In this document: piece by piece, positions 1 through 64,000 of the stretch | Numbering within the stretch: the first letter of the stretch is position 1 | Layout: each line of letters starts with the position of its first letter | Source of the DNA: a virus | Strand: one strand, 5' to 3' | IMG/VR virus record: IMGVR_UViG_3300005340_000040 | Location: 1 to 64,000 of that record | Length of the DNA stretch: 64,000 nucleotides | Program-made: the position numbers and the translations under genes | The notes under the pieces: generated by a model | The model's input: the letters and a program-made list of their open reading frames with translations, nothing else | Databases searched by the model: none | What the model was told of the DNA's origin: nothing

Positions 1-1
1 A

Positions 2-691
2 GGAATGGCTCACGCGGCGGCGCCTCCATGCCCGCCCGGGGCCCTTCTCGTGGAGGGAGACTACTGCACCCAGGTGCGGCAGGAGTGCACGGCCTGGTTG
101 GACATCCCGGGCGGGCGACGGTGCGCCGAGTACCGCGCTCCGACGAGGTGCGTCGGGCACAGCGAGCACGTGCGCTACTGCATCGACCGCTACGAGTACC
201 CGAACGTCGTTGGCGCACGCCCGCGCTCGTGGTTATCGTGGACCGCCGCGGCCAACGCATGCGGGGACGTTGGAAGGCGCTTGTGCAGCAGCCGTGAGTG
301 GTCGTTCGCCTGCGAGGGGCCCGGGATGCACCCGTTCCCGTACGGGGATGGGTACCACCGCGACAGCCACGCGTGCAACATCGACAACCCAATCGACGTC
401 GACGTCTTCGCAGCCAGGAACCCGGGCTCGCCCACGTCCCGCCTGCTCGACGCGCTGCTGGCGCCCTCGGGCTCACGCGATCGCTGCGTGAGCCCGTTCG
501 GCGTTCACGACATGGTCGGCAACATCGACGAGTTCGTCGTCAACGAGACGGGGCAGCCGCACCGCAGCGCCCTGGCGGGTGGGCACGTCTTCGGCGTCCG
601 CAACGCCTGCCGTCCCCTGACGCTCAAGCACGACGAGTCGTTCGCGTGGTATGAGACGGGCGCCCGCTGCTGCAGCGACACGATCGACTAG
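2..691 (+). CDS. FGE/SUMF1-fold (sulfatase-modifying-factor-like) protein, 5'-partial
   Basis: The frame is open to the left edge; the first ATG is at 5, but the residues AHAA just after it look like a signal-peptide cleavage site, so the true start probably lies outside the window. The protein is rich in Cys and shows the conserved blocks of the formylglycine-generating-enzyme fold: CIDRYEYPN near residue 60, LCSSREWSFACEG near 95, CNID near 124 and a GVHDMVGNIDEFV block near 168, ending in GARCC. Family members oxidise a protein Cys or serve as ligand-binding or adhesion domains (C-type-lectin-like). Here a secreted or virion role is more likely than sulfatase activation, because no sulfatase is visible. 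The fold is well supported, the function is not. Confidence 0.72.
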   Translation, partial: GMAHAAAPPCPPGALLVEGDYCTQVRQECTAWLDIPGGRRCAEYRAPTRCVGHSEHVRYCIDRYEYPNVVGARPRSWLSWTAAANACGDVGRRLCSSREWSFACEGPGMHPFPYGDGYHRDSHACNIDNPIDVDVFAARNPGSPTSRLLDALLAPSGSRDRCVSPFGVHDMVGNIDEFVVNETGQPHRSALAGGHVFGVRNACRPLTLKHDESFAWYETGARCCSDTID

Positions 692-724
692 GTCGATACG
701 CTCCGACGACAGGCCGGCGTCCCC

Positions 725-753
725 TTGCACACCACGGGGTGACGTTGTACCTT
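725..753 (+). promoter_or_regulatory. Promoter: TTGCAC, 17 bp, TACCTT
   Basis: TTGCAC at 725-730 and TACCTT at 748-753 are spaced by exactly 17 bp, a sigma70-like geometry. The ATG of the next gene is at 761, seven bases after the -10-like element, and no Shine-Dalgarno sequence fits between them. GTAC-CTTT-GTAC (747-758) is also an inverted repeat. The same GTAC(C)NT element precedes several other genes in this window. Confidence 0.5.
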
Positions 754-760
754 TGTACGC

Positions 761-970
761 ATGAGCGATCGACAGAAGTCCGCGAAGGTGTACCTGGTCG
801 ACCCGGGCACCGCGACCCCGACGGGAGAGTTCTCGTTCGAGATGCAGGTGCGCGCCCCGGGCGCCCGCACGGTGCGGTTCGAGCTGCTCGATCGCGACGC
901 GGAGCTGCTCCACCAGAACCTGGGCAGGTTCCTGCAGGCGAGGAGCAGCCCTGCAGATCCGCAAGCGTGA
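761..970 (+). CDS. Small protein of unknown function, 69 aa
   Basis: The 69-residue product (MSDRQKSAKVYLVD...) has alternating hydrophobic residues suggestive of a small beta-sheet domain (VYLVD, FSFEMQVRA, TVRFELLD). No signal peptide or membrane segment is seen. The ATG at 761 lies seven bases after a promoter-like TACCTT, so the message would have almost no leader. The 3' end overlaps a second small frame at 951. I do not recognise the family. Confidence 0.5.
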   Translation: MSDRQKSAKVYLVDPGTATPTGEFSFEMQVRAPGARTVRFELLDRDAELLHQNLGRFLQARSSPADPQA

Positions 971-1127
971 TCTTCAACGGGCCCGGCCCGTCGACGTGGC
1001 GCGTCTCGCGCGCTGGCTGCGGATCCGCAGCATCGATACGATGAGCCACCGGCAGCTGGTGAGGCTGCTGGCGTGGCTGTTCAAGCGCCGTGACATGCGT
1101 GCGCGCAACCTGACGATGCGGGGGTGA
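951..1127 (+). CDS. Small basic protein, start uncertain (CTG 951 or GTG 996)
   Basis: An open frame ending in TGA at 1125-1127 overlaps the start of the RNA ligase gene. The product is basic and helical, with blocks such as LARWLRIRSIDTMSHRQLV and LAWLFKRRDMR, which look like a real protein rather than a shadow. No ATG lies upstream except one deep inside (1041). A good Shine-Dalgarno (AGGAG, 941-945) sits five bases before a CTG at 951; GTG at 996 is the conventional alternative. A -1 frameshift from the preceding gene is a third possibility. Function unknown. Confidence 0.35.
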   Translation: MQIRKRDLQRARPVDVARLARWLRIRSIDTMSHRQLVRLLAWLFKRRDMRARNLTMRG

Positions 1128-2176
1128 TGATGAGCGAGTTCCATGTGAACGTTGTGCGGTTGGGCGCCTTCCTCCCGCACCCGAACGCCGACAGCCTCGA
1201 CGTGACGAAGGTGCACGACTACACCGTCGTTGCTCGCCGGGGCACGTTCCACGAGGGGCAGCTGGCCGTGTACGTCCCGGTCGACAGCATCGTGCCCGAC
1301 ACGAGCGAGTGGCACTGGCTGTCGCCCCGCATCGAGGGCCTCACCGAGGAGAGGCACCCCGTCGGTCAGGTGCCCGTCCGGTACCGCACGATCGAGGCGA
1401 AGCGATTGCGCGGCATCTTCAGCCAGGGGTGCCTCTCGCCCCTCCCACCGGGGGACTGGAAGGAGGGTGACGACGTCCGCGAGGCCATGGGCATCACCAA
1501 ACACGATCCCTCCGAGGAGCTCGAGCTGTCGGGCGAGTGCGAGGCCCATCCCCGGGGCTGGTCGTTCCCCAAGTACACCAGCATCAACGGGCTCCGGCGC
1601 TACCCCCGCCTCCTGCGCGACGGCGAGGAGGTCATCGTCACGGAGAAGGTGCACGGCACCAACGCGCGGTACGTACACGATGGGGATCGGCTCTGGGTCG
1701 GCTCGCACGGGCAGATCAAGAAGCAGGCCGCGGCCAACGCATGGTGGCAGGTCGCCGAGCAGGCGAACCTCGAGGAGCGCCTCGCGCGCTGCCCCTGGCA
1801 CGTCTTCTTCGGCGAGGTGTACGGGCATGTCCAGGGCATCGACCTCGAGTACGGCATCCGCCGCGGCGCCCGGTTCAGGGCCTTCGATGTCTGGAGCGTG
1901 AGGGAGATGCGGTACCTGAGCCACGACGATGCCATCGCCATGGCTGACGTTGCGGGCATCCCGTGGGTCCCCATTCTCTACCGGGGGCCTTGGGACCCAG
2001 ACGTGGTCAACCCCCTCTGCGAGGGGAACACCACCGTCGACGATGGCAGCGGGACCGTCTCCCACGTCCGAGAGGGCTTCGTCGTCAAGCCGACGACGGA
2101 GCGCTACGATGACCACATCGGGCGGGTGATCCTGAAGCGGCACGGCGAGGGCTACCTCCTGCGCCGCAAGCGCTAG
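1127..2176 (+). CDS. RNA ligase, DRB0094/Rnl5-like
   Basis: This is a covalent nucleotidyltransferase that should seal RNA ends using ATP. Residues 1-110 form an OB-like N-terminal domain of the kind found in the Deinococcus DRB0094 ligase. The ligase motifs follow in order: motif I TEKVHGTN (nucleophilic Lys) near residue 176, motif III VFFGEVYG near 226, IIIa FRAFDVW near 250, IV EGFVVKP near 319 and V VILKRHGEGY near 337. The length (349 aa) is normal for the family. Starts at GTG 1124, ATG 1127 and ATG 1130 are possible; a GGGGG run at 1120-1124 favours the ATGs. It is the first of three ligase genes near the tRNA array, which suggests tRNA repair. Confidence 0.85.
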   Translation: MMSEFHVNVVRLGAFLPHPNADSLDVTKVHDYTVVARRGTFHEGQLAVYVPVDSIVPDTSEWHWLSPRIEGLTEERHPVGQVPVRYRTIEAKRLRGIFSQGCLSPLPPGDWKEGDDVREAMGITKHDPSEELELSGECEAHPRGWSFPKYTSINGLRRYPRLLRDGEEVIVTEKVHGTNARYVHDGDRLWVGSHGQIKKQAAANAWWQVAEQANLEERLARCPWHVFFGEVYGHVQGIDLEYGIRRGARFRAFDVWSVREMRYLSHDDAIAMADVAGIPWVPILYRGPWDPDVVNPLCEGNTTVDDGSGTVSHVREGFVVKPTTERYDDHIGRVILKRHGEGYLLRRKR

Positions 2177-2189
2177 CGGGGGCGTGCGC

Positions 2190-2609
2190 ATGGTCACCCT
2201 CGCCGTAACCACGTTCGATCGCTTCGCTCGCCTGCTGCCGCGGTTGCAGGCCCTCCTCGACGAGGTGGGTTCCGCGGCGGGCAAAGGCCAGGCGGCTGCG
2301 ATGACGGCCTACGCGGCCGGCTACAACGGGGCTTCGAGCACGATCAAGGCCGTCGTCGACGGCGACCTGACGCCCGAGATGGTCGACGCGTTCTCAGGAT
2401 TGGGCTTCACCGACCCCCAGGACGTCGACCAGAAGCGCGTCGACATCGTGAACTCTGCGGTGAGCTCGTGGGACGTGGCCGCTGCAGCGCTCGTTCACGG
2501 CGATGCACCCAAGGCCGAGGAGCTCACCGCGGCGCTCGAGGCACGGATGCACGAGTTCGACGATGCGGTCACGACGCTGGGCGAGCTGGCCGTCTCACCC
2601 GATCGGTGA
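2190..2609 (+). CDS. Conserved-looking phage protein of unknown function, 139 aa
   Basis: The product is helical and Ala-rich (TTFDRFARLLPRLQALLDEV, then AAMTAYAAGYNGA, ending ...ELAVSPDR), without signal peptide, membrane segment or recognised motif. ATG 2190 and an in-frame GTG at 2184 are both possible; a purine-poor GGGGGC precedes them. It lies 13 bases behind the RNA ligase and is probably co-transcribed. I cannot assign a function. Confidence 0.55.
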   Translation: MVTLAVTTFDRFARLLPRLQALLDEVGSAAGKGQAAAMTAYAAGYNGASSTIKAVVDGDLTPEMVDAFSGLGFTDPQDVDQKRVDIVNSAVSSWDVAAAALVHGDAPKAEELTAALEARMHEFDDAVTTLGELAVSPDR

Positions 2610-2629
2610 ACCTGGCGCTGCCGCGGTGG

Positions 2630-2635
2630 TACCGT
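2630..2635 (+). promoter_or_regulatory. TACCGT -10-like element
   Basis: GGTACCGTGG ahead of the ATG at 2653; a start point about seven bases downstream (2642) would place the transcript start right at the Shine-Dalgarno GGAGG (2642-2646). GTGAAC lies about 18 bp upstream. Part of the recurrent GTAC(C)NT set. Confidence 0.35.
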
Positions 2636-2652
2636 GGCCTTGGAGGTTCGGC

Positions 2653-2868
2653 ATGCACGTGCTGCTGTTCTTGGCCTGCGTGGGACTGTGCATCGTTTTC
2701 CCGCGTACGTTTAGGTTCGCGGTGGGCGGGATCGTCGGCCTCGCCGCGGGCGGCATGGGCTGGGCGATCATGGCCATGCTGCTTCCGGAGCTCGTAGCGC
2801 TGCGAGCGTTCGTAGCGTTCATCGTCGTCGGTTCGACCACGTGCGCTACCCTCGCGCTGCGCTCGTGA
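2653..2868 (+). CDS. Small integral membrane protein, 71 aa
   Basis: Begins at ATG 2653 after GGAGG with a 6-base spacer. Almost the whole 71-residue chain is hydrophobic, with two or three predicted membrane segments (LLFLACVGLCIVF; a Gly-rich VGGIVGLAAGGMGW; VAFIVVGSTTCATLAL). No enzyme motif is present. A holin-like or envelope role is possible from size and topology alone, but a second small membrane protein follows at 4514 and I cannot separate their roles. Confidence 0.6.
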   Translation: MHVLLFLACVGLCIVFPRTFRFAVGGIVGLAAGGMGWAIMAMLLPELVALRAFVAFIVVGSTTCATLALRS

Positions 2869-2926
2869 CGTCCATGGACATGTGCTGCTCGCGCCACGCG
2901 CTCGGGCAAGGAGGAACGTTCGTAAC

Positions 2927-4363
2927 ATGAGCACGCTCACGCCCACGTCGCCCGAACCGAAGTTCGAGCTCGTCAAGCACCTCATCGCCCTCATGACCGA
3001 ATCGCCGTTCTACTCGTACCTGTCATCGCACATCACGAAGGTGCAGACGCTGCAGGTGCCGACGGCCATGGTCGCGTACTGCCTCGAGACCGAGGAGATC
3101 ACGATGTACGTGAACCCCCGGTACGCCGCGAAACAGTCGGACTCGCAGGTGCGCGGGCTGCTGACGCATGAGTTCGACCACGTCGTCTTCGGTCACCTGG
3201 CGTGCACGCCCTCGGAGCCGCAGGAGGTCGACGGCATCGCAAAGGACCTCGCGATCAACTCACTGATCAAGCACAACGCCCAGCGTCCACGCGACCTCAA
3301 GCCCGAGGATCCCTGGTACCCGCTCCCGCTCGGCGGGGTGATCCCGGGTGAGCGCACGGTCCTCGACCCCGCCAGGTTGGAGAAGCTCAAGCAGGAGGAT
3401 CCCGCTCGTCTCGAGCTGATCAACAAGTTCTCGGACATCCTCGAGGGGCTGCCCCCGCTCAAGGCGTCGGCCTGGTACTTCCAGCGGTTGCTCAGCGACA
3501 TGGCCGAGCGTGGCATCGACCCCGGGGACGTCAAGACGATCTTCCAGGGACCAGCCGGTCCCGGACCAGCCGATCCCGGACCAGCCGGCCCCGGACCAGC
3601 CGATCCCGGACCAGCCGATCCCGGGCCAGCCGGTCCCACCGCTGGGATCGACGTCCACAGGGGCTGGGGAGCGCGGACCCCCGAGGAACGCGAGTACGTT
3701 GAGAGCAGGGTCCGTGCGCTGGTCAGCCGGGCGGTCCAGCACGCTGATGGACGGGCCAACGGCTGGGGCAACATCCCCGCCGAGATACGTGAGGAGATAC
3801 GCCGGTCGGTGTCGCACATCGTGGACTGGCGAAACGTCCTTCGCCAGTTCGTCGGCACGCTGGTGCGCGGGCACCGTAGGACCAGCTTCAAGCGGATCAA
3901 CCGCCGGTACCCCTGCATCCACCCAGGCCTGACGAAGGCGCACCTGGCGAAGCTGGTGGTCGCGATCGACCAATCGCTCTCCGTCGACAACGAGATGCTC
4001 GAGATGTTCTTCGGTGAACTGGAGCAGGCCACGCGCCACGTCGACGTGACGATCCTACCGTTCGACTGCGAGTGCGCCGAGAGCGACATCATCGAGTGGA
4101 AGCGCGGCACGCGCCCCGACCTGCGGAGGGTCCGGGCCGGTGGGACCAACTTCAGCGCGCCGACGGCGTTCGTGAACCACCCCAAGAACCGCGGCCGTTG
4201 GGACGGTTTCCTCATCATGACCGACGGCCAGGCGCCCGCCCCGATCCCGAGCCGCATCCGGCGCGGATGGATCCTGGGGAAGGGTTGCAAGCTCGACTTC
4301 CCCTCGCAGGAGATCCAGGTGCACCTCAGCAACGAGCGCCAGATGACGGGCGCCTGGCGCTGA
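2927..4363 (+). CDS. VWA-like metallopeptidase (DUF2201-type)
   Basis: The N-terminal part has a zinc-peptidase signature, LLTHEFDHVVFGH (HExxH, near residues 83-95). The C-terminal part is a von Willebrand A-like domain beginning VVAIDQSLS near 345, with a late MTDGQ block near 428. Bacterial DUF2201 proteins have the same two-part build and usually pair with a MoxR-type AAA+ ATPase; no such ATPase is visible here. Between the parts lie six Gly-Pro-Ala-(Gly/Asp)-Pro units, a flexible linker. Start at ATG 2927, preceded by AGGAGG with a rather long spacer. It may act in protein processing or complex remodelling; the substrate is unknown. Confidence 0.75.
   Translation: MSTLTPTSPEPKFELVKHLIALMTESPFYSYLSSHITKVQTLQVPTAMVAYCLETEEITMYVNPRYAAKQSDSQVRGLLTHEFDHVVFGHLACTPSEPQEVDGIAKDLAINSLIKHNAQRPRDLKPEDPWYPLPLGGVIPGERTVLDPARLEKLKQEDPARLELINKFSDILEGLPPLKASAWYFQRLLSDMAERGIDPGDVKTIFQGPAGPGPADPGPAGPGPADPGPADPGPAGPTAGIDVHRGWGARTPEEREYVESRVRALVSRAVQHADGRANGWGNIPAEIREEIRRSVSHIVDWRNVLRQFVGTLVRGHRRTSFKRINRRYPCIHPGLTKAHLAKLVVAIDQSLSVDNEMLEMFFGELEQATRHVDVTILPFDCECAESDIIEWKRGTRPDLRRVRAGGTNFSAPTAFVNHPKNRGRWDGFLIMTDGQAPAPIPSRIRRGWILGKGCKLDFPSQEIQVHLSNERQMTGAWR
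3548..3637 (+). repeat. Six 15-bp tandem repeats encoding GPA(G/D)P
   Basis: Six in-frame copies of a GGACCAGCCG(A/G)TCCC-type unit, without interruption, encode a Pro-rich linker in the metallopeptidase. Each unit can itself fold (GGACC/GGTCC), so copy number may be unstable. Confidence 0.9.
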
Positions 4364-4456
4364 GGGACGTCCTGAGGATCAGGCGCTATTTCCAACCCGT
4401 TTTACCGGGCCGGGCCAATACATTCCGCTAGCCGGTGGGGGCACATGGGCTCTCTT

Positions 4457-4477
4457 CCACGCTCAGCGTTAGCGTGG
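4457..4477 (+). promoter_or_regulatory. 5'-leader hairpin before the 4514 gene
   Basis: CCACGCT (4457-4463) and AGCGTGG (4471-4477) form a perfect 7-bp stem with a 7-base loop, about 36 bases ahead of the ATG. A shorter hairpin, CCTGA-GGA-TCAGG (4371-4383), lies just behind the metallopeptidase stop. The 150-base gap holds no gene that I can support. Confidence 0.35.
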
Positions 4478-4513
4478 GGCCACGGACCGGCACCTTCGTC
4501 GGAGACAGGACTG

Positions 4514-4831
4514 ATGACGCAAAAGCTGCCCAACGAGTACCAGGCCATGAGGGCTTCAAGGCCCAAGCTGTACCTGCGGTTGATCTTCGGCCTCATCGTG
4601 CTGTTCGGCATCGTGGGGAACATCGCAGGTCACCGCGACACGTCGATGATGATCCTCATCATTACCGGCACGCTGTGGTGCTGCACGCGCATCATGGAGG
4701 AGGCCCTCGATGCCTGGCGTGCGCTGATGCTGCCCCCGCCCGATCCTCCCGGCGCGAGGCCCTCCCGACCGTCCATGCCCAACGGCCGGCACGACGACGA
4801 CCAGCCGCCTCGCGCGCCGGCCTGGGCCTGA
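4514..4831 (+). CDS. Two-helix membrane protein, 105 aa
   Basis: ATG 4514 is chosen because GGAG with a suitable spacer precedes it; an upstream in-frame ATG at 4445 would add a low-complexity leader and has no clear ribosome site. Two membrane segments are seen (LIFGLIVLFGIVGNIAG; MMILIITGTLWCC), followed by a soluble, Pro-rich tail with a GRHDDDQ stretch. Size and topology fit a holin or spanin-like protein, but no motif proves this. Confidence 0.6.
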   Translation: MTQKLPNEYQAMRASRPKLYLRLIFGLIVLFGIVGNIAGHRDTSMMILIITGTLWCCTRIMEEALDAWRALMLPPPDPPGARPSRPSMPNGRHDDDQPPRAPAWA

Positions 4832-4873
4832 AAACCCCACGGGCCGGATCTTCCGAGCCCATACCTAGAAGGG

Positions 4874-5095
4874 TTGAGGTTCGAACCCGGCCAGCTGGTC
4901 TCATTGCGCCCATGGTGCACGGAGGTCGTTCCGCTCTACCGCCGGCACTCCGACGACGGTCCCAGCACCGGTGAACTGCGCCCAGACGACGTTGCCGTCG
5001 TCCTGGGGCTGGGTCGCTCCGACGGCAGCGCCGTCTACGTCATGGCTGGTGCTGGGATGGGCTGGACGTTCGGAGCGTTGCTGCGCTACGCGTAG
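4874..5095 (+). CDS. Small soluble protein, 73 aa, TTG start
   Basis: The frame starts at TTG 4874 with an AGAAGG-type ribosome site just upstream. The product (MRFEPGQLVSLRPWCTEVVP...) is a compact beta-rich chain with the pattern of small SH3-like phage proteins and no membrane segment. The run GGTTCGAACCC near its start resembles a tRNA T-loop but no cloverleaf fits around it. Function unknown. Confidence 0.5.
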   Translation: MRFEPGQLVSLRPWCTEVVPLYRRHSDDGPSTGELRPDDVAVVLGLGRSDGSAVYVMAGAGMGWTFGALLRYA

Positions 5096-5128
5096 CCGGT
5101 CGAGCAAAATTGCGCCCGGTGAGCTGAA

Positions 5129-5156
5129 TTGTTTTCCAAGCTGCGGATCCTAGCAT
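5129..5156 (+). promoter_or_regulatory. Possible promoter of the tRNA array
   Basis: An AT-richer island precedes the first tRNA. TTGTTT (5129-5134) and TAGCAT (5151-5156) are 16 bp apart, leaving about 20 bases before the tRNA. Weak match; the only sigma70-like candidate in the gap. Confidence 0.3.
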
Positions 5157-5176
5157 ATAGCTACAAAGAACCCAAC

Positions 5177-5249
5177 GGTCCCATCTTCTAACGGCACAGG
5201 ATGCTACCCTCTCACGGTGGCGATACGGGTTCGAATCCCGTTGGGATCG
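5177..5249 (+). tRNA. tRNA-Glu (CTC)
   Basis: Full cloverleaf: acceptor GGTCCCA/TGGGATC, T-loop TTCGAAT, anticodon loop CTCTCAC. Discriminator G, no encoded CCA. First tRNA of the array. Confidence 0.93.
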
Positions 5250-5266
5250 CTGATCAGGAAACGACG

Positions 5267-5377
5267 ATGAGCACTCGTAGGCCAGCATGCACGTTGAGAG
5301 CGGGAGGCACCTGCCACCCGTCGTCCGTGCGCGGCTCGCTGCTTCCGTTTCCCAGGCCGCGCCCCCATAGGGGTTGA
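5267..5377 (+). CDS. Possible 36-aa peptide
   Basis: ATG 5267 follows AGGAAA with a fair spacer in the 180-base gap between two tRNAs. The product is basic and Arg/Pro-rich without motif. Nothing else is seen in the gap; this call rests on the ribosome site only. Confidence 0.2.
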   Translation: MSTRRPACTLRAGGTCHPSSVRGSLLPFPRPRPHRG

Positions 5378-5430
5378 ACAGCGGCTAGCCGGGCAGGGAC
5401 GACCGGCGTAGGTAGACAGCAGAGAAGAAA

Positions 5431-5504
5431 CGGGGCGTAGCTCAACCCGGTAGAGCACGTGCTTTGGGTGCACGCCGTTGGCGGTTCAACTCCGCCCGCC
5501 CCGA
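5431..5504 (+). tRNA. tRNA-Pro (TGG)
   Basis: Acceptor CGGGGCG/CGCCCCG with the C1-G72 pair typical of Pro, discriminator A, anticodon loop TTTGGGT, T-loop TTCAACT. Confidence 0.93.
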
Positions 5505-5562
5505 CAATGCGGACCACCCGGTGGGCTGCATCGTTCATTGACAACCTGCGTTTCCTTACGAA

Positions 5563-5635
5563 GGGGTGCTAGCTCAGCTGGCAGAGCGCCTGCCTTACAA
5601 GCAGGAGGTCGGGGGTTCGAAACCCTCACGCCCCA
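5563..5635 (+). tRNA. tRNA-Val (TAC)
   Basis: Anticodon stem CCTGC/GCAGG around loop CTTACAA; T-loop TTCGAAA; discriminator A. One mismatch at acceptor pair 7-66. Confidence 0.92.
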
Positions 5636-5636
5636 C

Positions 5637-5712
5637 CGGGTTGTGGCGAAGCTTGGTTTATCGCGCCCGTCTGGGGGACGGGAGATCGCCGGTTCGAGTC
5701 CGGCCAACCCGA
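5637..5712 (+). tRNA. tRNA-Pro (GGG)
   Basis: Starts one base after the preceding tRNA. Acceptor CGGGTTG/CAACCCG (C1-G72), anticodon loop CTGGGGG, discriminator A. Confidence 0.92.
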
Positions 5713-5837
5713 CAGCAGCGAAGCACCACCAAACGGTGACCGTAGAACCCCGGTTGTGCACACCAGGGAGCCGTGGCAGGCGAATCGACGCCAATGGCGC
5801 TTGTACCTGGACAGCATGGTGCGATTCTCTGCTCATT

Positions 5838-5912
5838 GCTAGCAATGCTCGTGTTGGACAGAGCGCCTCACTCGTAACGAGGACCGAGCCGGTTCGAGCC
5901 CGGCTGCTAGCT
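5838..5912 (+). tRNA. tRNA-Thr (CGT)
   Basis: Acceptor GCTAGCA/TGCTAGC, anticodon loop CTCGTAA, discriminator T. Followed by CCA (5913-5915), whose last two bases are already the start of the next tRNA. One mismatch closes the anticodon stem. The 125 bases before it hold nothing that I recognise. Confidence 0.9.
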
Positions 5913-5913
5913 C

Positions 5914-5985
5914 CAGGGCGTATATCAGCGGCAGATTGCGTGGTCCGGAACCATGAGGACGGGAGTTCGAGTCTCCCCGCCCTGA
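5914..5985 (+). tRNA. tRNA-Pro (CGG) with C33
   Basis: Acceptor CAGGGCG/CGCCCTG (C1-G72, discriminator A, as in the other Pro tRNAs). Anticodon stem CGTGG/CCATG encloses TCCGGAA, so position 33 is C (5945) and 37 is A, both unusual. The D-stem has one mismatch. A separate tRNA-Arg(CCG) exists, which favours reading this one as Pro. Confidence 0.8.
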
Positions 5986-6011
5986 CGTAGAGAGATCGGT
6001 AGAATGTTCAT

Positions 6012-6083
6012 GTGAGGGTAGCTGAGATGGAGTAGCGCCTGCCTGAAGAGCAGGAGACGTCGGTTCGAGTCCGACCCCTCGCA
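6012..6083 (+). tRNA. tRNA-Phe (GAA)
   Basis: Acceptor GTGAGGG/CCCTCGC, anticodon loop CTGAAGA, T-arm GTCGG/CCGAC, discriminator A. Confidence 0.92.
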
Positions 6084-6084
6084 C

Positions 6085-6156
6085 GTCGTGGTACGCCAAA
6101 GGTGAGCGGCGTGGCTGCAAACCACGTGCATGCTGGTTCAAATCCGGCCCACGACT
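6085..6156 (+). tRNA. tRNA-Cys (GCA)
   Basis: Acceptor GTCGTGG/CCACGAC with discriminator T as expected for Cys; anticodon stem CGTGG/CCACG around CTGCAAA; T-loop TTCAAAT. One base after tRNA-Phe. Confidence 0.92.
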
Positions 6157-6165
6157 CCCGCTCAA

Positions 6166-6237
6166 GCTGGCGTAGCCAAGCGGCACGGCCCCTCCTCGGT
6201 AGGGAGGCACACGTGGGTTCGAATCCCACCGCCAGCT
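6166..6237 (+). tRNA. tRNA-Thr (GGT) with C33
   Basis: Acceptor GCTGGCG/CGCCAGC, perfect anticodon stem CCTCC/GGAGG around TCGGTAG. Position 33 is C (6197) instead of U; the anticodon GGT is otherwise clear. Discriminator T. Confidence 0.88.
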
Positions 6238-6250
6238 CCCAACAGCCCAT

Positions 6251-6321
6251 GCGATCGTGGCCGAGGGGCAAGGCACCACGTTCCCAACGTGGACACACGG
6301 GTTCGAACCCCGTCGATCGCT
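6251..6321 (+). tRNA. tRNA-Gly (CCC)
   Basis: Acceptor GCGATCG/CGATCGC, anticodon loop TTCCCAA, T-arm ACGGG/CCCGT, discriminator T. Confidence 0.93.
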
Positions 6322-6338
6322 CCTGCATGCGTGTTTCC

Positions 6339-6422
6339 GTGCCCATGAGGAACAGGTAGACTGGGCGATCTTAAAAATCGCCGCTCCTAGCGAGCGTGCA
6401 GGTTCGAACCCTGCTGGGCACA
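6339..6422 (+). tRNA. tRNA-Leu (TAA)
   Basis: Class II tRNA with long variable arm (CGCTC...GAGCG). Acceptor GTGCCCA/TGGGCAC, anticodon loop CTTAAAA, discriminator A. Confidence 0.92.
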
Positions 6423-6427
6423 CGTAC

Positions 6428-6501
6428 GCTGCCGTAGCTCAATCCGGCAGAGCACTCGACTTGTAATCGAGAGGTTGCGGGTTCGACCCCCGCGGGCAGC
6501 T
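6428..6501 (+). tRNA. tRNA-Thr (TGT)
   Basis: Anticodon stem CTCGA/TCGAG around CTTGTAA; D-arm GCTC/GAGC; discriminator T followed by encoded CCA (6502-6504). Acceptor pair 7-66 is G-G. Confidence 0.9.
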
Positions 6502-6533
6502 CCAGGCCTTGTACCGTGGACCCCCGAGGGGTG

Positions 6534-6539
6534 TACGGT
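6534..6539 (+). promoter_or_regulatory. TACGGT -10-like element
   Basis: GTACGGT ends six bases before ATG 6546, the same spacing as at 13450 and 51619. A second copy, TACCGT, lies at 6512-6517, followed by the hairpin ACCCC-CGA-GGGGT. Confidence 0.35.
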
Positions 6540-6545
6540 CACGGC

Positions 6546-6689
6546 ATGAAGAACAAGCTCAAGCTGATCATCGGAGCAATCGTCGTCGTGGGCGGGATGC
6601 TGGTCTACAAGGCCCGCTTCGACGCAGCGGAACGCAAGAAGGAGGAGAGCAAGAGGCCGCCGCGCAAGGATGGCTGCGCCTGCAGCTGA
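6546..6689 (+). CDS. 47-aa single-span membrane protein with Cys-x-Cys tail
   Basis: The product starts MKNKLKLIIGAIVVV, one membrane segment (about residues 6-20), followed by a charged stretch and the C-terminus DGCACS. It sits between tRNA-Thr and tRNA-His, with the stop eight bases before the tRNA-His. ATG 6546 follows a TACGGT element by six bases and has a GAGGGG further upstream. Function unknown; the topology suits a small membrane-anchored phage peptide. Confidence 0.5.
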   Translation: MKNKLKLIIGAIVVVGGMLVYKARFDAAERKKEESKRPPRKDGCACS

Positions 6690-6696
6690 AAATCAT

Positions 6697-6772
6697 GGTG
6701 AACGTGGTGTGCAGTGGTTCGCACGGCCGGCTGTGACCCGGCAGGAGGTGGGTTCGAGTCCCCCCGTTCACC
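6697..6772 (+). tRNA. tRNA-His (GTG), G-1 encoded
   Basis: Acceptor GTGAACG/CGTTCAC with the extra G-1 (6697) facing C73, the His identity pair. Anticodon stem GCCGG/CCGGC around CTGTGAC. One T-stem mismatch. Confidence 0.92.
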
Positions 6773-6776
6773 CCGA

Positions 6777-6851
6777 GGCCCCATCTTCTAAAAGGTTCAG
6801 GATGCTAGCCCTTCAAGCTGGTCGATGCGGGTTCGAACCCCGCTGGGGTCG
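6777..6851 (+). tRNA. tRNA-Glu (TTC) with C33
   Basis: Acceptor GGCCCCA/TGGGGTC, anticodon stem CTAGC/GCTGG around CCTTCAA: C at position 33 (6811) instead of U. Closely similar body to the Glu(CTC) gene, which has the normal U33. Discriminator G. Confidence 0.9.
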
Positions 6852-6891
6852 CGGAAGCGGCATATCCAACATGCTGAACGATGAGAATAAC

Positions 6892-6978
6892 GCCACCGTG
6901 GTGGAATTCCCGGTAGACTCGCGACGTTGAGAGCGTCGTGCCCGAAAGGGCGTGCGGGTTCGAACCCCGCCGGTGGCA
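6892..6978 (+). tRNA. tRNA-Leu (GAG)
   Basis: Class II, variable arm TGCCC-GAAA-GGGCG. Acceptor GCCACCG/CGGTGGC, anticodon stem CGACG/CGTCG around TTGAGAG, discriminator A. Confidence 0.93.
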
Positions 6979-6991
6979 CCCAACGGTACAT

Positions 6992-7080
6992 GCTAACGTG
7001 GTGAAAATTACGGTAGACACGCTACGCTCAGAACGTAGAGCCCCTCACGGGGTGTGGGGGTTCGAGTCCCCCCGTTAGCA
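6992..7080 (+). tRNA. tRNA-Leu (CAG)
   Basis: Class II. Acceptor GCTAACG/CGTTAGC, anticodon stem CTACG/CGTAG around CTCAGAA, variable arm CCCC-TCAC-GGGG, discriminator A. Confidence 0.93.
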
Positions 7081-7084
7081 CAAC

Positions 7085-7159
7085 GCCCCGGTAGCTCAGC
7101 GGAACGAGAGCGCCACGCTTCGAACGTGGGGGTCGTGGGTTCGAACCCCACCCGGGGCT
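7085..7159 (+). tRNA. tRNA-Arg (TCG)
   Basis: Acceptor GCCCCGG/CCGGGGC, anticodon stem CCACG/CGTGG around CTTCGAA, T-arm GTGGG/CCCAC. Confidence 0.93.
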
Positions 7160-7167
7160 CCCATCAT

Positions 7168-7253
7168 GCCGTCGTGGTGTAATTGGTAGGCACAGCGCGT
7201 TTAGAGCGCGCCGCCCCGGGAGGGGCGTGGGGGTTCGAGTCCCCCCGGCGGCA
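7168..7253 (+). tRNA. tRNA-Leu (TAG)
   Basis: Class II. Acceptor GCCGTCG/CGGCGGC, anticodon stem GCGCG/CGCGC around TTTAGAG, discriminator A. Confidence 0.92.
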
Positions 7254-7271
7254 CGGTGAAAGGACGGGTCC

Positions 7272-7736
7272 ATGCAGTTCTTCGTGCGCAGCAGGTTCGA
7301 TGCGGAATCAATGGGCGATGAGCACGCCGGTGAACCGCACCTGATCATCTCGGTGTCATGCCCGGGCGACCCGCCGGCGCGGCTCCCCACGTGGCCCACC
7401 ACCCTGCACGTGGAGCGGCTCCAGTTCAGCGACATGGACTCAGCCGCCGGCCTCCACGAGAGCGTGGCGCACGAGCTCTTCACGCGCGAACAGGCCGCTA
7501 GCATCCTGCGGGCCGTGAAGCGGCATGCCAACGCTGAGCGCATCATCGTCCACTGCGGCGCCGGCCTCAGCAGGTCACCTGCCATCGCCGCAGCCCTCAC
7601 GAAAATTCTTGGGGGCGACGATTCAGGGTACTTCAAGCGCTACATGCCCAATATGTGGGTGTACCGCCTGCTCCTTGAGGAGCACAGGTCGCAGCTCGAC
7701 GCTCAGGCCCCCAGCGGGGCTGGTGCGGGCTGCTAG
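7272..7736 (+). CDS. Cys-based protein phosphatase (dual-specificity-like)
   Basis: The active-site P-loop IVHCGAGLSRSP (HC-x5-R, near residues 94-105) is intact, with a candidate general-acid Asp in the FSDMDSAAG stretch near residue 55. The 154-residue size fits a minimal dual-specificity or tyrosine phosphatase domain. No signal peptide. The gene sits inside the tRNA array between Leu(TAG) and Arg(GCG). The same fold also acts on RNA 5'-ends or inositol phosphates in other families, so a protein substrate is not certain. Confidence 0.75.
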   Translation: MQFFVRSRFDAESMGDEHAGEPHLIISVSCPGDPPARLPTWPTTLHVERLQFSDMDSAAGLHESVAHELFTREQAASILRAVKRHANAERIIVHCGAGLSRSPAIAAALTKILGGDDSGYFKRYMPNMWVYRLLLEEHRSQLDAQAPSGAGAGC

Positions 7737-7742
7737 CACATT

Positions 7743-7815
7743 CTCCACGTAGCTCATCGGACAGAGCGCCCGTCTGCGAAGCGGGAGGTAGGGGGTTCGA
7801 GTCCCCCCGTGGAGG
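7743..7815 (+). tRNA. tRNA-Arg (GCG)
   Basis: Acceptor CTCCACG/CGTGGAG, anticodon stem CCCGT/GCGGG around CTGCGAA. G34 is unusual: bacteria normally read CGC/CGU with ACG (inosine). Discriminator G. Confidence 0.92.
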
Positions 7816-7817
7816 CG

Positions 7818-8291
7818 ATGAACGCACCCGTCGAGTGGGAGGTCGTGCCGGCGGAGTCCAGGCTATCGCCGCCGGAAGCATCGCGTGCCAGGAAGCTCCT
7901 CGTCACCGGCGACCGTGGGTGGAACGACGTCGAGCGCGTCGTGGAGGTGCTGGGCATGTTCACGCACGGGACGGTGCTGGTCCATGGAGCGTGCCGCGGC
8001 GCCGACGTCGTGTGCGCTGCCGTCGGGGAGGCGATGGGCTTCAACCTGCATGCCTACCCAGCCGACTGGGCCAACCACGGCCGCGCAGCGGGCCCCATCA
8101 GGAACCAACGCATGATCACCTGCGAGCACCTCGACCATGATCCGATCGACCTCTGCCTCGCGTTCCACAACGACATCGTGAATAGCAGGGGCACCGCCGA
8201 CATGGCGAGGCGCACGGTGAGGACGGGCATCCGCTGCATCCTGTTCACCTCCGCCTACGAGCTGCGTCCCGTCCTGGCGGGCGTGCGTTGA
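7818..8291 (+). CDS. SLOG-family (YspA/DUF2493-like) protein
   Basis: The product shows the nucleotide-binding pattern of YspA-type SLOG proteins: KLLVTGDRGWND near residue 26, VLVHGACRGADVVCA near 54, then YPADWANHGRAAGPIRNQRM near 80. SLOG domains bind nucleotides or NAD/ADP-ribose-related ligands and often occur in conflict systems. ATG 7818 is chosen; an upstream GTG (7809) lies inside the tRNA. The stop overlaps the next gene's start by four bases (ATGA-type). The ligand is unknown. Confidence 0.75.
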   Translation: MNAPVEWEVVPAESRLSPPEASRARKLLVTGDRGWNDVERVVEVLGMFTHGTVLVHGACRGADVVCAAVGEAMGFNLHAYPADWANHGRAAGPIRNQRMITCEHLDHDPIDLCLAFHNDIVNSRGTADMARRTVRTGIRCILFTSAYELRPVLAGVR

Positions 8292-8962
8292 ACATCGGCA
8301 CCACGTTGGCTAGAATGGCACCGGTGCGTGCGCTGGGTAGGCCATGGATCGTTCGCTTGCTGTGCGCCGGCGCGTTGGCGACGGCGTCCCACGCCCGAGC
8401 GCAGCCGCTAGCGCCCCCGCGGCGCGACCACGACATGGTCCGGACGCCCATAGAGCAAGGCGAGCTCACGACCGTCCTGCGCGAGGGGCACCTGCAGGCC
8501 TACGGCGTCCTCCCCGGGCAGAACCGCTTGATCATGGCCTGGGCGCAGGTGGCCCTCGAGAACGGCATGGGCAGGTACGCCTACAACCACAACCTAGGGA
8601 ACCTCGTCCCCAGCCGCGGGCAGGACAGCTTCTACAGCGCGGGCGACAAGCATCGCTATCGGCACTTCGACAGCTTCATAGACGCCGCGGGGGCGTACTG
8701 GAGGGTGCTGGGCCGGTGCCCCCCAGCGCTCAGGGCGTTCGACGCCGGTAACCCCCGACGGGCGGCAGCGGCGCTTCGCGGCTGCGCCTACTTCGAGGCA
8801 CCGGTGGAGGCGTACGCTGAGGGGTTGGTCGGGCTGCAGCGCTACGCGTACCCGAACGCACTGACCGAGGAGATGCGTGAAGAGCACCAACGAATCGTCC
8901 AGGCCAGCATCGACCCAGCACGCTGCGTCCCAACCCCCGACGATCTCCTCATTTCGAGGTGA
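8288..8962 (+). CDS. Secreted GH73-like peptidoglycan hydrolase (endolysin candidate)
   Basis: A signal peptide (IVRLLCAGALATASHARA, near residues 21-38) precedes a domain with the glucosaminidase pattern AQVALENGMGRYAYNHNLGN near 86-105 and YRHFDSFIDAAGAYWRVL further on, close to FlgJ/GH73 enzymes. The Glu in ALENG is the expected catalytic acid. Such enzymes cut the glycan strands of peptidoglycan. The signal peptide suggests export by the host Sec system, so lysis could be holin-independent. It overlaps the NADAR gene by 86 bases. Confidence 0.7.
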   Translation: MNIGTTLARMAPVRALGRPWIVRLLCAGALATASHARAQPLAPPRRDHDMVRTPIEQGELTTVLREGHLQAYGVLPGQNRLIMAWAQVALENGMGRYAYNHNLGNLVPSRGQDSFYSAGDKHRYRHFDSFIDAAGAYWRVLGRCPPALRAFDAGNPRRAAAALRGCAYFEAPVEAYAEGLVGLQRYAYPNALTEEMREEHQRIVQASIDPARCVPTPDDLLISR

Positions 8963-9365
8963 GTTCTGGTTCCTCAGCAACTTCTACGCAGCGTCGATCT
9001 GGGTCGACGGTGAGAGGTACGCCACCGTCGAGCACGCCTACCAAGCAGCCAAGACCGACGACCTGGCCTCGCGCCGCCTGATACGCGAGGCAGCGACCCC
9101 CGCGATCGCAAAGCGCCTGGGTCGCTGCTGCGGCCTGGCCCCCGACTGGGACTCGCGGCGGTTGGGCGTGATGCTCGACCTCGTGCGAAAGAAGTTCGAG
9201 AACCCGCTCCTACGGGCCATGCTGCTGGCGACGGAGGATGCGGTGCTGGTCGAGGGCAACACCTGGAACGATACGTTCTGGGGCGTCTGCCGCGGCCGGG
9301 GCGAGAACTGGTTGGGCCGCATCCTGATGCAGGTCCGTGAAGAGTGCCGACAGCAGTCCACGTGA
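8877..9365 (+). CDS. NADAR-domain protein (YbiA/DUF1768)
   Basis: Starts at GTG 8877 behind GAGGAGAT, inside the 3' end of the lysin gene. Diagnostic motifs are visible: FRGEFWFLSNFY (residues 26-37), TVEHAYQAAK (50-59) and the C-terminal GNTWNDTFWGVCRGRGENWLG (124-144). NADAR proteins act on ADP-ribose-linked substrates; some remove ADP-ribose from guanine in nucleic acids. In a phage this could undo host ADP-ribosylation of DNA or RNA or handle NAD breakdown products. Size (162 aa) is normal for the family. Confidence 0.88.
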   Translation: MKSTNESSRPASTQHAASQPPTISSFRGEFWFLSNFYAASIWVDGERYATVEHAYQAAKTDDLASRRLIREAATPAIAKRLGRCCGLAPDWDSRRLGVMLDLVRKKFENPLLRAMLLATEDAVLVEGNTWNDTFWGVCRGRGENWLGRILMQVREECRQQST

Positions 9366-9379
9366 AGAAGTCAAAACAC

Positions 9380-9454
9380 CTCCTCGTAGCTCAGCGGAAT
9401 CAGAGCGCCCGCCTCCTAAGCGGGAAGTCGCCGGTTCGAATCCGGCCGGGGAGA
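9380..9454 (+). tRNA. tRNA-Arg (CCT)
   Basis: Acceptor CTCCTCG/CGGGGAG, anticodon stem CCCGC/GCGGG around CTCCTAA, T-arm GCCGG/CCGGC. First of three Arg tRNAs in a row. Confidence 0.93.
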
Positions 9455-9473
9455 CAGCATCGTCCACGCCCAC

Positions 9474-9546
9474 CTCCTCGTAGCTCAGCGGACAGAGCAC
9501 CAGGCTCCGAACCTGGGGGCCGCGCGTTCAAGTCGCGCCGAGGAGG
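9474..9546 (+). tRNA. tRNA-Arg (CCG)
   Basis: Acceptor CTCCTCG/CGAGGAG, anticodon stem CCAGG/CCTGG around CTCCGAA, T-loop TTCAAGT. Acceptor and D-arm nearly identical to the preceding tRNA, suggesting duplication. Confidence 0.92.
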
Positions 9547-9559
9547 CCTTCCTACGCAT

Positions 9560-9634
9560 GCCCCCGTGGCTCGAGCGGACGTAGGCGTCCGCCTTCTAAG
9601 CGGAAGAAGGCAGGTTCGAATCCTGCCGGGGGCG
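9560..9634 (+). tRNA. tRNA-Arg (TCT)
   Basis: Acceptor GCCCCCG/CGGGGGC, anticodon stem TCCGC/GCGGA around CTTCTAA. The D-stem is imperfect. Confidence 0.9.
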
Positions 9635-9717
9635 CTGCACCGAATTCGCGGTCCCTGGACGGAGTAGTGTGGTCTAGGACGGTCTGATTGGGTCCGAGCG
9701 ACCCGAGGAGAAGCCTC

Positions 9718-9996
9718 ATGACGATGCTCGCGAGGGACAAGAAGGACTGCAGCAGGCGAAAGTCGACGGGCGGCGGCCGACGTCCCGACCTCAGGAACAT
9801 CCGCAGGGAGGAGGCCAGCGCTCGTCAGGCGTCATGGTCGCTCCTCAGCGCTGAAAAGCAGCTTGCCGAGCTCGACCGTCGCTTGGGTAAGGGGATTGGG
9901 GCCGTGAAGCAGCGTGCCCGCCTCGCGGTTCGTGTCGAACGTACGAAGATGGTCACCACGAACCAGCAACCGACGAAGAGCTCCAGATCACGCTAG
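9718..9996 (+). CDS. Small basic protein, 92 aa
   Basis: ATG 9718 follows GAGGAG with a 7-base spacer; an upstream in-frame TTG (9688) has no ribosome site. The chain is strongly basic (LARDKKDCSRRK near the start, SSRSR at the end) with a helical middle (LLSAEKQLAELDRRLG). Nucleic-acid binding is plausible from charge alone; the family is not recognised. Confidence 0.5.
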   Translation: MTMLARDKKDCSRRKSTGGGRRPDLRNIRREEASARQASWSLLSAEKQLAELDRRLGKGIGAVKQRARLAVRVERTKMVTTNQQPTKSSRSR

Positions 9997-10036
9997 GCCC
10001 ACGACCAGCGTTCCTTCGCTTAGCCTTCGCTTCGAC

Positions 10037-10108
10037 GACCGCTTAGCTCAGCGGTAGAGCGCCTGCCCGACGAGCAGGAGGTCGCTGGTTCGAACCCAGC
10101 AGCGGTCA
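10037..10108 (+). tRNA. tRNA-Val (GAC) with C33
   Basis: Acceptor GACCGCT/AGCGGTC, D-arm GCTC/GAGC, anticodon stem CCTGC/GCAGG around CCGACGA: C at 33 (10068) and G at 37. Discriminator A. Confidence 0.87.
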
Positions 10109-10110
10109 CG

Positions 10111-10506
10111 ATGAGCACCGACACGAAGCAGGTCATCGTGGTCAGGCGTGACCTGAACATGCGCAAGGGCAAGCTGGCCGCCCAGGTCGCGCATGCCAGC
10201 GTGAAGTTCCTGGTCGAGAACAACGAGTCAGACCGCGGCGACGCGCTCCTCGTACGATTGACGCCCGATGAGGCATCGTGGCTCCTGGGCGAGGGCGGCA
10301 GCACCAAGATCGTCGTAGGCGTCGACACCGAGGGCGCCCTGCAGGACCTGATCTTCAGGGCGAAGCTCCTGGGCATCGAGGCGTTCCCGATCGTCGACGC
10401 CGGGCGCACGGAGTTCAACGGTGTGCCAACGTTGACGTGCGCTGCCTTCGGCCCCGCCGCGGCGGCGGCGCTCGACGAGCTGACGGGGAACCTGAAGCTC
10501 CTGTGA
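10111..10506 (+). CDS. pth2: Peptidyl-tRNA hydrolase 2 (archaeal/eukaryotic type)
   Basis: The 131-residue product matches Pth2 throughout: KQVIVVRRDLNMRKGKLAAQ (residues 6-25, with the catalytic-site Lys), HASVKF near 29, a KIVVGVDTEG strand near 68, and the C-terminal signature DAGRTEFNG near 97 followed by a GPA...LDELTGNLKLL end. It should release peptides from stalled peptidyl-tRNA so that tRNA can be reused. It begins two bases after tRNA-Val and is in the middle of the array, a fitting place. A second, more divergent Pth2-like gene is at 35243-35602. Confidence 0.92.
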   Translation: MSTDTKQVIVVRRDLNMRKGKLAAQVAHASVKFLVENNESDRGDALLVRLTPDEASWLLGEGGSTKIVVGVDTEGALQDLIFRAKLLGIEAFPIVDAGRTEFNGVPTLTCAAFGPAAAAALDELTGNLKLL

Positions 10507-10526
10507 GCGGACGACTTGCATGATAC

Positions 10527-10611
10527 GGAAGCGTACTCAAGCGGCTGACGAGGCCCGCTTGCTAAGCGGGAGGCCCTACGGGGTCCATGGGTTCGAATCC
10601 CATCGCTTCCT
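10527..10611 (+). tRNA. tRNA-Ser (GCT)
   Basis: Class II. Acceptor GGAAGCG/CGCTTCC, anticodon stem CCCGC/GCGGG around TTGCTAA, T-arm ATGGG/CCCAT. Discriminator T rather than the usual G. Confidence 0.92.
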
Positions 10612-10620
10612 CGAACACGT

Positions 10621-10707
10621 GGAGGGTTGGCTGAGAGGACTAAGGCGGCCGCCTTGAAAGCGGCAGGGGCCCATGGGCTCCCGGGGGTTCGAATCCCTCA
10701 CCCTCCT
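10621..10707 (+). tRNA. tRNA-Ser (TGA)
   Basis: Class II. Acceptor GGAGGGT/ACCCTCC, anticodon stem GCCGC/GCGGC around CTTGAAA, long variable arm. Discriminator T. Confidence 0.92.
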
Positions 10708-10745
10708 CGGGCGGGAAATCCAGGCAATGAGCGGGAGGACGATGC

Positions 10746-10976
10746 ATGCCGACGCGTAAGATCAACGATGCATGGCCGGGCGCAGCTAGCGGAACGCACC
10801 CACCGTGCCACGACCGTGAGCACCGACCGCCCAACATGCAGGTCTTCGAACCTGGAACGTACGAGCACGAGTGCCCCTCCTGCCGGCAACGAACCGTGTT
10901 CACCGTGAACGGTTTCACACATGGAAGCGTGGCTGAGAGGCCCAAGGCGCCCACCTCGAAAGTGGGATGGCGGTGA
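10746..10976 (+). CDS. Small CxxC protein whose 3' end runs into tRNA-Ser
   Basis: ATG 10746 follows GGGAGGA. Residues 15-56 resemble a short phage zinc-ribbon-like family: THPPCHDREHRPPNMQ, then a Gly-x-Tyr-Glu-His block, CPSC and RTVFTVNG. The frame then continues through the tRNA-Ser(CGA) gene and stops inside it (10974-10976), adding about 18 residues that are just tRNA sequence read as protein. The original stop seems to have been lost. Function unknown. Confidence 0.55.
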   Translation: MPTRKINDAWPGAASGTHPPCHDREHRPPNMQVFEPGTYEHECPSCRQRTVFTVNGFTHGSVAERPKAPTSKVGWR

Positions 10977-11012
10977 TGAACCGCCACGTGGGTTCGAATC
11001 CCACCGCTTCCT
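10923..11012 (+). tRNA. tRNA-Ser (CGA)
   Basis: Class II. Acceptor GGAAGCG/CGCTTCC (identical to Ser(GCT)), anticodon stem CCCAC/GTGGG around CTCGAAA. Its first 54 bases overlap the preceding protein frame. Confidence 0.92.
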
Positions 11013-11013
11013 C

Positions 11014-11102
11014 GGAGGAATGGCTGAGAGGTTGAAGGCACCACGTTGGAATCGTGGCGGGCCCCCGCTGGGGCCCCACGGGTTCGAATCCCGTTTCCTC
11101 CT
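11014..11102 (+). tRNA. tRNA-Ser (GGA)
   Basis: Class II. Acceptor GGAGGAA/TTCCTCC, anticodon stem CCACG/CGTGG around TTGGAAT, variable arm GGGCCCC-CGCT-GGGGCCC. One base after Ser(CGA). Confidence 0.92.
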
Positions 11103-11119
11103 CCGACGAGACAGACGAC

Positions 11120-11191
11120 GCAGGCATAGCACAACAGGTAGTGCGCCACCTTGCCATGGTGATGATGCGGGTTCGAGCCCCGCTGCCCGCT
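11120..11191 (+). tRNA. tRNA-Gly (GCC)
   Basis: Acceptor GCAGGCA/TGCCCGC with one A-C mismatch, D-arm GCAC/GTGC, anticodon loop TTGCCAT, T-arm GCGGG/CCCGC. Confidence 0.88.
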
Positions 11192-11223
11192 CCCTCCTGC
11201 TCCAGTACGCGGAGCGAAGGATC

Positions 11224-11296
11224 GCGGACGTGGTGTTCAAGGGCAGCATGGCTGGCTTCCAACCAGCAGGTACCGGTTCGACCCCGGTCGTCCGCT
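11224..11296 (+). tRNA. tRNA-Gly (TCC)
   Basis: Acceptor GCGGACG/CGTCCGC, anticodon stem GCTGG/CCAGC around CTTCCAA, T-arm ACCGG/CCGGT. Confidence 0.93.
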
Positions 11297-11306
11297 CGAG
11301 GTTCAG

Positions 11307-11624
11307 ATGGGTTCTGAGAAGAAGAGGGTGCGTGCAGCGTTTCGCAATGCGGTGTTTTCCCGCGACAGCAACCGGTGCCGAGCGTGCGCTAGCCCGAGCG
11401 TCGCGCTCGATGCGCACCACATCACCGACAGGAACCTGATGCCCAACGGCGGCTACGTTGCGGAGAACGGCATCTCGCTGTGTCAAACGTGCCACGAGAA
11501 GGCTGAGGTCTACCACTCCACGGGAACAGCGCTGCTGGGCTGGTCGCCGGACGACCTGTACAGGTTGATCGGATCAACGTACGATCTGGCGGTCGCCGCG
11601 GCCAAGCGCAGCGGCGGGTGCTAG
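11307..11624 (+). CDS. HNH endonuclease
   Basis: A 105-residue HNH domain: a CRACASPS metal-site half near residues 26-33, LDAHHIT near 37 (catalytic His), ENGISLCQTCHEKAE near 52-66 with the N and final CxxCH of the motif. The gene is compact with little outside the nuclease domain, as in free-standing homing endonucleases found among phage tRNA genes. It may mobilise part of the array; a packaging nuclease is the other usual role but is less likely away from a terminase. Confidence 0.85.
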   Translation: MGSEKKRVRAAFRNAVFSRDSNRCRACASPSVALDAHHITDRNLMPNGGYVAENGISLCQTCHEKAEVYHSTGTALLGWSPDDLYRLIGSTYDLAVAAAKRSGGC

Positions 11625-11631
11625 GCCGACG

Positions 11632-11802
11632 ATGAGCAGGAACGTGAAGCACGTGCGCCGGAAGGTAACGCAGGAGCAGGTCGACGCGATGAACCGCATG
11701 CTGCAGCTCAGCAGCGCGCCCTTCCGGTACGCGGTTGGGAACGATGGCCGGTTGACCGAGGTACCGCACCACCATCATGAGCTGCACGGTTGCTGCAGCT
11801 GA
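11632..11802 (+). CDS. Small protein with His-rich and Cys-Cys tail, 56 aa
   Basis: ATG 11632 lies eight bases after the HNH stop. The chain begins MSRNVKHVRRKVTQEQVDAM and ends in EVPHHHHELHGCCS, a possible metal-binding tail. No family recognised. Likely co-transcribed with the HNH gene. Confidence 0.45.
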   Translation: MSRNVKHVRRKVTQEQVDAMNRMLQLSSAPFRYAVGNDGRLTEVPHHHHELHGCCS

Positions 11803-11844
11803 ACCATCGAATCGATCTACGTAAGGAAACGCAGGCAAGGCCTC

Positions 11845-11930
11845 GCCGACGTGCATGGAACACGGTAGACAGCGCAAGCTCAAACCTTGCGGCTCCCAGG
11901 AGCATGTGGGTTCGAACCCCACCGTCGGCA
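11845..11930 (+). tRNA. tRNA-Leu (CAA)
   Basis: Class II. Acceptor GCCGACG/CGTCGGC, anticodon stem GCAAG/CTTGC around CTCAAAC, variable arm GGCTCC-CAG-GAGC, discriminator A. Confidence 0.92.
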
Positions 11931-11932
11931 CG

Positions 11933-12274
11933 ATGAACGACAACGACCAGCAGCCACGAAGGCTCGTGGTCCACTGCAAGCGTGAACCGTTCGACGTCTA
12001 CATCGGGCGCGGGCGTTCGTCGCAGTGGGGCAACCCGTTCTCCGACAACCCGCAGAGCCTAGCGAAGGTCGTCGTCGGCGATCGCAATGAAGCGATCGCC
12101 CGCTACGAAGAGTGGCTGCTGCAGCAGCCGGAGCTGGTCGCACGTGCCAGGAAGGAGCTGCGTGGCAAGGTGCTGGGGTGCTGGTGTTCCCCGCGGGCCT
12201 GCCACGGCGACGTCCTGGCCAGGATCGCGAACGAGGATGGGCCCAGCCCGGTCGAGCGCCCCGAGGAACCGTGA
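11933..12274 (+). CDS. DUF4326-family protein
   Basis: ATG 11933 starts three bases after tRNA-Leu(CAA). The family signature is visible: VHCKREPFDVYIGRGRSSQWGNPF (in two parts, about residues 13-36), then RYEEWL near 56 and LRGKVLGCWCSPRACHGDVL near 76-95 with conserved Cys and His. DUF4326 proteins are common in phages; their activity is not established, although the Cys/His pattern suggests metal or nucleotide binding. The stop overlaps the next start (GTGA). Confidence 0.8.
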   Translation: MNDNDQQPRRLVVHCKREPFDVYIGRGRSSQWGNPFSDNPQSLAKVVVGDRNEAIARYEEWLLQQPELVARARKELRGKVLGCWCSPRACHGDVLARIANEDGPSPVERPEEP

Positions 12275-12888
12275 AATCGTACCCATCGATCCCGTACGCG
12301 GTGACGTCGCGCCTGCCCATCATCGCCTTCGACAAGCTCGACGGCAGCAACGTACGCGCGGAGTGGTCGTCCAAGCGCGGTTGGTACAAGTTCGGCACCC
12401 GCCACAGGCTCATCGTCGACGGGGAGCCCATCTTTGGGCCGGTCCCCCAGCTCATCAACGAGAAGTACGGTGAGCCGCTCGCCCGTGCGATCCACGGGGC
12501 TGGGTTCGACCGCGCGGTGTGCTTCTTTGAGCTGTGGGGCCCAGGATCGTTCGCGGGCTCGCACGATCCGAACGAATCGTTGACGATCACGTTGCTCGAC
12601 GTCGCTCCCTACAACCAGGGGATCCTAGAGCCCGAACGTTTCCTCAGGGTGTGCGGTGGGTTGGACCACGCACGCATCCCGCACTGGGGGCCCTGCACCC
12701 CGGAGTTCATCGAGCAGGTTCGCGCTAGCGAGCTGCCGGAGATGACGTTCGAGGGCGTGGTATGCAAGGCTGCGGCCGAGAACCGCGCAAAGATGCCGAC
12801 GATGTTCAAGCAGAAGTCACGTGCATGGCTCGAGAAGCTACACGAACACTGCCACGGCGACCAGGCCATGTACAGCAGGCTGATATGA
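12271..12888 (+). CDS. RNA ligase family protein (second ligase)
   Basis: GTG 12271 overlaps the DUF4326 stop, so translation is probably coupled. Nucleotidyltransferase motifs: I FDKLDGSN (near residues 19-26, nucleophilic Lys), III CFFELWG near 85, IV MTFEGVVCK near 159 and V MFKQKSRAWL near 177. At 205 residues it is a minimal ligase core without large accessory domains, closest in outline to Rnl2-like enzymes. It should join 3'-OH and 5'-phosphate RNA ends; the substrate is inferred to be tRNA from context. Confidence 0.8.
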   Translation: MKSYPSIPYAVTSRLPIIAFDKLDGSNVRAEWSSKRGWYKFGTRHRLIVDGEPIFGPVPQLINEKYGEPLARAIHGAGFDRAVCFFELWGPGSFAGSHDPNESLTITLLDVAPYNQGILEPERFLRVCGGLDHARIPHWGPCTPEFIEQVRASELPEMTFEGVVCKAAAENRAKMPTMFKQKSRAWLEKLHEHCHGDQAMYSRLI

Positions 12889-12904
12889 CGACGACCCTTC
12901 GCAA

Positions 12905-12980
12905 CGACCGTGGCACTCCCGGTTGGGGTCGGCCGTCTTATAAGCGGCTGCGACAGGGGGCTCGACACCCCCGCGGTCGA
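12905..12980 (+). tRNA. tRNA-like element, possibly tRNA-Ile (TAT)
   Basis: Acceptor CGACCGT/GCGGTCG, anticodon stem GCCGT/GCGGC around CTTATAA (anticodon TAT, codon ATA), T-stem GGGGG/CCCCC. Odd points: T-loop CTCGACA has C54 in place of T, a 7-base variable loop and a D-stem with one mismatch. It ends two bases before the next ATG, as other array tRNAs do. It could be a decayed or unusual tRNA. Confidence 0.5.
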
Positions 12981-12982
12981 CG

Positions 12983-13408
12983 ATGAGGAGGTCTCGAGTT
13001 GAGGTCGTGGACGGCGCGCCTGCTCGAGCGTTCCATGCGTTCGCATCGTCAGCAGAGCTGCTGGCGTGGGTGCGGGCGGTGTCGAACGGTGAGCAGGTGC
13101 AGCATGCCGCGGGCATGCTGACGCTGGTCCTCGAGCGCGGGTCGTTCCTCGACGTGGAGCTGGTCGGGTACGAGTACGCCTACGACGTCGCTCCTGCGGC
13201 ACGCCTGAACCACGTAAGGATGGCGCTGGCCCAGCGGACCAGCAACGCTGCGGGGCTCCTTGTGAGCATCTACCAGGGGTGGGTCACCGACGGCATGCTA
13301 CCGTTGCGGGCGGGCACGTGGAATGGTTTCGTGGTTCGCGCGCTGGCTGCCGCCGACGAGCAGCTGGACCTCGCGGCGCTGTTCGAGAGCGCCACACGCA
13401 CGACCTAG
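12983..13408 (+). CDS. Unknown phage protein, 141 aa
   Basis: ATG 12983 is directly behind the tRNA-like element; an in-frame GTG at 13007 with AGGAGG (12986-12991) upstream is an alternative. The product has a helical first half (FHAFASSAELLAWVRAV), then LVLERGSFLDVELVGYEY and a later VSIYQGWV. No motif is recognised. It lies between two RNA ligase genes. Confidence 0.55.
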   Translation: MRRSRVEVVDGAPARAFHAFASSAELLAWVRAVSNGEQVQHAAGMLTLVLERGSFLDVELVGYEYAYDVAPAARLNHVRMALAQRTSNAAGLLVSIYQGWVTDGMLPLRAGTWNGFVVRALAAADEQLDLAALFESATRTT

Positions 13409-13413
13409 ACGGG

Positions 13414-13443
13414 TTGTAGCAGCGCACCACAAGGATGTACCAT
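13414..13443 (+). promoter_or_regulatory. Promoter: TTGTAG, 18 bp, TACCAT
   Basis: TTGTAG (13414-13419) and TACCAT (13438-13443). Six bases later comes ATG 13450, which is also where a sigma70-type start point would fall. The stem GGGGA-TGGT-TCCCC (13446-13459) contains the start codon. Confidence 0.5.
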
Positions 13444-13449
13444 CCGGGG

Positions 13450-14679
13450 ATGGTTCCCCTCGTCGTCGACTACCTCAAGGATCACAGCCTCCAGCAGCTG
13501 GAGGATGACCACGGCGTCTGCGCTCGGTTCTCGAACGATCGTACGAAGGCATCGCTCAACTACGACCAGATCCTGATCAGGAACGGCGATCGCCTCGCCG
13601 AGCAGTGCCGTGGGATGGTCGTGCGCGTCCTCGCCGCATCGCCGGCGGACGACGAGCGGATGGTCCGTCCCGTGGGGCACGTCGCGGTCGTCGCCTGGCC
13701 CATGGACCGCTTCTACAACCACGGCGACGTCGCTGCAGCCCCGGTCGACTGGGGCTGCCCCCGCCTGCGCGTCGACGAGAAGCTCGACGGCACCATGATC
13801 GTGCTGTACCACGACGCGGATCGATGGCACGTTGCGACGCGCGGGGTTCCCGAGGCCGACCTGCCCATCCACGCGGGGCACCTCGAGGTCGGCGACATGA
13901 CGTTCTCCGAGCTGTTCTGGTGGGCCCTGCGGTGCACCCTCGTTGGGCAGGTCTGCGCCCACGCTGGAGATCATCGTGATTGGTGCATCGACGCGTTGGG
14001 CGCCCACCTACGCACCGACATCACGTACGTCCTCGAGCTGACGTCCCACGTCAACCAGGTCGTGGTGCGCTACGAGAGCCCAGGCGTGACGCTGCTCGCG
14101 GCACGTCGCACCAGCACCGGCGAGGAGCTTCATCTGGACGAGATCGAGCTGCCGGGGGTGCCCAGGCCGCGGACGTGGCCGCTGGCCGACGCTGCTTCGG
14201 TCACAGCGTTCGTCAACAACGCCCTACCGAGCGAGCTCGAGGGCGCGGTGGTGATCGATGGTTCCTTCCGCAGGTTGAAGGTCAAGAGCAAGGCATGGGT
14301 CATGGCGTCCCGCGCCAAGGACTCCGTCACGTCGAGCGCGCGGAACGCGCTGGAAGCGATCATCCTAGAGAAGGCCGACGACATCGTACCGTTGCTTCCC
14401 AGCGACGCTGGGGATCGTCTCCTGCGCATGCAGTCCGCGTACGTGCGGTACTGCCGCGGCGTCGACCGTGCGTTTGCTGCAATCAAGGATGCTAGCGATG
14501 GGTCGCGGAAGGACTTCGCGGTTCGCGTCAGCGCCCTACACGATTGGTCTGCGCCCTACTTTGCGCTGCTGGACCGTCGAGCCTCCACTACGAGGGAGTG
14601 GGTGCATGGGATGTGCGAAGGCAGCAGGTTGAGCGCTTCCGCGCTCGACAACATGATCAAAATCATCAATGAACCATGA
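13450..14679 (+). CDS. T4 Rnl1-like RNA ligase (third ligase)
   Basis: Motif I VDEKLDGTMIVLY (near residues 110-122) with the nucleophilic Lys, TYVLELTSHVNQVV near 198 (motif III), LEGAVVID near 270 (IV) and RLKVKSKAWV near 280 (V), followed by a long helical C-terminal domain as in T4 RnlA. T4 Rnl1 repairs tRNA cut by the host anticodon nuclease PrrC. The start is placed at ATG 13450; the ATG at 13435 lies within the promoter-like GTACCATCC. With that start no Shine-Dalgarno exists, so the message may be leaderless. It converges with the tail operon, only six bases apart. Confidence 0.85.
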   Translation: MVPLVVDYLKDHSLQQLEDDHGVCARFSNDRTKASLNYDQILIRNGDRLAEQCRGMVVRVLAASPADDERMVRPVGHVAVVAWPMDRFYNHGDVAAAPVDWGCPRLRVDEKLDGTMIVLYHDADRWHVATRGVPEADLPIHAGHLEVGDMTFSELFWWALRCTLVGQVCAHAGDHRDWCIDALGAHLRTDITYVLELTSHVNQVVVRYESPGVTLLAARRTSTGEELHLDEIELPGVPRPRTWPLADAASVTAFVNNALPSELEGAVVIDGSFRRLKVKSKAWVMASRAKDSVTSSARNALEAIILEKADDIVPLLPSDAGDRLLRMQSAYVRYCRGVDRAFAAIKDASDGSRKDFAVRVSALHDWSAPYFALLDRRASTTREWVHGMCEGSRLSASALDNMIKIINEP

Positions 14680-14685
14680 CGGTGC

Positions 14686-17600
14686 CTAGCGGGCCACGTC
14701 CAGGGCGTGGCCATCCAGGTACGGGACCGACGAGGTGCACTCAAGGCTGAGGTTGCTGCTCCTCGTGGAGCTCGGTGGCACGGTGAGCCCGGTCTGCGGA
14801 TCGACGAACCTGACCTCCACGACCGCGGGCTGGGCCCCCTGCCGGAAGCCCGGCACAGTCGTCCTCTCTGATGACTGGTAGTACTTTGTGAACGGTCGCT
14901 GCTCCAGCATGTCGCGGAGCTGACCGAACCGTCCCCTGCGCCAGTAGGCCTTGCTGAAGCACGGCGTACCGCTGTGCACGCCGTACTTCCATCCCCTGAT
15001 CAACGGCGAGTACATGAAGAAGTTGTTGTCGAAGGTCTCGACCACCCCATCGGGGTGCGGGCCCTCAACGTCGCGGCGATCGAACAGATGGTTCGTCCCG
15101 AGCAGCGACGTGGCCGTGCCACCGTACCCATCGTCGCCGACGAACTGGAAGCACGTGTTCCGATCGCCGAAGCCGAAGATGCCACGTGACACGTCATCGA
15201 CGTTCGCGGACGACGTCACGTAGTAGCCGTTCGAGTTCTTGCTCGTGAGGTTGGCGTCCGCCAGCCAATCGAACGAGACGGCACCGGGGTGGGTGACAGG
15301 GCTGCCACCGTTCACGATCGAGTAGCCGAGGTGGGTCGACCCAAAGCAGAAACCGTTGACGACGGTCGCAGGTATCGTGACGATGGTGGCAGCGACCTGG
15401 GCGTACGTGGCGATGAACGTCTTGGAGATGTCGACCTGCCGCGCGACCCCCGCGTAGCGCGGTTCGAACGGGTAGGCGCGGTTCCAGTTGCCGTTGATGG
15501 TCGGGCCGCCCGGGAGCGCTCCGGTGAACTGCGGCGTCAGCTGGTCCATGTAGATCCAACCCAAGCGGGAGGTGTTCGGATCGACCTGCTGCGGGTGGCC
15601 GAACAGCGGCGTGCCGATGGCAGACATCGCGGTGAAAATGCCCGTCCCATCGGCCGCGAAGCAATCCGCGATGCTGGGCATCATGGAGTCCCAGTAGCGC
15701 TCCGTCGAATTAACGTGGGCGCTCACGTTCAACCACCCGGCCCTCTCGAACCATGGTTCGGCTCGGAAGGCCTTGGAGGGGTTGATGAGCACGTCGCTCG
15801 CGTTCAACGACAGCGGAGGCACGTTCCGCGCATTGAGCCAGCTCAACTTACGGTCGCGCACCCCTTGGACCAACCTTGCCAGGCCGTTGGCGGTCGACGT
15901 GGTGATGAGGTTGCCCAGGTTGACGTCATCGCTGAAGCTGCCGCTCAGCTCATGCCTGTAGCCGAGCTCGAACTGATCGATGACGGGTTCCACGCCGATG
16001 GCCTCGTGCACCGCGTCCGAACCAAGCGCTTGGTTCAACGGGTCGTTGTGCTGCTGCCCAAGCTGCACCTGGCAACCGTACAGCGTCACGTTAACGCTAC
16101 CCTGCAGCAGGGTGACGTCGTGGCCAAGGGCGCCCGACAGCGTCGGTATCGACCCGCTGGCTAGGCCGCTGTAGATGAAGGGTCGCGTCTTCGAAACGCT
16201 CAGCAGCAACCTGTCGCCGGGCATCAGGAGGTACGGTGATGGTTCGTAGCTGCTCAGCGTGATCACCGTCGACGCGATGGCCCCGAAGCTGCCCGGGCTC
16301 GCCAGCACCGCTGCCTGCTGTGCGGAGAGCGACTGCACCCTGAACGGGTTGGGGACCGTCTGCCCCGTCTGGTCGAAGAGCCCCTGCAGCGTGGCATGCT
16401 CGTTCCCGAACAACGCTCGACCAGCGGGCTGCAGCCCCGTCGCGCCGCGGCCGAGGGGCGACACGTTGATGATGCTGGCGGTCTGGTTGAGGCTGCTCCT
16501 CACGTTGAGCTGTGCGGTCTGGCCCAGCAGGCCGGAGACGGCCGCTGCGTTCGCCGCCGCGGAGGCCGTGGTGTAGTTGTGCGTCCATGCCAGCGTCAAA
16601 GCAGCAGCGCTCGTCGCCGTGCAATTCACGGCCACGCTGCCGCTGAACGTCCCAGACGCTGCTGGGACGATGCCGCCCGGCACGCCACCGTACGCAAGGA
16701 AACCGACGGGCCTGACCTGGTAGGTCTGCGTATGGGGTGGGAACTGCGACAGCACGACCGTGCTCACGTTGTCCCCGGCGTGGGTAAACGTCCCCGTGAG
16801 GATCAGGTCACGCATCGACGCCCCGTCGGGCTGCCCCGACAGGTTCACCTGCCGCATCAGCGCCAGCGTCACTGCTGGGCCGGCCAGGTCGAACGCTGCG
16901 CCCGTCCCAGACAGCGGAACGAAGCACTGCGTCATGTCGGCGAACCAGCCCGGGCCGGCCGCGAACGGCAGCTCGAAGACGGCCTTCTCCACGAGGAAGG
17001 GCGACGTGATGGGCAGCGTGAACGTCTCATCGCTCGCCGGCCTGTACTCATCGCTGCTACGCACCCCCTTGGGGTACGACCGGCCCAACGCTGCTGCCAG
17101 CGTGGACGGGCTGTAGGCGCTGCCGATCGCAGCGTCCGTGGAATCGTTGGCGCCGCTCGGGTTGTGCGAGCCCGACGACACGGGGGTCCCCAGCGCGTTG
17201 AAGCCCCGCGCGTCCTCCGGAAGTCGACCAGCGACGACGCTCGTCGCGGCGCTCGCCCAGTCGCCCCCGGCACCTGGGTTGGGGGAGGGCGGCAGCGCTC
17301 CCGTGTTCGCCAGCACGTACGTCGAGCGGATCGGAACGTTCCACGATCGGGTCCGCGAGTTGTAGTAGTAAATGCTGGACGTTGCCGCCGGCATCAGGAT
17401 CCCGTAGTTGACCGGCAACGAGAAGCGAAGCTGCGTCTTCGCACGTAGCGGCCCGTCGAGCCCGGGTCCCACCCGATCGAGGGAGGAGCCGGTCAGGAAG
17501 TACGTGCTCGACAGCGTGCCCGGGCTCTGCTCAGGCCGCGATGAATCGATGAAGGCGTCCATCCTCCCTGCCGGCGGAGGGGCTGCGATGAATGGTTCTG

Positions 17601-18855
17601 CCGCGCTCTTGACGATGCTGGCGGTGACGAGGAAGTCGCCCGAGAACAGGTCCTGCCTGTCCATCGTCCCAGCGCTCGAGCCGCCGAAGAACCTGGGCAA
17701 GGTCGTGGGGTAGTTGACGACCACGGGCCCGCCCGCCGTGCCGAACACGGGGGAACGTCGATCGTCGAAGGTGGTCGACGTACGTGGTGCCATCGACGAG
17801 CCATCGCGCAACGTGAAGGGGTACCTCAACGCTGCATCGTTCGAGCGTAGCTGCACCCGCGGCAGGATCCTGCGCCGGCGCGCGGGGGGCGAGAAGTTCA
17901 TGATGCAGCCCATCGTGTCCAGCCCAGGCCAGTTCCGGGCGGGCACCAGGTTGACGCTGAACGGCGCGGTGGCGCCCGCGTTCTCGCTGCCCGACACCGC
18001 CGTGTCGATGTACGACGCGTCGAACGTGAAGCCGCCGTAGACGTACTCCCGACGAGCGCCCTCGCGGTAGCCCAGGCCCGCCGAGAAGTCGCGGAACCTG
18101 TTCGTCCCGTTGGGCATGAAGATGCCGACCGAGGCGCCCTCGAACTGCTGCGAGCTGACGGGCAGCTGGATCGCTGTCCTGGGCGCGTACCGGTACTCGA
18201 TCGAACCATTTTCGTAGATGACGACCTCGAACCTGACGACGGACGTGGGCGCCGTGAAGTTGCTGATCGATGCCCAGCGCACGATGAGCCGCCTGCCGCG
18301 GGCGGAGCGTGGGTCCTGGTAGTAGCTCACGCCGTAGGATGCAGCGTTGTAGAAGTTCGGCGGTGGTTCGAGGCCTGCCTGCAACCTGGCGACCTTCGTC
18401 GCTGAGAAGCCCGGGAAGGTCGCCAGCTGATCGGCCTGGTTGCAGACGTTGCGCAGGTCGTCGAACCACGGGGCCAGCAGGACAGCCTTCGATGTGAACG
18501 TTGGGCGGACGGTCTCGTTCTGCCAGATGAGCGCAGGCGATAGCACCTCGCTGGAGACGAACGAGCCCAACGTTGGGTCGACGAGGACCATCCAACCGTT
18601 GGTGCACGCCGCCCACTGCTTGTACGTCACGCCGTCGAGCTGGAAGTCGAAGCCGATCGGTACAGCGTTCGAGGTTGAGTCGTCCGTCCCGCCGGCGCCC
18701 GCGCCGGCGAAGGCGCTGAGCGGCGTGTTCGCGCCCGGGCCGGGCACCTGGGTGAACGCACCGTCGACGACGGATGACAGCCCCGCGCTGCCGTCGACGG
18801 TGCGCGTGAGAACGTAGTTCTCGAACCGCCTGGGCGGTTGGTCGTTGCTAGCCAT
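14686..18855 (-). CDS. Giant virion/tail protein, 1389 aa
   Basis: This is the last gene of the minus-strand late operon. The chain is rich in Ser, Thr, Gly and Asn with many short beta stretches and no membrane segment, as in tail-fibre and baseplate-periphery proteins. Residues 60-230 look like a jelly-roll or nidogen-like module (a GFDFQLDGVTYKQW block, an ACTNGWMVL block and WFDDLRN), followed by long repetitive-looking beta regions. No enzymatic motif is recognised. Its place after LamG-type and baseplate genes argues for a distal tail structure, perhaps host-binding. Ten bases separate it from the gene upstream. Confidence 0.7.
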   Translation of the reverse strand: MASNDQPPRRFENYVLTRTVDGSAGLSSVVDGAFTQVPGPGANTPLSAFAGAGAGGTDDSTSNAVPIGFDFQLDGVTYKQWAACTNGWMVLVDPTLGSFVSSEVLSPALIWQNETVRPTFTSKAVLLAPWFDDLRNVCNQADQLATFPGFSATKVARLQAGLEPPPNFYNAASYGVSYYQDPRSARGRRLIVRWASISNFTAPTSVVRFEVVIYENGSIEYRYAPRTAIQLPVSSQQFEGASVGIFMPNGTNRFRDFSAGLGYREGARREYVYGGFTFDASYIDTAVSGSENAGATAPFSVNLVPARNWPGLDTMGCIMNFSPPARRRRILPRVQLRSNDAALRYPFTLRDGSSMAPRTSTTFDDRRSPVFGTAGGPVVVNYPTTLPRFFGGSSAGTMDRQDLFSGDFLVTASIVKSAAEPFIAAPPPAGRMDAFIDSSRPEQSPGTLSSTYFLTGSSLDRVGPGLDGPLRAKTQLRFSLPVNYGILMPAATSSIYYYNSRTRSWNVPIRSTYVLANTGALPPSPNPGAGGDWASAATSVVAGRLPEDARGFNALGTPVSSGSHNPSGANDSTDAAIGSAYSPSTLAAALGRSYPKGVRSSDEYRPASDETFTLPITSPFLVEKAVFELPFAAGPGWFADMTQCFVPLSGTGAAFDLAGPAVTLALMRQVNLSGQPDGASMRDLILTGTFTHAGDNVSTVVLSQFPPHTQTYQVRPVGFLAYGGVPGGIVPAASGTFSGSVAVNCTATSAAALTLAWTHNYTTASAAANAAAVSGLLGQTAQLNVRSSLNQTASIINVSPLGRGATGLQPAGRALFGNEHATLQGLFDQTGQTVPNPFRVQSLSAQQAAVLASPGSFGAIASTVITLSSYEPSPYLLMPGDRLLLSVSKTRPFIYSGLASGSIPTLSGALGHDVTLLQGSVNVTLYGCQVQLGQQHNDPLNQALGSDAVHEAIGVEPVIDQFELGYRHELSGSFSDDVNLGNLITTSTANGLARLVQGVRDRKLSWLNARNVPPLSLNASDVLINPSKAFRAEPWFERAGWLNVSAHVNSTERYWDSMMPSIADCFAADGTGIFTAMSAIGTPLFGHPQQVDPNTSRLGWIYMDQLTPQFTGALPGGPTINGNWNRAYPFEPRYAGVARQVDISKTFIATYAQVAATIVTIPATVVNGFCFGSTHLGYSIVNGGSPVTHPGAVSFDWLADANLTSKNSNGYYVTSSANVDDVSRGIFGFGDRNTCFQFVGDDGYGGTATSLLGTNHLFDRRDVEGPHPDGVVETFDNNFFMYSPLIRGWKYGVHSGTPCFSKAYWRRGRFGQLRDMLEQRPFTKYYQSSERTTVPGFRQGAQPAVVEVRFVDPQTGLTVPPSSTRSSNLSLECTSSVPYLDGHALDVAR

Positions 18856-18865
18856 CTGGCATCCC

Positions 18866-19753
18866 CTAGTAGGTCATCCCGCCGAACGCTACCGAGTCGG
18901 TCCCCGGGCGGGGGTTCCCATCATAGTACCACCCGCATGCGCACGATCGTTGGCCGTCGCCGACGTAGCCGTCGTCGCTCGGTGCCATGGGTGACAGCGC
19001 TGCGATGATGGAAGCGCTGTCGAACGGATCGATCGCCGTCGTACCACGCAGCGCTCGAGCGTCGACGAAGGGAGGTACCCGGCGCGGTTCGGGCCTGAGG
19101 TACGCGACCGTCGACAGCGGGCCGAACATGTCGATGAGGTCCATGAACGGGCCCAACGCGCTGCGTACGCTGAGGCTGTCGACGCTGAGAACCATGTCGG
19201 ATCCGTTGACGGCGTCATAGTTCCCTCCTGAGAGCGATCCCTTGACGCTGTGCGATTCGAAGGGCGCCTCGATGGAGCTCAACGACGCCACCGCTCGGAT
19301 CGTCAGCGGCTCTATGGCACCGTCGAGCGAGGCCGCGTCGTTGCTCACGTCGATCGGAAACGTGATGATGTTCCACCAGAGCGGCGAGTCGACGAGCTGC
19401 GCTTGGATGTAGCCGACGGGGTCGAACCTGTCCTTGTCGGCCCGGGCTGCATGCTCTGATCCGACCTCGCCGCATCCAAACGTTGCCTGCCGCAGCACGT
19501 GGCCCTGGTCGCCGGACCAGACCTTCACCAGGCCTGCATCGTACCGTGCCTGCCTGGTGATCTCAACGCCCTGCGTGTACGGGTCGACAGGCTGGGTGTC
19601 CATGGACCCCGACGATGCGTCGATCCGACGCCGGGGGCGAGGACCCTCGTCGAAGGCCGGCGATTCTCCCACGACGTCGATCCTGTCGAAGATGCCTGGA
19701 CCTTGCGCACCCAGGAGGTTTGATGAGCTGCGCTGCGATGGGTTGAACATCAA
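18866..19753 (-). CDS. Virion-associated protein, 295 aa
   Basis: Begins MMFNPSQRSSSNLLGAQG; its start overlaps the stop of the 1169-aa protein by four bases, so the two are translationally coupled. The middle is beta-rich (DSPLWWNIITFPIDVSND, then IEPLTIRAVASLSS) and the C-terminus has a Cys pair (SCACGWYYDG). No family assigned. Membership of the tail operon is the main evidence for a structural role. Confidence 0.6.
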   Translation of the reverse strand: MMFNPSQRSSSNLLGAQGPGIFDRIDVVGESPAFDEGPRPRRRIDASSGSMDTQPVDPYTQGVEITRQARYDAGLVKVWSGDQGHVLRQATFGCGEVGSEHAARADKDRFDPVGYIQAQLVDSPLWWNIITFPIDVSNDAASLDGAIEPLTIRAVASLSSIEAPFESHSVKGSLSGGNYDAVNGSDMVLSVDSLSVRSALGPFMDLIDMFGPLSTVAYLRPEPRRVPPFVDARALRGTTAIDPFDSASIIAALSPMAPSDDGYVGDGQRSCACGWYYDGNPRPGTDSVAFGGMTY

Positions 19754-22700
19754 AACTTCCTCAACGAACCAGCGATCTGCTGCAGCAGGATGCTGCTGTC
19801 GAGCCTCTGACGGTTCGAATCACCAACGTAGATCTCGCTCGACATGTACTCGTGCTTGGCGCGCTCGAGCAGGTGCGGTTCAACTGTGAAGTTCGTGCCC
19901 TTGAAGCGCGTCTTCCGCGGCACGAGCTGCTGGATGAAGGTGCCGATAGACGAGTCGAACCAGCGGTAGAACTCGAAGAAGGCCTGGAAGTTGAGCTTCT
20001 CCTTGATTCGCCTGAAGTAGACGTCGCGCATGCGCTCCAGGTCGGGGTAGTCGGGCGCGAACAGCAGCTCAGGTGCCCCGAGCGCGTCGTCCATCGCGTC
20101 CAGCGTTGAGAACATGGTGATGATGTCGCGGTTCAGCACGTCCACCAGCGAGAACTCCACCACGAACCTGACGTCGTCCGTCGGACGCTCGCTGGGGTCG
20201 ATCTCGTGGACGGGCGCCGGCGCGGCCCAGGGCGTGCGGTCGACGAGGTCGACGTCCTGGAACGACCGCGCTCGCACCTTCTCGTCGACGGAGGCCTCGT
20301 CGAAGTAGGGGCTGATGTAGCTGAGGTCGAAGATCTCGCCGACGACCGCGTCCTGCTCGAGCGGGAAGCCCGACCCCGTGAGGTGCAGGCCGCTCTCGCT
20401 GAAGTCAAGGAACGTGATCGACCCGAGCGGTCCCAGGCTCGCCGTCGAGTTGGCGCGCCGCGGATCCTGGCGCGCCAACGAGCTCAACCGCAACCGCCCG
20501 AACGAGCCCGACGTCGCGCTGGTGTAGTTCCAGTGGGTGAGCGGGTCACGGACCCCCGTCGAGGCGTAGTTCCTGACGTGCTCCTCCCACTCGTCCTCCT
20601 CCAGAGCCGTCGACCAGAAGCGTACGTTTGACATACGACCGTCGAAGACGGTAATGCGTGCCTCGTCGGGGGCCACCAGAATATTGTTCAGGTGCGGGAA
20701 GGCGGTACCACCGGCTCCCGACAGGATCAATTGTCGTGTGCCGAGGGCGACGTAGCTGCCCGACGCGTTCGAGGCGCTGTTGGTGACCTGCAGGACGTTG
20801 TTCCCACCCGAGGGGGCCTCCTGGAAGAAGGAGGCGGTCGTCAGCAGCACCTCCACCCCTCCATCGTTCTGGCGCCCGGCCCGGAGGAAGTACGACGACG
20901 ATACGCTGGCCAGACCGTCGTCGCCGCGCCGGCAGCCGAAGCTCACGTTCCACCTGTCGAAGTCGAACACCCCGGGCGCTGGCAACGCCAGCTCCATGCG
21001 CAGCATCGGCGCCCCGGCGGCGTCGCCTGGGCGAGCGTAGAGGACCAGCTTCGGTTGTGCCGACGAGGAGACGGCCAGCAGGTTGGCGATGATCCCAGCG
21101 CTGCCCTGCGAGCTGCCCGACACCGACCCGGTGGCACAGAGCCGGACCAACGATTGCGTCGTGCTCTGGAGCATCGCGACCGCAGCCGGCGTGTACCTGA
21201 CGATGCCCTCCCACGTCCACGACCCCGACGTCAGCAGGCCATCGCTGCGGTTGTTGCTCACGCCGTTCGGCGCCGCCGGCGTCCGTTGCACGAACTGCCC
21301 GATGACGGGAGGGTACCCTGGCTCGATCCGCGATGCCGACAGGAAGGGCGAGACGACCAGGCTCGAGGTGCTGAACTGCACCATGGTGCCGGGCTCGATC
21401 TTTCGCTCGCGCGAGAAAGACAGCTGCTGCGTCGTCGGGCCGCCGAACTCTCGGATACGCACGCTGCTGCCCGGGTCGATGCCCACCGCGCGCAGGAACG
21501 ACCTGATGCTGTGCTGCGTTCCCTTCGAACGGAGCACGTCGGGCAGGTTGACGAGCACGCGTCGGAGCAGCTGCGTCTGCACCGCCCGCAGGCTCTGCTC
21601 GTTGACGGTGATGTCCTGCGCGTCGACGTTCTCGCCCCTGACGTACTGCTCGATCGTCGAATCGTTGAAGAGCGGTGGGAGGTTGAACCCGTATCCCCTC
21701 ACCATGTCGATGAGGAAGTTGTCCGGGACCGTGTCGTTGGAATCGTAGTCGACAGTCCTCAACGTGCTGAAGGAGTCGACGAACAGCTTGATGTCGTCAA
21801 AGAAGCGCGCCCAAATGTAGAGCAGGGAGACGAGCACCTGGACGTTCCCCATCCTGCCCTGGCCCGGGACGCCCGATCCGCCGTAGGGGCTTCCTGCAGT
21901 CCCCTCGAGCTCAACGAAGCCGTCCTGCTGCGCGCCCTCCAACAGGTAGTGCTGAGGTACCAGGCGGGTGATCAGGTTGGGGTTCGCCTGGTCATACGCG
22001 CTAGCGCTCGCCAGTAGCGCCTGGTTGAGGGCGACGGTGGGTGGGTACGCGGGGAACAATACCGGCGTGCTGTCGGTCCTCTCGTAGATCACTGGGTTGC
22101 TGGGATCCAGCGACGCATCCGACCGCAACGATGCCGAGAAGTTGCTGATCAGGGCGTGGAGCGCGTTGCCGCTGGAGTCGAGGACCACGCCGTTGATCGG
22201 GTCGCTAGCGGCCGCCACGAGGGGCGGCGGCGGTTCGTTGAAGCGGTAGTACAGGGCAAGGTCGGGGGTCGACGGCAGCGATTTTGCGGCGTACGTCGCC
22301 AGCTGGCGCGCCGTCCGTGCCGAGTGGAAGACCCGGAACTCATCGATGGTGCCGGACAGCGTTTGGGTGGGCACGACGGTGTTCGGTCCCAGCTGCATGG
22401 AGGTGCCGCTTCCAATCAGCAGCGAGGATCCGTCCACGTCCATGTCGCCCAGCTCGACCTGGGTGGGAGATTCCGTCGACGGTTGCGCTGACAGGAACGC
22501 CTCCAGGAACGGCAGTCCCAGGCCGCGGTTCAACGTCACGGCGACGTGGTTGAAGCGTCCCTTCGTGATGCTAAGCGGGACCGCCATCCACGACGAACCT
22601 GAGACGACGCTGAACTGCGCTGTGCAGCTGCTGGTCGACGACGTGCTGAGGAGGTGGAGCGCGAAGCCCTGCGTCGTCCCCGACAGCATCTGGCATACCG

Positions 22701-23259
22701 TCTGCACGCCGTTGACGATCGGGGGCACCCAAAGCTGCATCTCCACCGTCAACGACTGCGAACCTGTGGGGTTGAGGACCGGGCGGCCCGTCCCCGCACC
22801 GGCCAGCTCGGGGAAGAGGGCGCCGGCCTTGTTCAGCACCTGGACATAGGTGCCCGCCGTCGGCGACGTTTCGCTGGCCTGCGTGCCGGAGAACCTCAGT
22901 TGTCCCCGGAACCGTGGGAAGCTGTCGAAGACCCACCGTTCGAAGCCGCTCAGCCGCTCGAAGAACGCCTCAACCTCCTGCCGCGTGCCGTCGAACGGGA
23001 ACCCGTTGATGATCGCGTCGAAGGCAAGGTTCACCTTCGCCTCCGCCGACATGAAGAAGGTGTGGTTCGTGAACTGCGACCAGTCGACGTTCAGCTGCTG
23101 CGTCGACTTCAGCGGCGATGCGTGCGGATCGTACTGGAACGACGACGTGGAGGCGATGTTCGTGTCCGCCACGTCGCTCCACGTGAGCGTCAGCGGCCGT
23201 GAACCAGAGGCTGCGGCGCGGAGGAACGACGGGACGTATGGGTTCGGCTTCGTGATCAT
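19750..23259 (-). CDS. Large tail protein with LamG-like domains, 1169 aa
   Basis: Two concanavalin/LamG-type jelly-roll modules are suggested: one near residues 170-350 (LTVEMQLWVPP ... GRFNHVAVTLNRG ... GTIDEFRVFHSARTARQL ... YYRFNEP) and another near 700-930 ending in a DGRMSNVRFWSTAL block. The C-terminus (about 1040-1160) has charged helices and PRKTRFKGTNFTVEPHLLERAKHEY. LamG folds bind carbohydrate or protein; here they suggest adsorption or tail decoration. A hairpin and a TACGTA element lie upstream (23275-23302). Confidence 0.72.
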   Translation of the reverse strand: MITKPNPYVPSFLRAAASGSRPLTLTWSDVADTNIASTSSFQYDPHASPLKSTQQLNVDWSQFTNHTFFMSAEAKVNLAFDAIINGFPFDGTRQEVEAFFERLSGFERWVFDSFPRFRGQLRFSGTQASETSPTAGTYVQVLNKAGALFPELAGAGTGRPVLNPTGSQSLTVEMQLWVPPIVNGVQTVCQMLSGTTQGFALHLLSTSSTSSCTAQFSVVSGSSWMAVPLSITKGRFNHVAVTLNRGLGLPFLEAFLSAQPSTESPTQVELGDMDVDGSSLLIGSGTSMQLGPNTVVPTQTLSGTIDEFRVFHSARTARQLATYAAKSLPSTPDLALYYRFNEPPPPLVAAASDPINGVVLDSSGNALHALISNFSASLRSDASLDPSNPVIYERTDSTPVLFPAYPPTVALNQALLASASAYDQANPNLITRLVPQHYLLEGAQQDGFVELEGTAGSPYGGSGVPGQGRMGNVQVLVSLLYIWARFFDDIKLFVDSFSTLRTVDYDSNDTVPDNFLIDMVRGYGFNLPPLFNDSTIEQYVRGENVDAQDITVNEQSLRAVQTQLLRRVLVNLPDVLRSKGTQHSIRSFLRAVGIDPGSSVRIREFGGPTTQQLSFSRERKIEPGTMVQFSTSSLVVSPFLSASRIEPGYPPVIGQFVQRTPAAPNGVSNNRSDGLLTSGSWTWEGIVRYTPAAVAMLQSTTQSLVRLCATGSVSGSSQGSAGIIANLLAVSSSAQPKLVLYARPGDAAGAPMLRMELALPAPGVFDFDRWNVSFGCRRGDDGLASVSSSYFLRAGRQNDGGVEVLLTTASFFQEAPSGGNNVLQVTNSASNASGSYVALGTRQLILSGAGGTAFPHLNNILVAPDEARITVFDGRMSNVRFWSTALEEDEWEEHVRNYASTGVRDPLTHWNYTSATSGSFGRLRLSSLARQDPRRANSTASLGPLGSITFLDFSESGLHLTGSGFPLEQDAVVGEIFDLSYISPYFDEASVDEKVRARSFQDVDLVDRTPWAAPAPVHEIDPSERPTDDVRFVVEFSLVDVLNRDIITMFSTLDAMDDALGAPELLFAPDYPDLERMRDVYFRRIKEKLNFQAFFEFYRWFDSSIGTFIQQLVPRKTRFKGTNFTVEPHLLERAKHEYMSSEIYVGDSNRQRLDSSILLQQIAGSLRKF

Positions 23260-23274
23260 CGACGCTCGAGCGCA

Positions 23275-23302
23275 GCCGGGGGCACCCCGGCCGCATTACG
23301 TA
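23275..23302 (-). promoter_or_regulatory. Intergenic hairpin with TACGTA element
   Basis: GCCGGGG (23275-23281) and CCCCGGC (23285-23291) form a strong 7-bp stem with a 3-base loop, next to TACGTA (23297-23302), in the 50-base gap between two tail genes. It may be an internal promoter with a 5' hairpin or an RNA-processing or attenuation site. No U-tract follows. Confidence 0.35.
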
Positions 23303-23309
23303 TCAAGCC

Positions 23310-24824
23310 CTAGACGGTGCCGTCCACCCTGAAGGGCGGGCTGGCCGACTTGTAGAGCTGCTGGTTGTTGCCCGTGATGATCTTCAGGTCGATGACGTAG
23401 CTGCGTTCCACGACGAGGTTCGACGTGTCGAGCTTGAAGTACATGCCGTTGGCGTCGCTCGACGCACGCGTCGAGTTCGTCTGCATGTCGAACGGGACGG
23501 CGATGCGCCCGCTGTAGGCATCGCGGACCTGGTAGTGCACGTCCCTGACGACGATCCCTGGTGCCTCGACGGGCTGGCGCACCGCCTGCCTGAAGTAGGG
23601 TGCCGTGTAGTCGAAGATGTTGATGCGCACCACCGCCTGCTCCGCGGGGCCGAACGTGTCCCGGATGCCGAGTAGCGAGACGTCGTAGCGTTTCGGGTCC
23701 AACGACGTCGACCCACGCTGGGGTGGGTACGCCTTGATCGTGCTCCCGGTGAGGAAGCTGACCTGGCCGTTGGGCGATCGCCAGACGGGCGTGAAGGTGA
23801 TCGATCCCGATGCCTGCCACTGCGGCTGCAGGGCCGGATCGGCCGCGAGCACAGTGATCGATGCTGAGTAGATCCCGACGGCGGGCAACCTCCCGTAGGA
23901 GTGCTGCGATCCCGTGAAAAACAACGAGTACAGGCCGCCCGATACGGGCGTCACGAGCTGCAGCTGCAGGCAGTTCGACCCGGTGAGCGGCGTGGTCCCC
24001 GACACGAGGTTCGCTGGCGCGTTGCGCACGTAATTGTACAGGAACAGGACGCTGGGCGAGTCGAGGTAGACGTTGCTCGAGTCGTCCTGTATCGAGTCGT
24101 CGAAGCGGACGACGAGCTCGGGCCGCAGCTCCACGTCGAAGGCGGTGCGGCTGGCGAAACGCTTGACGAAGTACGAACGTTGGTCGTTCTCCAGCGACGC
24201 GTCGAAGGCGACTCGGAAACCGCGGTCGGGGATCAGACCGGCCAGCGCGGACGATACCGCAGCTGTGACGTCGACGTCGAGGTCCTCCTCGCCCGTGGGG
24301 AAGAACTGGGACGAGCGAAGGTTCGTCCCCCGCGAGGCTGTCAGGTAATCGCACGGTGCCCTGTCGTCGCCGCCCTGCATGCAGCCGGACATGAACCAGC
24401 TGGACGTGTGCGAGGAGGAGGCGAAGCTGCACACGTCGACGTCAGAGTACAGGACGACGTCGCGCCCCAGCCCCTCGTCGAACGACGCTGACAACGGGAA
24501 GACCGCGACGGTGAAGCTGCTGGGGGTCGGCTGCCCACCGTACACGTCGTGCAGCCGCATGCGGCACGAGAAGCTGGGGTTCGTCACGTCGACCAGCGAC
24601 GATGCGACCAGGGCACGCAGCGGTGACAGGTCGAACTGCACCAGCAGGCGCGACAGCTCAACGTTCGGAAACGTCCCCGACACGTTCTTCGTGGCGGTCA
24701 TACCGTAGAGCTTGAACAGGTCCAGCGATCCTGCAGCACCCACGTTGCTGCCGGTGACCCGGTTCCCGGACACCACCCTGTCCGTGATGTAGGCATCCTG
24801 CAGAGGTTGTAGCACCTTGTACAC
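23310..24824 (-). CDS. Virion structural protein, 504 aa
   Basis: Begins at GTG 24824 (MYKVLQPLQDAYITDR...). This opening, followed by an AGSLDLFKLYG block and RLLVQFDLSPLRAL, recalls a structural family I know from other large environmental phages, with an N-terminal beta-sandwich like DNRLRE carbohydrate-related modules. Later repeats of short beta strands fit a tail or baseplate-attached protein. GAGGTGAG precedes the start. Function beyond structure is not clear. Confidence 0.65.
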   Translation of the reverse strand: MYKVLQPLQDAYITDRVVSGNRVTGSNVGAAGSLDLFKLYGMTATKNVSGTFPNVELSRLLVQFDLSPLRALVASSLVDVTNPSFSCRMRLHDVYGGQPTPSSFTVAVFPLSASFDEGLGRDVVLYSDVDVCSFASSSHTSSWFMSGCMQGGDDRAPCDYLTASRGTNLRSSQFFPTGEEDLDVDVTAAVSSALAGLIPDRGFRVAFDASLENDQRSYFVKRFASRTAFDVELRPELVVRFDDSIQDDSSNVYLDSPSVLFLYNYVRNAPANLVSGTTPLTGSNCLQLQLVTPVSGGLYSLFFTGSQHSYGRLPAVGIYSASITVLAADPALQPQWQASGSITFTPVWRSPNGQVSFLTGSTIKAYPPQRGSTSLDPKRYDVSLLGIRDTFGPAEQAVVRINIFDYTAPYFRQAVRQPVEAPGIVVRDVHYQVRDAYSGRIAVPFDMQTNSTRASSDANGMYFKLDTSNLVVERSYVIDLKIITGNNQQLYKSASPPFRVDGTV

Positions 24825-24848
24825 TGTCTCACCTCGTGTGGTACGGCA

Positions 24849-26693
24849 TCAGACGCTTGCGCGGCCGACGATGTCGACGTCCGGGTACCTGACCTCGAAG
24901 ATGCCTCCCGCCGGCGGGAACAGCAGCCCCACCCGAGAGTTGCTGGACACGTCGTAGGTCACCTCGCTGTACTGGCGATTGTTGACGACGCCAGCGAGGT
25001 TCTCGAAGCTCATGCGGTTCATTGAGATGACGCCGGGCACCTGGAAGATCAGGTTCGACAGGTCCGACATGACGATCGGCTGATCGATGTGAAAGTTTCC
25101 GATGTTGAAGTACGCCTGCAGCCGCGTGAGGACGTTCTGCAGGACGATCGTCCTGTTCAGGGCCGGATCGAGGAGCACGTCGAACGTGAACTGCAGGTTG
25201 ACGACCCGCGCATCCAGGATGTCGATGGCATCGCTGATCATCCTGTAGGGGTTCAGGTATTTCACCAGGTTGATCTTCAGGGTGTCGGGCGACGTGATCA
25301 GCCGGTTGCTGCTGTCGCGCGACACTATGAACAGCTGCGTCGACAGCGGGTTGTGCGGGTTCGAGCGGATGGCCGCCCGGAAGACTCGACCGAAGTTGCT
25401 GGGTATCGTGTAGACGCGGGCCAGCAGGTCCTCGCGGGTGACGATCCTCTCCTGCGAGTTCCTGACGGCGGGGATGAGAGCCTTGAGGTCGTCCTGCGTG
25501 GGAGCGTCCTCGCCGCCCGCAGCCCTGAGTTTATTGGTGACCTCGAGGCTGCCTCGCACGGCCGCGGCCACGCTGGCCGGAGGGTTGCCCGGGAAGAACA
25601 TGTTCAACGTCCTGGGCGTCTGGACGTTGTCGACGTCGACGTTGTGGTTCAGGCCGCCGCCGTAGCGGTACGTGATCGAGTACGTGGTGCCGGCCGCCGC
25701 GACCCCCAACGTCGTCGTCGACAGCAGCTGCTGGGGGTTGATGGGCACACGGGAGAACGTCCTGCTGTACGGGAACGAGACCGCGAAGCTCGACGGGTCA
25801 GGGATGATGTCGTCCTGCAGCGACTCCGCGTTGCCGCCGCCGAACGTCAGCGTGGTGCGCCTGCTGGTGAGGTCCACGCTGGTGATGTACCTGTAGGGAG
25901 CGGGGATGACCTTGATCGTGTCTCGGACGAGGTCATTGTCCTTCGCGGTGTTGAGCACGTTCCTGAAGACGACGTCGTGCGTCAGGGCCCCGACGCGGTG
26001 GTAGATGTTGCCCAGGAGGTCGTTGACTGACGCGATGTCCGAGACGTTCGCGTTCTGCAGCACGATCTTGTTGAAGGGGACAAACGTCGGCGCGACGACG
26101 ACGTTCTCGGTCGCCTCCACGCCCGAGATGCACAGCCCGCTAGCAGCCAGCACGAACGTCAGCGGGACGCCGGACGAGCTCTTTTGGCCGATCCTGAAGC
26201 TAGCGAGCAGCGTACCGTCCGAACGCGTCGCTGTGAAGTCGATGTCCTCGAGGAGGTTGAACACGACCCCATTGTTCGCAGTGAAGTTCGAGTTGGCCCT
26301 GATCACCGGCAGCGCGTCGGGGCGCGGGCGCACCACCCCGGCGACGTTGGCTGCCGGCAGCTCAACGTAGGCCGTGACCGGGACCAGCGCGGGCGAGGCG
26401 CCCACGATGGGGACCCCCGCCGCGTTGAGCTGCCTCTGGACGTTAACCGTCTCGACGGCCGTGTCCGGGTTCAGCTCGCCGTACTGGTGGTCGAGGTAGA
26501 AGGACATGTTGTCGCCGACGTAGGCGGCCATGTCCAGCAGCAGCCCACCCAGGCTGCTCTCGGAAAAATCGCGGAGCCTGTCGGGGTAGTATGCCCTTGC
26601 GTACTCCAGCAGGTTGAACCGCAGCGAGTCGAAGTCGCGCGCCAGGTACTTCCTCTGACGCACGACCCTAAGATCATCGCGCTGCAGCGTCAT
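24849..26693 (-). CDS. Baseplate wedge protein, gp6/baseplate-J-like
   Basis: The N-terminus carries the T4 gp6/baseplate-J pattern: RKYLARDFDSLRFNLLEYAR, then DFSESSLGGLLLDMAAYVGDNMSFYLDHQ (in two pieces, residues 42-70) and ELNPDTAVETVNVQRQLNAAG. This protein forms the ring of wedges around the hub of a contractile tail. The length (614 aa) is close to gp6. It lies next to the gp25-like gene, the order expected for a myovirus baseplate. GGGAGG upstream supports the start. Confidence 0.88.
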   Translation of the reverse strand: MTLQRDDLRVVRQRKYLARDFDSLRFNLLEYARAYYPDRLRDFSESSLGGLLLDMAAYVGDNMSFYLDHQYGELNPDTAVETVNVQRQLNAAGVPIVGASPALVPVTAYVELPAANVAGVVRPRPDALPVIRANSNFTANNGVVFNLLEDIDFTATRSDGTLLASFRIGQKSSSGVPLTFVLAASGLCISGVEATENVVVAPTFVPFNKIVLQNANVSDIASVNDLLGNIYHRVGALTHDVVFRNVLNTAKDNDLVRDTIKVIPAPYRYITSVDLTSRRTTLTFGGGNAESLQDDIIPDPSSFAVSFPYSRTFSRVPINPQQLLSTTTLGVAAAGTTYSITYRYGGGLNHNVDVDNVQTPRTLNMFFPGNPPASVAAAVRGSLEVTNKLRAAGGEDAPTQDDLKALIPAVRNSQERIVTREDLLARVYTIPSNFGRVFRAAIRSNPHNPLSTQLFIVSRDSSNRLITSPDTLKINLVKYLNPYRMISDAIDILDARVVNLQFTFDVLLDPALNRTIVLQNVLTRLQAYFNIGNFHIDQPIVMSDLSNLIFQVPGVISMNRMSFENLAGVVNNRQYSEVTYDVSSNSRVGLLFPPAGGIFEVRYPDVDIVGRASV

Positions 26694-26720
26694 CTCTCGA
26701 CCTCCCGGACCCGTGGTTCG

Positions 26721-27194
26721 CTACGCGGCATAGAGGGTGACCTGCAGGCGGCGCTTCAGGACGCGTAGCGACGGGATGTTGAACGTGATCGCGAGGTTGA
26801 TGGTGGCCACCTTCTGGTTCTGCGTCCCGTCCGACGATGACAGGAAGTCCTCGAGGTCAATGTACGGCATCCAGCGCTGCACGGCGGCCTTGATCCGTGA
26901 GATGGCCTGGATGTCGAAGTCGTCGAGCGAGACGAGCTCCGTCACCAGCGGGCGCAGGTTGGCGCCGTAGTCGTAGAAGCCCAACCGCTCGCCCCAGTTG
27001 GTCAGCACCAGGTTCCTGAGGTTGTCAGCTAGCTGGGTCGCCAGGTCGGTCGACGTGGTGAGCAGGTCGTCGCTGCCCAACGAAACAGGCGTGATGATGC
27101 CGACAGGGACGGCCGTCGTCGCTAGCCGGTTGGCGGCCGCGGCGGCCTGCGTCGTTCCTGATGATCTGAAGCTGTAGCTGCCCATCCTCGCCAC
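26721..27194 (-). CDS. gp25-like baseplate wedge protein
   Basis: The 157-residue product matches the GPW/gp25 family: PVSLGSDDLLTTSTD near residue 37, LADNLRNLVLTNWGERLG near 56, YGANLRPLVTE near 77 and a C-terminal beta strand with RVLKRRLQVTLYA. gp25 joins the sheath to the baseplate wedge and starts sheath contraction. It is direct evidence for a contractile tail. It is followed by the gp6-like gene. Confidence 0.88.
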   Translation of the reverse strand: MARMGSYSFRSSGTTQAAAAANRLATTAVPVGIITPVSLGSDDLLTTSTDLATQLADNLRNLVLTNWGERLGFYDYGANLRPLVTELVSLDDFDIQAISRIKAAVQRWMPYIDLEDFLSSSDGTQNQKVATINLAITFNIPSLRVLKRRLQVTLYAA

Positions 27195-27219
27195 ACTACA
27201 TAGGCTGCGGCTCCCGGTC

Positions 27220-28152
27220 TCAGAGCAGGCCCGTCGCTGCAGCGACGGCCTTCGTCACGACGCCCTCGGCCCCCACGACAAGCCCCACGACGTCGACGCA
27301 CACCATGGCCACGACGTTCTTGAGGTAGATGAGCACGCTCGCGATGAGGAGCTTGGGGACGATCGGGATGAGGGGTGCGAGGAGGTCGACGACGATGTCC
27401 AGGCCCAGCTTGAACACGGCGTCGAACTTGAGCTTCGTCAGGTCCAGGACCACGCCCAGGTCGGGCGGCGCCACGAGCTTCGCTATGATGCTGAAGGGCA
27501 GCTTAATCAGCCCAACGATCAGATCGATGAGCGCTAGCTTGGGTAGGCCAGGAACTTGGATCTCAGGCAGCATCAAGGCAAGGAAGTCGGGCAGGTCGGG
27601 GGGCAGCGGTGGCAGGGGTAGGCTGGGCGCTTGGACCTTGATGCCCAGCTTCGCGAGCTTGAGCAGCAGGATGGGCACGGGCGTGAGCTGGGCCTTGATC
27701 GCCAGATCGGGCAGCGTAACGGGGAAGTTCTGCACCTCGGGGAATGCCACGGACGCGTCGAAGATCGGGAACAACGGCGTCGCGCCGCTGGCGTCGAGCG
27801 CCGCTGCCGTCGACGCGTAGAGCAGGTCGGGGAAGATCGCGTTCCATATGGGCGACCGAGACCTGTCGAGGATCGTCGTGGACATCAGGGTGGCCAGAGG
27901 ATCGGGCTCGAACCAGAACAGCGGCTCTGAAGCAAGCGTCGTCACGTTGACGATCGAGGGCCCTGGGATGGGAGGCAGCGGCACGAGGGAGCTGAACACC
28001 CTCGTCGTGGGCAGGCCTCCCCGCCCGTTGCCGTTACCTGTCGCCAGCAGGCCCAGCACCTCGGCGACGTAGCGCGCCCGCGCTGCCTCCGTCAGCTTCC
28101 CATCGTTGAGCAGCCCGGCGCCCGTGAGGATGCGACCGTAGGGGTTCGGCAT
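27220..28152 (-). CDS. Tail/baseplate protein with hydrophobic C-terminal half, 310 aa
   Basis: Residues 1-150 are soluble; residues 155-200 are very Pro/Leu-rich (a LPLPPLPPDLPDFLALMLPE block); residues 205-310 are almost continuously hydrophobic (LALIDLIVGLIKLPFSIIAK, VVDLLAPLIPIVPKLLIASV, VVGLVVGAEGVV). It lies between the spike and gp25-like genes. A membrane-interacting or tail-tip role is an inference from this composition; no family is recognised. Confidence 0.6.
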   Translation of the reverse strand: MPNPYGRILTGAGLLNDGKLTEAARARYVAEVLGLLATGNGNGRGGLPTTRVFSSLVPLPPIPGPSIVNVTTLASEPLFWFEPDPLATLMSTTILDRSRSPIWNAIFPDLLYASTAAALDASGATPLFPIFDASVAFPEVQNFPVTLPDLAIKAQLTPVPILLLKLAKLGIKVQAPSLPLPPLPPDLPDFLALMLPEIQVPGLPKLALIDLIVGLIKLPFSIIAKLVAPPDLGVVLDLTKLKFDAVFKLGLDIVVDLLAPLIPIVPKLLIASVLIYLKNVVAMVCVDVVGLVVGAEGVVTKAVAAATGLL

Positions 28153-28155
28153 GCG

Positions 28156-29616
28156 CTACTTGATCAGTATCTTGCGAGCGAACGTCCCGTTCAGCCCGTC
28201 GGCGGCGCCCTGGGCGCCGCCCATCGTGTCGACGATGGGTTGGGCGGCGACCTGGCCTCCCGCTCCGGCGTTGTTGACCCGGGTGCACAGGGGCGCGAGG
28301 TCAGCGTCCTCGCCTCCCAATCGCACGACGCCGGCGCGGGCCGGCGTGAAGATGATGTCGCCGTTGGTCCGCAGGATTATGGAGGCGCAGTCGGCCGGAT
28401 CGTTGCTGGGTTCCTGCACGTTTCCCGCCGCGTCGATGCCCGTTGCTCCCGTCACCAGGATGACGACGTCATGGCGCGCCAGCAAGCGCACCTTGTCGGT
28501 CTTGATGACGATCGCGCCTTCCCCCGAACCGTCGTCGACGGACGGGTTCGCGGCGTGGGCATGGACCACCGCCCCGACGCCGAAGTTCACGTCGGGCCTC
28601 GTTCGCTGCGCGATCAGGACCCGCGACCTGTCGTTCCTGAGGTCGACGTCGCCCTCGTGCTCCGCAAGCTCTGCTCGTGATTTCCCGACCTCGAAGCCGA
28701 CGACGTTCTTCACGGCCTTCCCGCCCGTCGCGGGGGTCTGCCCCCGGCCGGCGACCAGGTCGATCGACCCTGCCCCCGGACCGTCGTCGTCGCCGGCCGG
28801 GGGGCTCGGAACGCGGCCCGTGGGTCCCGGTGCATCGTAGGTGGCAGCGGGCCCTGTGCGGTCGGTCCCCAGGACGATCAACGTGTTGTTGCTGCCCTCG
28901 AGGGCCATGTCAGCGGGCCGCTTGCGGTACCTGGACACCGCTTCGTACGTGCTGATCCTCGCCGCATCGGACGCCGTCAGCAGCTTCTCGTACGCCCGCT
29001 CGTCGCTTGGCAGGCTCGTGGTCCCAGCGACGGTGTACCGCTCACCCCCCTTATCGTCGACGGCACCGTTGCGGAACTCGTACTTGGGTTCGGGCGGGCC
29101 GTCGAAGGCAGCGCTCAGCCCAGGCATGAACGACGAGTCAAACTGCCTGTCGGCGTGGGTGTAGTTGACGTCCTCCACGAACGCTGGCTGCACGATCCTG
29201 CACATCCAGTATCCCAGCTCGTTGACCTTCGCGTCCGGGTGCTCGAACATCCCCCAGACGTGCTCGCCGGGCTTCGCCGGCATCGACAGGTGCGGCGGGA
29301 AGAATGGGTACAGCACCATCACCTTCTCGCTGGCGCCGGAGTCGCCCCCCATGACGCGGCGTGCGATGATGCTGTTCCGTGGTGCGACGGCTGCGTAGCC
29401 CAGGTTGCTGACGCCGAGCTCGTGCTCGTAGTAGCTCAGTTTAGCGCGGTCCACGACGTCAGGATCGTTGATGACGTCGAGCACGACGAAGCGTAGGAAG
29501 CTCGGACCGGCGCCCACCTCCTGGCGAGCGTAGGCAGCTCGCGTTGCCAGGACCTCACCATGGCGCCCCTCGGCGATGTGCTTGGTGTCCTGGGCATCGT
29601 ACCTGCCGCCCGACAC
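28156..29616 (-). CDS. Baseplate central-spike protein, gp5/VgrG-OB-like
   Basis: GTG 29616 follows AGGAG and the preceding stop closely. Residues 45-165 have the OB-fold pattern of gp5-type spikes (KVMVLYPFFPPHLSM, EHVWGMFE, GYWMCRIVQPAF). The C-terminal half (about 330-480) is rich in short beta strands and Asp/Asn/Gly, as expected for a beta-helical needle (VRLLARHDVVILVTG, SIILRTNGDIIFTPARAG). It would form the membrane-piercing spike of the contractile tail. No lysozyme domain is visible. Confidence 0.75.
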   Translation of the reverse strand: MSGGRYDAQDTKHIAEGRHGEVLATRAAYARQEVGAGPSFLRFVVLDVINDPDVVDRAKLSYYEHELGVSNLGYAAVAPRNSIIARRVMGGDSGASEKVMVLYPFFPPHLSMPAKPGEHVWGMFEHPDAKVNELGYWMCRIVQPAFVEDVNYTHADRQFDSSFMPGLSAAFDGPPEPKYEFRNGAVDDKGGERYTVAGTTSLPSDERAYEKLLTASDAARISTYEAVSRYRKRPADMALEGSNNTLIVLGTDRTGPAATYDAPGPTGRVPSPPAGDDDGPGAGSIDLVAGRGQTPATGGKAVKNVVGFEVGKSRAELAEHEGDVDLRNDRSRVLIAQRTRPDVNFGVGAVVHAHAANPSVDDGSGEGAIVIKTDKVRLLARHDVVILVTGATGIDAAGNVQEPSNDPADCASIILRTNGDIIFTPARAGVVRLGGEDADLAPLCTRVNNAGAGGQVAAQPIVDTMGGAQGAADGLNGTFARKILIK

Positions 29617-29619
29617 GGC

Positions 29620-30000
29620 CTAGGAGCTCCTGATCTTGTCGTAGATCTGGTTGGGGTCGATGGGCCCGTCGTCCTTGGGACCCTGTTCCCGCGAGATCAT
29701 CTCCGCCAGCTTGATGAAGTGGTCGGTGGAGCGCGCCATGCGCTCCAGGTACGATGCGATCGCCTTGCCGTGCACAGCGTGCTCTGTCGACTTGTCGCCC
29801 ACGATGCGCACCAGCTTCGTGTACATCATGTAGGCGTTGCGTCGATCCTCGATGGCGTTCTCGTAGATCTCCTTCCACAGCTGGCGCTTCTTATCGTCGA
29901 GGCTGCTGATGTCCTTCAGCAGGGCGTCGAAGTTCCTGATCCTCGCTTGGTCGTTGAGGAGCTCCGCGTCGTCCGCCTGCTGGTTGCCTACCGTGCTCAT
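29620..30000 (-). CDS. Helical protein of unknown function in the late operon, 126 aa
   Basis: Almost entirely helical and charged (RIRNFDALLKDISSLDDKKR, RRNAYMMYTKLVRIVGDKST, LERMARSTDHFIKLAEMIS). It sits between the sigma factor and the spike gene with tight spacing, preceded by GAGGTAGG. It might be a chaperone or baseplate-assembly factor; no motif proves it. Confidence 0.6.
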   Translation of the reverse strand: MSTVGNQQADDAELLNDQARIRNFDALLKDISSLDDKKRQLWKEIYENAIEDRRNAYMMYTKLVRIVGDKSTEHAVHGKAIASYLERMARSTDHFIKLAEMISREQGPKDDGPIDPNQIYDKIRSS

Positions 30001-30008
30001 TTGGTGCC

Positions 30009-30800
30009 CTACCTCGACCTATGATCGTTCCGCAGCTTTCGGTAGTGCTTTTTGATGATCTGCATGGTGGTCGTCAGCTGCTTGGGGCTCAGGCCGCTGA
30101 TCTCGCGCATGTAGAGCAGGACGGCGCTCTTGTTGAGGAAGTCGATGTCGTCGACGTTCTCGAAGATGGTGATGATGCTGTTGATGCACGTCAGCTCGTT
30201 CTCGGTCTTGGCCTTGGCCCTGATCTCGTGCAGCATCTCGACGATGTTCCTCGGCATGCTCGCCGCGTCGAGCATGGCATCCTGCCCCATGACGGTGCAG
30301 TGCTCGTCGATGATGCGGTGCTCGTTGGCGGAGAGCGCCTCAGGATCGTCGAGGCTGATGCTGCGGCGCATGCGCTGCACCTTCTGCTTCGTCCTGATGA
30401 TCAACCAGTTCTTCGCCACCACGTTGAAGTACGAGAACGCGTTGGTCCCCCGCGTGGGGTCGAACTTATGGATCGTCTCAAAGAGGAAGTTGACGCAGTC
30501 GTTCTTCAGGTCGTCGTAGCTGTCGTGCAGGCTGGTGAACTTGTGGATGTTGATCAGATTCTCGGCCAACTTCTCGAACGCCGGCATGATGCTCGTGACG
30601 TACAGCTTCTCGCGCTGCTTCCTGTCGTCGACCGCCAGCTGGTAGGCGACGATGGCCGCCTGCGTTCCAGCGTTGAAGTAACGGCGTGCCTCCTTCGCCT
30701 TCGCCTTCTCCTCCGGGGTCAAGGCCTTCTCGGGTTCACGAGCGGGGGTGGGGGGCATGGGACGTGCGGTCCGCGGCTGCCTAGGCTGTCGTTTCATCAT
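30009..30800 (-). CDS. Late sigma factor, T4 gp55-like
   Basis: After a Pro-rich, charged N-terminus (residues 1-40) comes a sigma region-2-like core: KLAENLINIHKFTSLHDSYD near residues 77-96, LKNDCVNFLFETIHKFDPTRG near 98-118, and a NAFSYFNVVAKNWLIIRTKQ block near 120-139, equivalent to the -10-binding and core-binding helices. The family directs host RNA polymerase to phage late promoters and lacks a full region 4. The start overlaps the preceding gene's stop (ATGA). It heads the structural operon, as expected for late control. Confidence 0.85.
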   Translation of the reverse strand: MMKRQPRQPRTARPMPPTPAREPEKALTPEEKAKAKEARRYFNAGTQAAIVAYQLAVDDRKQREKLYVTSIMPAFEKLAENLINIHKFTSLHDSYDDLKNDCVNFLFETIHKFDPTRGTNAFSYFNVVAKNWLIIRTKQKVQRMRRSISLDDPEALSANEHRIIDEHCTVMGQDAMLDAASMPRNIVEMLHEIRAKAKTENELTCINSIITIFENVDDIDFLNKSAVLLYMREISGLSPKQLTTTMQIIKKHYRKLRNDHRSR

Positions 30801-31108
30801 CGTTCGTCCTCATCGTCCGCATCGTCGCGACCGTACACCACGACGTCAGCAGCGATCGCCAGAACGGCGTTCCTTGCACGGGCCATGGCGTTGACGGTCT
30901 CGCGGACCACGGGCTCATCGCTCATGACAGGCGTCGAGGCAAGGCGCGAGAGGTCCTGGAAGCAACCGTCCAGCACGTCGAGGGATGATTCGATCGTGTC
31001 GACGAGCCGCTCGCGCTGGTCCATCAGGACGAGGTTCTGCCTGATCGTGATGACGTTGACCGCGATCGACGCAGCGAGCAGCACCATGATGATGACCAAC
31101 GACCACAC
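30797..31108 (-). CDS. N-terminally anchored membrane protein, 103 aa
   Basis: GTG start at 31108; residues 2-19 (WSLVIIMVLLAASIAVNV) form one membrane segment, followed by a soluble helical region (LVDTIESSLDVLDGCFQDLS) and an acidic tail DDADDEDER. The short TAGGCCGTG at its start (previous stop, spacer, start) is the same as at the spike gene. A lysis-related or membrane-signalling role is possible. Confidence 0.6.
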   Translation of the reverse strand: MWSLVIIMVLLAASIAVNVITIRQNLVLMDQRERLVDTIESSLDVLDGCFQDLSRLASTPVMSDEPVVRETVNAMARARNAVLAIAADVVVYGRDDADDEDER

Positions 31109-31111
31109 GGC

Positions 31112-32272
31112 CTAGATGATCCCCTTCAACGCTTCGTCGTACGCAACGTTGATCCGCGCCTGGCTGTAGCGATCAACGATGGTTCGTTGCAGGTCCTTCG
31201 CCCACTGGGTGGGGATGGAGCTGTTGTGGCGGAACTTCACGATCCTCTTCTTGAAGTCATCCTCGGAGGGGTACGCCCAGCGGGCACCCTTGACGAAGAT
31301 CTGGCCGTCGATGCGCGAGGCCGGCACGGCGCGCAGCTGGTGGTAGATGCTCACGTACTTACCGTGCTGCAGGAAGTCCAGGTGACCCGACCATCCCGTT
31401 GCGACGATCGGGAGACCAGACGCCGCCGCCTCGAGGATCGGCAGGCCGTACCCCTCACCGTGGGTGAGTGATACGAGCGCCTTGACCTGGGGGTGACGGT
31501 AGAGGGCGGCGACCTCCCCATCGGACATGTCGCCGTGCAGCAGGTGGATCTTCGGGCCTGGGCGGCCCGCCCTCACCTCGGCGGCGAGGCCCGTGATGAG
31601 GTTCGTCGTCAGCATGCGGTCGATCAGGCTGTTTCGTCCAACGTTCGTCTTGATGACGATCCCCACCTGAGGATCGTCTCGGAACGCTTCGCACAGCCAC
31701 TTGATCGTGTAGAAAATGTTCTTACGATCGCTGTCGGGATCGCTGCCGGTGAGTTGGCCGAAGACCAAGAAGTTGAATGGCGTGGAGAACATGGGTAGAT
31801 CAACAGCGCTTCCGTCGACGATGGCGTTGCAGTACGCCTCGGGGACCACGCTCAGCGCCGGCACGGTGAGGTTGCCCAACGAACCCAGGCAAGATCGAGC
31901 ATGCTCCGACGGCACGATGACCGCTGACATGCGGTTGCAGGCCTCGACCCACTGGGGATTGCAACGGTCAGCTTCCACCATGGCTGACACACCCACGTTG
32001 GTCGACGATAGCTTCGGGTCCCACTCGTTCGGCAGCTGCAGCTGCACGGTGGCATCGCATGGGTGGTCAGCCTTGACCGACCGGTCCATGATCTCGCCAA
32101 TGAGGCCACCGTGCATGGACCGGTCCAGCAGCCACGGGGTGTCGCCCCACGCCAGCGTCGAGAAGCGCACGTTGATGTCATTTCGGCCCAGCAACCAACG
32201 GGCCAGCTGGCGAGCGTGCACGCCGTAGCCCGACTGCGTCAGCACGGGCGCTCGTAGGACGACCGTCTTCAT
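31112..32272 (-). CDS. GT4-family glycosyltransferase
   Basis: A GT-B enzyme of retaining type: the N-terminal domain begins MKTVVLRAPVLTQSGYGVHA, and the C-terminal domain has the donor-site motif HGEGYGLPILEAAASG (E-x7-E) near residues 281-296. ATG 32272 overlaps the previous stop (TGATG). With its neighbour it forms a GT pair at the end of the glycan locus nearest the tail genes. Donor and acceptor unknown. Confidence 0.82.
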   Translation of the reverse strand: MKTVVLRAPVLTQSGYGVHARQLARWLLGRNDINVRFSTLAWGDTPWLLDRSMHGGLIGEIMDRSVKADHPCDATVQLQLPNEWDPKLSSTNVGVSAMVEADRCNPQWVEACNRMSAVIVPSEHARSCLGSLGNLTVPALSVVPEAYCNAIVDGSAVDLPMFSTPFNFLVFGQLTGSDPDSDRKNIFYTIKWLCEAFRDDPQVGIVIKTNVGRNSLIDRMLTTNLITGLAAEVRAGRPGPKIHLLHGDMSDGEVAALYRHPQVKALVSLTHGEGYGLPILEAAASGLPIVATGWSGHLDFLQHGKYVSIYHQLRAVPASRIDGQIFVKGARWAYPSEDDFKKRIVKFRHNSSIPTQWAKDLQRTIVDRYSQARINVAYDEALKGII

Positions 32273-33519
32273 CAGATCTCCACACCTACCCACCGGGGGT
32301 TTCGTTGCTGCGACCAACCATCGCACAGCTGCTGCAGGGTGCGATCCCAATCGTTGATCATCCTGTCGATTGGATAGTCGCGCAGCGCATGCTCCCGGCA
32401 CCTGTGGCCCAGCTCGCGCCGCCGCTCGGGCCCGAGCTCGTGCATCTGCATGAACGCTCTAGCGACCGTCTCATGCGAAACGAAGTCCTCGTAGATGTAG
32501 GGGACCAGCTGCTGGCCCACCAACGATCGCACCTCGGGCTCGAGCGCGATGCCGTACTGCTCGCCTGTCCTGTGGTCCTCGACCTGGCGCGTTAGGCCCC
32601 CGGTCTTCAACGCGATGATCGGGTTGCCCGCCATCATCATCTCGAGCGTCGGTAGGCCGAAACCCTCGTTGCACGAGCGGTTCACCAACGTGTCGCCCAC
32701 GTTGTAGAGGCAGTTCATCTCCGGGAAACCGACGCGGTCCTTCGAGAAGACGACGTGATCCTTCATGTGCAGCATGTCGAGGACGTGGTGGAGGTTCGGC
32801 CCCTCGGGATCCATCGGATCCGTGTGCATCACCAGCGTGGCTCGCCTGTGACCGTGCACGCGTTCAAGTTCACCGAGGAACTGTTTGAACGAGACGATGA
32901 TGTCGCTCGGCATCTTGCGTCGGGCATTGCGGCTCACGAACAGGACGACGAAGTGATCGAGGCGTTCAGGGCCCAGCAGCGCACGTTTCAGGCGCATGCG
33001 CTCATCGTCGGGCAGCGGAAAGAACAGTTCGCTGGGAACAGCGTGCGGTACGTAGTGCGTCTTCTCCGGGAATCGCTGGTGCACCATCTCGTAGGTGGGC
33101 CAGTTGATGCAGTTGACCAGGTCGGTCGCCTGGTAGAGGACGCGGTTGAACTCGGGCCACGGCGGGTTGTCCCACAGGTGGTTGTAGGCGATGGGGCAGA
33201 TCTGGTGCACCTCATCCTCCATCTCCCAGACCCAGATGAACTGGCGTGGGTCCGTGAAGAGGAGCAGCACGTCCGGTCGCTCGACGGCCAGCGTCATGCG
33301 CAGGAGGTTCTTGTCACCGAAGCCGTTCGTGGGCTTGATGATGAAGTCGTCGGTCACCTTGATCGTGTCGTAGCTGTCGTGCCGGATCGCGCCCCCGAAG
33401 CAGCGGAACGTGTAGCGGCCCGTCCCGAGCAGGCCTTGGATCAGGTAGCGCGCCTGCGTGCCGACCCCCGACGTGGAGAGCGGATGGTCCGAAAGCATCA
33501 GGATCTTCTTCTTTTCCAT
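32272..33519 (-). CDS. GT4-family glycosyltransferase
   Basis: GT-B fold: start MEKKKILMLSDHPLSTSGVG, linker and Rossmann block FVVLFVSRNARRKMP near 193-207, and the donor motif NEGFGLPTLEMMMAG near 285-299. 415 residues, normal length. The 57 bases upstream to the nuclease gene contain no clear terminator. Donor and acceptor unknown. Confidence 0.82.
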   Translation of the reverse strand: MEKKKILMLSDHPLSTSGVGTQARYLIQGLLGTGRYTFRCFGGAIRHDSYDTIKVTDDFIIKPTNGFGDKNLLRMTLAVERPDVLLLFTDPRQFIWVWEMEDEVHQICPIAYNHLWDNPPWPEFNRVLYQATDLVNCINWPTYEMVHQRFPEKTHYVPHAVPSELFFPLPDDERMRLKRALLGPERLDHFVVLFVSRNARRKMPSDIIVSFKQFLGELERVHGHRRATLVMHTDPMDPEGPNLHHVLDMLHMKDHVVFSKDRVGFPEMNCLYNVGDTLVNRSCNEGFGLPTLEMMMAGNPIIALKTGGLTRQVEDHRTGEQYGIALEPEVRSLVGQQLVPYIYEDFVSHETVARAFMQMHELGPERRRELGHRCREHALRDYPIDRMINDWDRTLQQLCDGWSQQRNPRWVGVEI

Positions 33520-33576
33520 CTCACGGACCCCCGATCGGAGCGCAGCACGCCATTCTGGCAGCAGTTGTACTCACCC

Positions 33577-34464
33577 TCACGTACAGTGCTCGGTTTCCCG
33601 GTAGTCGCAGAACGTGCACGACGAGCGGTTCTTGATGGCGATCCCACGCTTGACGCTGGCGACCATGTTGTTGATGACCTTCAACGAGCGCTCCGTCGTC
33701 ACGTCGCCGACCGACGTGGTCACGAGCTCGCAGTGCGCGTCAGGTTTTGCGGCGCGCTTGAGCAGCACGAAGCCACACCGAACGTCCCGAGGGTCCGTTC
33801 CGGTCTTGCTTGACCAGTAGTTCTTGTAGAGGACCAGCTGCGCCCTGACGAGGGGGCTGGACTTCTTCTCGGCGGTCCACCCCCATCCCGTGGTCTTCCA
33901 GTCGATCAACCAGATCAACCGCTTGCCACGTGGGCCGTCGCACGTGATGATGCCGTCGATGAAGCCCTTGAACGCGTGGGGCTTGCCCTCGATGACCTCG
34001 TAGAGCAGGTGCTCAGCGTCGACGAACTCCCAATTCGGGAACGTCCGGTCGAACCACCCCGGAACGTCGCTCAGGATCGAGGCTGCTTCCTGTAGGAAGC
34101 GATCCAGGTTCTCGGGTTCGTAGCCGGGCTCGTCCCGGTTCTTCGACCAGGATTCACGGATCGCGCGGTCCGCGATGCTCGGGTCCATCGAGCGGGTGCG
34201 GAGGTATGCCTCGCAGGAGGCGTGTACCGCGGTGCCGAAGTCCAGCAGCGGTCCAGGCCGCGATAGGTCGATCTTGAGGACGTGCTTGAGCCTGTGCCGC
34301 CAGCTGCAGTCCTGCCAGTCGCGCATCTCGGAGAAGGAGACGTGCGGCTTCCCGGTCGGGAGCAGCTCAAGGCCCATCTCCAGCGCACGTGCGGTGGCTG
34401 CCTCGTCAGCTGCGGCACGCCCCGCTACGACCGGGTCGATGAAGGAAGACGCGTCATCGCTCAT
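33577..34464 (-). CDS. PD-(D/E)XK nuclease, RecB/Cas4-like with Cys cluster
   Basis: Motifs of the RecB-type nuclease: SFSEMRDWQDCSWRHRLKH near residues 44-62, FGTAVHASCEAYL near 76, the core GFIDGIIT ... LIWLIDWKTT near 169-192 (D...DxK), RAQLVLYKNYW near 209 and C-terminal Cys (SSCTFCDYRETEHC). Together with Cys49 these could hold a 4Fe-4S cluster as in Cas4/AddB. Expected activity is 5'-3' single-strand or end-resecting exonuclease, for recombination or replication. Confidence 0.82.
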   Translation of the reverse strand: MSDDASSFIDPVVAGRAAADEAATARALEMGLELLPTGKPHVSFSEMRDWQDCSWRHRLKHVLKIDLSRPGPLLDFGTAVHASCEAYLRTRSMDPSIADRAIRESWSKNRDEPGYEPENLDRFLQEAASILSDVPGWFDRTFPNWEFVDAEHLLYEVIEGKPHAFKGFIDGIITCDGPRGKRLIWLIDWKTTGWGWTAEKKSSPLVRAQLVLYKNYWSSKTGTDPRDVRCGFVLLKRAAKPDAHCELVTTSVGDVTTERSLKVINNMVASVKRGIAIKNRSSCTFCDYRETEHCT

Positions 34465-34496
34465 CCTTCATCTGTAACCACGGATCTACCGTCAGT

Positions 34497-34700
34497 TCAA
34501 CGCTGGGCTCTCCGACAGCTGAAGAAGCCTTCGCGCTCCAAGCGCTGGAGCTCGTCGTCCAGGGCCGTCAGGGAACCGCTTCCTGTCGACCTTCGTTGTG
34601 CAGCCTCCAGGCGTTCCGCCGCGGCGCGGGCCCGCTGCGGCCTCACGTCGCGCAGGAAGCCGGAGTTGGTCCACTTCAGGACCACGTCGTCATGGTGCAT
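34497..34700 (-). CDS. Possible small basic protein, 67 aa
   Basis: ATG 34700; product begins MHHDDVVLKWTNSGFLRDV and continues as an Arg/Glu-rich helix. It lies between the odd tRNA and the nuclease gene on the same strand and has no good ribosome site. The 290-base interval holds nothing else that I can support. Confidence 0.35.
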   Translation of the reverse strand: MHHDDVVLKWTNSGFLRDVRPQRARAAAERLEAAQRRSTGSGSLTALDDELQRLEREGFFSCRRAQR

Positions 34701-34757
34701 GTGCTGTAATCAGTGCCTCGTGCTGCGCACCTTGGGCGCATCGCCCGATGGTGGCTG

Positions 34758-34830
34758 AGTCCCCGACAGGATTCGAACCTGCAACGCATCCGGTTGAAAT
34801 CGGACCGCTCCGCCGTTGAGCTACGAGGAC
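34758..34830 (-). tRNA. tRNA with 8-nt anticodon loop (Glu TTC or TCA)
   Basis: On the minus strand: acceptor GTCCTCG/CGGGGAC, D-arm GCTC/GAGC, anticodon stem GTCCG/CGGAT, a 5-base variable loop, T-arm GCAGG/CCTGT with TTCGAAT, discriminator T. The anticodon loop is ATTTCAAC, eight bases. Counted from the 5' side the anticodon is TTC (Glu); from the 3' side TCA (UGA reader). It stands alone, far from the main array. Confidence 0.8.
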
Positions 34831-34838
34831 GAGCTGCT

Positions 34839-35246
34839 TCACCCTGTGCTGTTCTTGCGACGTTCCAGGCGCGCCTGGTCACGTCGCGCTGCTTCTGCTG
34901 CAAACTCCCGTTTCATCCCTCGCCAATCGTCGGCCGCGACGCGTTCAGCGGCTGAACGCCACGGCCGCAGCGTACCGTCCTCCGGGCTACCGTCCCAAGG
35001 GTCGTAGTCGAAGATGCTGACCGGGATCTTGAACTGCGAGAACAGCCAGTCGAGGCACCATTCGCACAACGAGAACTGGTAGAGCGTCATGTCGTCGAGG
35101 GCACCGTGGCCGTTTCCCGCGGTCGACAGGTAGCCTCCCCGCGCTTGCGCGTCGACCAACCCCCGAGGGGCCCGGCAGGGGTGCCCCTCGCAACCAAGCA
35201 CGCACGTCAGCCCGCACAGGTTGCAGAGGGGCTCCTGCTCGCTCAA
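34839..35246 (-). CDS. Zinc-ribbon-like phage protein, 135 aa
   Basis: Residues 8-23 hold a CNLCGLTCVLGCEGHPC Cys cluster, followed by GLVDAQARGGYLSTAGNGHG and a SLCEWCLDWLFSQFKIPV block near 78-95 with a second CxxC. The same pattern occurs in a small phage and bacterial family whose role I do not know; four or more Cys suggest a structural zinc. The start overlaps the Pth2-like stop by four bases. Confidence 0.7.
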   Translation of the reverse strand: MSEQEPLCNLCGLTCVLGCEGHPCRAPRGLVDAQARGGYLSTAGNGHGALDDMTLYQFSLCEWCLDWLFSQFKIPVSIFDYDPWDGSPEDGTLRPWRSAAERVAADDWRGMKREFAAEAARRDQARLERRKNSTG

Positions 35247-35602
35247 CCCGCTACCTTAAGCGCTAGCGGCAACGACCTGCACAGTTGGGACGTCTTCTCG
35301 TGGGGCTCGAGCGCGATCGCTGTGATTTGCCCACCGACGTCGGGCTCGCGGAACGCCGACCAGCGTATGCCCAGGTCCTTCGCCGCCGCGATGAGCCTCA
35401 TGAGCTCGACCTCGTCGGCGACCGAAAGCAGCGCGAGGTAGTTCGACGCGGCGTGCCACTCTCGGTCGACGTCGGGGTGGTCGGCGGTGAACTGCCTCAT
35501 CGCATGGCACGACTGCACGGCCTGGTACCCAGGCGCGAGGTCACTGCGTGTCACGAGGTAGAGCTTGTCGCCGGCCTTGATGGCCACCATGGTCGGGTTC
35601 AC
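35243..35602 (-). CDS. Second, divergent peptidyl-tRNA hydrolase 2-like protein
   Basis: GTG 35602 is chosen because AAGGAT lies just ahead; the ATG at 35590 is too far from it. The 119-residue product follows the Pth2 fold: KLYLVTRSDLAPGYQAVQSCHAMRQF (in two pieces, residues 13-38), YLALLSVADE near 54, a RWSAFREPDVGGQITAIALEP end block near 83-103. It lacks the N-terminal Lys and DAGRTE signature of the 10111 copy, so substrate or activity may differ. Confidence 0.75.
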   Translation of the reverse strand: MNPTMVAIKAGDKLYLVTRSDLAPGYQAVQSCHAMRQFTADHPDVDREWHAASNYLALLSVADEVELMRLIAAAKDLGIRWSAFREPDVGGQITAIALEPHEKTSQLCRSLPLALKVAG

Positions 35603-35976
35603 GATCCTTTTTCCTGCGGTCGACCGTGTGCCTGTTGCGGCCTTACCATGGCCATGACGTCCACCAGCAGCGCTTCGACCGTCGCCGTCCTGGTCGACGG
35701 GGGCGCATCGCTGTGCTCGTTCAGCAGCGCTCGCAGCCTGCCGACGTCGAGCTGGTTGTCGGGTGAGCATCGTTCGATCCTTCCGTACGTGACGCCTCGC
35801 AGCAGCCCGTAGGCCACTAGGTGGTGGCGGGCATGGACCCCCAACCGTCGCTTGGCCTCCTGCAATCGGGCCCTACGAACGCCTGCGCACCGTGCGCCCA
35901 ACGTAGCGAGCGAAACACCGGCCATGGTGAACCCACGGACCTTGGCGCGAAGCACCTGCAAACCAATTGAGTACAT
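35599..35976 (-). CDS. Unknown basic protein, 125 aa
   Basis: ATG 35976 has a near-perfect ribosome site (AGGAGG, 6-base spacer), better than the upstream ATG pair at 35994. The chain is Arg-rich and helical (LATLGARCAGVRRARLQEAK, then HHLVAYGLLRGVTYGRIER). A helix-turn-helix is possible but not clear. The stop overlaps the start of the Pth2-like gene. The 178 bases upstream (35977-36154) contain no gene that I can support; one GCTACCGATCGACGGT element there may be a promoter. Confidence 0.6.
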   Translation of the reverse strand: MYSIGLQVLRAKVRGFTMAGVSLATLGARCAGVRRARLQEAKRRLGVHARHHLVAYGLLRGVTYGRIERCSPDNQLDVGRLRALLNEHSDAPPSTRTATVEALLVDVMAMVRPQQAHGRPQEKGS

Positions 35977-36154
35977 GCTAGACCTCCTCATCAACGCTCA
36001 AAGCAACCACACCGTCGATCGGTAGCCTGCTCGAGGAGGTCCACGCACGCGCGCTTCAAGCGCATTGCATTCAGAGGAATCCGGACATGGTCGTACGGTA
36101 ACTATCGACGCTCATGCGTACAACCACCCGTTCGATGGGTGAATGCAAGCGCGA

Positions 36155-36673
36155 TCAAGCCCGCCAGGGCACGCAGCGAGCATCCGCTCGGTCGAGAGCA
36201 AGGTCGTAGACGTACGTGTCGACGTCGATGAGCGCTGTCACGATGATGGGCTCGACGTCGTTCCAGCTACCTCCCGCGAGGCCGCAGCCGATGCGTGGCA
36301 TGTGGACGCTAGCGTGGTCCCATTCACGTGCGTAGTTACCGACCTGGATCAGGCAGTTGGCGAGCGCCCCGTAGCGGATGGGAGGGGTGCCATCGTCCTT
36401 GGGTAGGATCCCGTGCTGCCCGATCATGTTGGCGACCACCACGCCGTCCCCCACCGGAACGAAGACGACCTGGCTTAGCCGCATCAGCGGCCAGGAATCG
36501 TTGCCCTGCTCCTGGTACCAGCGGCGGTAGCTCTGCTCGGCCTTGGGCCATCGCTGCGATAGCGACATGACGAACCTCCGGCCCCACGCGCCCACGTCGT
36601 TGCAGACGTGGGCGATGACCCTGTTCCCCGGGCCACGGGGGTCGGTCGCGTCGCCGGTCACGTAGTTGATCAT
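36155..36673 (-). CDS. Macrodomain protein (POA1/Appr-1''-p-like)
   Basis: ATG 36673 after AGGAG. Macrodomain landmarks: MINYVTGDATDP at the N-terminus, VIAHVCNDVGAWGRRF near 19-34 (adenosine and distal-ribose loops), GVVVANMIGQHG near 77, and MPRIGCGLAGGSWNDV near 129-144. This subtype removes the 1''-phosphate of ADP-ribose-1''-phosphate, a by-product of 2'-phosphate removal from ligated tRNA, or hydrolyses ADP-ribose esters. Its neighbour makes and breaks NAD, and RNA ligases occur elsewhere in the window. Confidence 0.88.
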   Translation of the reverse strand: MINYVTGDATDPRGPGNRVIAHVCNDVGAWGRRFVMSLSQRWPKAEQSYRRWYQEQGNDSWPLMRLSQVVFVPVGDGVVVANMIGQHGILPKDDGTPPIRYGALANCLIQVGNYAREWDHASVHMPRIGCGLAGGSWNDVEPIIVTALIDVDTYVYDLALDRADARCVPWRA

Positions 36674-36687
36674 TCGTCTCCTGAGCG

Positions 36688-37701
36688 CTAGCTCCTGCTG
36701 GTGAAGCGCTTGATGATGTGCAGATGATCGCTGAAGAACGATCGCCTGCTGGCGTCGACGTGGGCCAGCTGCATCCACCAGGCCCTGTGGGCATCGTCAG
36801 CGCCCTGGACGCGGGGCAGCACCACGTTGGGCAACCTGAAGAAGAAGGCCTTGGTGATGGATCGACCTCGGAGGTCTCGCCGCGGATGGTCGAAGGTGCC
36901 GCTGCCTCGCAGGGCGCGCCGCAATTCTGCATCGTCGAGGTTGATGCACGTCTCCTCCACCAGCTCCTTGATGCAGTTGTCGAGGAGGCGCAGCTGCGGT
37001 TCGACGTGTCCCCCGGGCAGGGCCGTGAGGCCCTGCCCGTACCGGCCGGCGCGCTCGACGACGAGGACGTGGCCGCTGCAGACGACGACGGCGTCCGTCA
37101 TCATGAAGATCGGATCCTTGGGAGCGCCGCGCCATGCCTCGTGCGAGGCCTCCACCTCCTGGAACTCGTAGTAGAGGCGTGCGTACTCCCTGGAGGAGCA
37201 CCAACGCTCCAGGAGCGGGAAGGTCTCGGGCGGGACCATGCTTTTCATGCTGATCCTGTCCTGCCGGAAGATGCGCTCCCGGACACCCGTTGCGTCGACG
37301 TCCATCCTGATCCCGGTCTCGAGGTGCTCGCCCCACGACGGGAACAACCGCAGGTAGAAGCTCGAAGCGTCCTTATGGTGCCCGATGAGCTTGACGTCGG
37401 TTGAATCACCGACGACGTTGCCGACGACGTTCTGCACGGTCGCAGCCCACAGGGCATCATCGTAGGGTTGATCCTCAACGTAGAGGACGTGGATCCGGAT
37501 CCACTCGTCGTCGCGGAGGCACGCCCTGATCATCTCCTTGCGCTGCTGCTCGGACCACGGATCCCTCACGTCGGGCGCTTGGTTCGCGCTACCGATGACG
37601 ATGATGACATGCCTCGCGTGAGCGAGCGCAAAGCGCACCGTCTCGAGGTGAGCGTTGTGGAACGGTTGGAAGCGACCGATGAGCACACCGAACTCGTGCA
37701 T
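36688..37701 (-). CDS. Bifunctional NMN adenylyltransferase/Nudix hydrolase (NadM-Nudix)
   Basis: The N-terminal half is a nucleotidyltransferase: GVLIGRFQPFHNAHLETV (residues 5-22, phosphate-binding loop) and a late ISMKS block near 149 in the position of the ISSTxxR motif. The C-terminal half is a Nudix domain with box GGHVEPQLRLL...KELVEET near 226-246. Cyanobacterial and Francisella enzymes of this build make NAD from NMN and ATP and cut ADP-ribose. It is adjacent to the macrodomain. GGAGG precedes the start. Confidence 0.88.
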   Translation of the reverse strand: MHEFGVLIGRFQPFHNAHLETVRFALAHARHVIIVIGSANQAPDVRDPWSEQQRKEMIRACLRDDEWIRIHVLYVEDQPYDDALWAATVQNVVGNVVGDSTDVKLIGHHKDASSFYLRLFPSWGEHLETGIRMDVDATGVRERIFRQDRISMKSMVPPETFPLLERWCSSREYARLYYEFQEVEASHEAWRGAPKDPIFMMTDAVVVCSGHVLVVERAGRYGQGLTALPGGHVEPQLRLLDNCIKELVEETCINLDDAELRRALRGSGTFDHPRRDLRGRSITKAFFFRLPNVVLPRVQGADDAHRAWWMQLAHVDASRRSFFSDHLHIIKRFTSRS

Positions 37702-37723
37702 GCCGTCCTCCTGCGTGTGGAAC

Positions 37724-37767
37724 CCGGCGCTTAAGCCGGTAATTCACCCCACGTTCACGTGGTGGGG
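37724..37767 (-). promoter_or_regulatory. Two hairpins and a TACCGG element between the dehydrogenase and NadM genes
   Basis: Read on the minus strand, CCCCAC...GTGGGG (arms 37762-37767 and 37747-37752) overlaps the dehydrogenase stop; then TACCGG (37741-37736) runs into CCGGC-TTAAGC-GCCGG (37724-37739). The first could end transcription, the second fits the promoter-plus-hairpin pattern seen elsewhere. Confidence 0.35.
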
Positions 37768-38768
37768 TTCTGAACCTTCCGCGTCACGGCCCTGCCCACC
37801 ATGCGCTCCCAGTCGCGGTGTTCGGGCGCCACCACCTCGAGGTTCTTCGCCCAGAGGGCCTCCATCACCGTAGGCTGCACCCTCATGCTCCGGGCCAGGT
37901 ACGTCAGCGCGTTGAGGTCCTTCGGGAAGCAGTGGCCTCGCGCGCCGGGGACGCCGTCGGCCCCGGGGACGTTCATGTGCGAACCTCCCAGGCGCCGGTC
38001 GAGCTTCGCGTACTCGAGGACCTTATCGTAGTCGATGTTCATCCCAGCAGCGTCGAGCGCATCGCAGACCTGGGCAAGCTCGCAGCTGAGGATGACGCGC
38101 GCCGCGAGCTGGACGTTGGTGAAGTACTTCACCATCTCAGCCGTGGTGCTCGACGTCTTGATGATGGGGACGGTGGGGAACGCGCTCTGGAAAAGGAGCT
38201 TCACCCTGTTGATGTGGGGCCGTGGCCCGCCCAGCACGATCCTGGTCTGGTTGCGCATGTCGTCCAGCGCGTTCGCCTCGGTCAGGAACTCGGGGTTGAA
38301 GACGACGCGCAGGCCCGTCCCAGCGAACTGGGCGTTCCAGCGCTCCGTCGAACCGGGCGGCACCGTCGACTTGACGACGGCGATGCGCTCGCCGGGGACC
38401 GAGCTGAGCTCGTTGAGGACCCGCTCGACGATCGACAGGTCGGCCTCGCCGCTCTCGTGCATGGGGGTCGGGAGGCACACGAAGAAGATGCCGCTGAACC
38501 AGCTGAACGTTTCGCACGATTGCACGAAGTTCTGGATGGCCGTGCCCTCGCTTGGTTCATTGGGATCCTGTGAGGAGGGGACGCCCGCGAGCTCGAGCAA
38601 CCTCTTCTTGTCGCCGAGGATGGCTGCGTTTCCAGGGACGGTGCCGCCGATCGCGATCTTCCCAACCTCCTTGTCGTGGACGTACACGGTGAGGCCTCGC
38701 TCGGCCAGCACCGTGGTCAACGACCCACCGACGAACCCCTGGCCTATGACGGCAACGCCCTTCTTCAT
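37755..38768 (-). CDS. UDP-glucose/GDP-mannose dehydrogenase-family protein
   Basis: An NAD-dependent nucleotide-sugar 6-dehydrogenase: N-terminal Rossmann VAVIGQGFVGGSL (residues 5-17), VKSTVPPGSTERW near 129, FNPEFLTEANALDD near 152, and catalytic Cys in GARGHCFPKDLNAL near 276-289. At 337 residues it is shorter than usual (380-450), so the C-terminal sugar-binding domain is reduced. It would oxidise a UDP- or GDP-sugar to the uronic acid for the glycan locus. Confidence 0.85.
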   Translation of the reverse strand: MKKGVAVIGQGFVGGSLTTVLAERGLTVYVHDKEVGKIAIGGTVPGNAAILGDKKRLLELAGVPSSQDPNEPSEGTAIQNFVQSCETFSWFSGIFFVCLPTPMHESGEADLSIVERVLNELSSVPGERIAVVKSTVPPGSTERWNAQFAGTGLRVVFNPEFLTEANALDDMRNQTRIVLGGPRPHINRVKLLFQSAFPTVPIIKTSSTTAEMVKYFTNVQLAARVILSCELAQVCDALDAAGMNIDYDKVLEYAKLDRRLGGSHMNVPGADGVPGARGHCFPKDLNALTYLARSMRVQPTVMEALWAKNLEVVAPEHRDWERMVGRAVTRKVQNPTT

Positions 38769-38790
38769 GGTTCCTTCTCTACATCCTGGC

Positions 38791-38895
38791 CTAGAATTTT
38801 GATCTGCCCGATGAATCTCCTGCGAACAACGATCTCGCTTCGCCCACGGGGTACTCTCGACGCGATTCTTCGATGAACTTCACGCCAACGTTCAT
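38791..38895 (-). CDS. 34-aa peptide coupled to the upstream glycosyltransferase
   Basis: ATG 38895 overlaps the glycosyltransferase stop (ATGA) and follows a strong GGGAGGT. The product, starting MNVGVKFIEESRREYPVGEA, is short and charged. The ribosome site and the overlap are the same as for real genes of this operon. Role unknown. Confidence 0.5.
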   Translation of the reverse strand: MNVGVKFIEESRREYPVGEARSLFAGDSSGRSKF

Positions 38896-39824
38896 GGGCA
38901 CCTCCCGTGCGCTCCGGTCAGCTCGACCAAGCGTGTTGCCGTTTCCCTCCAGGCATCGCTGGCCCGAATATTCGAGACCGTGCGATCGATGCAACCCTGG
39001 CGTTGTTCCGGATCAATTCTCTGGATGCCCTCAATGATGGCGGGCACGTCGGCTGGTGTGGTGTAGCAGCGCACCGTCTCAAGGCCAGCGTAGTAGGGTT
39101 CGCTCCCACGGCCCTCGTTACGGACCGTGAAGCACCCACGGGCCGCGGCCTCCACGTCCTTCACCCACAGGCCATCGGAGAGGTTCATGCGTTCATTTCC
39201 GACGTCGACGGGGTGATCCTCACTGTGGACGAAGATCCGCATCGTCGACAGCACGTTCAGGTAGTTCGGGTACGAAAGGCCGTTGCCGGCGATGATGTGC
39301 GGGTGGATGCCCATCCCCTCCAGCTGGGAGAAGAGCCGTGCCCGGTGTGGGTGCACGGATCCCACGAACCCCACGTCGATGCAGCGGTCGACGTGGGCCG
39401 GAGCGCTCGAGCAGTAGCGCGGCATGATGCCCATCCGCACGAACGTGCCCGGCATGCCGCGGCGGGCGATGAGGTCGGCCCACGCGACAGTTGTCACAGC
39501 GATGGCCTTGACGTTGAGGAGCTCACACGCACGTTCGTAGGTGCCCCGGTAGGGCGAGCCGGTTCGGAAGGCCTCCCAAGGGTCCTGATCGTAGATGACC
39601 AACGGGGTGTCGCCCAAGGCCGACGCCAGGCGATCGACGACGCGGTGCAGCGTGCGCTGCCGAAGGCGACAGACGACGCCGTCGAACCCACGCTGGGTGG
39701 GCAGCTCGTCCAGAGCCAGCGTCATGACGCCCGGCGTGGCGTGTAGGCACGAATGGAGCTGGTGCGCGAAGCAGTTGCTGCGGGCGTACTCCAGGCTGTC
39801 GACGAGGTCGACGATCCTCGTCAT
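38892..39824 (-). CDS. CgeB-like glycosyltransferase
   Basis: A GT-B type protein of 310 residues. Visible blocks: DVGFVGSVHPHRARLFSQL near 157-175, a SYPNYLNVLSTMRIFVHSED block near 190-209, NLSDGLWVKDVEAAARGCF near 219-237 and YTTPADVPAIIEGI near 261. This pattern matches the spore-protein YkvP/CgeB glycosyltransferase group. Start overlaps the neighbouring stop by four bases (ATGA). Sugar and acceptor unknown. Confidence 0.72.
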   Translation of the reverse strand: MTRIVDLVDSLEYARSNCFAHQLHSCLHATPGVMTLALDELPTQRGFDGVVCRLRQRTLHRVVDRLASALGDTPLVIYDQDPWEAFRTGSPYRGTYERACELLNVKAIAVTTVAWADLIARRGMPGTFVRMGIMPRYCSSAPAHVDRCIDVGFVGSVHPHRARLFSQLEGMGIHPHIIAGNGLSYPNYLNVLSTMRIFVHSEDHPVDVGNERMNLSDGLWVKDVEAAARGCFTVRNEGRGSEPYYAGLETVRCYTTPADVPAIIEGIQRIDPEQRQGCIDRTVSNIRASDAWRETATRLVELTGAHGRCP

Positions 39825-40561
39825 TCGCCCGCCAGGCCAGCGATGAGCTCATCGTACCGGTCAAGCGCCGTGCGCGCCGCGGCCTGGAACCGCTCATCGA
39901 CGTAGTTGAATCCCCCGGCTGTGAAGCCTGGAGCGAGCCCGGCACCGATGAGCGCCAGCGCACGATGGCGGTCTCGGTGGCGAAGCCAGGCTGAACGTAC
40001 CCGCATGATCACGCTAGCCTGGCCCTTGAGGGCCCGGTGCAGGCCGTAGTGCAGCGCCTGGACGTCGGTCGGGTTGAACGCATGGTAGCCCGCAGGGCTC
40101 AGGCGCTCGGGGACCCCGTCGGCCTTGACGACGACGTCATGGTCGACGTCGATGCCCCGGTCGCAGAAGAGGTCGCTCTCCGTGTCGTTGAACGTGACGC
40201 GCGGGGAGAAGCAGTTGAGCCCGTTGATGCTGCCGTCGGTGAAGTAGTCGAGCAAGGGTGCCTGGATCCCAGTGATCCTTGGGTTTGCCCGCATCATCCT
40301 CCAGAGCTCGAGCAGCACCTCGTCGTGGGCTAGGACGGTGTCAGCGTCCACCTTGACGAACATGCTGCACCCAACCTGCGCCTCGCGCCACGCATGCCAG
40401 AGCGCATTGTGCGCTTCCTTCTCGGGCAGGCCCGAGAAGGTGCTGTGTTGGACGACGACGCCTCGTTGGCGTCGCACCGCGTCCTCGCATGCCGGGAAGT
40501 CGCCCTCGCCCGAGTGCAACGTACCCACGAAGACCCGTGGAAAGGTACCTAGGTCGCCCAA
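39821..40561 (-). CDS. GT-A type glycosyltransferase
   Basis: 246 residues with a metal-binding DxD in MFVKVDADTVLAHDEVL near 72-88, an upstream FSGLPEKEAHNALWHAW block near 43-59 that is typical of GT-A nucleotide-sugar sites, and TGIQAPLLDYFTDG near 103. A single-domain inverting enzyme is likely. It overlaps the GNAT gene by 13 bases. Confidence 0.7.
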   Translation of the reverse strand: MGDLGTFPRVFVGTLHSGEGDFPACEDAVRRQRGVVVQHSTFSGLPEKEAHNALWHAWREAQVGCSMFVKVDADTVLAHDEVLLELWRMMRANPRITGIQAPLLDYFTDGSINGLNCFSPRVTFNDTESDLFCDRGIDVDHDVVVKADGVPERLSPAGYHAFNPTDVQALHYGLHRALKGQASVIMRVRSAWLRHRDRHRALALIGAGLAPGFTAGGFNYVDERFQAAARTALDRYDELIAGLAGE

Positions 40562-41070
40562 CCGTCCCTCAGCATGTACATCAGCACCTGGTCCCAGAAG
40601 CGCCCGTCGCGCCTCAACGACTGCACAGCGCGCCCCTCCTCCCTGAACCCCAGCTTATGGTACACGCGCAGGGCAACGTGGTTGTACTCGGCCGTCGTCA
40701 ACGAGACGCGGTGGAGCTCCATGCCGTCGAAGCAGCGCTGCAGCATCAACGTCCACATCGACGTCGCTAGCCCACGACCGCGCCAGTCGCGATGGATGTC
40801 AGCGCCCACGCCGCAGTTGCCGTTGTGGAGGTCGATGTCGTAGAACTTCGTGAGGCCCACGGACGCGCCACCCACGGTGAAGATCAGCCTCAACTGCCGC
40901 TGGTCCTGCGACAGGGCATGCCACCAGCGCAGGTGCTGGTCCATGGTGATGGGATGTGGGTGCGTCACGTGCCGAAGCACCTCGGGGTCGTTACGGAGGT
41001 CGATCAGGAAGCTGTGATCATCGTCGCCGACGGGGCGCAGCCCATGGTCGTGGGGTACGCTGAACCTCAC
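40549..41070 (-). CDS. GNAT N-acetyltransferase, PseH-like
   Basis: GTG 41070 overlaps the aminotransferase stop (GTGA) and has GGAG upstream; a longer ATG start at 41106 would overlap 40 bases. The GNAT fold is clear: DLRNDPEVLRHV near 22-33, GADIHRDWRGRGLATSMW (acetyl-CoA loop) near 87-104 and ALRVYHKLGFREEGR near 131-145. In this position it would acetylate the amino-sugar made by the two upstream genes, the third step of pseudaminic-acid or bacillosamine-type pathways. Confidence 0.8.
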   Translation of the reverse strand: MRFSVPHDHGLRPVGDDDHSFLIDLRNDPEVLRHVTHPHPITMDQHLRWWHALSQDQRQLRLIFTVGGASVGLTKFYDIDLHNGNCGVGADIHRDWRGRGLATSMWTLMLQRCFDGMELHRVSLTTAEYNHVALRVYHKLGFREEGRAVQSLRRDGRFWDQVLMYMLRDGWAT

Positions 41071-42218
41071 CTGACGAGCTCCTTGACGCGTGTCGCGATG
41101 TGCCATACGTCACGTTCTCGCAGCCACCATCCGCACGGCAACGACAGCTGGTTGGCCGAGAAGCACCTTACGCCCGGCAGGTCACGCTTGCTCGATGAGA
41201 AGCACGAGTACCCATCGTTGGGCACGTGCACGATCCCCGCCATGATCCCCTCGCCGTTCAGGGCGGCCAGCAGCTGGTCGCGATCCACCCGGCTGCGCCG
41301 TGGATCGATGCGCACCGAGTACACCCAGTGGCTTGACTGGGTGTCGGGCGTTCGAGCGTTCAGGAGCAATCCAGGGCTTTTCGCGAGAAGCTGGTCGTAC
41401 AGCTCCGCGTTGCAGCGATGGGTTCCCATGATCTGGTCGATGTACGGCAGCTGCGAGAGCCCTATGGCCGCGGCCACGTTGTTCATGTTGAACTTGTAGC
41501 CCGCCTCAGCGACGTCGACGTCCCACTGCTGCCCGCGCCAGTCTCCACGCTGGTCCTTCGCCGCGTCGCGGTCGATGCCGAACCACTTCAACGATCGGGC
41601 GCGAGCATGGTCGGTCGGGTCCAAGCAGACGAGCGCGCCGCCGTCGCCCGTGGTGAAGTGCTTGATCGCCTGGAAGCTGTAGCAGGTGTGGTCGGCCCAG
41701 GCATGCACGGGCATGCCCCTGTAGGCGGCGTCGAAGGCATGCGCAGCGTCCAGCACGAACTTCACCCCTGCACGCCGGCACTCCGCGTGGATGCCCTCCA
41801 GGTCGGGCGGGTTCCCGGCCCAGGCCACGGCGATCACGGCCTTCGTCCTTGGGGTGATCGCTGCCCTGACAGTCTCCGGCGTCAGCATGCCATGATCGGG
41901 ATCGACGTCAGCCCACACCACGTTGGCGCCCGCCGACGTTATCGGTGTGTTCGTCGCCAGGCAGGTCATCGGGGTGCTGACGACGTCGTCGCCCGGGCCC
42001 ACGCCCGACAACCGCAGCGCCACCGTGATGGCGCTGGTGCAGCTGTTCATCAACGTTAGGTCGTGCGCGCCCAGGTACGTCGACAGCGCTCGAGCGAGCT
42101 GCGACACCTGGGCACCCTCGTTCACGTAGCCCGACCTGAGGGCATCCTCGATCAGGCGAGATGCTTCTCCTGCGTTGACATGGACCTTGAACAACTTGAA
42201 CAAGGGGTACGTCGTCAC
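41067..42218 (-). CDS. DegT/DnrJ-family PLP aminotransferase, PseC-like
   Basis: A sugar aminotransferase: LMNSCTSAITVALRLSGVGPG (in two pieces, near 56-77), VDPDHGMLTPE near 106, FVLDAAHAFDA near 154 (PLP-binding Asp), and SFQAIKHFTTGDGGALVC near 181-198 with the Schiff-base Lys in the HFTTGDGG context. It follows the 4,6-dehydratase by three bases. It would add an amino group at C4 of the dehydratase product, the PseC/PglE type of reaction. Confidence 0.88.
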   Translation of the reverse strand: MTTYPLFKLFKVHVNAGEASRLIEDALRSGYVNEGAQVSQLARALSTYLGAHDLTLMNSCTSAITVALRLSGVGPGDDVVSTPMTCLATNTPITSAGANVVWADVDPDHGMLTPETVRAAITPRTKAVIAVAWAGNPPDLEGIHAECRRAGVKFVLDAAHAFDAAYRGMPVHAWADHTCYSFQAIKHFTTGDGGALVCLDPTDHARARSLKWFGIDRDAAKDQRGDWRGQQWDVDVAEAGYKFNMNNVAAAIGLSQLPYIDQIMGTHRCNAELYDQLLAKSPGLLLNARTPDTQSSHWVYSVRIDPRRSRVDRDQLLAALNGEGIMAGIVHVPNDGYSCFSSSKRDLPGVRCFSANQLSLPCGWWLRERDVWHIATRVKELVR

Positions 42219-42221
42219 CTG

Positions 42222-43271
42222 TTACTCCTGCCTGTTGGTTGCGATCTCCTCGATCAGGAGGCCCTTGAACCGCTCCAGCGGAGCATCCACCACGCCCAGC
42301 GCGGTCAGGTGCTGCAGCAGCTGTTCGGGCGACATCACCCAGCTCGAGCTCGAGCAGGTGAATCGCTCGTTCGCGCCTGAGATGAACGCAGGCTGGATGA
42401 TGTGGTAGCGACCGGATCTGTGTTTCTCGGTGCGCACCGATTCCGACTCGTTGATCAGGTCCTCGTGCAGCTTCTCGCCGGGCCTGAGCCCGATGACCTT
42501 GATCGTCTTCGAGTACTTCGTAGCGAAAATCTCCGCCAGGTCGCCGATCCGCATTGCGGGCAGAAGGGGGACCCATGTTTGGCCCGACGCGCCGTCCTTG
42601 AGCGCGGCCTCGATCAGGTTCACGCTGTCGTCGAGCGTCATCAAGAAGCGCGTCATGTTCGGATCGGTCACCGTCAGCTGTTGGCAGTGCATGCCCTGGT
42701 GTTTGAAGAGCGGGATGATGCTGCCACGTGATTCAAGGACGTTTCCGTAGCGGACCGCGAGGAAGCGCACGCCGGGCCTGCCCCCGCGTGCTTGGCTGGT
42801 GACGATGCGTTCCGATATGGCTTTGCACATCCCGTAGACGTTCACCGGTGAGCATGCCTTGTCGGTGCTCACGAACAGCACGCTGTGCGGGGGTAGCTGC
42901 GACCGGTTGACGGCCGCGACGACGTTCTGCGTGCCGATCAGGTTGGTCATGACGCTCTCGTCGGGGCTCAGCTCGCAGGTGTCGACCTGCTTCAACGCCG
43001 CAGCTACGATGATGGTCCCCGGCAGGTACTGCCTGATGACGTCCTCGATGCGTCCCCGGTCTCTGATGTCGCCGACGTAGAAGCGCAGGTCGGAAGCGGG
43101 TCTGCCGGCCATCATCTCGTTGCGTATCGTCCAGTGCTTCGCCTCGTCCCTCGAGAGCACGGCCACCTCGTGGTGGGGCAGCAAGCGCTCAATCAGCTTC
43201 CGGCCCAGGGAGCCCGTGCCGCCGATGATCAACACACGATCAGAACGAGGATCGCACATGCTACCGAACAC
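42222..43271 (-). CDS. UDP-GlcNAc 4,6-dehydratase-like (PseB/CapD family)
   Basis: An extended SDR enzyme: NAD motif IIGGTGSLGRKL (near 15-26), DIRDRGRIEDVI near 69, FVSTDKACSPVNVYGMCKAISE near 134-155 holding the catalytic Thr/Asp-Lys and YxxxK, then AVRYGNVLESRGSIIPLF near 170. Those last blocks are typical of the PseB/FlaA1 group. GTG 43271 overlaps the preceding stop; ATG 43259 is a good alternative. Expected product: a UDP-4-keto-6-deoxy amino sugar. Confidence 0.88.
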   Translation of the reverse strand: MFGSMCDPRSDRVLIIGGTGSLGRKLIERLLPHHEVAVLSRDEAKHWTIRNEMMAGRPASDLRFYVGDIRDRGRIEDVIRQYLPGTIIVAAALKQVDTCELSPDESVMTNLIGTQNVVAAVNRSQLPPHSVLFVSTDKACSPVNVYGMCKAISERIVTSQARGGRPGVRFLAVRYGNVLESRGSIIPLFKHQGMHCQQLTVTDPNMTRFLMTLDDSVNLIEAALKDGASGQTWVPLLPAMRIGDLAEIFATKYSKTIKVIGLRPGEKLHEDLINESESVRTEKHRSGRYHIIQPAFISGANERFTCSSSSWVMSPEQLLQHLTALGVVDAPLERFKGLLIEEIATNRQE

Positions 43272-44083
43272 TACCCCATGGCCGTCACCGTGTAACGATC
43301 GCGCGGTACGATGGAATCGACGCGCGTGGTGCGGTACCCGAGCTGCGCTAGCACGCTGGGATGGGTCCAGGAGCCCGTGATGGCCTCCGTTCCGTGGGGA
43401 TTCATGCTGCAGTTGAACATCCCGCCGTCGAGAAGCGCCATGTTCGGGCTCCTGTCGTGGTACAACCGCTGGAAGTCGAGCTCGGTGAAGCTGCCCATTC
43501 GGGCCAACGAACCGAAGCAGTCCACCATGGTGGCGTACCTGTTGAGGGCGGGAAGCTGCGTGAGGAAGTTTGTCGACCAGAACCTGCCCTCGACGTTAGC
43601 ATGCTCCACGATCGCGTTCGTGACCTTGTTGAGGTGCGACTGCCAGAGGCCGCGCCGCGAGGCTTCGGTAGGCCTGTCCTTGTCGTAGAGGTGCTTGTCG
43701 GCCACGGAGTACTCGTGCAGCCGCATCCCACCGATGCCGGGGTTCCTGTCCAGGAAGTCGACGCAGGCCGGCAGCATGGCCATGTCGTAGTGCACCATGT
43801 CGGACTCTATGACGTAGGTGTAGCGTGGAGCATCGTCGAAGCACCGCTCCAACCACCAATCGATGGCCGACCAGTACCCCACGTTGGCGCTGGCCACGTA
43901 CCGGCGCTCGAAGGGGCGCAGCAGCCGGTCGACGCCCGGCACGGTCGATGCGTTGTCGAAGACGGTCAGCGATCCCATCAGGCTCGCGGGCAGCTGCTGC
44001 TGCAGGTTGTCGACGACGCTCTCGAGCAGCTCGTACCTTGACCTCTCCAGACAGCACGTCACCAGGAGCAGCTGGACGTTCAA
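43271..44083 (-). CDS. GT-A type glycosyltransferase
   Basis: TTG 44083 overlaps the previous stop (TTGA) and follows GAGGGG, the same coupling as the GTGA and ATGA pairs here; the upstream ATG at 44137 would create a 57-base overlap. The product (MNVQLLLVTCCLERSRYELL...) has a GT2-like start, SLTVFDNASTVPGVDRLL near 39, YVIESDMVHYDMAMLP near 91 (DxD-like ESD) and a C-terminal NPHGTEAITGSWTHP. 270 residues. Sugar unknown. Confidence 0.68.
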   Translation of the reverse strand: MNVQLLLVTCCLERSRYELLESVVDNLQQQLPASLMGSLTVFDNASTVPGVDRLLRPFERRYVASANVGYWSAIDWWLERCFDDAPRYTYVIESDMVHYDMAMLPACVDFLDRNPGIGGMRLHEYSVADKHLYDKDRPTEASRRGLWQSHLNKVTNAIVEHANVEGRFWSTNFLTQLPALNRYATMVDCFGSLARMGSFTELDFQRLYHDRSPNMALLDGGMFNCSMNPHGTEAITGSWTHPSVLAQLGYRTTRVDSIVPRDRYTVTAMG

Positions 44084-44982
44084 CGTAGCCCCTCGATGAG
44101 CTTGCGATAGGGTGCGTACCCGTGCGGCAGCTGCCACCCATCCACGTTGGGAACGCAGGGGATCGCATCGTCCACGAGGTCAGCGATCGCGGTGGGCGGT
44201 AGCAGCTGTTCAGCGATCCCCACGGGGCGGGAGACCACGGGGACGCCGAGCAACCCGGCCTCGATCAACGCCTGGGGGCCGCCCTCATGGCGTGCCGTGA
44301 CGGGGTACAGGTCCAGCGTCTGGTACAGCTCGTTGACGGCGTCCTGGTCTGGGCGCTCGACGTAGGTGAAGGGGATCCTGGCCTCCCTTAGCCTGCGGAC
44401 GACGTAGTGCCGGCGCCATCCGGCGAGGACGACGTGGAGCTTGGGCTGCCTCGTCGCCAGGCGCTCGAGCATGTCGACCAGGAGGTCCGGGCCCTTCTCG
44501 AGCTTCGGGCTCCGCAGGTCATGGCCCTCGGTGTCCCTCTGGAACGAACCGACCAGGTAACCATCCAGCGGCAGCCCGTGCTTTTTCCTGAGCCCTTCTC
44601 GCGTCCCGGTCCGCCGCCAGAGCCGCTGGTTTGCCCAGTACCGCACGACGTGGATGGGCTTGCTCGTCAGCGCGCTGACCTGCGCGTGGGCGCGATCGTT
44701 GTACACGTGGTACGCCGTCGTCACGGAATCCCGGCGCATGAACTCTTCGAGCTCACGAGCACCGAACTTCTCGGGCACGATGTGGTGAACCGTCGTCAGC
44801 ACCTGCCTCGACCTGAGCAGGTGCATGGGGAGGTGCTCCCAGCAGAAGTCGGCCAGCAACCAGATCACGTCAGCGTGCGCTGGGTCGTGCACGGTGATGT
44901 CGCCGTTGTCGTCCGTCCATTCGTCGACGAAGCGATCGATGATCCAGCTCTCGTTCGCCGGTAGGACGTAGACGCGCTTCAC
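44080..44982 (-). CDS. GT4-like glycosyltransferase
   Basis: GTG 44982 overlaps the previous stop (GTGA) with GGAG upstream. The 300-residue product starts MKRVYVLPANESWIIDRFVD, has YLVGSFQRDTEGHDLRSPK near 143-161, LHVVLAGWRRHYV near 182 and the donor-site motif HEGGPQALIEAGLLG near 236-250. A GT-B retaining enzyme. Part of the tightly coupled GT run. Confidence 0.78.
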   Translation of the reverse strand: MKRVYVLPANESWIIDRFVDEWTDDNGDITVHDPAHADVIWLLADFCWEHLPMHLLRSRQVLTTVHHIVPEKFGARELEEFMRRDSVTTAYHVYNDRAHAQVSALTSKPIHVVRYWANQRLWRRTGTREGLRKKHGLPLDGYLVGSFQRDTEGHDLRSPKLEKGPDLLVDMLERLATRQPKLHVVLAGWRRHYVVRRLREARIPFTYVERPDQDAVNELYQTLDLYPVTARHEGGPQALIEAGLLGVPVVSRPVGIAEQLLPPTAIADLVDDAIPCVPNVDGWQLPHGYAPYRKLIEGLR

Positions 44983-45902
44983 AGGACCTCCTTCAGGACG
45001 TCGACGTACCGTGCAGCGCACGAGGAGATGCTGACGTCGGGGACGGTCGAGTAGTCGAGCTGCGAACGATCGGGGAGCTCGACGATGCCCGACAGGTCCA
45101 CGGGAGGGGGGTTCTCGTAGTCGACGAGCTCGTAGTCGTACGGCAGCTCGTCGATGACCAGCCCGTAGCCCCCGATCAGCTCCTTCGTCCCGCCGACGCT
45201 GCTGCAGACGACGGGCGTCCCCTGGGCCAACGCCTCGACGACGACGTTCGGGCAGTGGTCGGCCCAGGCGAGGTGGATCATCCAGTTGGCGACCGAGTAC
45301 ACCTGGGCGCACGTTGCCGGATCGACCGACCCCGTGTAGAAGACGTGGGGGCCCGAGGCTCGATGGTCCGGCGCAGCGCCCATGATGATGAGGCAGCTGT
45401 TGGGCATCCTAGCACGCAGCTGCTCGAACAGCCTGACGTTGTCCTGGAGCCTCTTCTGCGGGTGCCAGTTCGAGCTGCAGACGTAGATCCTGTCGTAGGT
45501 CGCCGCCATCTCCTCCAACCGAGGGATCGTGACGCGGTCGACGCGGGCGACACCAGCACCATTACGCACCACGATCCCCCGCTTGGGCTCCCCCCACCAC
45601 CGCAGGGTCATCCCGCGGTCAAAGCTCGACTGCCAGACGACGGCGTCGGCCCGGGCGTAGAGGTCCCGGATGCCGGCGTTCTTCGACTCAAACTCGTGGG
45701 GGGCGAACCAGATGCCGTCGAGGCGCTGGACGACCTTCCTGGCGAGGGGAGCTCCCGTCGGCTCGATGAAGACGATCGATGCGTCAGCCTCGGAACCGCC
45801 GACGATCGCATGGCCCATGCGCTGGAGCTCTGCGCCCAGCCGGGCAGCGAACGTGCCGGGGCCCGTCCGGAGGCCTGCCGCGCAGTCGATGTGCAGCTTC
45901 AC
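44979..45902 (-). CDS. GT4-family glycosyltransferase
   Basis: GTG 45902 overlaps the preceding stop (GTGA). GT-B pattern: TGPGTFAARLGAELQRMGH near 13-31, RIYVCSSNWHPQKRL near 137-151, and donor motif WADHCPNVVVEALAQGTPV near 214-232. 307 residues, a compact version of the family. Donor and acceptor unknown. Confidence 0.8.
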   Translation of the reverse strand: MKLHIDCAAGLRTGPGTFAARLGAELQRMGHAIVGGSEADASIVFIEPTGAPLARKVVQRLDGIWFAPHEFESKNAGIRDLYARADAVVWQSSFDRGMTLRWWGEPKRGIVVRNGAGVARVDRVTIPRLEEMAATYDRIYVCSSNWHPQKRLQDNVRLFEQLRARMPNSCLIIMGAAPDHRASGPHVFYTGSVDPATCAQVYSVANWMIHLAWADHCPNVVVEALAQGTPVVCSSVGGTKELIGGYGLVIDELPYDYELVDYENPPPVDLSGIVELPDRSQLDYSTVPDVSISSCAARYVDVLKEVL

Positions 45903-46267
45903 GACCGGCGCTTGATCTCGTCGATCAACGGCTTGGTGAAGTCGGTGCCGCGCAGCATGGTCGCCAACAGGGCGATCTCCTTGGTCTCGATGGATGCCAA
46001 GCTCGCACGCTGCGTGAAGATGTGGGGGTTGAGCTCCTGGTGGCCGTTGACCAGCGTGGCGTCGTAGTACTGCTGGGCGAGGTAGTTCATCGATTCGTTG
46101 CTGATGTGGACGTTCGAGCGCGTCAGCACCTCGACCAGGGTGTCGAAGATGATCGTGTACACCTTGATGCAGGTGACCAGGTCGAGATCCTTGCTGAGCA
46201 GCTCGCTCTGGAGCTTGTGGACCAGCAGCTTGCTGATGATCGCGTGGAAGCTTTTCTCATCGTCCAT
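45899..46267 (-). CDS. Small helical protein, paralogue of the next gene upstream
   Basis: ATG 46267 with AGGAAA in front; an ATG at 46282 is also possible. The product is helical. Its second half (ISNESMNYLAQQYYDATLV ... EIALLATMLRGTDFTKPLID) aligns with that of the 46257 gene (LSREAIWWLTDQYFKNATV ... VILLRDLFNETSLRASLSAE), so the two are probably paralogues. Both lie among glycosyltransferases. No family recognised. Confidence 0.6.
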   Translation of the reverse strand: MDDEKSFHAIISKLLVHKLQSELLSKDLDLVTCIKVYTIIFDTLVEVLTRSNVHISNESMNYLAQQYYDATLVNGHQELNPHIFTQRASLASIETKEIALLATMLRGTDFTKPLIDEIKRRS

Positions 46268-46655
46268 CGTTTTTCCTCGCATCGATCTCTGCGCTCAGGG
46301 AAGCACGTAGGCTGGTCTCGTTGAACAGGTCGCGCAGCAGGATGACGTCGGCCAGGGGCAGCTGGTCCAGGCGGTACTCGTTGATGACGACCATCGTCCC
46401 CACCGGGACAGGCGCCGTGGTGCCCACCGTAGCGTTCTTGAAGTACTGGTCCGTCAACCACCAGATGGCCTCCCGAGACAACGGACGGCTGCTACGCTTG
46501 AACGTGCCGTCGATCAGCTCGTGGATCGAGTTGCGCACCTCGCGCAGCAGGGTAGGATCCAACATCCTGTCGTTGAACCTGCTCACCCTCTCGTTGAGTC
46601 GCTGGGTCAGGAGTTCAGCGAATCGCTGCGTTGGTCGTTGTGCCTGCATGCTCAC
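46257..46655 (-). CDS. Small helical protein, paralogue of the 45899 gene
   Basis: Start at GTG 46655 or ATG 46649, inside the 3' end of the upstream glycosyltransferase. N-terminal helices with many Arg (RFAELLTQRLNERVSRFNDR), then the shared C-terminal pattern described for its paralogue. Ends EIDARKNDGR, with the stop overlapping the next gene. Unknown function; a scaffold or regulator for the glycan enzymes is speculation. Confidence 0.6.
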   Translation of the reverse strand: MSMQAQRPTQRFAELLTQRLNERVSRFNDRMLDPTLLREVRNSIHELIDGTFKRSSRPLSREAIWWLTDQYFKNATVGTTAPVPVGTMVVINEYRLDQLPLADVILLRDLFNETSLRASLSAEIDARKNDGR

Positions 46656-47559
46656 TCAGGAAGGTTATACACCTCTGGATGCATGAGTGCCAGCTCTGTA
46701 GCTGGTAGCTGTTCACGGGACGTTCGCAGGCGAGCAACCGGGTAAGCAGCTCATCCCAGCTTGCGTACGCGGCCGCCGCACCGGCAAACTCCACAGCGCC
46801 TCCCCCATCGACGTGCACGTACGTCGGCAGCCCGCACGCCAGCGCTTCGAGGACGTGGTTGGGACCCGGGTCGAAGCGTGACGCTGACACGTACACGTCG
46901 TAGCGCCCGAGCTCGGCTCCCAGCGCACGGCCCTGCAGGGGCGGCACGGTTCTCGAGTGCTTGAAACTGCCTCTATCGCGGCCCACGTACGTGAAGGTGA
47001 ACTTCTCTGGTTCCCGCCCCGCGAGGGCGTCCAGCTCGTCGTAGACGTCGAAACCCTTGAGGTAATTGTCGCTCCAGTGGTGAGTGACGACGTTCACTCG
47101 TCCGTTGCCGAGTTTCGGCGCGGGTGCGAAGACGTTCGGATCGACGCCGTTGACAACGACGGCCTGCTCGCGGCAGCGCCAGCCCTTATCGTTGAAGTAG
47201 CCCTGCAACCAGTTCGACACGAATATCGTCCCAGTCACGTGCGAGGAGAGCTCGATCAACGAGCGATCGACGCACCACGTTCCCTTGCGTGCATCGTTCT
47301 CGTTGACCCGCACGACCAACCGAACGTCCTTCAGGTGCGCTACCGAATGGCGGTAGGCCACGAGCTGCTGCGCTGATAGGTGCGAACTGTCGCCGTCGAA
47401 CCCAACGATGAGGATGACGTCGGGGATGATGCGCTGCATCTCCTCGGTGGAGACGAGCGTCACTCCCATCGACGGCGCTAGCTCGTGGAGGGCGTTGATC
47501 AGGCGCGCTCCGCCGCCCCAGGGACCGCTGATCGGCGAACGGTTGACGTGGACCAGCAT
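46615..47559 (-). CDS. GT4-family glycosyltransferase
   Basis: ATG 47559 overlaps the preceding stop (TGATG). The GT-B features are PISGPWGGGARLINALHEL near 9-27, TIFVSNWLQGYF near 112, VVNGVDPNVFAP near 138 and a donor motif FDPGPNHVLEALACGLPTY near 232-250. The first Glu of the usual E-x7-E is Asp/Pro here. 314 residues. Confidence 0.78.
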   Translation of the reverse strand: MLVHVNRSPISGPWGGGARLINALHELAPSMGVTLVSTEEMQRIIPDVILIVGFDGDSSHLSAQQLVAYRHSVAHLKDVRLVVRVNENDARKGTWCVDRSLIELSSHVTGTIFVSNWLQGYFNDKGWRCREQAVVVNGVDPNVFAPAPKLGNGRVNVVTHHWSDNYLKGFDVYDELDALAGREPEKFTFTYVGRDRGSFKHSRTVPPLQGRALGAELGRYDVYVSASRFDPGPNHVLEALACGLPTYVHVDGGGAVEFAGAAAAYASWDELLTRLLACERPVNSYQLQSWHSCIQRCITFLSEHAGTTTNAAIR

Positions 47560-48305
47560 CAGCGCACGTACCCTCTCGCACGGAGGAACAGCGCTTCGTC
47601 ACGCTGGAAGCGGGCGTCTTCCGTCGCGTACGTCTCGGGGACGTCGTCGATCGTGTAGTGGTACGTGCACCGCGGTAGGAACGCCCTGCGACGAGCGTTC
47701 ACCAGGACGGGCAGGTACACCGCCTGGTCGCCGGCTCGTCGCACGTACCCGCCGTCCGAACCCCGGAAGTTCTCGTCGGTGACGTCGTCGATGAGCCACC
47801 TCCTGAACGTCTTGAGATGGCTTGACACCCACGGGTGGGCGTACGGATCAGCACCGTCGGGCATGGGACCGCTGATGTTCTTGTCGCTGTAACCCCACCG
47901 GTGGGCCGTCCAGAGCGCATCGCAGGATGTTCGACGGTAGGCCGAGTCGAGCATCGCTAGGGCGTCGACGTCGGTCAGCCAATCGTCGGCGTCGATGCGG
48001 CACACGATGTCGTCCGGAGCGCAGTCACCCTTGATCATGGTGATGACGTTCTCCACCTCCCACTTCTTCCGCTCGTTAGCGTGGAAGACCAGCTTGCATG
48101 GGCCCTCCGGGCCCAGGAAGGTACGAAAGCGCTCGATGCACCCAAGCGATTGCTCGAGCTGATCGGGATCCGACACGTCGTCGGTGATGACGACCTTCCA
48201 GTTGGAGTACGACTGCGCAACGATGGAGGCTAGCATCTGCGGCAGCGTGCGGCTCATGTTGTAGCTGCACGCAACGAAGACGAAGCGGTTATCACCAGTC
48301 GTCAC
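47559..48305 (-). CDS. GT2-family glycosyltransferase
   Basis: GTG 48305, inside the last 14 bases of the methyltransferase gene. GT-A/GT2 landmarks: FVACSYNMSRTLPQMLASIV near 10-29, WKVVITDDVSDPDQ near 36 and the metal site VCRIDADDWLTDVDAL near 100-115. 248 residues, a single catalytic domain. It should transfer one sugar with inversion. Confidence 0.82.
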   Translation of the reverse strand: MTTGDNRFVFVACSYNMSRTLPQMLASIVAQSYSNWKVVITDDVSDPDQLEQSLGCIERFRTFLGPEGPCKLVFHANERKKWEVENVITMIKGDCAPDDIVCRIDADDWLTDVDALAMLDSAYRRTSCDALWTAHRWGYSDKNISGPMPDGADPYAHPWVSSHLKTFRRWLIDDVTDENFRGSDGGYVRRAGDQAVYLPVLVNARRRAFLPRCTYHYTIDDVPETYATEDARFQRDEALFLRARGYVR

Positions 48306-49017
48306 GGGCAGCTCCGGGCTTCGACAGCAGCACCTGGCCGTAGTCGACCTGGTCGTCCGACAGGCCGCGGTCGTCGAGGAACATGCGGCGATCCATCACG
48401 ATGAGCTCCTTGCTGGCGTCGTCGATCTCATCGATTAACCGGCTGCACTGGATGCCGGGATCACCCTTCGTGGGTAGGTGGTAGTCGTCGAACAGCAGGA
48501 AGCGGTTCCACCTGTCCTTCGTGTTGAGCCAGTCGAACTTCGTCCCCTCGTACGAGTGGTCGCCGTCGATGTACACGAGGTCGAACGAACCGGCTAGGCC
48601 TGGCAGGACGGCCTGCGACGTGCCGCGGGTGAACTGCACCATGTCGAACCATTCCTTCGGGAAGACGCCGCGGAGCGCCTGTAGGTACTGCTCGTCGAAG
48701 GTGGGATCGACGGTGATGATGCTGCCCACGGTGCCGGCGTCGTGGAACGCCCGAGCAGCGCAGAACGTAGCGTAGCCGCGGCCGAAGCCGATCTCAAGCA
48801 TCGACGACAGGTTGTGCTGCCTGATGAGGTGGTAGATCAGGATCCCGCGTTCGTAGTTGGAGCGGTAGAAGGCACCGTGACGCCGGTAGTTCGGGTCGTT
48901 GGGTTGGCGCGTGCGCTTTGCTGTGAACTCCCCCACGTAGTCAAAGTCGCCCATGACGACCGCGTCGAGGGTGACGCCCATCTCCTCGAGCTTCCGCTTG
49001 ATGCCCACGGTCCTCAT
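48292..49017 (-). CDS. Class I SAM-dependent methyltransferase
   Basis: ATG 49017 overlaps the previous stop (ATGA). Motif I MLEIGFGRGYATFCAARAF near 73-91, motif II-like IITVDPTFDE near 100, DLVYIDGDHSYEGTKFDWL near 143-161 and FLLFDDYHLP near 171. The IDGDHSYEG block places it in the Methyltransf_24/CmcI-like group, which often O-methylates sugars or small molecules. In this locus a sugar is the likely substrate. Confidence 0.82.
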   Translation of the reverse strand: MRTVGIKRKLEEMGVTLDAVVMGDFDYVGEFTAKRTRQPNDPNYRRHGAFYRSNYERGILIYHLIRQHNLSSMLEIGFGRGYATFCAARAFHDAGTVGSIITVDPTFDEQYLQALRGVFPKEWFDMVQFTRGTSQAVLPGLAGSFDLVYIDGDHSYEGTKFDWLNTKDRWNRFLLFDDYHLPTKGDPGIQCSRLIDEIDDASKELIVMDRRMFLDDRGLSDDQVDYGQVLLSKPGAARDDW

Positions 49018-49589
49018 CGTGCCTTCACCCTCGTCTTCAACCCGTAGACGTACCCGTTTCGTGGACCAAGGTGATCATGACGCCGTAGCATGCCGCGATC
49101 GTACAGCTTCCTGAGGATGCTCGACAACGAGGACAGCTTCACCGGACCATCGTCCTCGATGTCGAGCCAACGTTTGATCTCAGATGCGCTTAGCATGGTC
49201 CCTGACCACGTGAGGACGTCGATCGTCCTACTACCGATCGTGCGAGGCTTGACCTTGGGTCCCCGCCATGCCGCTCCCAGGGAGCGATGTTCGATGGTGT
49301 GTTCCAGCCGGATCGCGTCCGCGATGCCGAGCCTCATCCCGTTGCTGATCCCCAGGTCGGTGTAGACCGCCGTCTTGTCCGCCCCTCGTCGCCAGGCGAA
49401 TCCCGCGTCGATGCCCAAGGTGCGCTCGTTGAGAACGCCGTCGTCCAGCACGCCCTCCTGGGTGTAGAGGCCGTGGCTTGCGAAGGGCGCTTCGCCCCGC
49501 AGCAGGCAGTCCCTCATGCATGCCCTCAGGTAGCGTAGGTTCACCTCCACGTTGCCGGCATACGGTGACTCGACGATCGTCCTCAGCAT
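49014..49589 (-). CDS. DUF7768-like (SLOG/deoxyribosyltransferase-fold) domain fused to a winged helix
   Basis: ATG 49589 with GGAG upstream. Residues 1-115 carry the small-phage pattern VESPYAGNVEVNLRYLRACM, then RDCLLRGEAPFASHGLYTQ and GVLDDGVLNERTLGIDAGF, followed by YTDLGISNGMRLGIADA. Residues 130-191 look like a winged helix (LSASEIKRWLDIEDDGPVK, SILRKLYDRGMLRRHDH). The first domain resembles nucleoside 2-deoxyribosyltransferases and SLOG proteins. The pair suggests a ligand-controlled regulator, although this is inference. Confidence 0.65.
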   Translation of the reverse strand: MLRTIVESPYAGNVEVNLRYLRACMRDCLLRGEAPFASHGLYTQEGVLDDGVLNERTLGIDAGFAWRRGADKTAVYTDLGISNGMRLGIADAIRLEHTIEHRSLGAAWRGPKVKPRTIGSRTIDVLTWSGTMLSASEIKRWLDIEDDGPVKLSSLSSILRKLYDRGMLRRHDHLGPRNGYVYGLKTRVKAR

Positions 49590-51619
49590 GCCACGATCTC
49601 CTTCATGCAGCCCGGCTGCTCTCGGCCCGGCTTGAGCGACGGCGTCGGCGTGATGCCGTCCCAGGGGCGATGCCACACCCAACCCCCGAGGATGCTTTCC
49701 ATGGAACGTGCACGAGCCTCGAGCATCTCGTCGGTCACCTGAGACCATGGAACGCCGAACATCATGTTGTTCTCAGCCGTGTCGGAGGCGTCCTTCCCCC
49801 ACAGGGCGTTCCAGTGGTTCTGCCAGTAGTCGCGGTAGAGCCGTACCTTGCGCGGGATGTCGTACCAGCTGTAGTGGAACGTGCAGGGAAGGCCCCGCGT
49901 CACCTGGTCGAACCACGCCTGGTACTGCTGCAGCGCGGCGGCGTCGCCTCCCATCGCTGCTCGGCGCGCCGCTTCGACCTGGGCCGTGTAGAAGGTGACG
50001 TGGGGCAGCACGTCGCCCGTTGAAGCGTCGATCATGTCGCAACCGTCCGTCCCCTCCGCGGCGAACGGGGTGCCGTCGGCGGCCGTTCGTCGCAGCTGCT
50101 TGGGGATCCCGTGCGTGATGCTGGGCAGGTTACGGCTCAGGCGCCACTTCCACGGCTGGACGTCGAGGCGAACCTTGTGGGGCCCGCCCCAGTACTCGAT
50201 GACGGGGAGCGCCATGATGTTCACCTCGCGTGGGATCGCGCGGCACAGCTCGGCGATCCTCGGTGCATCGTCCTCGTGAACGACCTCATCGGCGTCCATC
50301 TGCCAGCAGAACTCGCTGGTGCACATGGCCCGTGCCTCAGCCTTCTGCATGCCGTCGAAGACAGGGTGGCACTTGGCAGACCAGTTGCGCGGCACGATCC
50401 TGATGCGCAACCGCTTGTCGCGATGGGCGCCGTGCCATGCGTCGGGCAGCTCACAGTAGCGCTCTCCCGCTGCGATCGACAGGTGCACCCACGTCTTCAG
50501 GTCCTCGATGAGCTGGAGGGTTGCATGCGGGTAGGCAAGGTCGATCAGGACGTCGAGAGTTGCGTCCGTCGAACCCCCGTCGACCACGCAAACCTCATCG
50601 CAGAAACTCAGCATCGATGTCAGGCACTGGCGCAGCGGGTAGCCACCCCTCATGCAATTCAAGGCGGTCGTGTAGCCGGAGATGGTGGGACGGTAGTCCA
50701 TCATCCGCTTGATGCCGTTCCAGAACAAGCTACGGGCTGCGTAGAGGTACTCATGGATCGAGTCGACGTCATCGGTGTCGAACCACAGCTCACGGCGGTG
50801 CTGGACGTGGTCGTTGAGGTGCAGCGCACAGCCCAGCAGCTTCGCTTCGATGACCATGCGGGGGCAGGTGTCTCCTCCCCGCGGTAGGTACACGAACCCC
50901 TCAGCGCGTGATAGGCGGTCGAGCAGCTGGTCGTAGGGGAGGTCGTGCACGACCTCGTGGTCCCTGCCCGTCTCCGTGCACCATCGTTGGGCATCTTCCG
51001 TTCCCTTGATCCAGGAGGAGGATCCCAGGACGATCCAACCGTTCCGCGGTTCGGCGGATTGCTTGCTGCGTAGCAGCTTTATGAGGCCCAATGTCCGATC
51101 GTCGAAGACGCTGGACAGGACGACGTTGTCCTTCTCGGCGAGGAAGGGAAACATCGTCAGGTACCTTTCCTTCTGCGCTTCGCTCATCCACCACAGGCCC
51201 ATCGAGCCGTAGTAGAAGGCGCTCACGAGGTTCCCATGGGGCCTCTGGGCGCAGTCGCACGGTGTTCCAGCTGCGTGCATGTGCTTCTCGGGCGACCGTG
51301 CCTGGCAGTACTTGTAGTCGTACTCCACGATCGAGTAGCGCATGTTGGCGACGATGCTGGGGATCAGATCGGGGTTCAACCTGCTGAAGTTGCCGAAGAT
51401 CCAGAACCTGTCGACCCCCTCCCTGAGGAGGTCCATGGAAACGTCGCTGGACCTGACGCGGTGCACCTCGAACGGGCTCGAGTCGATGAGCGCCTGGGTT
51501 GTCAGCTCCGCTCCCCCCACGTACTCATCGACGAACATGTCAGAGACGAACACGATCCGAGCGCCGCTTGGGATGCGTGGGCCGCTGGAGAACACGCTTG
51601 ACGAAAAATCGACCACCAT
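49583..51619 (-). CDS. Two-domain glycosyltransferase (GT-B plus GT2), 678 aa
   Basis: Residues 1-315: GT-B-like domain (RIVFVSDMFVDEYVGGAELT near 21; NGWIVLGSSSWIKGTEDAQ near 192; GFVYLPRGGDTCPRMVIEAK near 237). Residues 318-600: GT2 domain (TTALNCMRGGYPLRQCLTSM near 322, VVDGGSTDATLDVL near 351, MDADEVVHEDDAPRIAEL near 439 with the metal-binding DxD). ATG 51619 is six bases behind TACCAT and lies in the palindrome CCACCATGGTGG, with no Shine-Dalgarno. It is the first gene of the glycan operon. It may add two sugars in succession. Confidence 0.78.
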   Translation of the reverse strand: MVVDFSSSVFSSGPRIPSGARIVFVSDMFVDEYVGGAELTTQALIDSSPFEVHRVRSSDVSMDLLREGVDRFWIFGNFSRLNPDLIPSIVANMRYSIVEYDYKYCQARSPEKHMHAAGTPCDCAQRPHGNLVSAFYYGSMGLWWMSEAQKERYLTMFPFLAEKDNVVLSSVFDDRTLGLIKLLRSKQSAEPRNGWIVLGSSSWIKGTEDAQRWCTETGRDHEVVHDLPYDQLLDRLSRAEGFVYLPRGGDTCPRMVIEAKLLGCALHLNDHVQHRRELWFDTDDVDSIHEYLYAARSLFWNGIKRMMDYRPTISGYTTALNCMRGGYPLRQCLTSMLSFCDEVCVVDGGSTDATLDVLIDLAYPHATLQLIEDLKTWVHLSIAAGERYCELPDAWHGAHRDKRLRIRIVPRNWSAKCHPVFDGMQKAEARAMCTSEFCWQMDADEVVHEDDAPRIAELCRAIPREVNIMALPVIEYWGGPHKVRLDVQPWKWRLSRNLPSITHGIPKQLRRTAADGTPFAAEGTDGCDMIDASTGDVLPHVTFYTAQVEAARRAAMGGDAAALQQYQAWFDQVTRGLPCTFHYSWYDIPRKVRLYRDYWQNHWNALWGKDASDTAENNMMFGVPWSQVTDEMLEARARSMESILGGWVWHRPWDGITPTPSLKPGREQPGCMKEIVAC

Positions 51620-51625
51620 GGTGGC

Positions 51626-51631
51626 ATGGTA
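51626..51631 (-). promoter_or_regulatory. TACCAT -10-like element of the glycan operon
   Basis: On the minus strand GTACCATGCC ends six bases before ATG 51619, so a sigma70-type start point would be the A of the start codon. ATGAAC lies 19 bp further upstream (51651-51656). This would be the promoter for the long run of coupled glycan genes. Confidence 0.45.
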
Positions 51632-51751
51632 CGCTCGTAGTTGCAGTGCTGTTCATGCCATGAGAACATCATTTTTCAGCAACGATGCTACTTAGCAGAG
51701 CTGCGGCGGGACGCCATGCCCGACCGCGTTGTACATTTTGACTGGGATCTG

Positions 51752-51772
51752 AGATCTAGATCAGCTAGATCT
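51752..51772. promoter_or_regulatory. AGATCTAG/CTAGATCT inverted repeat in a divergent gap
   Basis: Perfect 8-bp arms (51752-51759, 51765-51772) with a 5-base centre, in the 209-base gap between the divergent glycan operon and the 51829 gene. TTGTACATTTTGACT lies just upstream on the plus strand. An operator is the likeliest reading; apart from this and the TACCAT element I see nothing else in the gap. Confidence 0.45.
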
Positions 51773-51828
51773 GTCTCTTGAACGGTGCTCAAGGATCAGA
51801 GAGCACGCGGACGGGGCGCGGGCGAGGA

Positions 51829-52242
51829 ATGCGACAGAAACAATCCCGGGTCGGTCGAACGCAGCAGGGCTCGGTTGACGCACAGTCACAAGCTCTCGAG
51901 TTGCAGGAGCAGCTCCTTCTGCGGCTGAACCAAAAGCTGGAATCGCCTGCGTTGAACGGTGGGTTCGACGACCTTGCGAAGAAGGTCGACCGCATCGAGA
52001 ACACGACGGACCAGCTCAAGGAGACGCAAGCCGCCTACAGCAAGAAGATCGACGCCATTCACACCGCGATCTACGATCCGGAGACGGGCCTGTACACGAA
52101 GGTGAAGTCGCACGGTTCGTGGATCAACTCCACGAACCAGGGCCTCAGGTGGTTCGCGGGCCTGGCCATCGCCGGGACGTTGACCGGGATCGGAAAGTTG
52201 CTGTACGACTTCATCACGGGGCACATTCTCTACCATCCGTGA
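51829..52242 (+). CDS. Coiled-coil protein with C-terminal membrane anchor, 137 aa
   Basis: ATG 51829 is chosen; GAGGA sits directly against it, so an earlier TTG (51778) cannot be excluded. A Gln/Leu-rich coiled coil (about 19-85) is followed by YDPETGLYTKVKSHGSWINS and one membrane segment, WFAGLAIAGTLTGIGKLLY. The layout resembles XhlA-like hemolysin/holin-associated proteins. It precedes the chaperonin-like gene by 16 bases. Confidence 0.6.
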   Translation: MRQKQSRVGRTQQGSVDAQSQALELQEQLLLRLNQKLESPALNGGFDDLAKKVDRIENTTDQLKETQAAYSKKIDAIHTAIYDPETGLYTKVKSHGSWINSTNQGLRWFAGLAIAGTLTGIGKLLYDFITGHILYHP

Positions 52243-52243
52243 G

Positions 52244-52249
52244 TACCAT
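52244..52249 (+). promoter_or_regulatory. TACCAT element, duplicated, before the chaperonin-like gene
   Basis: TACCAT at 52231-52236 and again at 52244-52249 (both followed by CC). ATG 52259 lies nine bases after the second. TGCATGGAT (52252-52260) and ATCCATGCA (52268-52276) form a perfect 9-bp stem over the start codon. No Shine-Dalgarno fits. Confidence 0.45.
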
Positions 52250-52258
52250 CCTGCATGG

Positions 52259-53455
52259 ATGAAGCAGATCCATGCAGCGTCGGACGTTGAGGAATCGCTG
52301 GCTCGCATCCGACGTCGGTTGAACAGCGTCGTGGCGACCCACGTCAAGGTGGCCCTGAGCGGTCGGCCGCCGGCCCGGCGGTCCTGCACGCAGGCCTTGT
52401 TCGAGCTGCGCTTCTCTCACCCCATTGACTCGCAGTGCTACGAGATCGTGCTTCACCACGGCGGTGCCGCGGAACGATTAGCCCCCGGGGGATTCGTTCG
52501 GTTCGTCCAGCTGTTCCTCGAGGAGGCGCCAGAAGCTGGCGAACGGATCTTCGTCGAGGGACGCCATGCCGACCTAGCGGCGGTGAACCGGCTGCTCCTG
52601 GAGCATGCTGCCCCCGGTGGCGAGCTCGCCGTGGCCTTGGTAACGACCGCCGTGGAGATGGCCGGCCGCGCCGGGAAGGTCGTCGTGGAGAGGACAACGT
52701 CGCGTCAGGCCTCAGTCGAGATGACGCGAGGCTACAGCTTCCAGCTCGCCAGCCCCATGGGACGGGATGTCGAGATGAGCTGTCCCAGGATCGTGTGCAT
52801 CGACGGCTACGTGGAGACCGTCGGGGAAGTTCACCACCTGCTCGAGGAGGCTAGCGCCTCGCGTGAACCGTGCATCATCTTCGCTCGTGGCTTTGCCGAC
52901 GATGTCCTGCAAACGCTACGCGTCAATTACGACCGCGGTACGTTGGTCGTGGTGCCGGTCGTGGTCCCGTACGACCTGGCCGACATGAACACGCTCGTCG
53001 ACGTCGCTACCGTCGCTGGCGGCGACGTCGTTTCCAGCCTGAAGGGCGATCTCATCAGCTCCGTCAGCCTGGAGCGCTTGCCTCGGGTGCAGCATGCTGC
53101 GATCCTGCGCAACACCGTCGTCCTGAGGAACGGTGCAACGTACGCTCGGGTCAGGCTGCACGAGCAGCAGCTTCGCGCCAAGCGTGAGCTCGAAGAGCAG
53201 GAAGAGGTGGCCAAGATGCTGGACGCGAGGCTCCGTTCGTTGGCGTCCAACCACGTCGTGGTGCGCATTCCCACGGGCCATGATCGCTCAAGGGTCATGC
53301 AGGGCGTCGACTCAGCGCTTCGAGCGGTCAGGTGCGCCGTCGACCATGGCATCACCCAGGACGGCCGGCTTGCTGCCGTCGAGGCGGCCGCGCGGTTGCA
53401 CGTCGCGCGCTGTCATCGCACGTTGAGCGACCTGGGGGCGGTCATCACCCGCTGA
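52259..53455 (+). CDS. Divergent GroEL-like chaperonin, 398 aa
   Basis: The product follows GroEL from end to end but is reduced. Residues 22-45 match the first equatorial helix (VVATHVKVALSGRP); 120-145 match the intermediate domain (ALVTTAVEMAGRAGKVVVE); 157-300 are an apical domain (MTRGYSFQLASP, CIIFARGFADDVLQTLRVN, DVATVAGGDVVSS); 325-370 match the return to the equatorial domain (MLDARLRSL ... VDSALRAVRCAVDHGI). The ATP-site DGTTT is not found and the last ~130 residues of GroEL are missing. It may be a non-ATPase adaptor or a mixed-ring subunit. The stop overlaps the convergent gene by 11 bases. Confidence 0.8.
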   Translation: MKQIHAASDVEESLARIRRRLNSVVATHVKVALSGRPPARRSCTQALFELRFSHPIDSQCYEIVLHHGGAAERLAPGGFVRFVQLFLEEAPEAGERIFVEGRHADLAAVNRLLLEHAAPGGELAVALVTTAVEMAGRAGKVVVERTTSRQASVEMTRGYSFQLASPMGRDVEMSCPRIVCIDGYVETVGEVHHLLEEASASREPCIIFARGFADDVLQTLRVNYDRGTLVVVPVVVPYDLADMNTLVDVATVAGGDVVSSLKGDLISSVSLERLPRVQHAAILRNTVVLRNGATYARVRLHEQQLRAKRELEEQEEVAKMLDARLRSLASNHVVVRIPTGHDRSRVMQGVDSALRAVRCAVDHGITQDGRLAAVEAAARLHVARCHRTLSDLGAVITR

Positions 53456-54527
53456 GCTTGTCGACGTCGAGCCCCGCGTCCACGAGCTGCTTCACGAGCG
53501 AATCGATGCCCGCGGGGCTCGAGCCCAACGACCTGATCAACGGCCCGAGGCGGGCCTTCGCCTTCTCGTAGTGAACGTTCGCTCCCCCGCCCCTGGGCGA
53601 AGGGGGTCGTTGGCCGGCGGGAGTCGACGCGCTCGCAGCCGTCGTGCCCTTCGCCGGCGCTGACGGCTGCGAGCTACGGCTCGGCTGCGCGGGCTCTTCC
53701 GAGCTCGTCCCCCTTGTTTCCACGTCGCCGTGCGATCGCAGCTGATCCTTCATGTCGTCTGCGATGTCCGAGGTCTTCGCCCCCTGCTGGATCTTACGAG
53801 CAACGCTAGCGAAGACCTTGATGGGTGCCCGAACGAGCTCGTCGGCGAGGTCCGCGCTGCTGATGTACGGGACCTTCTTGAACCCGCTGAAGATCCCGCC
53901 GGGGGAGAGCGCCTTCTGCAGCTGCGACACGATCGACGATAGCCGGCCGTCGGCCTCGTCCAGGCGTGGGCTTTCGATGCCGTCGCCCTCCGCGGGACCG
54001 GGGATGTCCAGCGCATCCGTGCCGTTGATCTCCTTGTCGGGCGCGTGCTTGCTGACGCTGTAGCTGTTGTCCCCAGCACCTGCCTGGCCCAGCACGCCGG
54101 CCAGGCTTTTGTTCAGGTCGACGTTCTTCAGGTCGATCCCGTTGTTCTTCAGGATTAACGGGATCTGCGAAAAACCTCGCTCGAGCGCGTTCGCGAACGT
54201 CGTCACCTTGACGACGGGGTTGTCGATCCCAGCAAGCTGCTTCATCTTCGACCAGGCCGCGGCGATGGGACCTCCGGCCGTGTACTTGTTGAGCTCAGCT
54301 TGAGCCTGCTCGATCGCTGCCTTGAGCTTGGGTAGCTGCGGCGTCTTGACGGCGTCTAGCTTCTGAACGATCGCGGCGACCTTGGTGAGGTCGCCCTCGT
54401 CCATGGCCTCGCACAGGCGCGTCACCGTTCGAGCCTCGTTGAGCAGCTCGATGTCGATGAGCTTCATGCGAGAGCCCACCTTCGCGATCCTGCCCGCCTT
54501 GTACCTCTCCTTGAGCGTCTGCGGCAT
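53445..54527 (-). CDS. Unknown helical protein with disordered linker, 360 aa
   Basis: ATG 54527 has GGAG upstream; a GTG at 54539 lies inside that ribosome site. Residues 1-120 are helical (LLNEARTVTRLCEAMDEGD, LDAVKTPQLPKLKAAIEQAQ); about 150-180 and 265-325 are low-complexity (Ser/Pro/Ala); the end (LIRSLGSSPAGIDSLVKQLV) is helical again. It is alone on the minus strand between plus-strand genes. A virion-internal or scaffold protein is possible. Confidence 0.55.
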   Translation of the reverse strand: MPQTLKERYKAGRIAKVGSRMKLIDIELLNEARTVTRLCEAMDEGDLTKVAAIVQKLDAVKTPQLPKLKAAIEQAQAELNKYTAGGPIAAAWSKMKQLAGIDNPVVKVTTFANALERGFSQIPLILKNNGIDLKNVDLNKSLAGVLGQAGAGDNSYSVSKHAPDKEINGTDALDIPGPAEGDGIESPRLDEADGRLSSIVSQLQKALSPGGIFSGFKKVPYISSADLADELVRAPIKVFASVARKIQQGAKTSDIADDMKDQLRSHGDVETRGTSSEEPAQPSRSSQPSAPAKGTTAASASTPAGQRPPSPRGGGANVHYEKAKARLGPLIRSLGSSPAGIDSLVKQLVDAGLDVDKLSG

Positions 54528-54547
54528 GCCCTCTTTCACTCCTGTTG

Positions 54548-54576
54548 TTTACAGCGGCTAACTATGCTGGTACAGT
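54548..54576 (+). promoter_or_regulatory. Promoter: TTTACA, 17 bp, TACAGT
   Basis: TTTACA (54548-54553) and TACAGT (54571-54576) with an exact 17-bp spacer, divergent from the 54527 gene and 14 bases ahead of ATG 54591. Confidence 0.5.
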
Positions 54577-54590
54577 CAGCTTAGGTGCCC

Positions 54591-54857
54591 ATGAGCAGGA
54601 TGAATCCCAGCGATAGGATCGACAAGGCGTCGTGGACCCTGATGGAGGGGATCAAGGATGCCGCGGTCATGAACGTCACGGCGGCGGACCTCAAGATCAG
54701 CGCCGAGGATCGGCAGCGGCTCATCAGCATCGTGAGCGCCTCCGTCGACGAGGGCTACCATCGCGGGCACCGCACCTTCTCGAAGGTCGTTGAGAGCACG
54801 CTGCAGGACGTCGAGGAGCATGCGGCGGTCCCCATCGACCTCCACCGGCGAACGTAG
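54591..54857 (+). CDS. Small unknown protein, 88 aa
   Basis: ATG 54591 (an in-frame GTG lies at 54585). The chain is helical (DRIDKASWTLMEGIKDAAVM, AEDRQRLISIVSASVDEGYH, FSKVVESTLQDVEEHA). No motif is recognised. First gene after a good promoter, and it leads a small operon that continues to 55600. Confidence 0.55.
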   Translation: MSRMNPSDRIDKASWTLMEGIKDAAVMNVTAADLKISAEDRQRLISIVSASVDEGYHRGHRTFSKVVESTLQDVEEHAAVPIDLHRRT

Positions 54858-54881
54858 CGGGCGCTTTGACGCGAGGGTAGG

Positions 54882-55352
54882 TTGCCGACCGGCATCAAGC
54901 ACCTGATCACGTGCCGCTGCGTTATGCCGCAGTATCGGCGCGCTCCCGATCCCCCTGCGCATCAGTTTGTCGTGTTCTCCATCGTCGATGACGACGGCAC
55001 CACCCGCCCGCGCATCGTGCAGTGCAACAACTGCGGCGTGGTCCACAAGGTCGTCGACGTCTGCCGCTCCGAGATCGTCAACGGTCGCGACGCGATGGCA
55101 TCGAGCACCTCGATCGATGAGGTGAAGCTGGGCATGCCGCCGCCGCTCGTCGCGCTGCTGGAGTCGAACGACGTGGACCTCTCGACGTGGGAGATGGTCA
55201 GGTTCGTGCTCGAGCAACGCCAGTGGGGCACGTTCGTCGTGCTCTCGACCGAGGAGGTCGGCGGCCTGAGGCAGGGTAAGTACCTTCACATCCTGGGAGA
55301 GGGCATGTACAAGGTTGAGACGTTTGCTCGTGAGGAGGTTGTCGGACGATGA
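54882..55352 (+). CDS. Phage protein with CxxC motif, 156 aa
   Basis: TTG 54882 behind AGGGTAGG. The product has an N-terminal ITCRCVMPQYRR, a beta hairpin with CNNCGVVHKVVDVC near 46-59 and a C-terminal half with LESNDVDLSTWEMVRFVLEQ. The Cys pattern suggests a small zinc-binding domain. Its stop overlaps the next start (ATGA). I think the family is widespread in large phages, but its function is unknown to me. Confidence 0.6.
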   Translation: MPTGIKHLITCRCVMPQYRRAPDPPAHQFVVFSIVDDDGTTRPRIVQCNNCGVVHKVVDVCRSEIVNGRDAMASSTSIDEVKLGMPPPLVALLESNDVDLSTWEMVRFVLEQRQWGTFVVLSTEEVGGLRQGKYLHILGEGMYKVETFAREEVVGR

Positions 55353-55600
55353 ACATGTACGGGCAGCTGCCTGCCGAGAAGGTGGCCAGCGAGAACACCG
55401 TCTGCCGGCAGATTGCGTACGAGATCAGCAACTTCGGCATCAACGAGCGGCAGCGGTTGATGCTGATCTACCTGCTGGCGATGGAGCTCGAGAACGTGGA
55501 GCACATGCAGTCGATCACGGGCCTCGTCCGGGAACTCGGCCGGGGAAGCGCGTTCATCATCGCTCCAGAGGACGACGGCGAGCTCACGCCACCTCGTTGA
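55349..55600 (+). CDS. Small helical protein, 83 aa
   Basis: ATG 55349 overlaps the previous stop and has GAGGAGG nearby. Helical throughout (KVASENTVCRQIAYEISNFG, ERQRLMLIYLLAMELEN, MQSITGLVRELGRGS), acidic tail. The stop TGA is part of the TTGAAC promoter box of the helicase gene. Function unknown. Confidence 0.6.
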   Translation: MNMYGQLPAEKVASENTVCRQIAYEISNFGINERQRLMLIYLLAMELENVEHMQSITGLVRELGRGSAFIIAPEDDGELTPPR

Positions 55601-55625
55601 ACTTCAAGCGGCGGTGACGTACCAT
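55597..55625 (+). promoter_or_regulatory. Promoter: TTGAAC, 17 bp, TACCAT
   Basis: TTGAAC (55597-55602) and TACCAT (55620-55625) with an exact 17-bp spacer; the best promoter match in the window. The expected start point is at about 55632, right at the 5' arm of the hairpin 55630-55655. Confidence 0.6.
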
Positions 55626-55629
55626 CCAC

Positions 55630-55655
55630 GGTGTGCCGCGTTTACGCGGCACACC
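55630..55655 (+). promoter_or_regulatory. 11-bp hairpin at the expected mRNA 5' end
   Basis: GGTGTGCCGCG (55630-55640) pairs perfectly with CGCGGCACACC (55645-55655) around the loop TTTA. It stands between the TACCAT element and the Shine-Dalgarno GAAGGGG. It could protect the mRNA 5' end or regulate the helicase. Confidence 0.6.
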
Positions 55656-55668
55656 TGAAGGGGTACGT

Positions 55669-57312
55669 ATGGTCACGGTGGACGATTGGAGGCACTGCTT
55701 TCCGTTCCCGACGCTTCGTCCGGAGCAGGAACAGGCCATCAACTTCGCGCTCGAGTCGTTCCTGAGCGGTGGGAAACGTTTCGTCATCGCCGAGCTTGGC
55801 ACCGGCGTCGGGAAGTCAGCGATCGCGGTGACCGTGGCCCGCTACCTGGCCACCCAGGCCCCCGGAGGCGACGCCTACGTGTTGACGACCCAGAAGATCC
55901 TGCAGGAGCAGTACATGGACGACTTCGGTCCATCGTCTGGGCTCAACGCGATGCGCTCCCTACGGTCGTCGTCGAACTACAGCTGCCGGTACTACGCCGA
56001 CCAGACGTGCGCTGAGTCACGGCGCCTGCTCCAGCAGCTCGGCAAGCGCTTGGTCGACTCCGAGTTCCACAGTTGCTGTCGCTCCGCTTGCCCGTACGTC
56101 CTCGACAAGCAGGAGTTCATGGACTTCCCCGTTGGCATCACCAACTTCTCGTACTTCCTGGCCGAGACCATGTACGCGAAGCAGCTGCAGCCGCGGTCGT
56201 TGCTGGTGATCGACGAGTGCCACAACGTCGAGGCAGAGCTGAGCAAGTTCGTCGAGGTGACGTTCTCAGAGCGCTTCGCCGAGACGGCCCTGAGCATCAA
56301 AGCGCCGCGCACCCGAACCGACGCAACGATCGTCGGATGGATCCGCGGGCCCTACCGCGCGGCCGTCGAGAAGCAGAAGGTTCGCCTGGGTAAGCGTTTG
56401 GGCAGCGCCAACGTGGATCGTGAGGCGAACGCTGAGCTGCAGCAGCTCAGCAAGCAGTACGAGATGCTCGACAAGCACCTGTGCAAGGTCGATCGCTTCA
56501 TCGGTGACTACGATTCGTCGCCGACCAACTGGGTGATGAACACCATCGAACCACCGCCCGGTGGGAAGGTAGGCCGAAAGTACGAGTTCAAGCCCGTCGA
56601 CGTCGCCCCCCATGCGCACGGCAGCCTCTACGACTTCGGTGAGCGAGTGCTGCTCATGTCCGCGACCGTCATCGACAAGGACACGTACTGCCGCTCCGTC
56701 GGCATCGACCCGGACGCGACGGCCTTCATTCACATCGCAACGCCCTTCCCCGTCAGCAACAGGCCCATCCACTACCTCGGCGCTGGCAGCATGGCCAGGA
56801 ACAGCATCGACTCAACGTTGCCCCACGTCGTCGCTATCGTCAAGCAGCTGCTCGAGCTCCACGCAAACGACAAGGGGATCGTCCACTGCGTGAACTACAG
56901 GATCGCCCAGCACCTGTTCGACGCGCTGAGGAACGATCGGCTGCTGCTGCACGGTAGCGGCAACCGGGAGGACACGATCAAGGAGCACCTGGCGGCCCAA
57001 CGACCCACCGTCCTCCTGAGCCCCTCGATGACCGAGGGCGTTGACCTAGCCGACACCGCCAGCAGGTTCCAGGTCCTGTGCAAGGTTCCGTTCCCGTACC
57101 TGGGCGACCGCGTAATCCAACTTCGAAAGGAGCGCAACGGGGGATGGTACGCGTGCCAGACGGCCCGCTCCGTCATCCAGGCGCTGGGTCGCTCCATCAG
57201 GAACGCTGACGATTACGCGACGTCGTACATACTCGACTCCGACTGGGAGCGCTTCTACAGGATGAACTCGACCATGTTCCCGCCCGAATTCAAGGCAGCG
57301 TTGCAGCAGTAG
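55669..57312 (+). CDS. DinG/XPD-like Fe-S DNA helicase
   Basis: An SF2 helicase: Walker A ELGTGVGKSAIAV near 41-53, motif Ia YVLTTQKILQEQYM near 72, Cys residues for a 4Fe-4S cluster (C104, C112, C131-C136 region), DECH box LVIDECHN near 178, and C-terminal motifs TEGVDLADTASRFQ near 453 and QALGRSIRNADDY near 501. The family unwinds 5'-tailed duplexes, D-loops or R-loops. ATG 55669 follows GAAGGGG; an in-frame GTG (55633) lies inside the leader hairpin. Likely used in replication or repair. Confidence 0.88.
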   Translation: MVTVDDWRHCFPFPTLRPEQEQAINFALESFLSGGKRFVIAELGTGVGKSAIAVTVARYLATQAPGGDAYVLTTQKILQEQYMDDFGPSSGLNAMRSLRSSSNYSCRYYADQTCAESRRLLQQLGKRLVDSEFHSCCRSACPYVLDKQEFMDFPVGITNFSYFLAETMYAKQLQPRSLLVIDECHNVEAELSKFVEVTFSERFAETALSIKAPRTRTDATIVGWIRGPYRAAVEKQKVRLGKRLGSANVDREANAELQQLSKQYEMLDKHLCKVDRFIGDYDSSPTNWVMNTIEPPPGGKVGRKYEFKPVDVAPHAHGSLYDFGERVLLMSATVIDKDTYCRSVGIDPDATAFIHIATPFPVSNRPIHYLGAGSMARNSIDSTLPHVVAIVKQLLELHANDKGIVHCVNYRIAQHLFDALRNDRLLLHGSGNREDTIKEHLAAQRPTVLLSPSMTEGVDLADTASRFQVLCKVPFPYLGDRVIQLRKERNGGWYACQTARSVIQALGRSIRNADDYATSYILDSDWERFYRMNSTMFPPEFKAALQQ

Positions 57313-57349
57313 ACAGCGCTCACAGGTAGCGCAAACCTTTTTACGATGG

Positions 57350-57376
57350 TCGTGGATGGGGTACCTCTTTCCACGA
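57350..57376 (+). promoter_or_regulatory. Leader hairpin before the 57388 gene
   Basis: TCGTGGA (57350-57356) and TCCACGA (57370-57376) pair perfectly; TACGAT (57342-57347) precedes the stem and TACCTC (57362-57367) lies in the loop. Consistent with the promoter-hairpin pattern. Confidence 0.35.
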
Positions 57377-57387
57377 GGTCAGAGAAC

Positions 57388-57648
57388 ATGGAAGACAACG
57401 TCGTCATCACCAAGTGGACAGAGCTGAAGGCGATCGTCGATGCGTACGAGCTCGACATCGTCAAGAACGCGAAGGGCGTCGCGGCTGCAGGTGTCAGGGC
57501 CCGCGCGGGGCTCAGGGCGCTGAAGCAGAAGGCGAGCGAGCTGGTCAAGGTCACCGTCGATCTCGACAAGGACCTGCGTGCCAAGCGAACCGCTGCGAAG
57601 GCCGCGGCCAAGGCTGCGAAGGCGGCACCAGCAGCGTCGAAGCCCTGA
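57388..57648 (+). CDS. Small basic protein with Lys/Ala-rich tail, 86 aa
   Basis: ATG 57388 follows GAGGTC; an upstream in-frame ATG (57346) lies in the TACGAT element. Residues 1-60 form charged helices (TKWTELKAIVDAYELDIVKN, LRALKQKASELVKVTVDLDK) and the end is a run of Lys and Ala (AKRTAAKAAAKAAKAAPAAS), as in histone H1-like or nucleoid proteins. DNA binding is inferred from the tail only. Confidence 0.6.
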   Translation: MEDNVVITKWTELKAIVDAYELDIVKNAKGVAAAGVRARAGLRALKQKASELVKVTVDLDKDLRAKRTAAKAAAKAAKAAPAASKP

Positions 57649-57676
57649 GCAACAATACCGGGTTCGGTAGGGCATG

Positions 57677-57704
57677 GTGCCCCGGTGCGAAAACGCCGGG
57701 GCAC
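57677..57704 (+). terminator. Strong hairpin between 57648 and 57745 genes
   Basis: GTGCCCCGG (57677-57685) pairs with CCGGGGCAC (57696-57704). No T-run follows, so it may be a 5' hairpin of the next gene instead of a terminator. Confidence 0.4.
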
Positions 57705-57744
57705 GTTCGTTTCAAGAGCCTACCTACCATGCAGGAGAGAGCTG

Positions 57745-58062
57745 ATGCCATCGTCCAAAGCAATCCTCCGTGACATCGCCGAGCACGGCCTCGACCCAAG
57801 CGTGCCCCATGCGCGCGTAGCGCTCGACGGAAGGTTGGCGCGTCGAGGCCTGCAGCATGTTGTGCCAGCGATCGACGAGTCGCTCGTCGAGCCGGCTGAG
57901 ACACCATCGGTTGACGTCGCCGAGGTGGCGGTCACTGCGGTGGAAGAGCAGCCCAGCGTAGAGGCTGACGTCCCTGCCCCGACCGATCAGGACGAGCAGA
58001 GCGTGCCCGGTGACGTGAAGAAGCAGGCACGCTCGCGTCGAGCGCCGCCCGCTGCTGGCTAG
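57745..58062 (+). CDS. Unknown protein, acidic Pro/Val-rich, 105 aa
   Basis: ATG 57745 after AGGAGAG. A short globular start (SSKAILRDIAEHGLDPSVPH) is followed by a long acidic, low-complexity stretch (VEPAETPSVDVAEVAVTAVE) and a basic end (VKKQARSRRAPPAAG). Probably largely disordered. The stop TAG is the centre of a 22-bp palindrome shared with the convergent gene. Confidence 0.5.
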   Translation: MPSSKAILRDIAEHGLDPSVPHARVALDGRLARRGLQHVVPAIDESLVEPAETPSVDVAEVAVTAVEEQPSVEADVPAPTDQDEQSVPGDVKKQARSRRAPPAAG

Positions 58063-58071
58063 CCAGCAGCG
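58050..58071. terminator. 22-bp perfect palindrome containing two overlapping stop codons
   Basis: The arms from 58050 and 58071 pair perfectly down to the central CTAG (58059-58062), which holds the TAG stops of both convergent genes. Either transcript can fold it into a 9-bp hairpin; a shared bidirectional terminator or buffer is likely. Confidence 0.6.
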
Positions 58072-58349
58072 CGGATCTTCTCGAAGATCCCCTTTTCGAT
58101 CTGGCAGATCCGCATGCGAGTCAGCCCATAGATCTGCCCAATCTCCTGCAACGTGTGCGTCCGTTCCGCCGCCGCGACGTGCACGCAGTTCATGCCCGCT
58201 TCGTACGGGATCCAGTGCGGGCAACGCTCACGCATGCACGCGACGCCGGCTTCCGCGTGGACTGTGAAGCACGTCGTGCCGGGCACGACACGTTGATCGT
58301 CCATCGCGTTGGCGTCGACGACGGGCAGCTTCTTCCTTAGATCGTGCAT
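58059..58349 (-). CDS. Sigma region-4-like DNA-binding protein, 96 aa
   Basis: The C-terminal third reads HTLQEIGQIYGLTRMRICQIEKGIFEKIR (in two pieces, about residues 65-93), the helix-turn-helix of sigma70 region 4 that binds -35 boxes. The first two thirds have four or more Cys (TTCFTVHAEAGVACMRERC) and may bind a metal. No region 2 is present. The gp55-like protein at 30009 has region 2 but no region 4, so this could be its partner. A plain repressor or activator is the alternative. Confidence 0.72.
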   Translation of the reverse strand: MHDLRKKLPVVDANAMDDQRVVPGTTCFTVHAEAGVACMRERCPHWIPYEAGMNCVHVAAAERTHTLQEIGQIYGLTRMRICQIEKGIFEKIRAAG

Positions 58350-58368
58350 CTAGCGTCCACCAGTTGAG

Positions 58369-58374
58369 TATACT
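58369..58374 (+). promoter_or_regulatory. TATACT -10-like element before phoH
   Basis: TATACT sits 77 bases before ATG 58451; TACCAC follows and runs into CACGAT-CTGTTC-ATCGTG, a 6-bp hairpin. No good -35 box is seen. Confidence 0.3.
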
Positions 58375-58450
58375 CCTACCACGATCTGTTCATCGTGTAC
58401 AAGATGCACGTGTTCACGACCGTCACGTTGCGCGGGTCGAGGGAGTGCTG

Positions 58451-59866
58451 ATGAACAAGAAGACATACGTGCTCGACACGAACGTTCTGCTCAGCGATCC
58501 GAGCTCGATCAACGCGTTCCATGAGCACGACGTCATCGTTCCGATGGTGGTCCTGGAGGAGCTCGACAGGCACAAGGGGCGCCTCGACGAGGTGGGGCAG
58601 AACGCCAGGCAGGTGAGCCGTGCGCTGGACGGCATGCGGGGTTCAGGGAGGCTCAGCGATGGCGTTGACCTGCCGGGAGGCGCAAGCCTTCGGATCGTCT
58701 CCATCGGTTCTGACGCTCTGGCGATGCTGCCGAGCGAGCTGCAGACCAGCAAGGTCGACAACCTGATCATCGCCTTCATGCTGTGGGCAACCTCCCAGGA
58801 GGGGTGCATCAGCAACCCCGTGCTGGTGTCGAAGGACATCAACGTGCGCATCAAGTGCGATAGCCTGGGCATCGCGTGCGAGGACTACCTCAGGATGCGC
58901 GCGGCACCGGACGCGCGCAGCTCCTACCGCGGCGTCGCGGTCATCGACGTTGACGAGGCGTTGGTCGACGAGTTCTACCGCTCGGGCAGCGTCTGCCTGC
59001 CCGATGCCGCGCTGCTCGAGCACGAGCTACACCCGAACCAGATCGTCGTCCTCAAGCACGCTCCTGTAGCCTCGGGCACGTCGTCGGCGCTGACCAAGTG
59101 CATCAAGCCCGGAGCGCCGCTGGTCCCTATCACCCGCATCGACCACGTCTTCGGGCTCGAGCCGCGCAACAAGGAGCAGCGGTTCTCCCTCGACCTGCTG
59201 TTCGACGAACAGATCAAGCTGCTCACGCTCGTGGGTCCGAGCGGCACCGGCAAGACCCTGCTGGCGCTGGCCGCTGCCCTTGAGCAGCTGCGTGGGTTGG
59301 GCGATCCGCAGCGCGCTCGCTACGACAAGCTCATCGTCACGCGCCCCGTCCAGCCCGTCGGCAAGGACATCGGTTTCCTCCCAGGCAGCCTTGAGGAGAA
59401 GATGGAACCGTGGGTGGTGCCCGTGCGCGACAACTTGAACTTCCTGGTGGAGTCGAGACAACGTCGTGCCGACGGCAGGCGGACGCGCGAGCAGCGCCGC
59501 CGAGGTCAAACCGCAGGTCCCAGCGATGATTCGTACCTCCAGCTGATGCAGGAGCGGGGCCTCATCGAGATCGAGGCCATCACCTTCATCCGGGGGCGCT
59601 CCATCCCGAACGCCTTCATCATCATCGACGAAGCGCAGAACCTCTCGATGCACGAGCTGAAGACGATCGTCACCCGTGCGGGCGAAGGCACGAAGATCGT
59701 GCTGACCGGCGACGTGGAGCAGATCGACAACGTGCACGTCGACGTGTACACGAACGGGCTGTCGTTCGCGGTGGAGCGGTTCAAGGACCAGCAGATCGCT
59801 GGGCACGTCACCCTCATCAAGGGCGAGCGCAGCGAGCTTGCCACCCTAGCGTCCAGGATCCTGTGA
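58451..59866 (+). CDS. phoH: PIN-PhoH fusion (PhoH2-type RNA helicase/nuclease)
   Basis: ATG 58451 behind GGGAG. Residues 1-155 are a PIN nuclease domain (TYVLDTNVLLSDPSSINAF with the first Asp; VVLEELDRHKG; NPVLVSKDINVRIKC). Residues 240-471 are a PhoH P-loop ATPase: Walker A LVGPSGTGKTLLAL near 264-277, Walker B FIIIDEAQNLS near 394, then VLTGDVEQID near 417. The 471-residue size is normal. PhoH2 proteins unwind and cut RNA. In phages PhoH is common, but the PIN fusion adds an RNA-cutting activity. Confidence 0.92.
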   Translation: MNKKTYVLDTNVLLSDPSSINAFHEHDVIVPMVVLEELDRHKGRLDEVGQNARQVSRALDGMRGSGRLSDGVDLPGGASLRIVSIGSDALAMLPSELQTSKVDNLIIAFMLWATSQEGCISNPVLVSKDINVRIKCDSLGIACEDYLRMRAAPDARSSYRGVAVIDVDEALVDEFYRSGSVCLPDAALLEHELHPNQIVVLKHAPVASGTSSALTKCIKPGAPLVPITRIDHVFGLEPRNKEQRFSLDLLFDEQIKLLTLVGPSGTGKTLLALAAALEQLRGLGDPQRARYDKLIVTRPVQPVGKDIGFLPGSLEEKMEPWVVPVRDNLNFLVESRQRRADGRRTREQRRRGQTAGPSDDSYLQLMQERGLIEIEAITFIRGRSIPNAFIIIDEAQNLSMHELKTIVTRAGEGTKIVLTGDVEQIDNVHVDVYTNGLSFAVERFKDQQIAGHVTLIKGERSELATLASRIL

Positions 59867-59929
59867 CGATCCCACGCTCAACGGCGAACGTGGGCCACGA
59901 TCCATCCGCTCGGGCTATGTAAGGCTTGC

Positions 59930-62900
59930 ATGCCGACGCCGACACAGCTCCCGATCAAGTACTGCAAGGCGCTGCCGGCATCGAGCTCCACGACCACGCC
60001 GGCGCAGGCGGCACGGTTCATGGACAAGGCCCTCTACGAGTTCTGGGGCTTCTGCGTCAACGGTGGGCAGTCGCTCACCGTCCCGGGCGGCTTCGCCGCA
60101 ACCAACGGCGTGTCGTTCCCGTCCGGCTTCCAGTCGGGCAGCTCGACGCTGCTTGCGACGGGCTCGGACGGCAGCACCACGTTTGGCACCGACGTCTTCA
60201 GGTCCACGACCGTCGACTTCGTGAACGGCTTCAGCGGATCCTTGATCGGGAAGTACCTCGTCACCTGGACCCCCGGTGGCTCGTCGACCGACGACAGCGT
60301 CTACCTCATCAAGTCGGTCGAGGACCGGTCGCACATCCGCGTCGACGTCAACTCCGGTGGCACCCGGCGCCGCGGGAACCATGCGTACTTCACGGATCGT
60401 TCGAGCATCATGTTCAGGATCGTGGACATCCTGCAGGCCGCACGCCTCGCAGGTTGGCAGGATGGCCATCACCTGATTATGCAGTTCGCCGGCGCGCCGC
60501 TCGTCAACCCCGGGCAGCTGGCACCTCAGGTGCGGTTCGTGCACCACACCCAATCGTCCGGCCCCAACACGGGGCAGGAAGGCGACTTCGGGGTCATCGT
60601 TTCGCCCTCTGGATCGTGGAACGGATCCGTGTTCAGCGATGCTACTGCTGAGCAGATGGGGACCTGGTTCAACGCTCCCGTCACCGGATTGAGCAACGGG
60701 CTCTCCGCGTACACCTTCATCGGCGCGAAGGATTTCATCATCGTCGAGGCCGAGAGCAGGTTGGGCATCTCGGGGTCGACTCAAGGCGCGTCTACCCTGG
60801 GCGCAGGCCTCCACGTTGAGGTGCCGCAGAGGCTGTACCCAGCCGCAACAGATCCGAACCCTGTCGCTTGGATGGCGTGGTCGGCGTCGTTGCCCAGCCA
60901 GGTCGCTTCGACGTACTACAACGGCTTCAACATGGTGGGGTTCGACGGTGCCGTGAGGCAGTGGACGACCCTCGTTCGCTCCCCGATGGGTACGCAGGTA
61001 CGCAGTGATTACACGGGCGCAGCCTACGGTACCGGCCAATGGCAACAGTTCGGCGTCCCGTCGTTCCGGTTCGCGTTCATGGGCTACAACGATTACGATG
61101 ACGCGAGGGTCACGTCGGACGGCCTGCTCAGCCTGGCGTTGGGTGGGCAGTTCAGCCTAGCACGAGCGCGCCTACGCCGAGCACGTTTCACCACCAACGA
61201 CCTGGTGCGCGGGTCACGCTTGGGCGACCCGCTGAACGACACCAACTCATGGTCGGTGGTGTCGAACGGTGTGCTGTGGCCATGGGACAACTCGATCCTG
61301 CCGTTCGGTGCATGGCAGGCGCTGTCAGCGGGCGCCCTGAGCAGTTCGGCGCTGCCAGCCGTCCCGATCGCCTCGCTCGACTTCAGCGCCCTGCCCATGG
61401 GCGCCTTCACCGGGTCGCTCCCAGGCGGTTCGACGTACGCTTGCCTGTCGGGCACCCAACGTGGCACCATCGGCACCGACGTCTCCGGCAACGTGGTCGT
61501 CACGGCTGCTGCGATCGCTCCCAACGTTCCCCTCATCGGCGACGGCGGCCTGGGCCTGGGCCGCGGGCTCGTCATCGAGCCCTCGGCGACGTTCAAGCCG
61601 ATCACCCCGGCGACCGGCATGGTCTGGTTCGACGCAAACGGTTCCCACATCACCTCGTCGGCGGGCCAGGTGGCCCCCGACGGCACCACCACCGCCGTGC
61701 GGTGGGACTGGGGCGTCCCGGCCCCGACGTACACCTCAGGTCTCTCCGACTTCACCACTGGAATCGTCCCCGCAACCGGATCGATAAACATCTCGCTCTT
61801 CGTCAAGCACCTCAACACGACGAAGATCAACATGTACAACCCGTACAACGTCAACACGCTTCCCGTGCAGGACCTTGCACCCCAGGTTTGGACGCGCTTC
61901 GATATGACTTCGAGCGCGGTGGGCGGCAACTCTGGGCACGGAATCGGCGGCGACACAGGCGTGTCGCCGCCCCCGCTGCTGAACGCATGGTCGGGTCACC
62001 TCATCCAGGGGGTGTCGTACCCTCTCGAGCCGACGGGTGCGACGACGATTGCGTTGACGACCTCACGTCTCCTGACGACGCCCCTCGCCACAGGAGCGAC
62101 CAACCTTCGCACCGGCCCGCAGAACATCAACGTTCGCCTGGTGATGAAGGGCGGATCCACCGAACAATCGGGGCCCGTCTACCTCATCTCATGGGACGCC
62201 ACGACGTACGTCGTGTTCGACAACGTAACCAAGCTGCTGACGGTGTCGTCCGGCGGGTCGACGGTTACGTTCGTCGCGCGTGGGGTCTACTTCAACCGCG
62301 ACGACATCGAGTTCTGGATCAGGTTCGGCGCCGGCGGTCCCACGCGGGCTGGCTACCACGTCATCGGTGGCCCAAAGGTCGACCTTGGCTCCGGAGCGGT
62401 GCTGCCGGACGTGGCAGCGTCGAACGCCAAGCTGTGCAGGGCCAACGATGACGGGGGAGTGTTGGGTTGCTGGCTCAAGCGGATCGACGTCTACGCCCAA
62501 TCTGACATCCCGCCCTGGATGCTGGGGGCGACCGTCCTGGGCTCGTTCGCTCCTGCCAAGGAGCAGTGGAACCAGCTGGCGGTGCACGGCAACTCGCGCG
62601 TCTCCGCGCAGCCCGAAACGTTCGCTACGATCCAGCAGCAGCTTCCTGGGCACCTGTCCAACTGGACGATGATCAACGTTGGTCACTCGAACGCTGTTAC
62701 GTCCGGAGGTGCGGCTGGGACGAACCTGCAGACGTTCGCCCTGAGCGAGATCGATCCTCTCATCAACCACAACGCGTTCCTGCGCGCGCTCCTCTACTTC
62801 GAGGCCGTCAATGGCATCCTGATCCTCGGCACCACCGCGGCCCAGGAGTGGGCCAAGATCCAGAGCTACTATAGCGATCGAGCCGCTGCGGGCTGGAACG

Positions 62901-63199
62901 CGTTCATCTTCGTGACGCTGCCCATGGAGGATCCTGCTCGACAGCCCGGTTTCGCTGCTGCGAACCCGACCCTGCAGGCGTACAACGCGCTTGTCAGGGC
63001 CCAATACGCATCGTTTGCCGCGTCGTTGGGCGTGACGAGGACCGCGCTCATCGACGTTGAGCTCGATTCATTCATCGACATGACCGACCCGGCGAAGAGC
63101 TACGACGGCACGCACTGGACGGCGTTGACGTACTCGCACCTCCAGCAGGTCGACAACGCGCCCATCAACGGCCTGTGGACCCCGGCGCTCGTGAGCTGA
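59930..63199 (+). CDS. Giant virion/adsorption protein with C-terminal SGNH hydrolase, 1089 aa
   Basis: The first ~850 residues are Gly/Ser/Thr-rich beta structure of tail-fibre type. From about residue 865 an SGNH/GDSL esterase pattern appears: NQLAVHGNSRVSAQP (Ser of block I in HGNSR), MINVGHSNAVTSGG (block III-like Asn), LILGTTAAQEW, and the late SYDGTHWTALTYSH with the Asp-x-x-His pair of block V. Such domains remove acetyl groups from surface glycans during adsorption. ATG 59930 follows AAGG. The hairpin CCCACG/CGTGGG at 59874-59896 lies in the gap upstream. Confidence 0.75.
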   Translation: MPTPTQLPIKYCKALPASSSTTTPAQAARFMDKALYEFWGFCVNGGQSLTVPGGFAATNGVSFPSGFQSGSSTLLATGSDGSTTFGTDVFRSTTVDFVNGFSGSLIGKYLVTWTPGGSSTDDSVYLIKSVEDRSHIRVDVNSGGTRRRGNHAYFTDRSSIMFRIVDILQAARLAGWQDGHHLIMQFAGAPLVNPGQLAPQVRFVHHTQSSGPNTGQEGDFGVIVSPSGSWNGSVFSDATAEQMGTWFNAPVTGLSNGLSAYTFIGAKDFIIVEAESRLGISGSTQGASTLGAGLHVEVPQRLYPAATDPNPVAWMAWSASLPSQVASTYYNGFNMVGFDGAVRQWTTLVRSPMGTQVRSDYTGAAYGTGQWQQFGVPSFRFAFMGYNDYDDARVTSDGLLSLALGGQFSLARARLRRARFTTNDLVRGSRLGDPLNDTNSWSVVSNGVLWPWDNSILPFGAWQALSAGALSSSALPAVPIASLDFSALPMGAFTGSLPGGSTYACLSGTQRGTIGTDVSGNVVVTAAAIAPNVPLIGDGGLGLGRGLVIEPSATFKPITPATGMVWFDANGSHITSSAGQVAPDGTTTAVRWDWGVPAPTYTSGLSDFTTGIVPATGSINISLFVKHLNTTKINMYNPYNVNTLPVQDLAPQVWTRFDMTSSAVGGNSGHGIGGDTGVSPPPLLNAWSGHLIQGVSYPLEPTGATTIALTTSRLLTTPLATGATNLRTGPQNINVRLVMKGGSTEQSGPVYLISWDATTYVVFDNVTKLLTVSSGGSTVTFVARGVYFNRDDIEFWIRFGAGGPTRAGYHVIGGPKVDLGSGAVLPDVAASNAKLCRANDDGGVLGCWLKRIDVYAQSDIPPWMLGATVLGSFAPAKEQWNQLAVHGNSRVSAQPETFATIQQQLPGHLSNWTMINVGHSNAVTSGGAAGTNLQTFALSEIDPLINHNAFLRALLYFEAVNGILILGTTAAQEWAKIQSYYSDRAAAGWNAFIFVTLPMEDPARQPGFAAANPTLQAYNALVRAQYASFAASLGVTRTALIDVELDSFIDMTDPAKSYDGTHWTALTYSHLQQVDNAPINGLWTPALVS

Positions 63200-63202
63200 C
63201 GC

Positions 63203-64000
63203 ATGCGACACCTGTGCAGGGACTTCCAGACATTATCGCAATCCAGCTGCCCTGGTACCAACATGTACGTGCTTGCGATTTTTCTCGTGCACTGCGGTGG
63301 GTTCAGCGTCATCGGTCAGACCAACTTTGACGTAGCGTCGACCGGGTCAATGCTGGCGGTGGGCGCCGGCGCCACGGGTGCCAGCATCAACGCAGGGTTG
63401 GGAACCTACGTCGTCGCGGTGCCGAGCGCTTCGTACCACGTGACGGCGAACGATGTGGGCAGGATACTCGCGCTGCGATCGTCCATCGCACCGCGGGCCA
63501 ACTCGGGCCTCTTCAGGGTGACCGCCGCCACGACGGCCTCCAACTCGTTCACCATCGACTACCGATCGATCGCTGCCCCTCCCACCGAGCTGTCGATGTC
63601 GTGGCGCCTGTTCGAGAACGAGCGATCCGCCAGTCTGGCGTGGCGGTCGGGTTCGAACGGGACGACGGGCTACGGTTCGTGGAACGCGTCCCCCGCCGCG
63701 ACCGCGACCGCCAGCAGGATCGCCCTCCAGAGCCCGCACCGGTCAGCCTGGCAGGCGCGGTTGTGCCTGGAGTCGGTTGCTGACGTCAGCGGCGCGGTAC
63801 CGTCGGTGTTTTCGATCGCGCCTGGCTTTGGCGCTGGAAGCGACGGCGATTTCAGGGCCCTGCCGGCGGGGTCCACGGGCCATGATCAGCAGCTGTTCCT
63901 GCACGGCGCGTTGTGGAACAACACCACCTCGTCGTTGTACAGGGGGATGACCGTGGGGTTGACGCCGTGCTTGGGCACCAGCGGTTCCCTGTGGTGCACG
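63203..64000 (+). CDS. Virion structural protein, 3'-partial
   Basis: An open frame from ATG 63203, three bases after the previous stop, runs off the right edge (at least 266 residues). ATG 63263 (MYVLAIFLVHCGGF) is an alternative start. The chain is beta-rich with Ala/Ser/Gly repeats (GSMLAVGAGATGASINAG, NDVGRILALRSSIAPRANSG, SGLFRVTAATTASNSFTIDY). It resembles the first half of the 59930 protein in composition and probably belongs to the same tail or capsid-decoration set. Confidence 0.65.
   Translation, partial: MRHLCRDFQTLSQSSCPGTNMYVLAIFLVHCGGFSVIGQTNFDVASTGSMLAVGAGATGASINAGLGTYVVAVPSASYHVTANDVGRILALRSSIAPRANSGLFRVTAATTASNSFTIDYRSIAAPPTELSMSWRLFENERSASLAWRSGSNGTTGYGSWNASPAATATASRIALQSPHRSAWQARLCLESVADVSGAVPSVFSIAPGFGAGSDGDFRALPAGSTGHDQQLFLHGALWNNTTSSLYRGMTVGLTPCLGTSGSLWCT

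Follow-up and report, generated by a model that had tools for sequence, protein, structure and literature searches.

The window analysed here, 64,000 nt in length, comes from a virus record of 67.9 kb (positions 1 to 64,000 of IMG/VR record IMGVR_UViG_3300005340_000040), which is a fragment from an uncultured phage, and a megablast search of the window against known phages gave no match. Ten open reading frames on its minus strand, named as glycosyltransferase (GT) genes in the first-pass annotation, are all GTs or supported GT candidates with coding-like GC3 and tight overlaps, and the accessory enzymes listed with them (dehydratase, aminotransferase, acetyltransferase, UDP-sugar dehydrogenase and methyltransferase) were confirmed by Pfam. 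Four starts were found to lie inside the longest open reading frame, giving corrected extents of 31112-32272, 44080-44982, 43271-44083 and 40549-41070. The genes of the locus and two of its neighbours are:

24849..26693, minus strand: baseplate wedge gp6 (PHROG 219, 1e-8), a neighbour used for finding relatives
30009..30800, minus strand: gp55-like late sigma factor (PHROG 234, 6.8e-8), a neighbour serving as the reference for vertical inheritance
31112..32272, minus strand: GT31112, GT4-type, core pair member (PF00534, 2.2e-7; PHROG 2170, 8e-14; start corrected to 32272)
32272..33519, minus strand: GT32272, GT4-type, core pair member (PF13692, 4.8e-9; NEGFG motif conserved)
37755..38768, minus strand: UDP-sugar dehydrogenase (UGDH) without the C-terminal UDP-binding domain (PF03721, 7e-25; PF00984, 3.5e-17)
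38892..39824, minus strand: GT38892, GT-B-type candidate (PF13524, 3.9e-4, below cut-off)
39821..40561, minus strand: GT39821, predicted GT-A fold (invariant KxDxD; AlphaFold2 pLDDT 94.7; Foldseek matches to GT-A transferases)
40549..41070, minus strand: GNAT acetyltransferase, possible sugar N-acetyltransferase (PF13302, 9.9e-19)
41067..42218, minus strand: DegT-family sugar C4-type aminotransferase (PF01041, 6.6e-80; PDB relatives 4zwv, CalS13 and ArnB)
42222..43271, minus strand: UDP-GlcNAc 4,6-dehydratase, probably also 5-epimerase (PF02719, 7.7e-77; closest PDB entry 4tqg, Megavirus Mg534, 3.3e-74)
43271..44083, minus strand: GT43271, probable GT-A (invariant ESD motif; weak family matches)
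44080..44982, minus strand: GT44080, GT4-type (PF00534, 5.5e-10; start corrected to 44982)
44979..45902, minus strand: GT44979, GT4-type (PF13692, 1.1e-13)
45899..46267, minus strand: small conserved helical protein (13 of 13 contigs with the locus; AlphaFold2 pLDDT 92)
46257..46655, minus strand: second small conserved protein (12 orthologues at the equivalent position, median identity 39%)
46615..47559, minus strand: GT46615, GT4-type (PF13692, 4.1e-4, below cut-off; PHROG 2170 glycosyltransferase, 7.6e-5)
47559..48305, minus strand: GT47559, GT2 (PF00535, 1.1e-9)
48292..49017, minus strand: methyltransferase, possible sugar O-methylation (PF13578, Methyltransf_24, 7.8e-17; in 7 of 13 contigs)
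49583..51619, minus strand: GT49583, GT2, 678 aa (PF00535, 1.2e-6; D442xD444 invariant; conserved N-terminal half, fold unproven)

These genes had been described as one uninterrupted 20-kb glycan run, and the GT and accessory genes are indeed present, but 33577-37701 holds non-glycan genes (a PD-(D/E)XK nuclease, an odd tRNA, PTH2, a macro domain protein and NMNAT-NUDIX), as does 49014-49589 (DUF7768), so that the locus consists of a GT pair (31112-33519) and a 14-kb block (37755-51619). The pair, gp55 and the baseplate genes form a single dense run, with gaps of at most 57 nt.

Six of the ten GTs exceed the curated Pfam cut-off, four as GT4/GT-B enzymes (31112, 32272, 44080, 44979) and two as GT2/GT-A enzymes (47559, 49583). 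GT38892 and GT46615 fall below it and are backed by orthologues or PHROGs; PF13524 is matched by 8 of 20 GT38892 orthologues (best 1.4e-6). GT39821 and GT43271 have no Pfam match in the window protein, and profile searches of both against PDB sequences returned nothing usable. GT43271 is the weakest of the ten assignments; PF00535 is matched by 3 of its 23 orthologues (best 2.6e-4). GT32272 is the most conserved GT of the locus, is interrupted by an intein at its catalytic NEGFG motif in two contigs, and is fused to GT31112 in one phage. No kinship of GT38892 or of the N-terminal half of GT49583 to the GT4 profile of GT32272 was shown by hhalign, and an eleventh GT domain is therefore not claimed. 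The AlphaFold2 model of the helical protein at 45899..46267 matched no PDB structure at E<=0.001.

The catalytic TDK and YxxxK residues of the dehydratase (T136, D137, K138, Y146 and K150) are invariant in 14 sequences, and its bit scores (4tqg 253, CapE 183, 2gn4 172, WlaL/PglF 114) place it nearer to the inverting than to the retaining (PglF) enzymes. Judged by these scores it is of the inverting PseB/CapE/Mg534 type, and C5 epimerisation is probably part of its predicted activity. The GNAT protein reaches PseH (4ri1) in the PDB at only 2.3e-4, with generic GNATs scoring better. Residues E160, K214, N218 and C280 of the dehydrogenase, which include the catalytic Cys and Lys, are invariant in 14 orthologues; the C-terminal domain PF03720 has no Pfam match in the protein, and the orthologues are only 304-350 aa long. 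No NeuB/PseI-type synthase (PF03102) was found in 32 related records, many of them fragments, with controls matched in 9 of 14 genomes, and full pseudaminic acid synthesis was rejected on this ground. The sugar-nucleotide pathway credited to the phage at first pass is only partly its own, starting from host UDP-GlcNAc and presumably UDP-glucose.

The T4 late promoter TATAAATA, sought as a test of late expression, was absent even with one mismatch, and scans for sigma-70 promoters and terminators did no better than on shuffled sequence. The octamer TTGAAGTA is 31-fold over-represented and promoter-like, but was rejected as a promoter because each of its 8 copies falls within a coding gene of the opposite strand.

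The gene order of the locus is shared, with variable inserts, by about 20 related contigs of up to 369 kb, which excludes chance acquisition. Most core genes are present in all 13 informative contigs (those holding both regions), GT31112 was found in every related baseplate locus reaching that point, and GT32272 and GT31112 are near-universal among the relatives. Identities of the locus proteins correlate with those of gp55 (r 0.42-0.95, all p<=0.005); gp6 is not significantly tracked by UGDH, GT38892, GNAT, GT44080, GT47559 and GT49583, and some of the locus may therefore be subject to exchange. Accessory genes vary among the relatives and include UDP-galactopyranose mutase, GDP-mannose dehydratase, a formyltransferase and extra GTs. 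The syntenic loci have a GC content of 31-59%, and that of the window is about 64%; the trait has thus persisted through shifts in base composition, and this points to an acceptor that the phage itself carries. Host inference from contigs in metagenome-assembled genomes was abandoned, the contigs probably being misbinned phage sequence; their taxa conflict (Halobacteriovorax, Burkholderiaceae, Methylococcaceae, Pelagibacter, Flavobacteriales and WOR-3).

The GT set, the sugar enzymes and their joint conservation next to gp55 and the baseplate genes in a jumbo-myovirus clade support well the earlier proposal that the phage builds an oligosaccharide of its own, with some of the sugar-nucleotide synthesis also its own. 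Among the three acceptors first listed for it (virion protein, DNA and host envelope), the sequence evidence favours virion protein and proves none. The reading preferred here, given a probability of roughly one half, is that the locus encodes a cytoplasmic phage pathway that builds an oligosaccharide on a virion protein. Host UDP-GlcNAc would be converted by the dehydratase/5-epimerase to UDP-4-keto-6-deoxy-L-HexNAc, which would be aminated at C4 and N-acetylated to UDP-2,4-diacetamido-2,4,6-trideoxy-L-hexose, while the short dehydrogenase would supply a uronic acid. The GT32272-GT31112 pair may begin the chain on a phage acceptor that is itself conserved, most likely a virion protein that would be glycosylated in the cytoplasm, either ahead of assembly or while it proceeds. 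Elongation and branching of the chain would fall to the remaining GTs, and lineage-specific genes would make the sugars differ. The locus contains no clearly membrane-spanning GT, and the initiating phosphoglycosyltransferase PF02397 was matched in none of the 32 records (controls matched in 9 of 14), which fits cytoplasmic, lipid-free assembly. The resulting sugar coat could affect adsorption, stability or recognition. The S/T content of tail-region proteins (17-18%) gave no evidence of O-glycosylation.

Giant viruses (Mimivirus, Megavirus, Moumouvirus and Tupanvirus; PMC10117803, PMC9614988) likewise combine GT clusters with a 4,6-dehydratase, aminotransferase, acetyltransferase and methyltransferase, in one case also with a short UDP-glucose dehydrogenase like that of the locus. 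They have eukaryotic hosts and demonstrated fibril glycans, whereas the tailed-phage locus is known from its genes, and the 4-keto sugar of the locus appears to enter the aminotransferase rather than an Mg535-type reductase. Megavirus, the source of the closest solved dehydratase (Mg534), glycosylates its own fibrils (PMC10117803), and this was counted in favour of a virion acceptor. Mycobacteriophages encode GTs believed to modify, in the cytoplasm, virion subunits that have already assembled (Freeman 2023, as cited in PMC12619734); these phages have few GTs and glycans demonstrated on capsid and tail tube, in contrast to the about ten GTs and the sugar-nucleotide genes read here from the genome. 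Moraphages are similar by description, being large phages from aquatic habitats that have T4-like structural genes and, in their core, four GT orthogroups, although the excerpted text of PMC12619734 describes no sugar-nucleotide locus for them.

Remodelling of the host envelope (capsule, O-antigen or another surface glycan), for example for superinfection exclusion as proposed for cyanophage clusters, is an unlikely alternative. Jumbo cyanophage myoviruses such as P-SSM2 carry similarly large sets of GT, epimerase/dehydratase and sugar-modifying genes, up to 15 per cluster, which are read as modifiers of capsule or LPS (PMC7824862) and which were overlooked in the initial remark that one or two GTs are the usual number in a phage. 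The accessory sugar genes of the relatives also differ as in O-antigen loci, and host copies of the flippase Wzx, the polymerase Wzy and an oligosaccharyltransferase could serve the locus glycan. Against this stand the absences of PF02397 and of a clearly membrane-spanning GT, and the conservation of the core GT set with gp55 over 31-64% GC, where one would expect a set matched to the host to change along with it. The P-SSM2-type clusters are described as sporadic and polymorphic, whereas the core of the locus, compared with that description, is kept beside gp55 and the baseplate genes in 13 of 13 contigs and only accessory genes vary.

Somewhat more doubtful, yet a serious rival, is an oligosaccharide built on hydroxymethylcytosine of the phage DNA, which would block restriction and CRISPR nucleases. 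A T4 gp42-type dCMP hydroxymethylase is encoded by the close relatives G003, G005 and G012 (G005, 2.3e-72 to 1b49) and a MilA-like CMP hydroxymethylase by others, both types with Asp at the Asn position of thymidylate synthase (TS); with such a precursor enzyme in relatives, some locus GTs could act on DNA. The PD-(D/E)XK nuclease also adjoins the GT pair throughout the clade, and virus GTs placing diverse glycans on DNA have been reported (Pyle 2024, cited in PMC12619734). The hydroxymethylase, however, lies far from the locus, in a conserved cassette of its own that also holds an NDP-sugar epimerase and, in five genomes, a candidate GT-B protein recognised by reading and unmatched in Pfam, which in G005 lies at 226599-227936; G029 has the pair but no TS-family match at all, and phage immuto has it with only canonical-scoring TS matches; and none of the locus GTs matches the T4 AGT or BGT families in Pfam, their matches there being to GT4/GT2 families or absent. 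DNA glycans reported so far are mono- to trisaccharides, and about ten GTs exceed the need of such structures. The 68-kb record itself, a fragment, gave no dCMP hydroxymethylase match, and a TET/JBP search detected no control and was uninformative.

Least probable is a division of acceptors, with the pair acting on, for example, a virion protein or small molecule and the rest on host glycan or DNA. In its favour, non-glycan genes separate pair and block in the window, the pair is far more widely conserved than the rest, and G029 retains, besides the pair, only a dehydratase and a relative of GT49583. Against it, the block is found close to the pair in many genomes, and most of its genes follow gp55 just as the pair does. 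The wider conservation is seen in the cultured Flavobacterium phage immuto (Immutovirus) and Microcystis phage Mel-JY01, where a PD-(D/E)XK nuclease is followed by GT32272 and GT31112 orthologues and then by further GTs; these further GTs are not orthologous to those of the locus, most locus GTs have no orthologue in either phage, UGDH and GNAT orthologues are absent, the dehydratase has a weak match only, and immuto has an aminotransferase orthologue too. The orthologues of the pair in immuto are immuto35A_89 and immuto35A_90.

Until now, large glycan clusters in phages were known chiefly from cyanophages, as sporadic modules interpreted as modifying the host envelope. Here a core GT locus is kept together with structural genes across a wide clade of jumbo phages. 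Its coexistence with a separate DNA-hypermodification cassette suggests that phages are able to operate two glycosylation systems, each dedicated to its own task. Tentatively, this jumbo-phage lineage may coat its virion with its own lineage-variable oligosaccharide containing a rare diamino-trideoxy-L-hexose, separate from a second, DNA-glycosylating phage pathway. The cultured relative immuto makes the question of the target testable, and if the target is the virion, these phages would stand beside the giant viruses as viruses that glycosylate themselves, which would matter for adsorption, for phage neutralisation and for enzyme discovery.

The stretch at 31112-51619 is a real, conserved phage glycan-assembly locus. 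The window covers bases 1-64000 of an IMG/VR record of 67,862 bases from a myovirus encoding a T4-like gp6, gp25 and a gp55-like sigma factor. Genes run on the minus strand throughout 14686-51619, where no convincing plus-strand gene was found. The ten glycosyltransferase (GT) genes placed here by the first-pass annotation, named by start coordinate, were borne out, six of them above Pfam cut-offs. GT38892 and GT46615 gave sub-threshold matches supported by orthologues or PHROGs, GT39821 is a GT-A enzyme on its predicted structure (pLDDT 94.7; top Foldseek matches glycosyltransferases, best E 2.8e-5), and GT43271 is only a probable glycosyltransferase. No gap in the block 38892-51619 exceeds 35 nt, and the pair GT31112 and GT32272 (31112-33519) is packed just as closely against gp55 and the baseplate genes (gaps ≤57 nt). 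The GT operon also encodes two small conserved proteins (45899-46655, minus strand), of which the first is helical and gave no fold match in the PDB.

Scanning of viral contigs yielded 80 baseplate loci and 41 dehydratase loci. About 20 contigs share the order GT49583, DUF7768, methyltransferase, GT47559, GT46615, the two small proteins, GT44979, GT44080, GT43271, dehydratase, aminotransferase, GNAT, GT39821, GT38892, dehydrogenase, subject to gene gain, loss and a degree of rearrangement. Of the core genes, most occur in every one of the 13 contigs that span both ends. Accessory genes in relatives include UDP-galactopyranose mutase, GDP-mannose dehydratase, formyltransferase, an RmlD-like reductase, and extra GTs and methyltransferases. 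GC content is 31-59 % in syntenic loci and about 64 % in the window. Pairwise identities of core genes track those of gp55 (r 0.42-0.95, p≤0.005, 13 contigs); some locus genes do not significantly track gp6 (10 contigs), so partial exchange of these genes is possible. At the locus edge is a GroEL-like protein (52259-53455, plus strand; PHROG 5725, 1.5e-17), also beside the locus in relatives. A macro-domain protein and an NMNAT-NUDIX fusion (window 36155-37701; L084:18348-19949, in a related contig) have a NAMPT beside them in relatives, which places a phage module for NAD+ salvage next to the locus.

The closest solved protein to the dehydratase, whose catalytic residues are invariant, is Mg534 of Megavirus chilensis (4tqg), followed by CapE and 2gn4, a UDP-GlcNAc C6 dehydratase (PseB/FlaA1); WlaL/PglF match well below these. 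The best matches to the aminotransferase are C4-acting sugar aminotransferases, CalS13 and ArnB among them. The GNAT is generic and matches PseH weakly; the pathway product would be UDP-2,4-diacetamido-2,4,6-trideoxy-L-hexose. NeuB was found in none of 32 records. The dehydrogenase keeps its catalytic residues and lacks the C-terminal domain, its orthologues being equally short. Mg534 is an established UDP-GlcNAc 4,6-dehydratase/5-epimerase that makes virion sugars (PMC10117803, PMC9614988).

GT32272 and GT31112 are present in all baseplate loci reaching far enough (GT32272 identity 54-77 %), and are fused in L030 as a single 807-aa ORF. The GT32272 orthologues of L053:1011-3446 and L028:14-2143 carry a full intein (start CFAAGT, end VSN|C, LAGLIDADG-like motifs) exactly at the catalytic motif NRSC|NEGFG. 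Flavobacterium phage immuto and Microcystis phage Mel-JY01 encode PD-(D/E)XK, both orthologues and then more GTs; the Mel-JY01 annotation splits the GT32272 orthologue into two ORFs, and LR756508 has GT32272. The interval between PTH2 and PD-(D/E)XK holds a single tRNA gene or a pair of them, with atypical 8-nt anticodon loops containing UUCA:

Window 34757-34830, minus strand, odd tRNA
L003:1447-1605, odd tRNA
L004:1418-1570, odd tRNA
L036:2544-2616, odd tRNA

Judged from the loop, these possibly read UGA or UGAA, and L021:927-1075 has CUA amber-type tRNAs at the same place; they may be conserved stop-codon or frameshift suppressors. The window also holds, besides its odd tRNA gene, a cluster of 30 tRNA genes flanked by two RNA ligases (1124-2176 and 13435-14679, the second below the Pfam cut-off), which suggests tRNA repair.

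Action on the host envelope is unlikely: the PF02397 initiating transferase was found in none of 32 records, none of the GTs in the locus shows an obvious transmembrane-like segment, and the core GTs are conserved over a wide GC range, which argues for an acceptor that the phage carries along. Host flippases could still serve. Transfer of the sugars onto phage DNA is less likely still, although a diverged TS-fold protein is encoded by all eight long full-locus relatives and by G032. That of G005, compared with the PDB, is of the T4 gp42 dCMP hydroxymethylase type, as are those of G003 and G012, aligned to it at 54-69 % identity; that of G014 is MilA-like, and G013 and G020 align with it. The hydroxymethylase neighbours are thymidine kinase, mostly a deaminase, and an NDP-sugar epimerase. 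A 445-aa protein of the same cassette (G003, G005, G012, G020, G027), with no Pfam match and no match found in known phages, reads like a GT-B enzyme:

G005:221056-227936 (L140), hydroxymethylase, epimerase, candidate GT-B and kinase cassette
L146, L147, L148 and L125-L128, the same cassette in related loci

This conserved cassette is probably a DNA hypermodification pathway. It lies at 221-228 kb in G005, whereas the glycan locus is at 27-55 kb; with its own epimerase and candidate GT-B at this distance, DNA modification probably has enzymes of its own. No TS match was found in G029 (320 kb), which retains the pair together with a dehydratase and a relative of GT49583; TS is canonical-scoring in immuto and LR756508, and none was found in Mel-JY01 by the profile used, though one gene is annotated thymidylate synthase; the pair is therefore decoupled from hydroxymethylcytosine, and other DNA chemistries remain compatible. 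Two relatives carry a separate GT4 and polysaccharide pyruvyl transferase pair (G005:123845-126117, L135; L158). A mixed or other acceptor is the least probable.

A 1089-aa tail-fibre-like protein (59930-63199, plus strand), with no Pfam match, has a C-terminus that by eye reads like an SGNH hydrolase. Gene clusters of this kind were already known from cyanophages (up to 15 genes; PMC7824862) and giant viruses (PMC10117803), and PMC12619734 covers mycobacteriophage virion glycosylation and the core GTs of moraphages. The favoured acceptor of the locus, at a probability of about 0.5, is a virion protein.

What the first reader, a model, noticed from the sequence alone, without database searches (positions are those of the whole stretch)
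52259..53455. Shrunken GroEL-like chaperonin lacking the canonical ATP motif
Seen: clear apical and intermediate domain similarity, but only 398 residues, no DGTTT and about 130 residues fewer at the C-terminus than GroEL. Established: a few jumbo phages encode full GroEL-like proteins; T4 replaces only GroES. Inference: an apical-domain platform that modifies host GroEL rings or binds a phage protein without ATP use.
Basis: partly seen in the sequence, partly recalled or inferred. Interest (0 to 1): 0.75.

Follow-up and report, generated by a model that had tools for sequence, protein, structure and literature searches.

The report
ATP-less mini-chaperonin of jumbo phages
Large uncultured bacteriophages carry, besides a normal-looking GroEL folding machine, a second conserved, shortened GroEL relative that has lost its ATP site and is probably a helper or adaptor rather than a folding machine itself.

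Summary
The ORF at 52259-53455 (398 aa) is a real GroEL homologue (E about 1e-17) without DGTTT. It is not a bare apical fragment. The AlphaFold model aligns end to end with GroEL (394 residues, Z 25), with a shrunken equatorial domain. The gene heads a conserved family: 35 aligned short ORFs (375-465 aa), plus 57 of 80 prkA-selected phage loci (some shared). None keeps DGTTT, and none of the 35 keeps the catalytic D398. dN/dS is 0.10-0.16. I found no relative in bacterial genomes or isolated phages. Conserved His/Lys residues replace part of the hydrophobic apical groove. Every contig of 250 kb or more with the short gene (8 of 8) also encodes a separate full-length, ATP-competent GroEL. None of 7 contigs of that size without the short gene does. 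No GroES passes its cut-off beside them. In the core lineage the gene follows a coiled-coil/membrane protein gene; in a second lineage it follows prkA. Best reading: an ATPase-dead chaperonin paralogue that acts as adaptor or cofactor of the phage's own GroEL. The interaction is inferred, not shown; a stand-alone scaffold is the main rival. Host-GroEL modification is possible but less supported.

The parts
52259..53455 (+). gene of the ATPase-dead short chaperonin-like protein, 398 aa
   Evidence: ORF; GroEL homology; AlphaFold model and fold match; family of intact homologues
52259..52618 (+). residues 1-120: reduced N-terminal equatorial/intermediate part; DGTTT site replaced by E-x3-PGG (E72 invariant in 35 of 35)
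52706..53254 (+). residues about 150-332: apical domain, with conserved VSEIHHLLE and DVxHTLKVN signatures of the family
   Evidence: (5cdj_B 158..330, 1.9 A)
53255..53452 (+). residues 333-398: second intermediate segment, a single remaining C-terminal equatorial helix and the C-terminal strand
51778..52242 (+). upstream neighbour, coiled-coil protein with a C-terminal hydrophobic helix (154 aa); conserved next to the short gene in the core lineage
54882..55352 (+). conserved downstream neighbour (156 aa, with Cys pairs); follows the short gene in both lineages; no match in isolated phages
55633..57312 (+). DNA helicase, conserved in the neighbourhood
58364..59866 (+). PIN-PhoH protein, conserved downstream in both lineages

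Best explanation
It is a chaperonin paralogue that has lost ATP binding and works as an ATP-independent adaptor or cofactor of the phage's own, separately encoded GroEL. Shown: homology and whole-chaperonin fold (model), loss of the nucleotide motifs throughout the family, purifying selection, a partly replaced and family-specific apical surface, and co-occurrence with a full-length phage GroEL. Inferred: the short subunit docks beside or on rings of the ATP-hydrolysing phage GroEL through the chaperonin edges it keeps (N- and C-terminal strands, stem-loop). There its His/Lys-marked apical face recruits or holds one particular phage protein, or caps the ring in place of GroES. This would resemble how the chaperonin-like BBS6/BBS12 paralogues link their client to the CCT chaperonin.
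For: Fold: model m5abd2c7c4fd7, pLDDT 84.6, aligns 394 of 398 residues with GroEL 1mnf (Z 25.5, rmsd 6.6). A member of the prkA lineage (17% identical to the window protein in A5) gives the same result: pLDDT 85.6, Z 25.1 to 8g7l, 390 residues, rmsd 3.8, with a beta hairpin at the stem-loop position. Loss of ATP site: 0 of 35 short members have DGTTT, GGG or the ED[AS]L motif, against 6 of 6 full-length phage GroELs; column 352 (D398) holds no D in 35. In 57 ORFs of the prkA scan DGTTT is 0 of 57. Selection: dN/dS 0.162, 0.119 and 0.098 in the three closest pairs; dS saturated in the other nine of 12 pairs. Own surface: H192 (GroEL L234) 31 of 35, K/R221 (V263) 25 of 35; E72, E190, L195, N223, D248, G263, R324 35 of 35. 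Partner: contigs >=250 kb, both genes 8, short only 0, full only 0, neither 7; >=200 kb 10/1/1/8 (Fisher 1.6e-4 and 9e-4). The two genes diverge together over 10 genomes (r 0.85, Mantel p 2e-4). Cpn10 over its cut-off: 1 of 42 records (G051, whose only chaperonin hit is a full GroEL) and 0 of 8. The authors of the phage EL structure state that an unrelated cofactor of that GroES-independent chaperonin cannot be ruled out (PMC7185714, Discussion read).
Against: No physical interaction is shown. The two genes are never adjacent (60-176 kb apart taken as circles, 145-186 kb taken as linear contigs). The 20 contigs are related by descent, so the Fisher value overstates independence, and parallel vertical inheritance alone gives a Mantel correlation. 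Full-length phage GroEL exists without the short gene: G059, Pseudomonas phage EL, and an Immutovirus that has GroES; so GroEL does not need it in general. One 200-kb contig (G043) has the short gene without GroEL, as do 39 shorter fragments that were searched. The short gene evolves much faster than the full one. The His/Lys groove pattern is strong in the core lineage (H192 24 of 24, K/R221 24 of 24) but weak in the prkA lineage (H192 7 of 11, K221 1 of 11), so a shared client surface across the whole family is not established.
Confidence: 0.45

Rival explanations
1. A stand-alone ATP-independent scaffold or holdase: the protein folds as a monomer or small oligomer and its apical face binds one phage protein, perhaps encoded by the neighbouring genes. 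Co-occurrence with GroEL is only shared ancestry.
For: Conserved gene neighbours that are not GroEL: coiled-coil/hydrophobic-helix protein in the core lineage, prkA in the other, and the 156-aa protein, an 83-aa protein and PhoH in both. Most of the ring-building equatorial domain is lost. Chaperonin-like BBS proteins are described as not forming CCT-like oligomers (PMC5534436, abstract and passages).
Against: 8 of 8 contigs >=250 kb with the gene also carry full GroEL, against 0 of 7 without it. Terminal strands and the stem-loop hairpin are retained in the models.
Confidence: 0.32
2. A modifier of host GroEL: inserts into or binds host GroEL rings and changes their substrate choice or blocks them.
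For: Chaperonin fold with retained edges. T4 gp31 and RB49 CocO show that phages retarget host GroEL (recalled, no call).
Against: These phages carry their own GroEL, which makes host GroEL less necessary. The family is deeply divergent (16-44% identity to the window protein), without sign of being held to one host surface. GroES-like loop residues were not looked for, and no Cpn10 was found beside the short gene.
Confidence: 0.12
3. A virion or assembly component that has taken over a chaperonin fold for a structural purpose.
For: The record has a tail gene (baseplate wedge family). The region downstream holds a large protein with three tandem relatives in other contigs.
Against: Nearby genes with known families are helicase, PhoH, PrkA and glycosyltransferase, not head or tail genes. 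No proteomics of this uncultured group is at hand.
Confidence: 0.08
4. A decaying GroEL remnant without function.
For: Loss of all nucleotide motifs and fast evolution.
Against: Intact, similar-length ORFs in dozens of divergent contigs, dN/dS 0.10-0.16, eight columns invariant across 35 members.
Confidence: 0.02

Closest known systems
Group I chaperonin GroEL/Cpn60
   Same: Homologous along the intermediate and apical domains; same chain topology from first to last strand in the model.
   Different: 398 instead of about 548 residues; no DGTTT, D398 or GGG; part of the hydrophobic apical groove replaced; not reported by the Pfam Cpn60 model.
Phage-encoded chaperonins of EL, OBP and AR9
   Same: Carried by jumbo phages; no GroES needed (PMC7185714 and PMC9598537, passages).
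   Different: Those are full-length and ATP-dependent. The short protein is a second, separate branch (SH-aLRT 100 between 50 short and 13 full sequences; EL, OBP and AR9 themselves are not in that tree) and is absent from EL.
Chaperonin-like BBS proteins MKKS/BBS6, BBS10, BBS12
   Same: Diverged chaperonin paralogues; BBS6 and BBS12 have an altered ATP hydrolysis motif; they act as intermediates between a client and a canonical chaperonin (PMC5534436, passages).
   Different: Eukaryotic, group II, enlarged by insertions rather than shrunken; a resemblance of role only, inferred here.
Phage co-chaperonins T4 gp31 / GroES family
   Same: Proposed role as helper of a GroEL (analogy, recalled).
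   Different: Different fold (Cpn10; recalled). No Cpn10 match over the cut-off in the records with the short gene.

Membership tests
Group I chaperonin (GroEL/Cpn60) | sequence homology to Cpn60 | tested here: met
   phmmer E 4e-18 to an ancestral Cpn60, 6e-17 to GroEL; hhalign 99.6%, E 1.2e-23 to six full-length GroELs of phage contigs
Group I chaperonin (GroEL/Cpn60) | equatorial, intermediate and apical domains | tested here: met
   model aligns 1..398 with GroEL 3..523, Z 25.5; second lineage likewise; equatorial part reduced; models, not solved structures
Group I chaperonin (GroEL/Cpn60) | nucleotide-binding motif DGTTT | tested here: not met
   0 of 35 and 0 of 57; 6 of 6 full-length controls have it
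Group I chaperonin (GroEL/Cpn60) | catalytic Asp398 | tested here: not met
   column 352 has no D in 35 members
Group I chaperonin (GroEL/Cpn60) | reaches the curated Cpn60_TCP1 cut-off (PF00118) | tested here: not met
   no PF00118 row at E<=1 for the window protein; no match in the window's record at E<=10
Group I chaperonin (GroEL/Cpn60) | hydrophobic groove for substrate and GroES (L234, L237, L259, V263, V264; recalled) | tested here: inconclusive
   L237 and N265 positions kept 35 of 35; L234 is H in 31 of 35; V263 is K/R in 25 of 35; weaker in the prkA lineage
Group I chaperonin (GroEL/Cpn60) | heptameric ring | not testable with these tools
   monomer models only
Phage chaperonins (EL/OBP/AR9 type) | full-length ATP-dependent subunit | tested here: not met
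   375-465 aa and no ATP motif
Chaperonin-like BBS proteins | descent from group II CCT | tested here: inconclusive
   the top PDB rows by sequence and fold are group I; group II was not scored separately
Chaperonin-like BBS proteins | adaptor of a canonical chaperonin | not testable with these tools
   needs pull-down; only co-occurrence with a full GroEL is shown
GroES/gp31 co-chaperonin | Cpn10 family match | tested here: not met
   no Cpn10 row in the Pfam scan of the window protein

The most novel reading that the evidence does not exclude
A large uncultured jumbo-phage group encodes a two-component chaperonin: an ATP-driven GroEL ring plus an ATP-dead, shrunken chaperonin subunit that replaces GroES as lid or client adaptor. 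That would be a prokaryotic, group I counterpart of the BBS/CCT arrangement.
Probability: 0.3. Interest if true: 0.85.

Novelty: new variant of a known kind. Interest (0 to 1): 0.7.

Why it matters
Phage GroELs such as EL and AR9 work without GroES, and the authors of the EL structure leave a cofactor open. A conserved, ATP-dead chaperonin paralogue that tracks a GroES-less phage GroEL offers a concrete candidate for such a cofactor in another phage group. It also shows which parts of a chaperonin can be removed while selection keeps the rest, and it can be tested directly by co-expression.

Tried and rejected
Simple C-terminal truncation: rejected, because the model aligns to the last strand of GroEL. 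Pseudogene: rejected by dN/dS and intact relatives. Bacterial origin: the genome-contig scan with A2 gave 67 pattern matches, none encoding a relative. Isolated phages: tblastn with three family members at E<=1 gave only partial hits (five records with P0001, all unannotated; nine with L077; one with L010). Where annotated, the hits are GroEL genes or two tail fibre genes. These tblastn queries are weak, so absence from isolates is not proven. The 156-aa neighbour had no match there at E<=0.1.

A TGAGTACNAT element just upstream of the gene: once in the window against 0.08 expected. In some core relatives it lies at the same place, but in the window it starts at the upstream stop codon, so it may be a leader or coupling element; not pursued.

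Co-occurrence counts: contigs under 200 kb were left out of the Fisher test because fragments cannot show absence. Told here: 39 such contigs with the short gene have no PF00118 match (10 including the window's record, 25, 4). Phage EL and the Immutovirus were chosen because they have GroEL, and so are not in the test. The five named phage controls were picked by me from the helicase hit list. L079/G051 came up as a family hit but is a full-length GroEL with GroES. L076 (cut by its contig end) was dropped from A4. L135 and L143 were dropped from the 59 hits because they are full-length GroELs.

Literature searches for a two-chaperonin phage or an ATP-dead phage chaperonin (open-licence PMC only) listed no paper that I recognised as describing this family. 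Marine and soil viral chaperonin surveys exist (PMC8390657, passages), and their sequences were not compared, so some members may lie unrecognised there.

Full report
Check of the observation. The ORF 52259-53455 is open, starts with ATG 16 bases after the stop of the upstream gene, and encodes 398 residues. Sequence search against PDB chains aligns residues 121-385 with GroEL 154-430 at E about 1e-17. PHROGs gives 'chaperonin groEL' at 1.5e-17. Pfam's Cpn60 model does not report it at E<=1. The record is a viral contig of 67,862 bases with 30 tRNA genes in a cluster plus one doubtful tRNA, a baseplate gene, PhoH and helicase.

The family. A single-sequence scan of viral contigs found only one full-length GroEL. 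Neighbouring genes led to relatives: helicase and the 1089-aa protein. In 23 such records the protein search matched 13. Two of these had a second match to a full-length GroEL, and G001 matched only by its full-length one. A profile scan then gave 35 loci, one of which (L079) is a full-length GroEL. In all, 36 distinct short ORFs, the window's included, and 7 full-length ones were seen in the loci then held. The 35 that went into alignment A4 are 375-465 aa long. A scan with the neighbouring PrkA protein kept 80 loci of 145; 57 of the 80 have a short ORF (52 distinct sequences), nearly always just downstream of prkA. Several of these contigs are the same as in A4, so the two counts overlap. 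No relative was found in GTDB genomes.

Anatomy. AlphaFold2 with 12 sequences gives pLDDT 84.6 and pTM 0.58. With 29 sequences, a prkA-lineage member 17% identical to the window protein (A5) gives pLDDT 85.6 and pTM 0.70. Both align over nearly all residues with GroEL-type subunits. Foldseek's whole-chain TM-scores are lower (0.44-0.65 by query length for the window model), as can be expected of three mobile domains. Kept: N-terminal strand and helices, the apical domain (1.9 A over 173 residues to 5cdj_B), intermediate helices, one C-terminal helix and strand. Reduced: the nucleotide pocket and most C-terminal equatorial helices. Motifs: DGTTT, GGG and ED[AS]L are 0 of 35 against 6 of 6 in full-length GroELs of phage contigs. 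In their place the family has an invariant Glu (E72, 35 of 35) followed by PGG-like residues (P76 26 of 35, G77 28 of 35).

Apical surface. From the alignment, H192 stands at GroEL L234, R221 at V263 and N223 at N265. H192 is His in 31 of 35, residue 221 is K/R in 25 of 35, L195 (L237) and N223 are 35 of 35. By lineage: core 24 of 24 His at 192 and 24 of 24 K/R at 221; prkA lineage 7 of 11 and 1 of 11. The stretch between F161 and D182 has 20-27 residues, against about 28 in the full-length proteins (the 28 is my count). So the core lineage has exchanged part of a hydrophobic groove for conserved polar residues. That argues for a particular partner rather than general unfolded chains (inference).

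Selection and descent. NG86 dN/dS is 0.162, 0.119 and 0.098 in the three closest pairs; in the other nine of 12 pairs dS was saturated. A tree of 50 short and 13 full sequences separates them on one branch (SH-aLRT 100; a quick search with several long branches). The short branch is one old paralogue, not repeated truncations, as far as that tree goes.

Company. Core lineage order: glycosyltransferase (-), coiled-coil protein with a C-terminal hydrophobic helix, short gene, a gene on the other strand, small genes, helicase, PhoH, the 1089-aa protein or its homologues. In the second lineage prkA lies upstream, and the 156-aa gene and PhoH follow. PrkA was found in 14 of 41 records, all in the second lineage.

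The full-length GroEL. Contigs of 250 kb or more that were searched both for PF00118 and for the short family: both in G005, G009, G018, G035, G052, G053, G055, G056 (8); neither in G017, G054, Tunturi_5, XacN1, RAS14, LR756504 and phage G (7); one alone in none. At 200 kb or more add G057 and G058 (both), G043 (short only), G059 (full only) and G022 (neither). In G055 and G058 the short gene lies away from prkA. Fisher p is 1.6e-4 and 9e-4, and distances between genomes correlate (r 0.85, Mantel p 2e-4, 10 genomes). These contigs share ancestry, so the numbers are a guide, not independent trials. Completeness of the contigs is not known. The two genes lie 145-186 kb apart on the contigs, 60-176 kb if circular, which fits their absence from each other's short fragments. 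Cpn10 passes its cut-off in 1 of 42 records (G051, no short gene found) and 0 of 8. Against a general need for the short protein: phage EL and an Immutovirus have GroEL and no short family member by profile search of the whole genomes in pieces (the EL GroEL was cut at a piece border, and the weak A4 rows there are that GroEL and one unrelated row at E 0.16).

Interpretation. The simplest account that uses all of this is an ATPase-dead chaperonin paralogue serving the phage's own GroEL as adaptor, holdase subunit or lid. The known parallel in role is the BBS6/BBS12 link between client and CCT (PMC5534436, passages). The EL authors leave a cofactor open (PMC7185714, Discussion read). AR9 and OBP chaperonins are likewise reported to work without a co-chaperonin (PMC9598537, passages). 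I hold the adaptor reading at 0.45 and a stand-alone scaffold at 0.32. By membership it is a chaperonin homologue but not a functional Cpn60: the ATP features were tested and are absent.

Novelty. Open-licence literature searches (listings only, save the papers named above) listed nothing that I recognised as this family. Subscription papers and survey supplements were not seen.

Noticed in passing
L070:5595-7547, L011:16237-18204 and 14 of 41 records: Jumbo-phage relatives encode a full PrkA serine kinase (AAA_PrkA plus PrkA C-terminal domain, E down to 1e-144), in most of them directly before the short chaperonin gene; a scan found 145 viral contig stretches with PrkA relatives.
   Followed up: partly
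window 51778-52242: Small protein with a coiled coil and a C-terminal hydrophobic helix, sharing 'LNGGFD' and 'IYDP[ED]xGL' motifs across the core lineage; unknown function.
   Followed up: partly
window 52240-52249: TGAGTACNAT directly before the short gene, 1 found against 0.08 expected; at the same place in several core relatives, starting in the window at the upstream stop codon; no clear Shine-Dalgarno sequence seen there.
   Followed up: partly
window 5177-12981: Cluster of 30 tRNA genes on the + strand with many anticodons, plus one odd tRNA call at 34757-34830 with a four-base anticodon.
   Followed up: no
window 59930-63199; L020, L022-L025: 1089-aa protein without family match; relatives have three tandem homologous ORFs of about 430-580 aa.
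   Followed up: no
L070:9912-10121 (relative of window 57346-57648): Small basic protein matching Hc1 histone H1-like (3e-9) in the conserved block after the short gene.
   Followed up: no
window 2882-4363: DUF2201 putative metallopeptidase plus VWA-like domain.
   Followed up: no
G051 (L079, L082): Viral contig with adjacent full-length GroEL and GroES.
   Followed up: no
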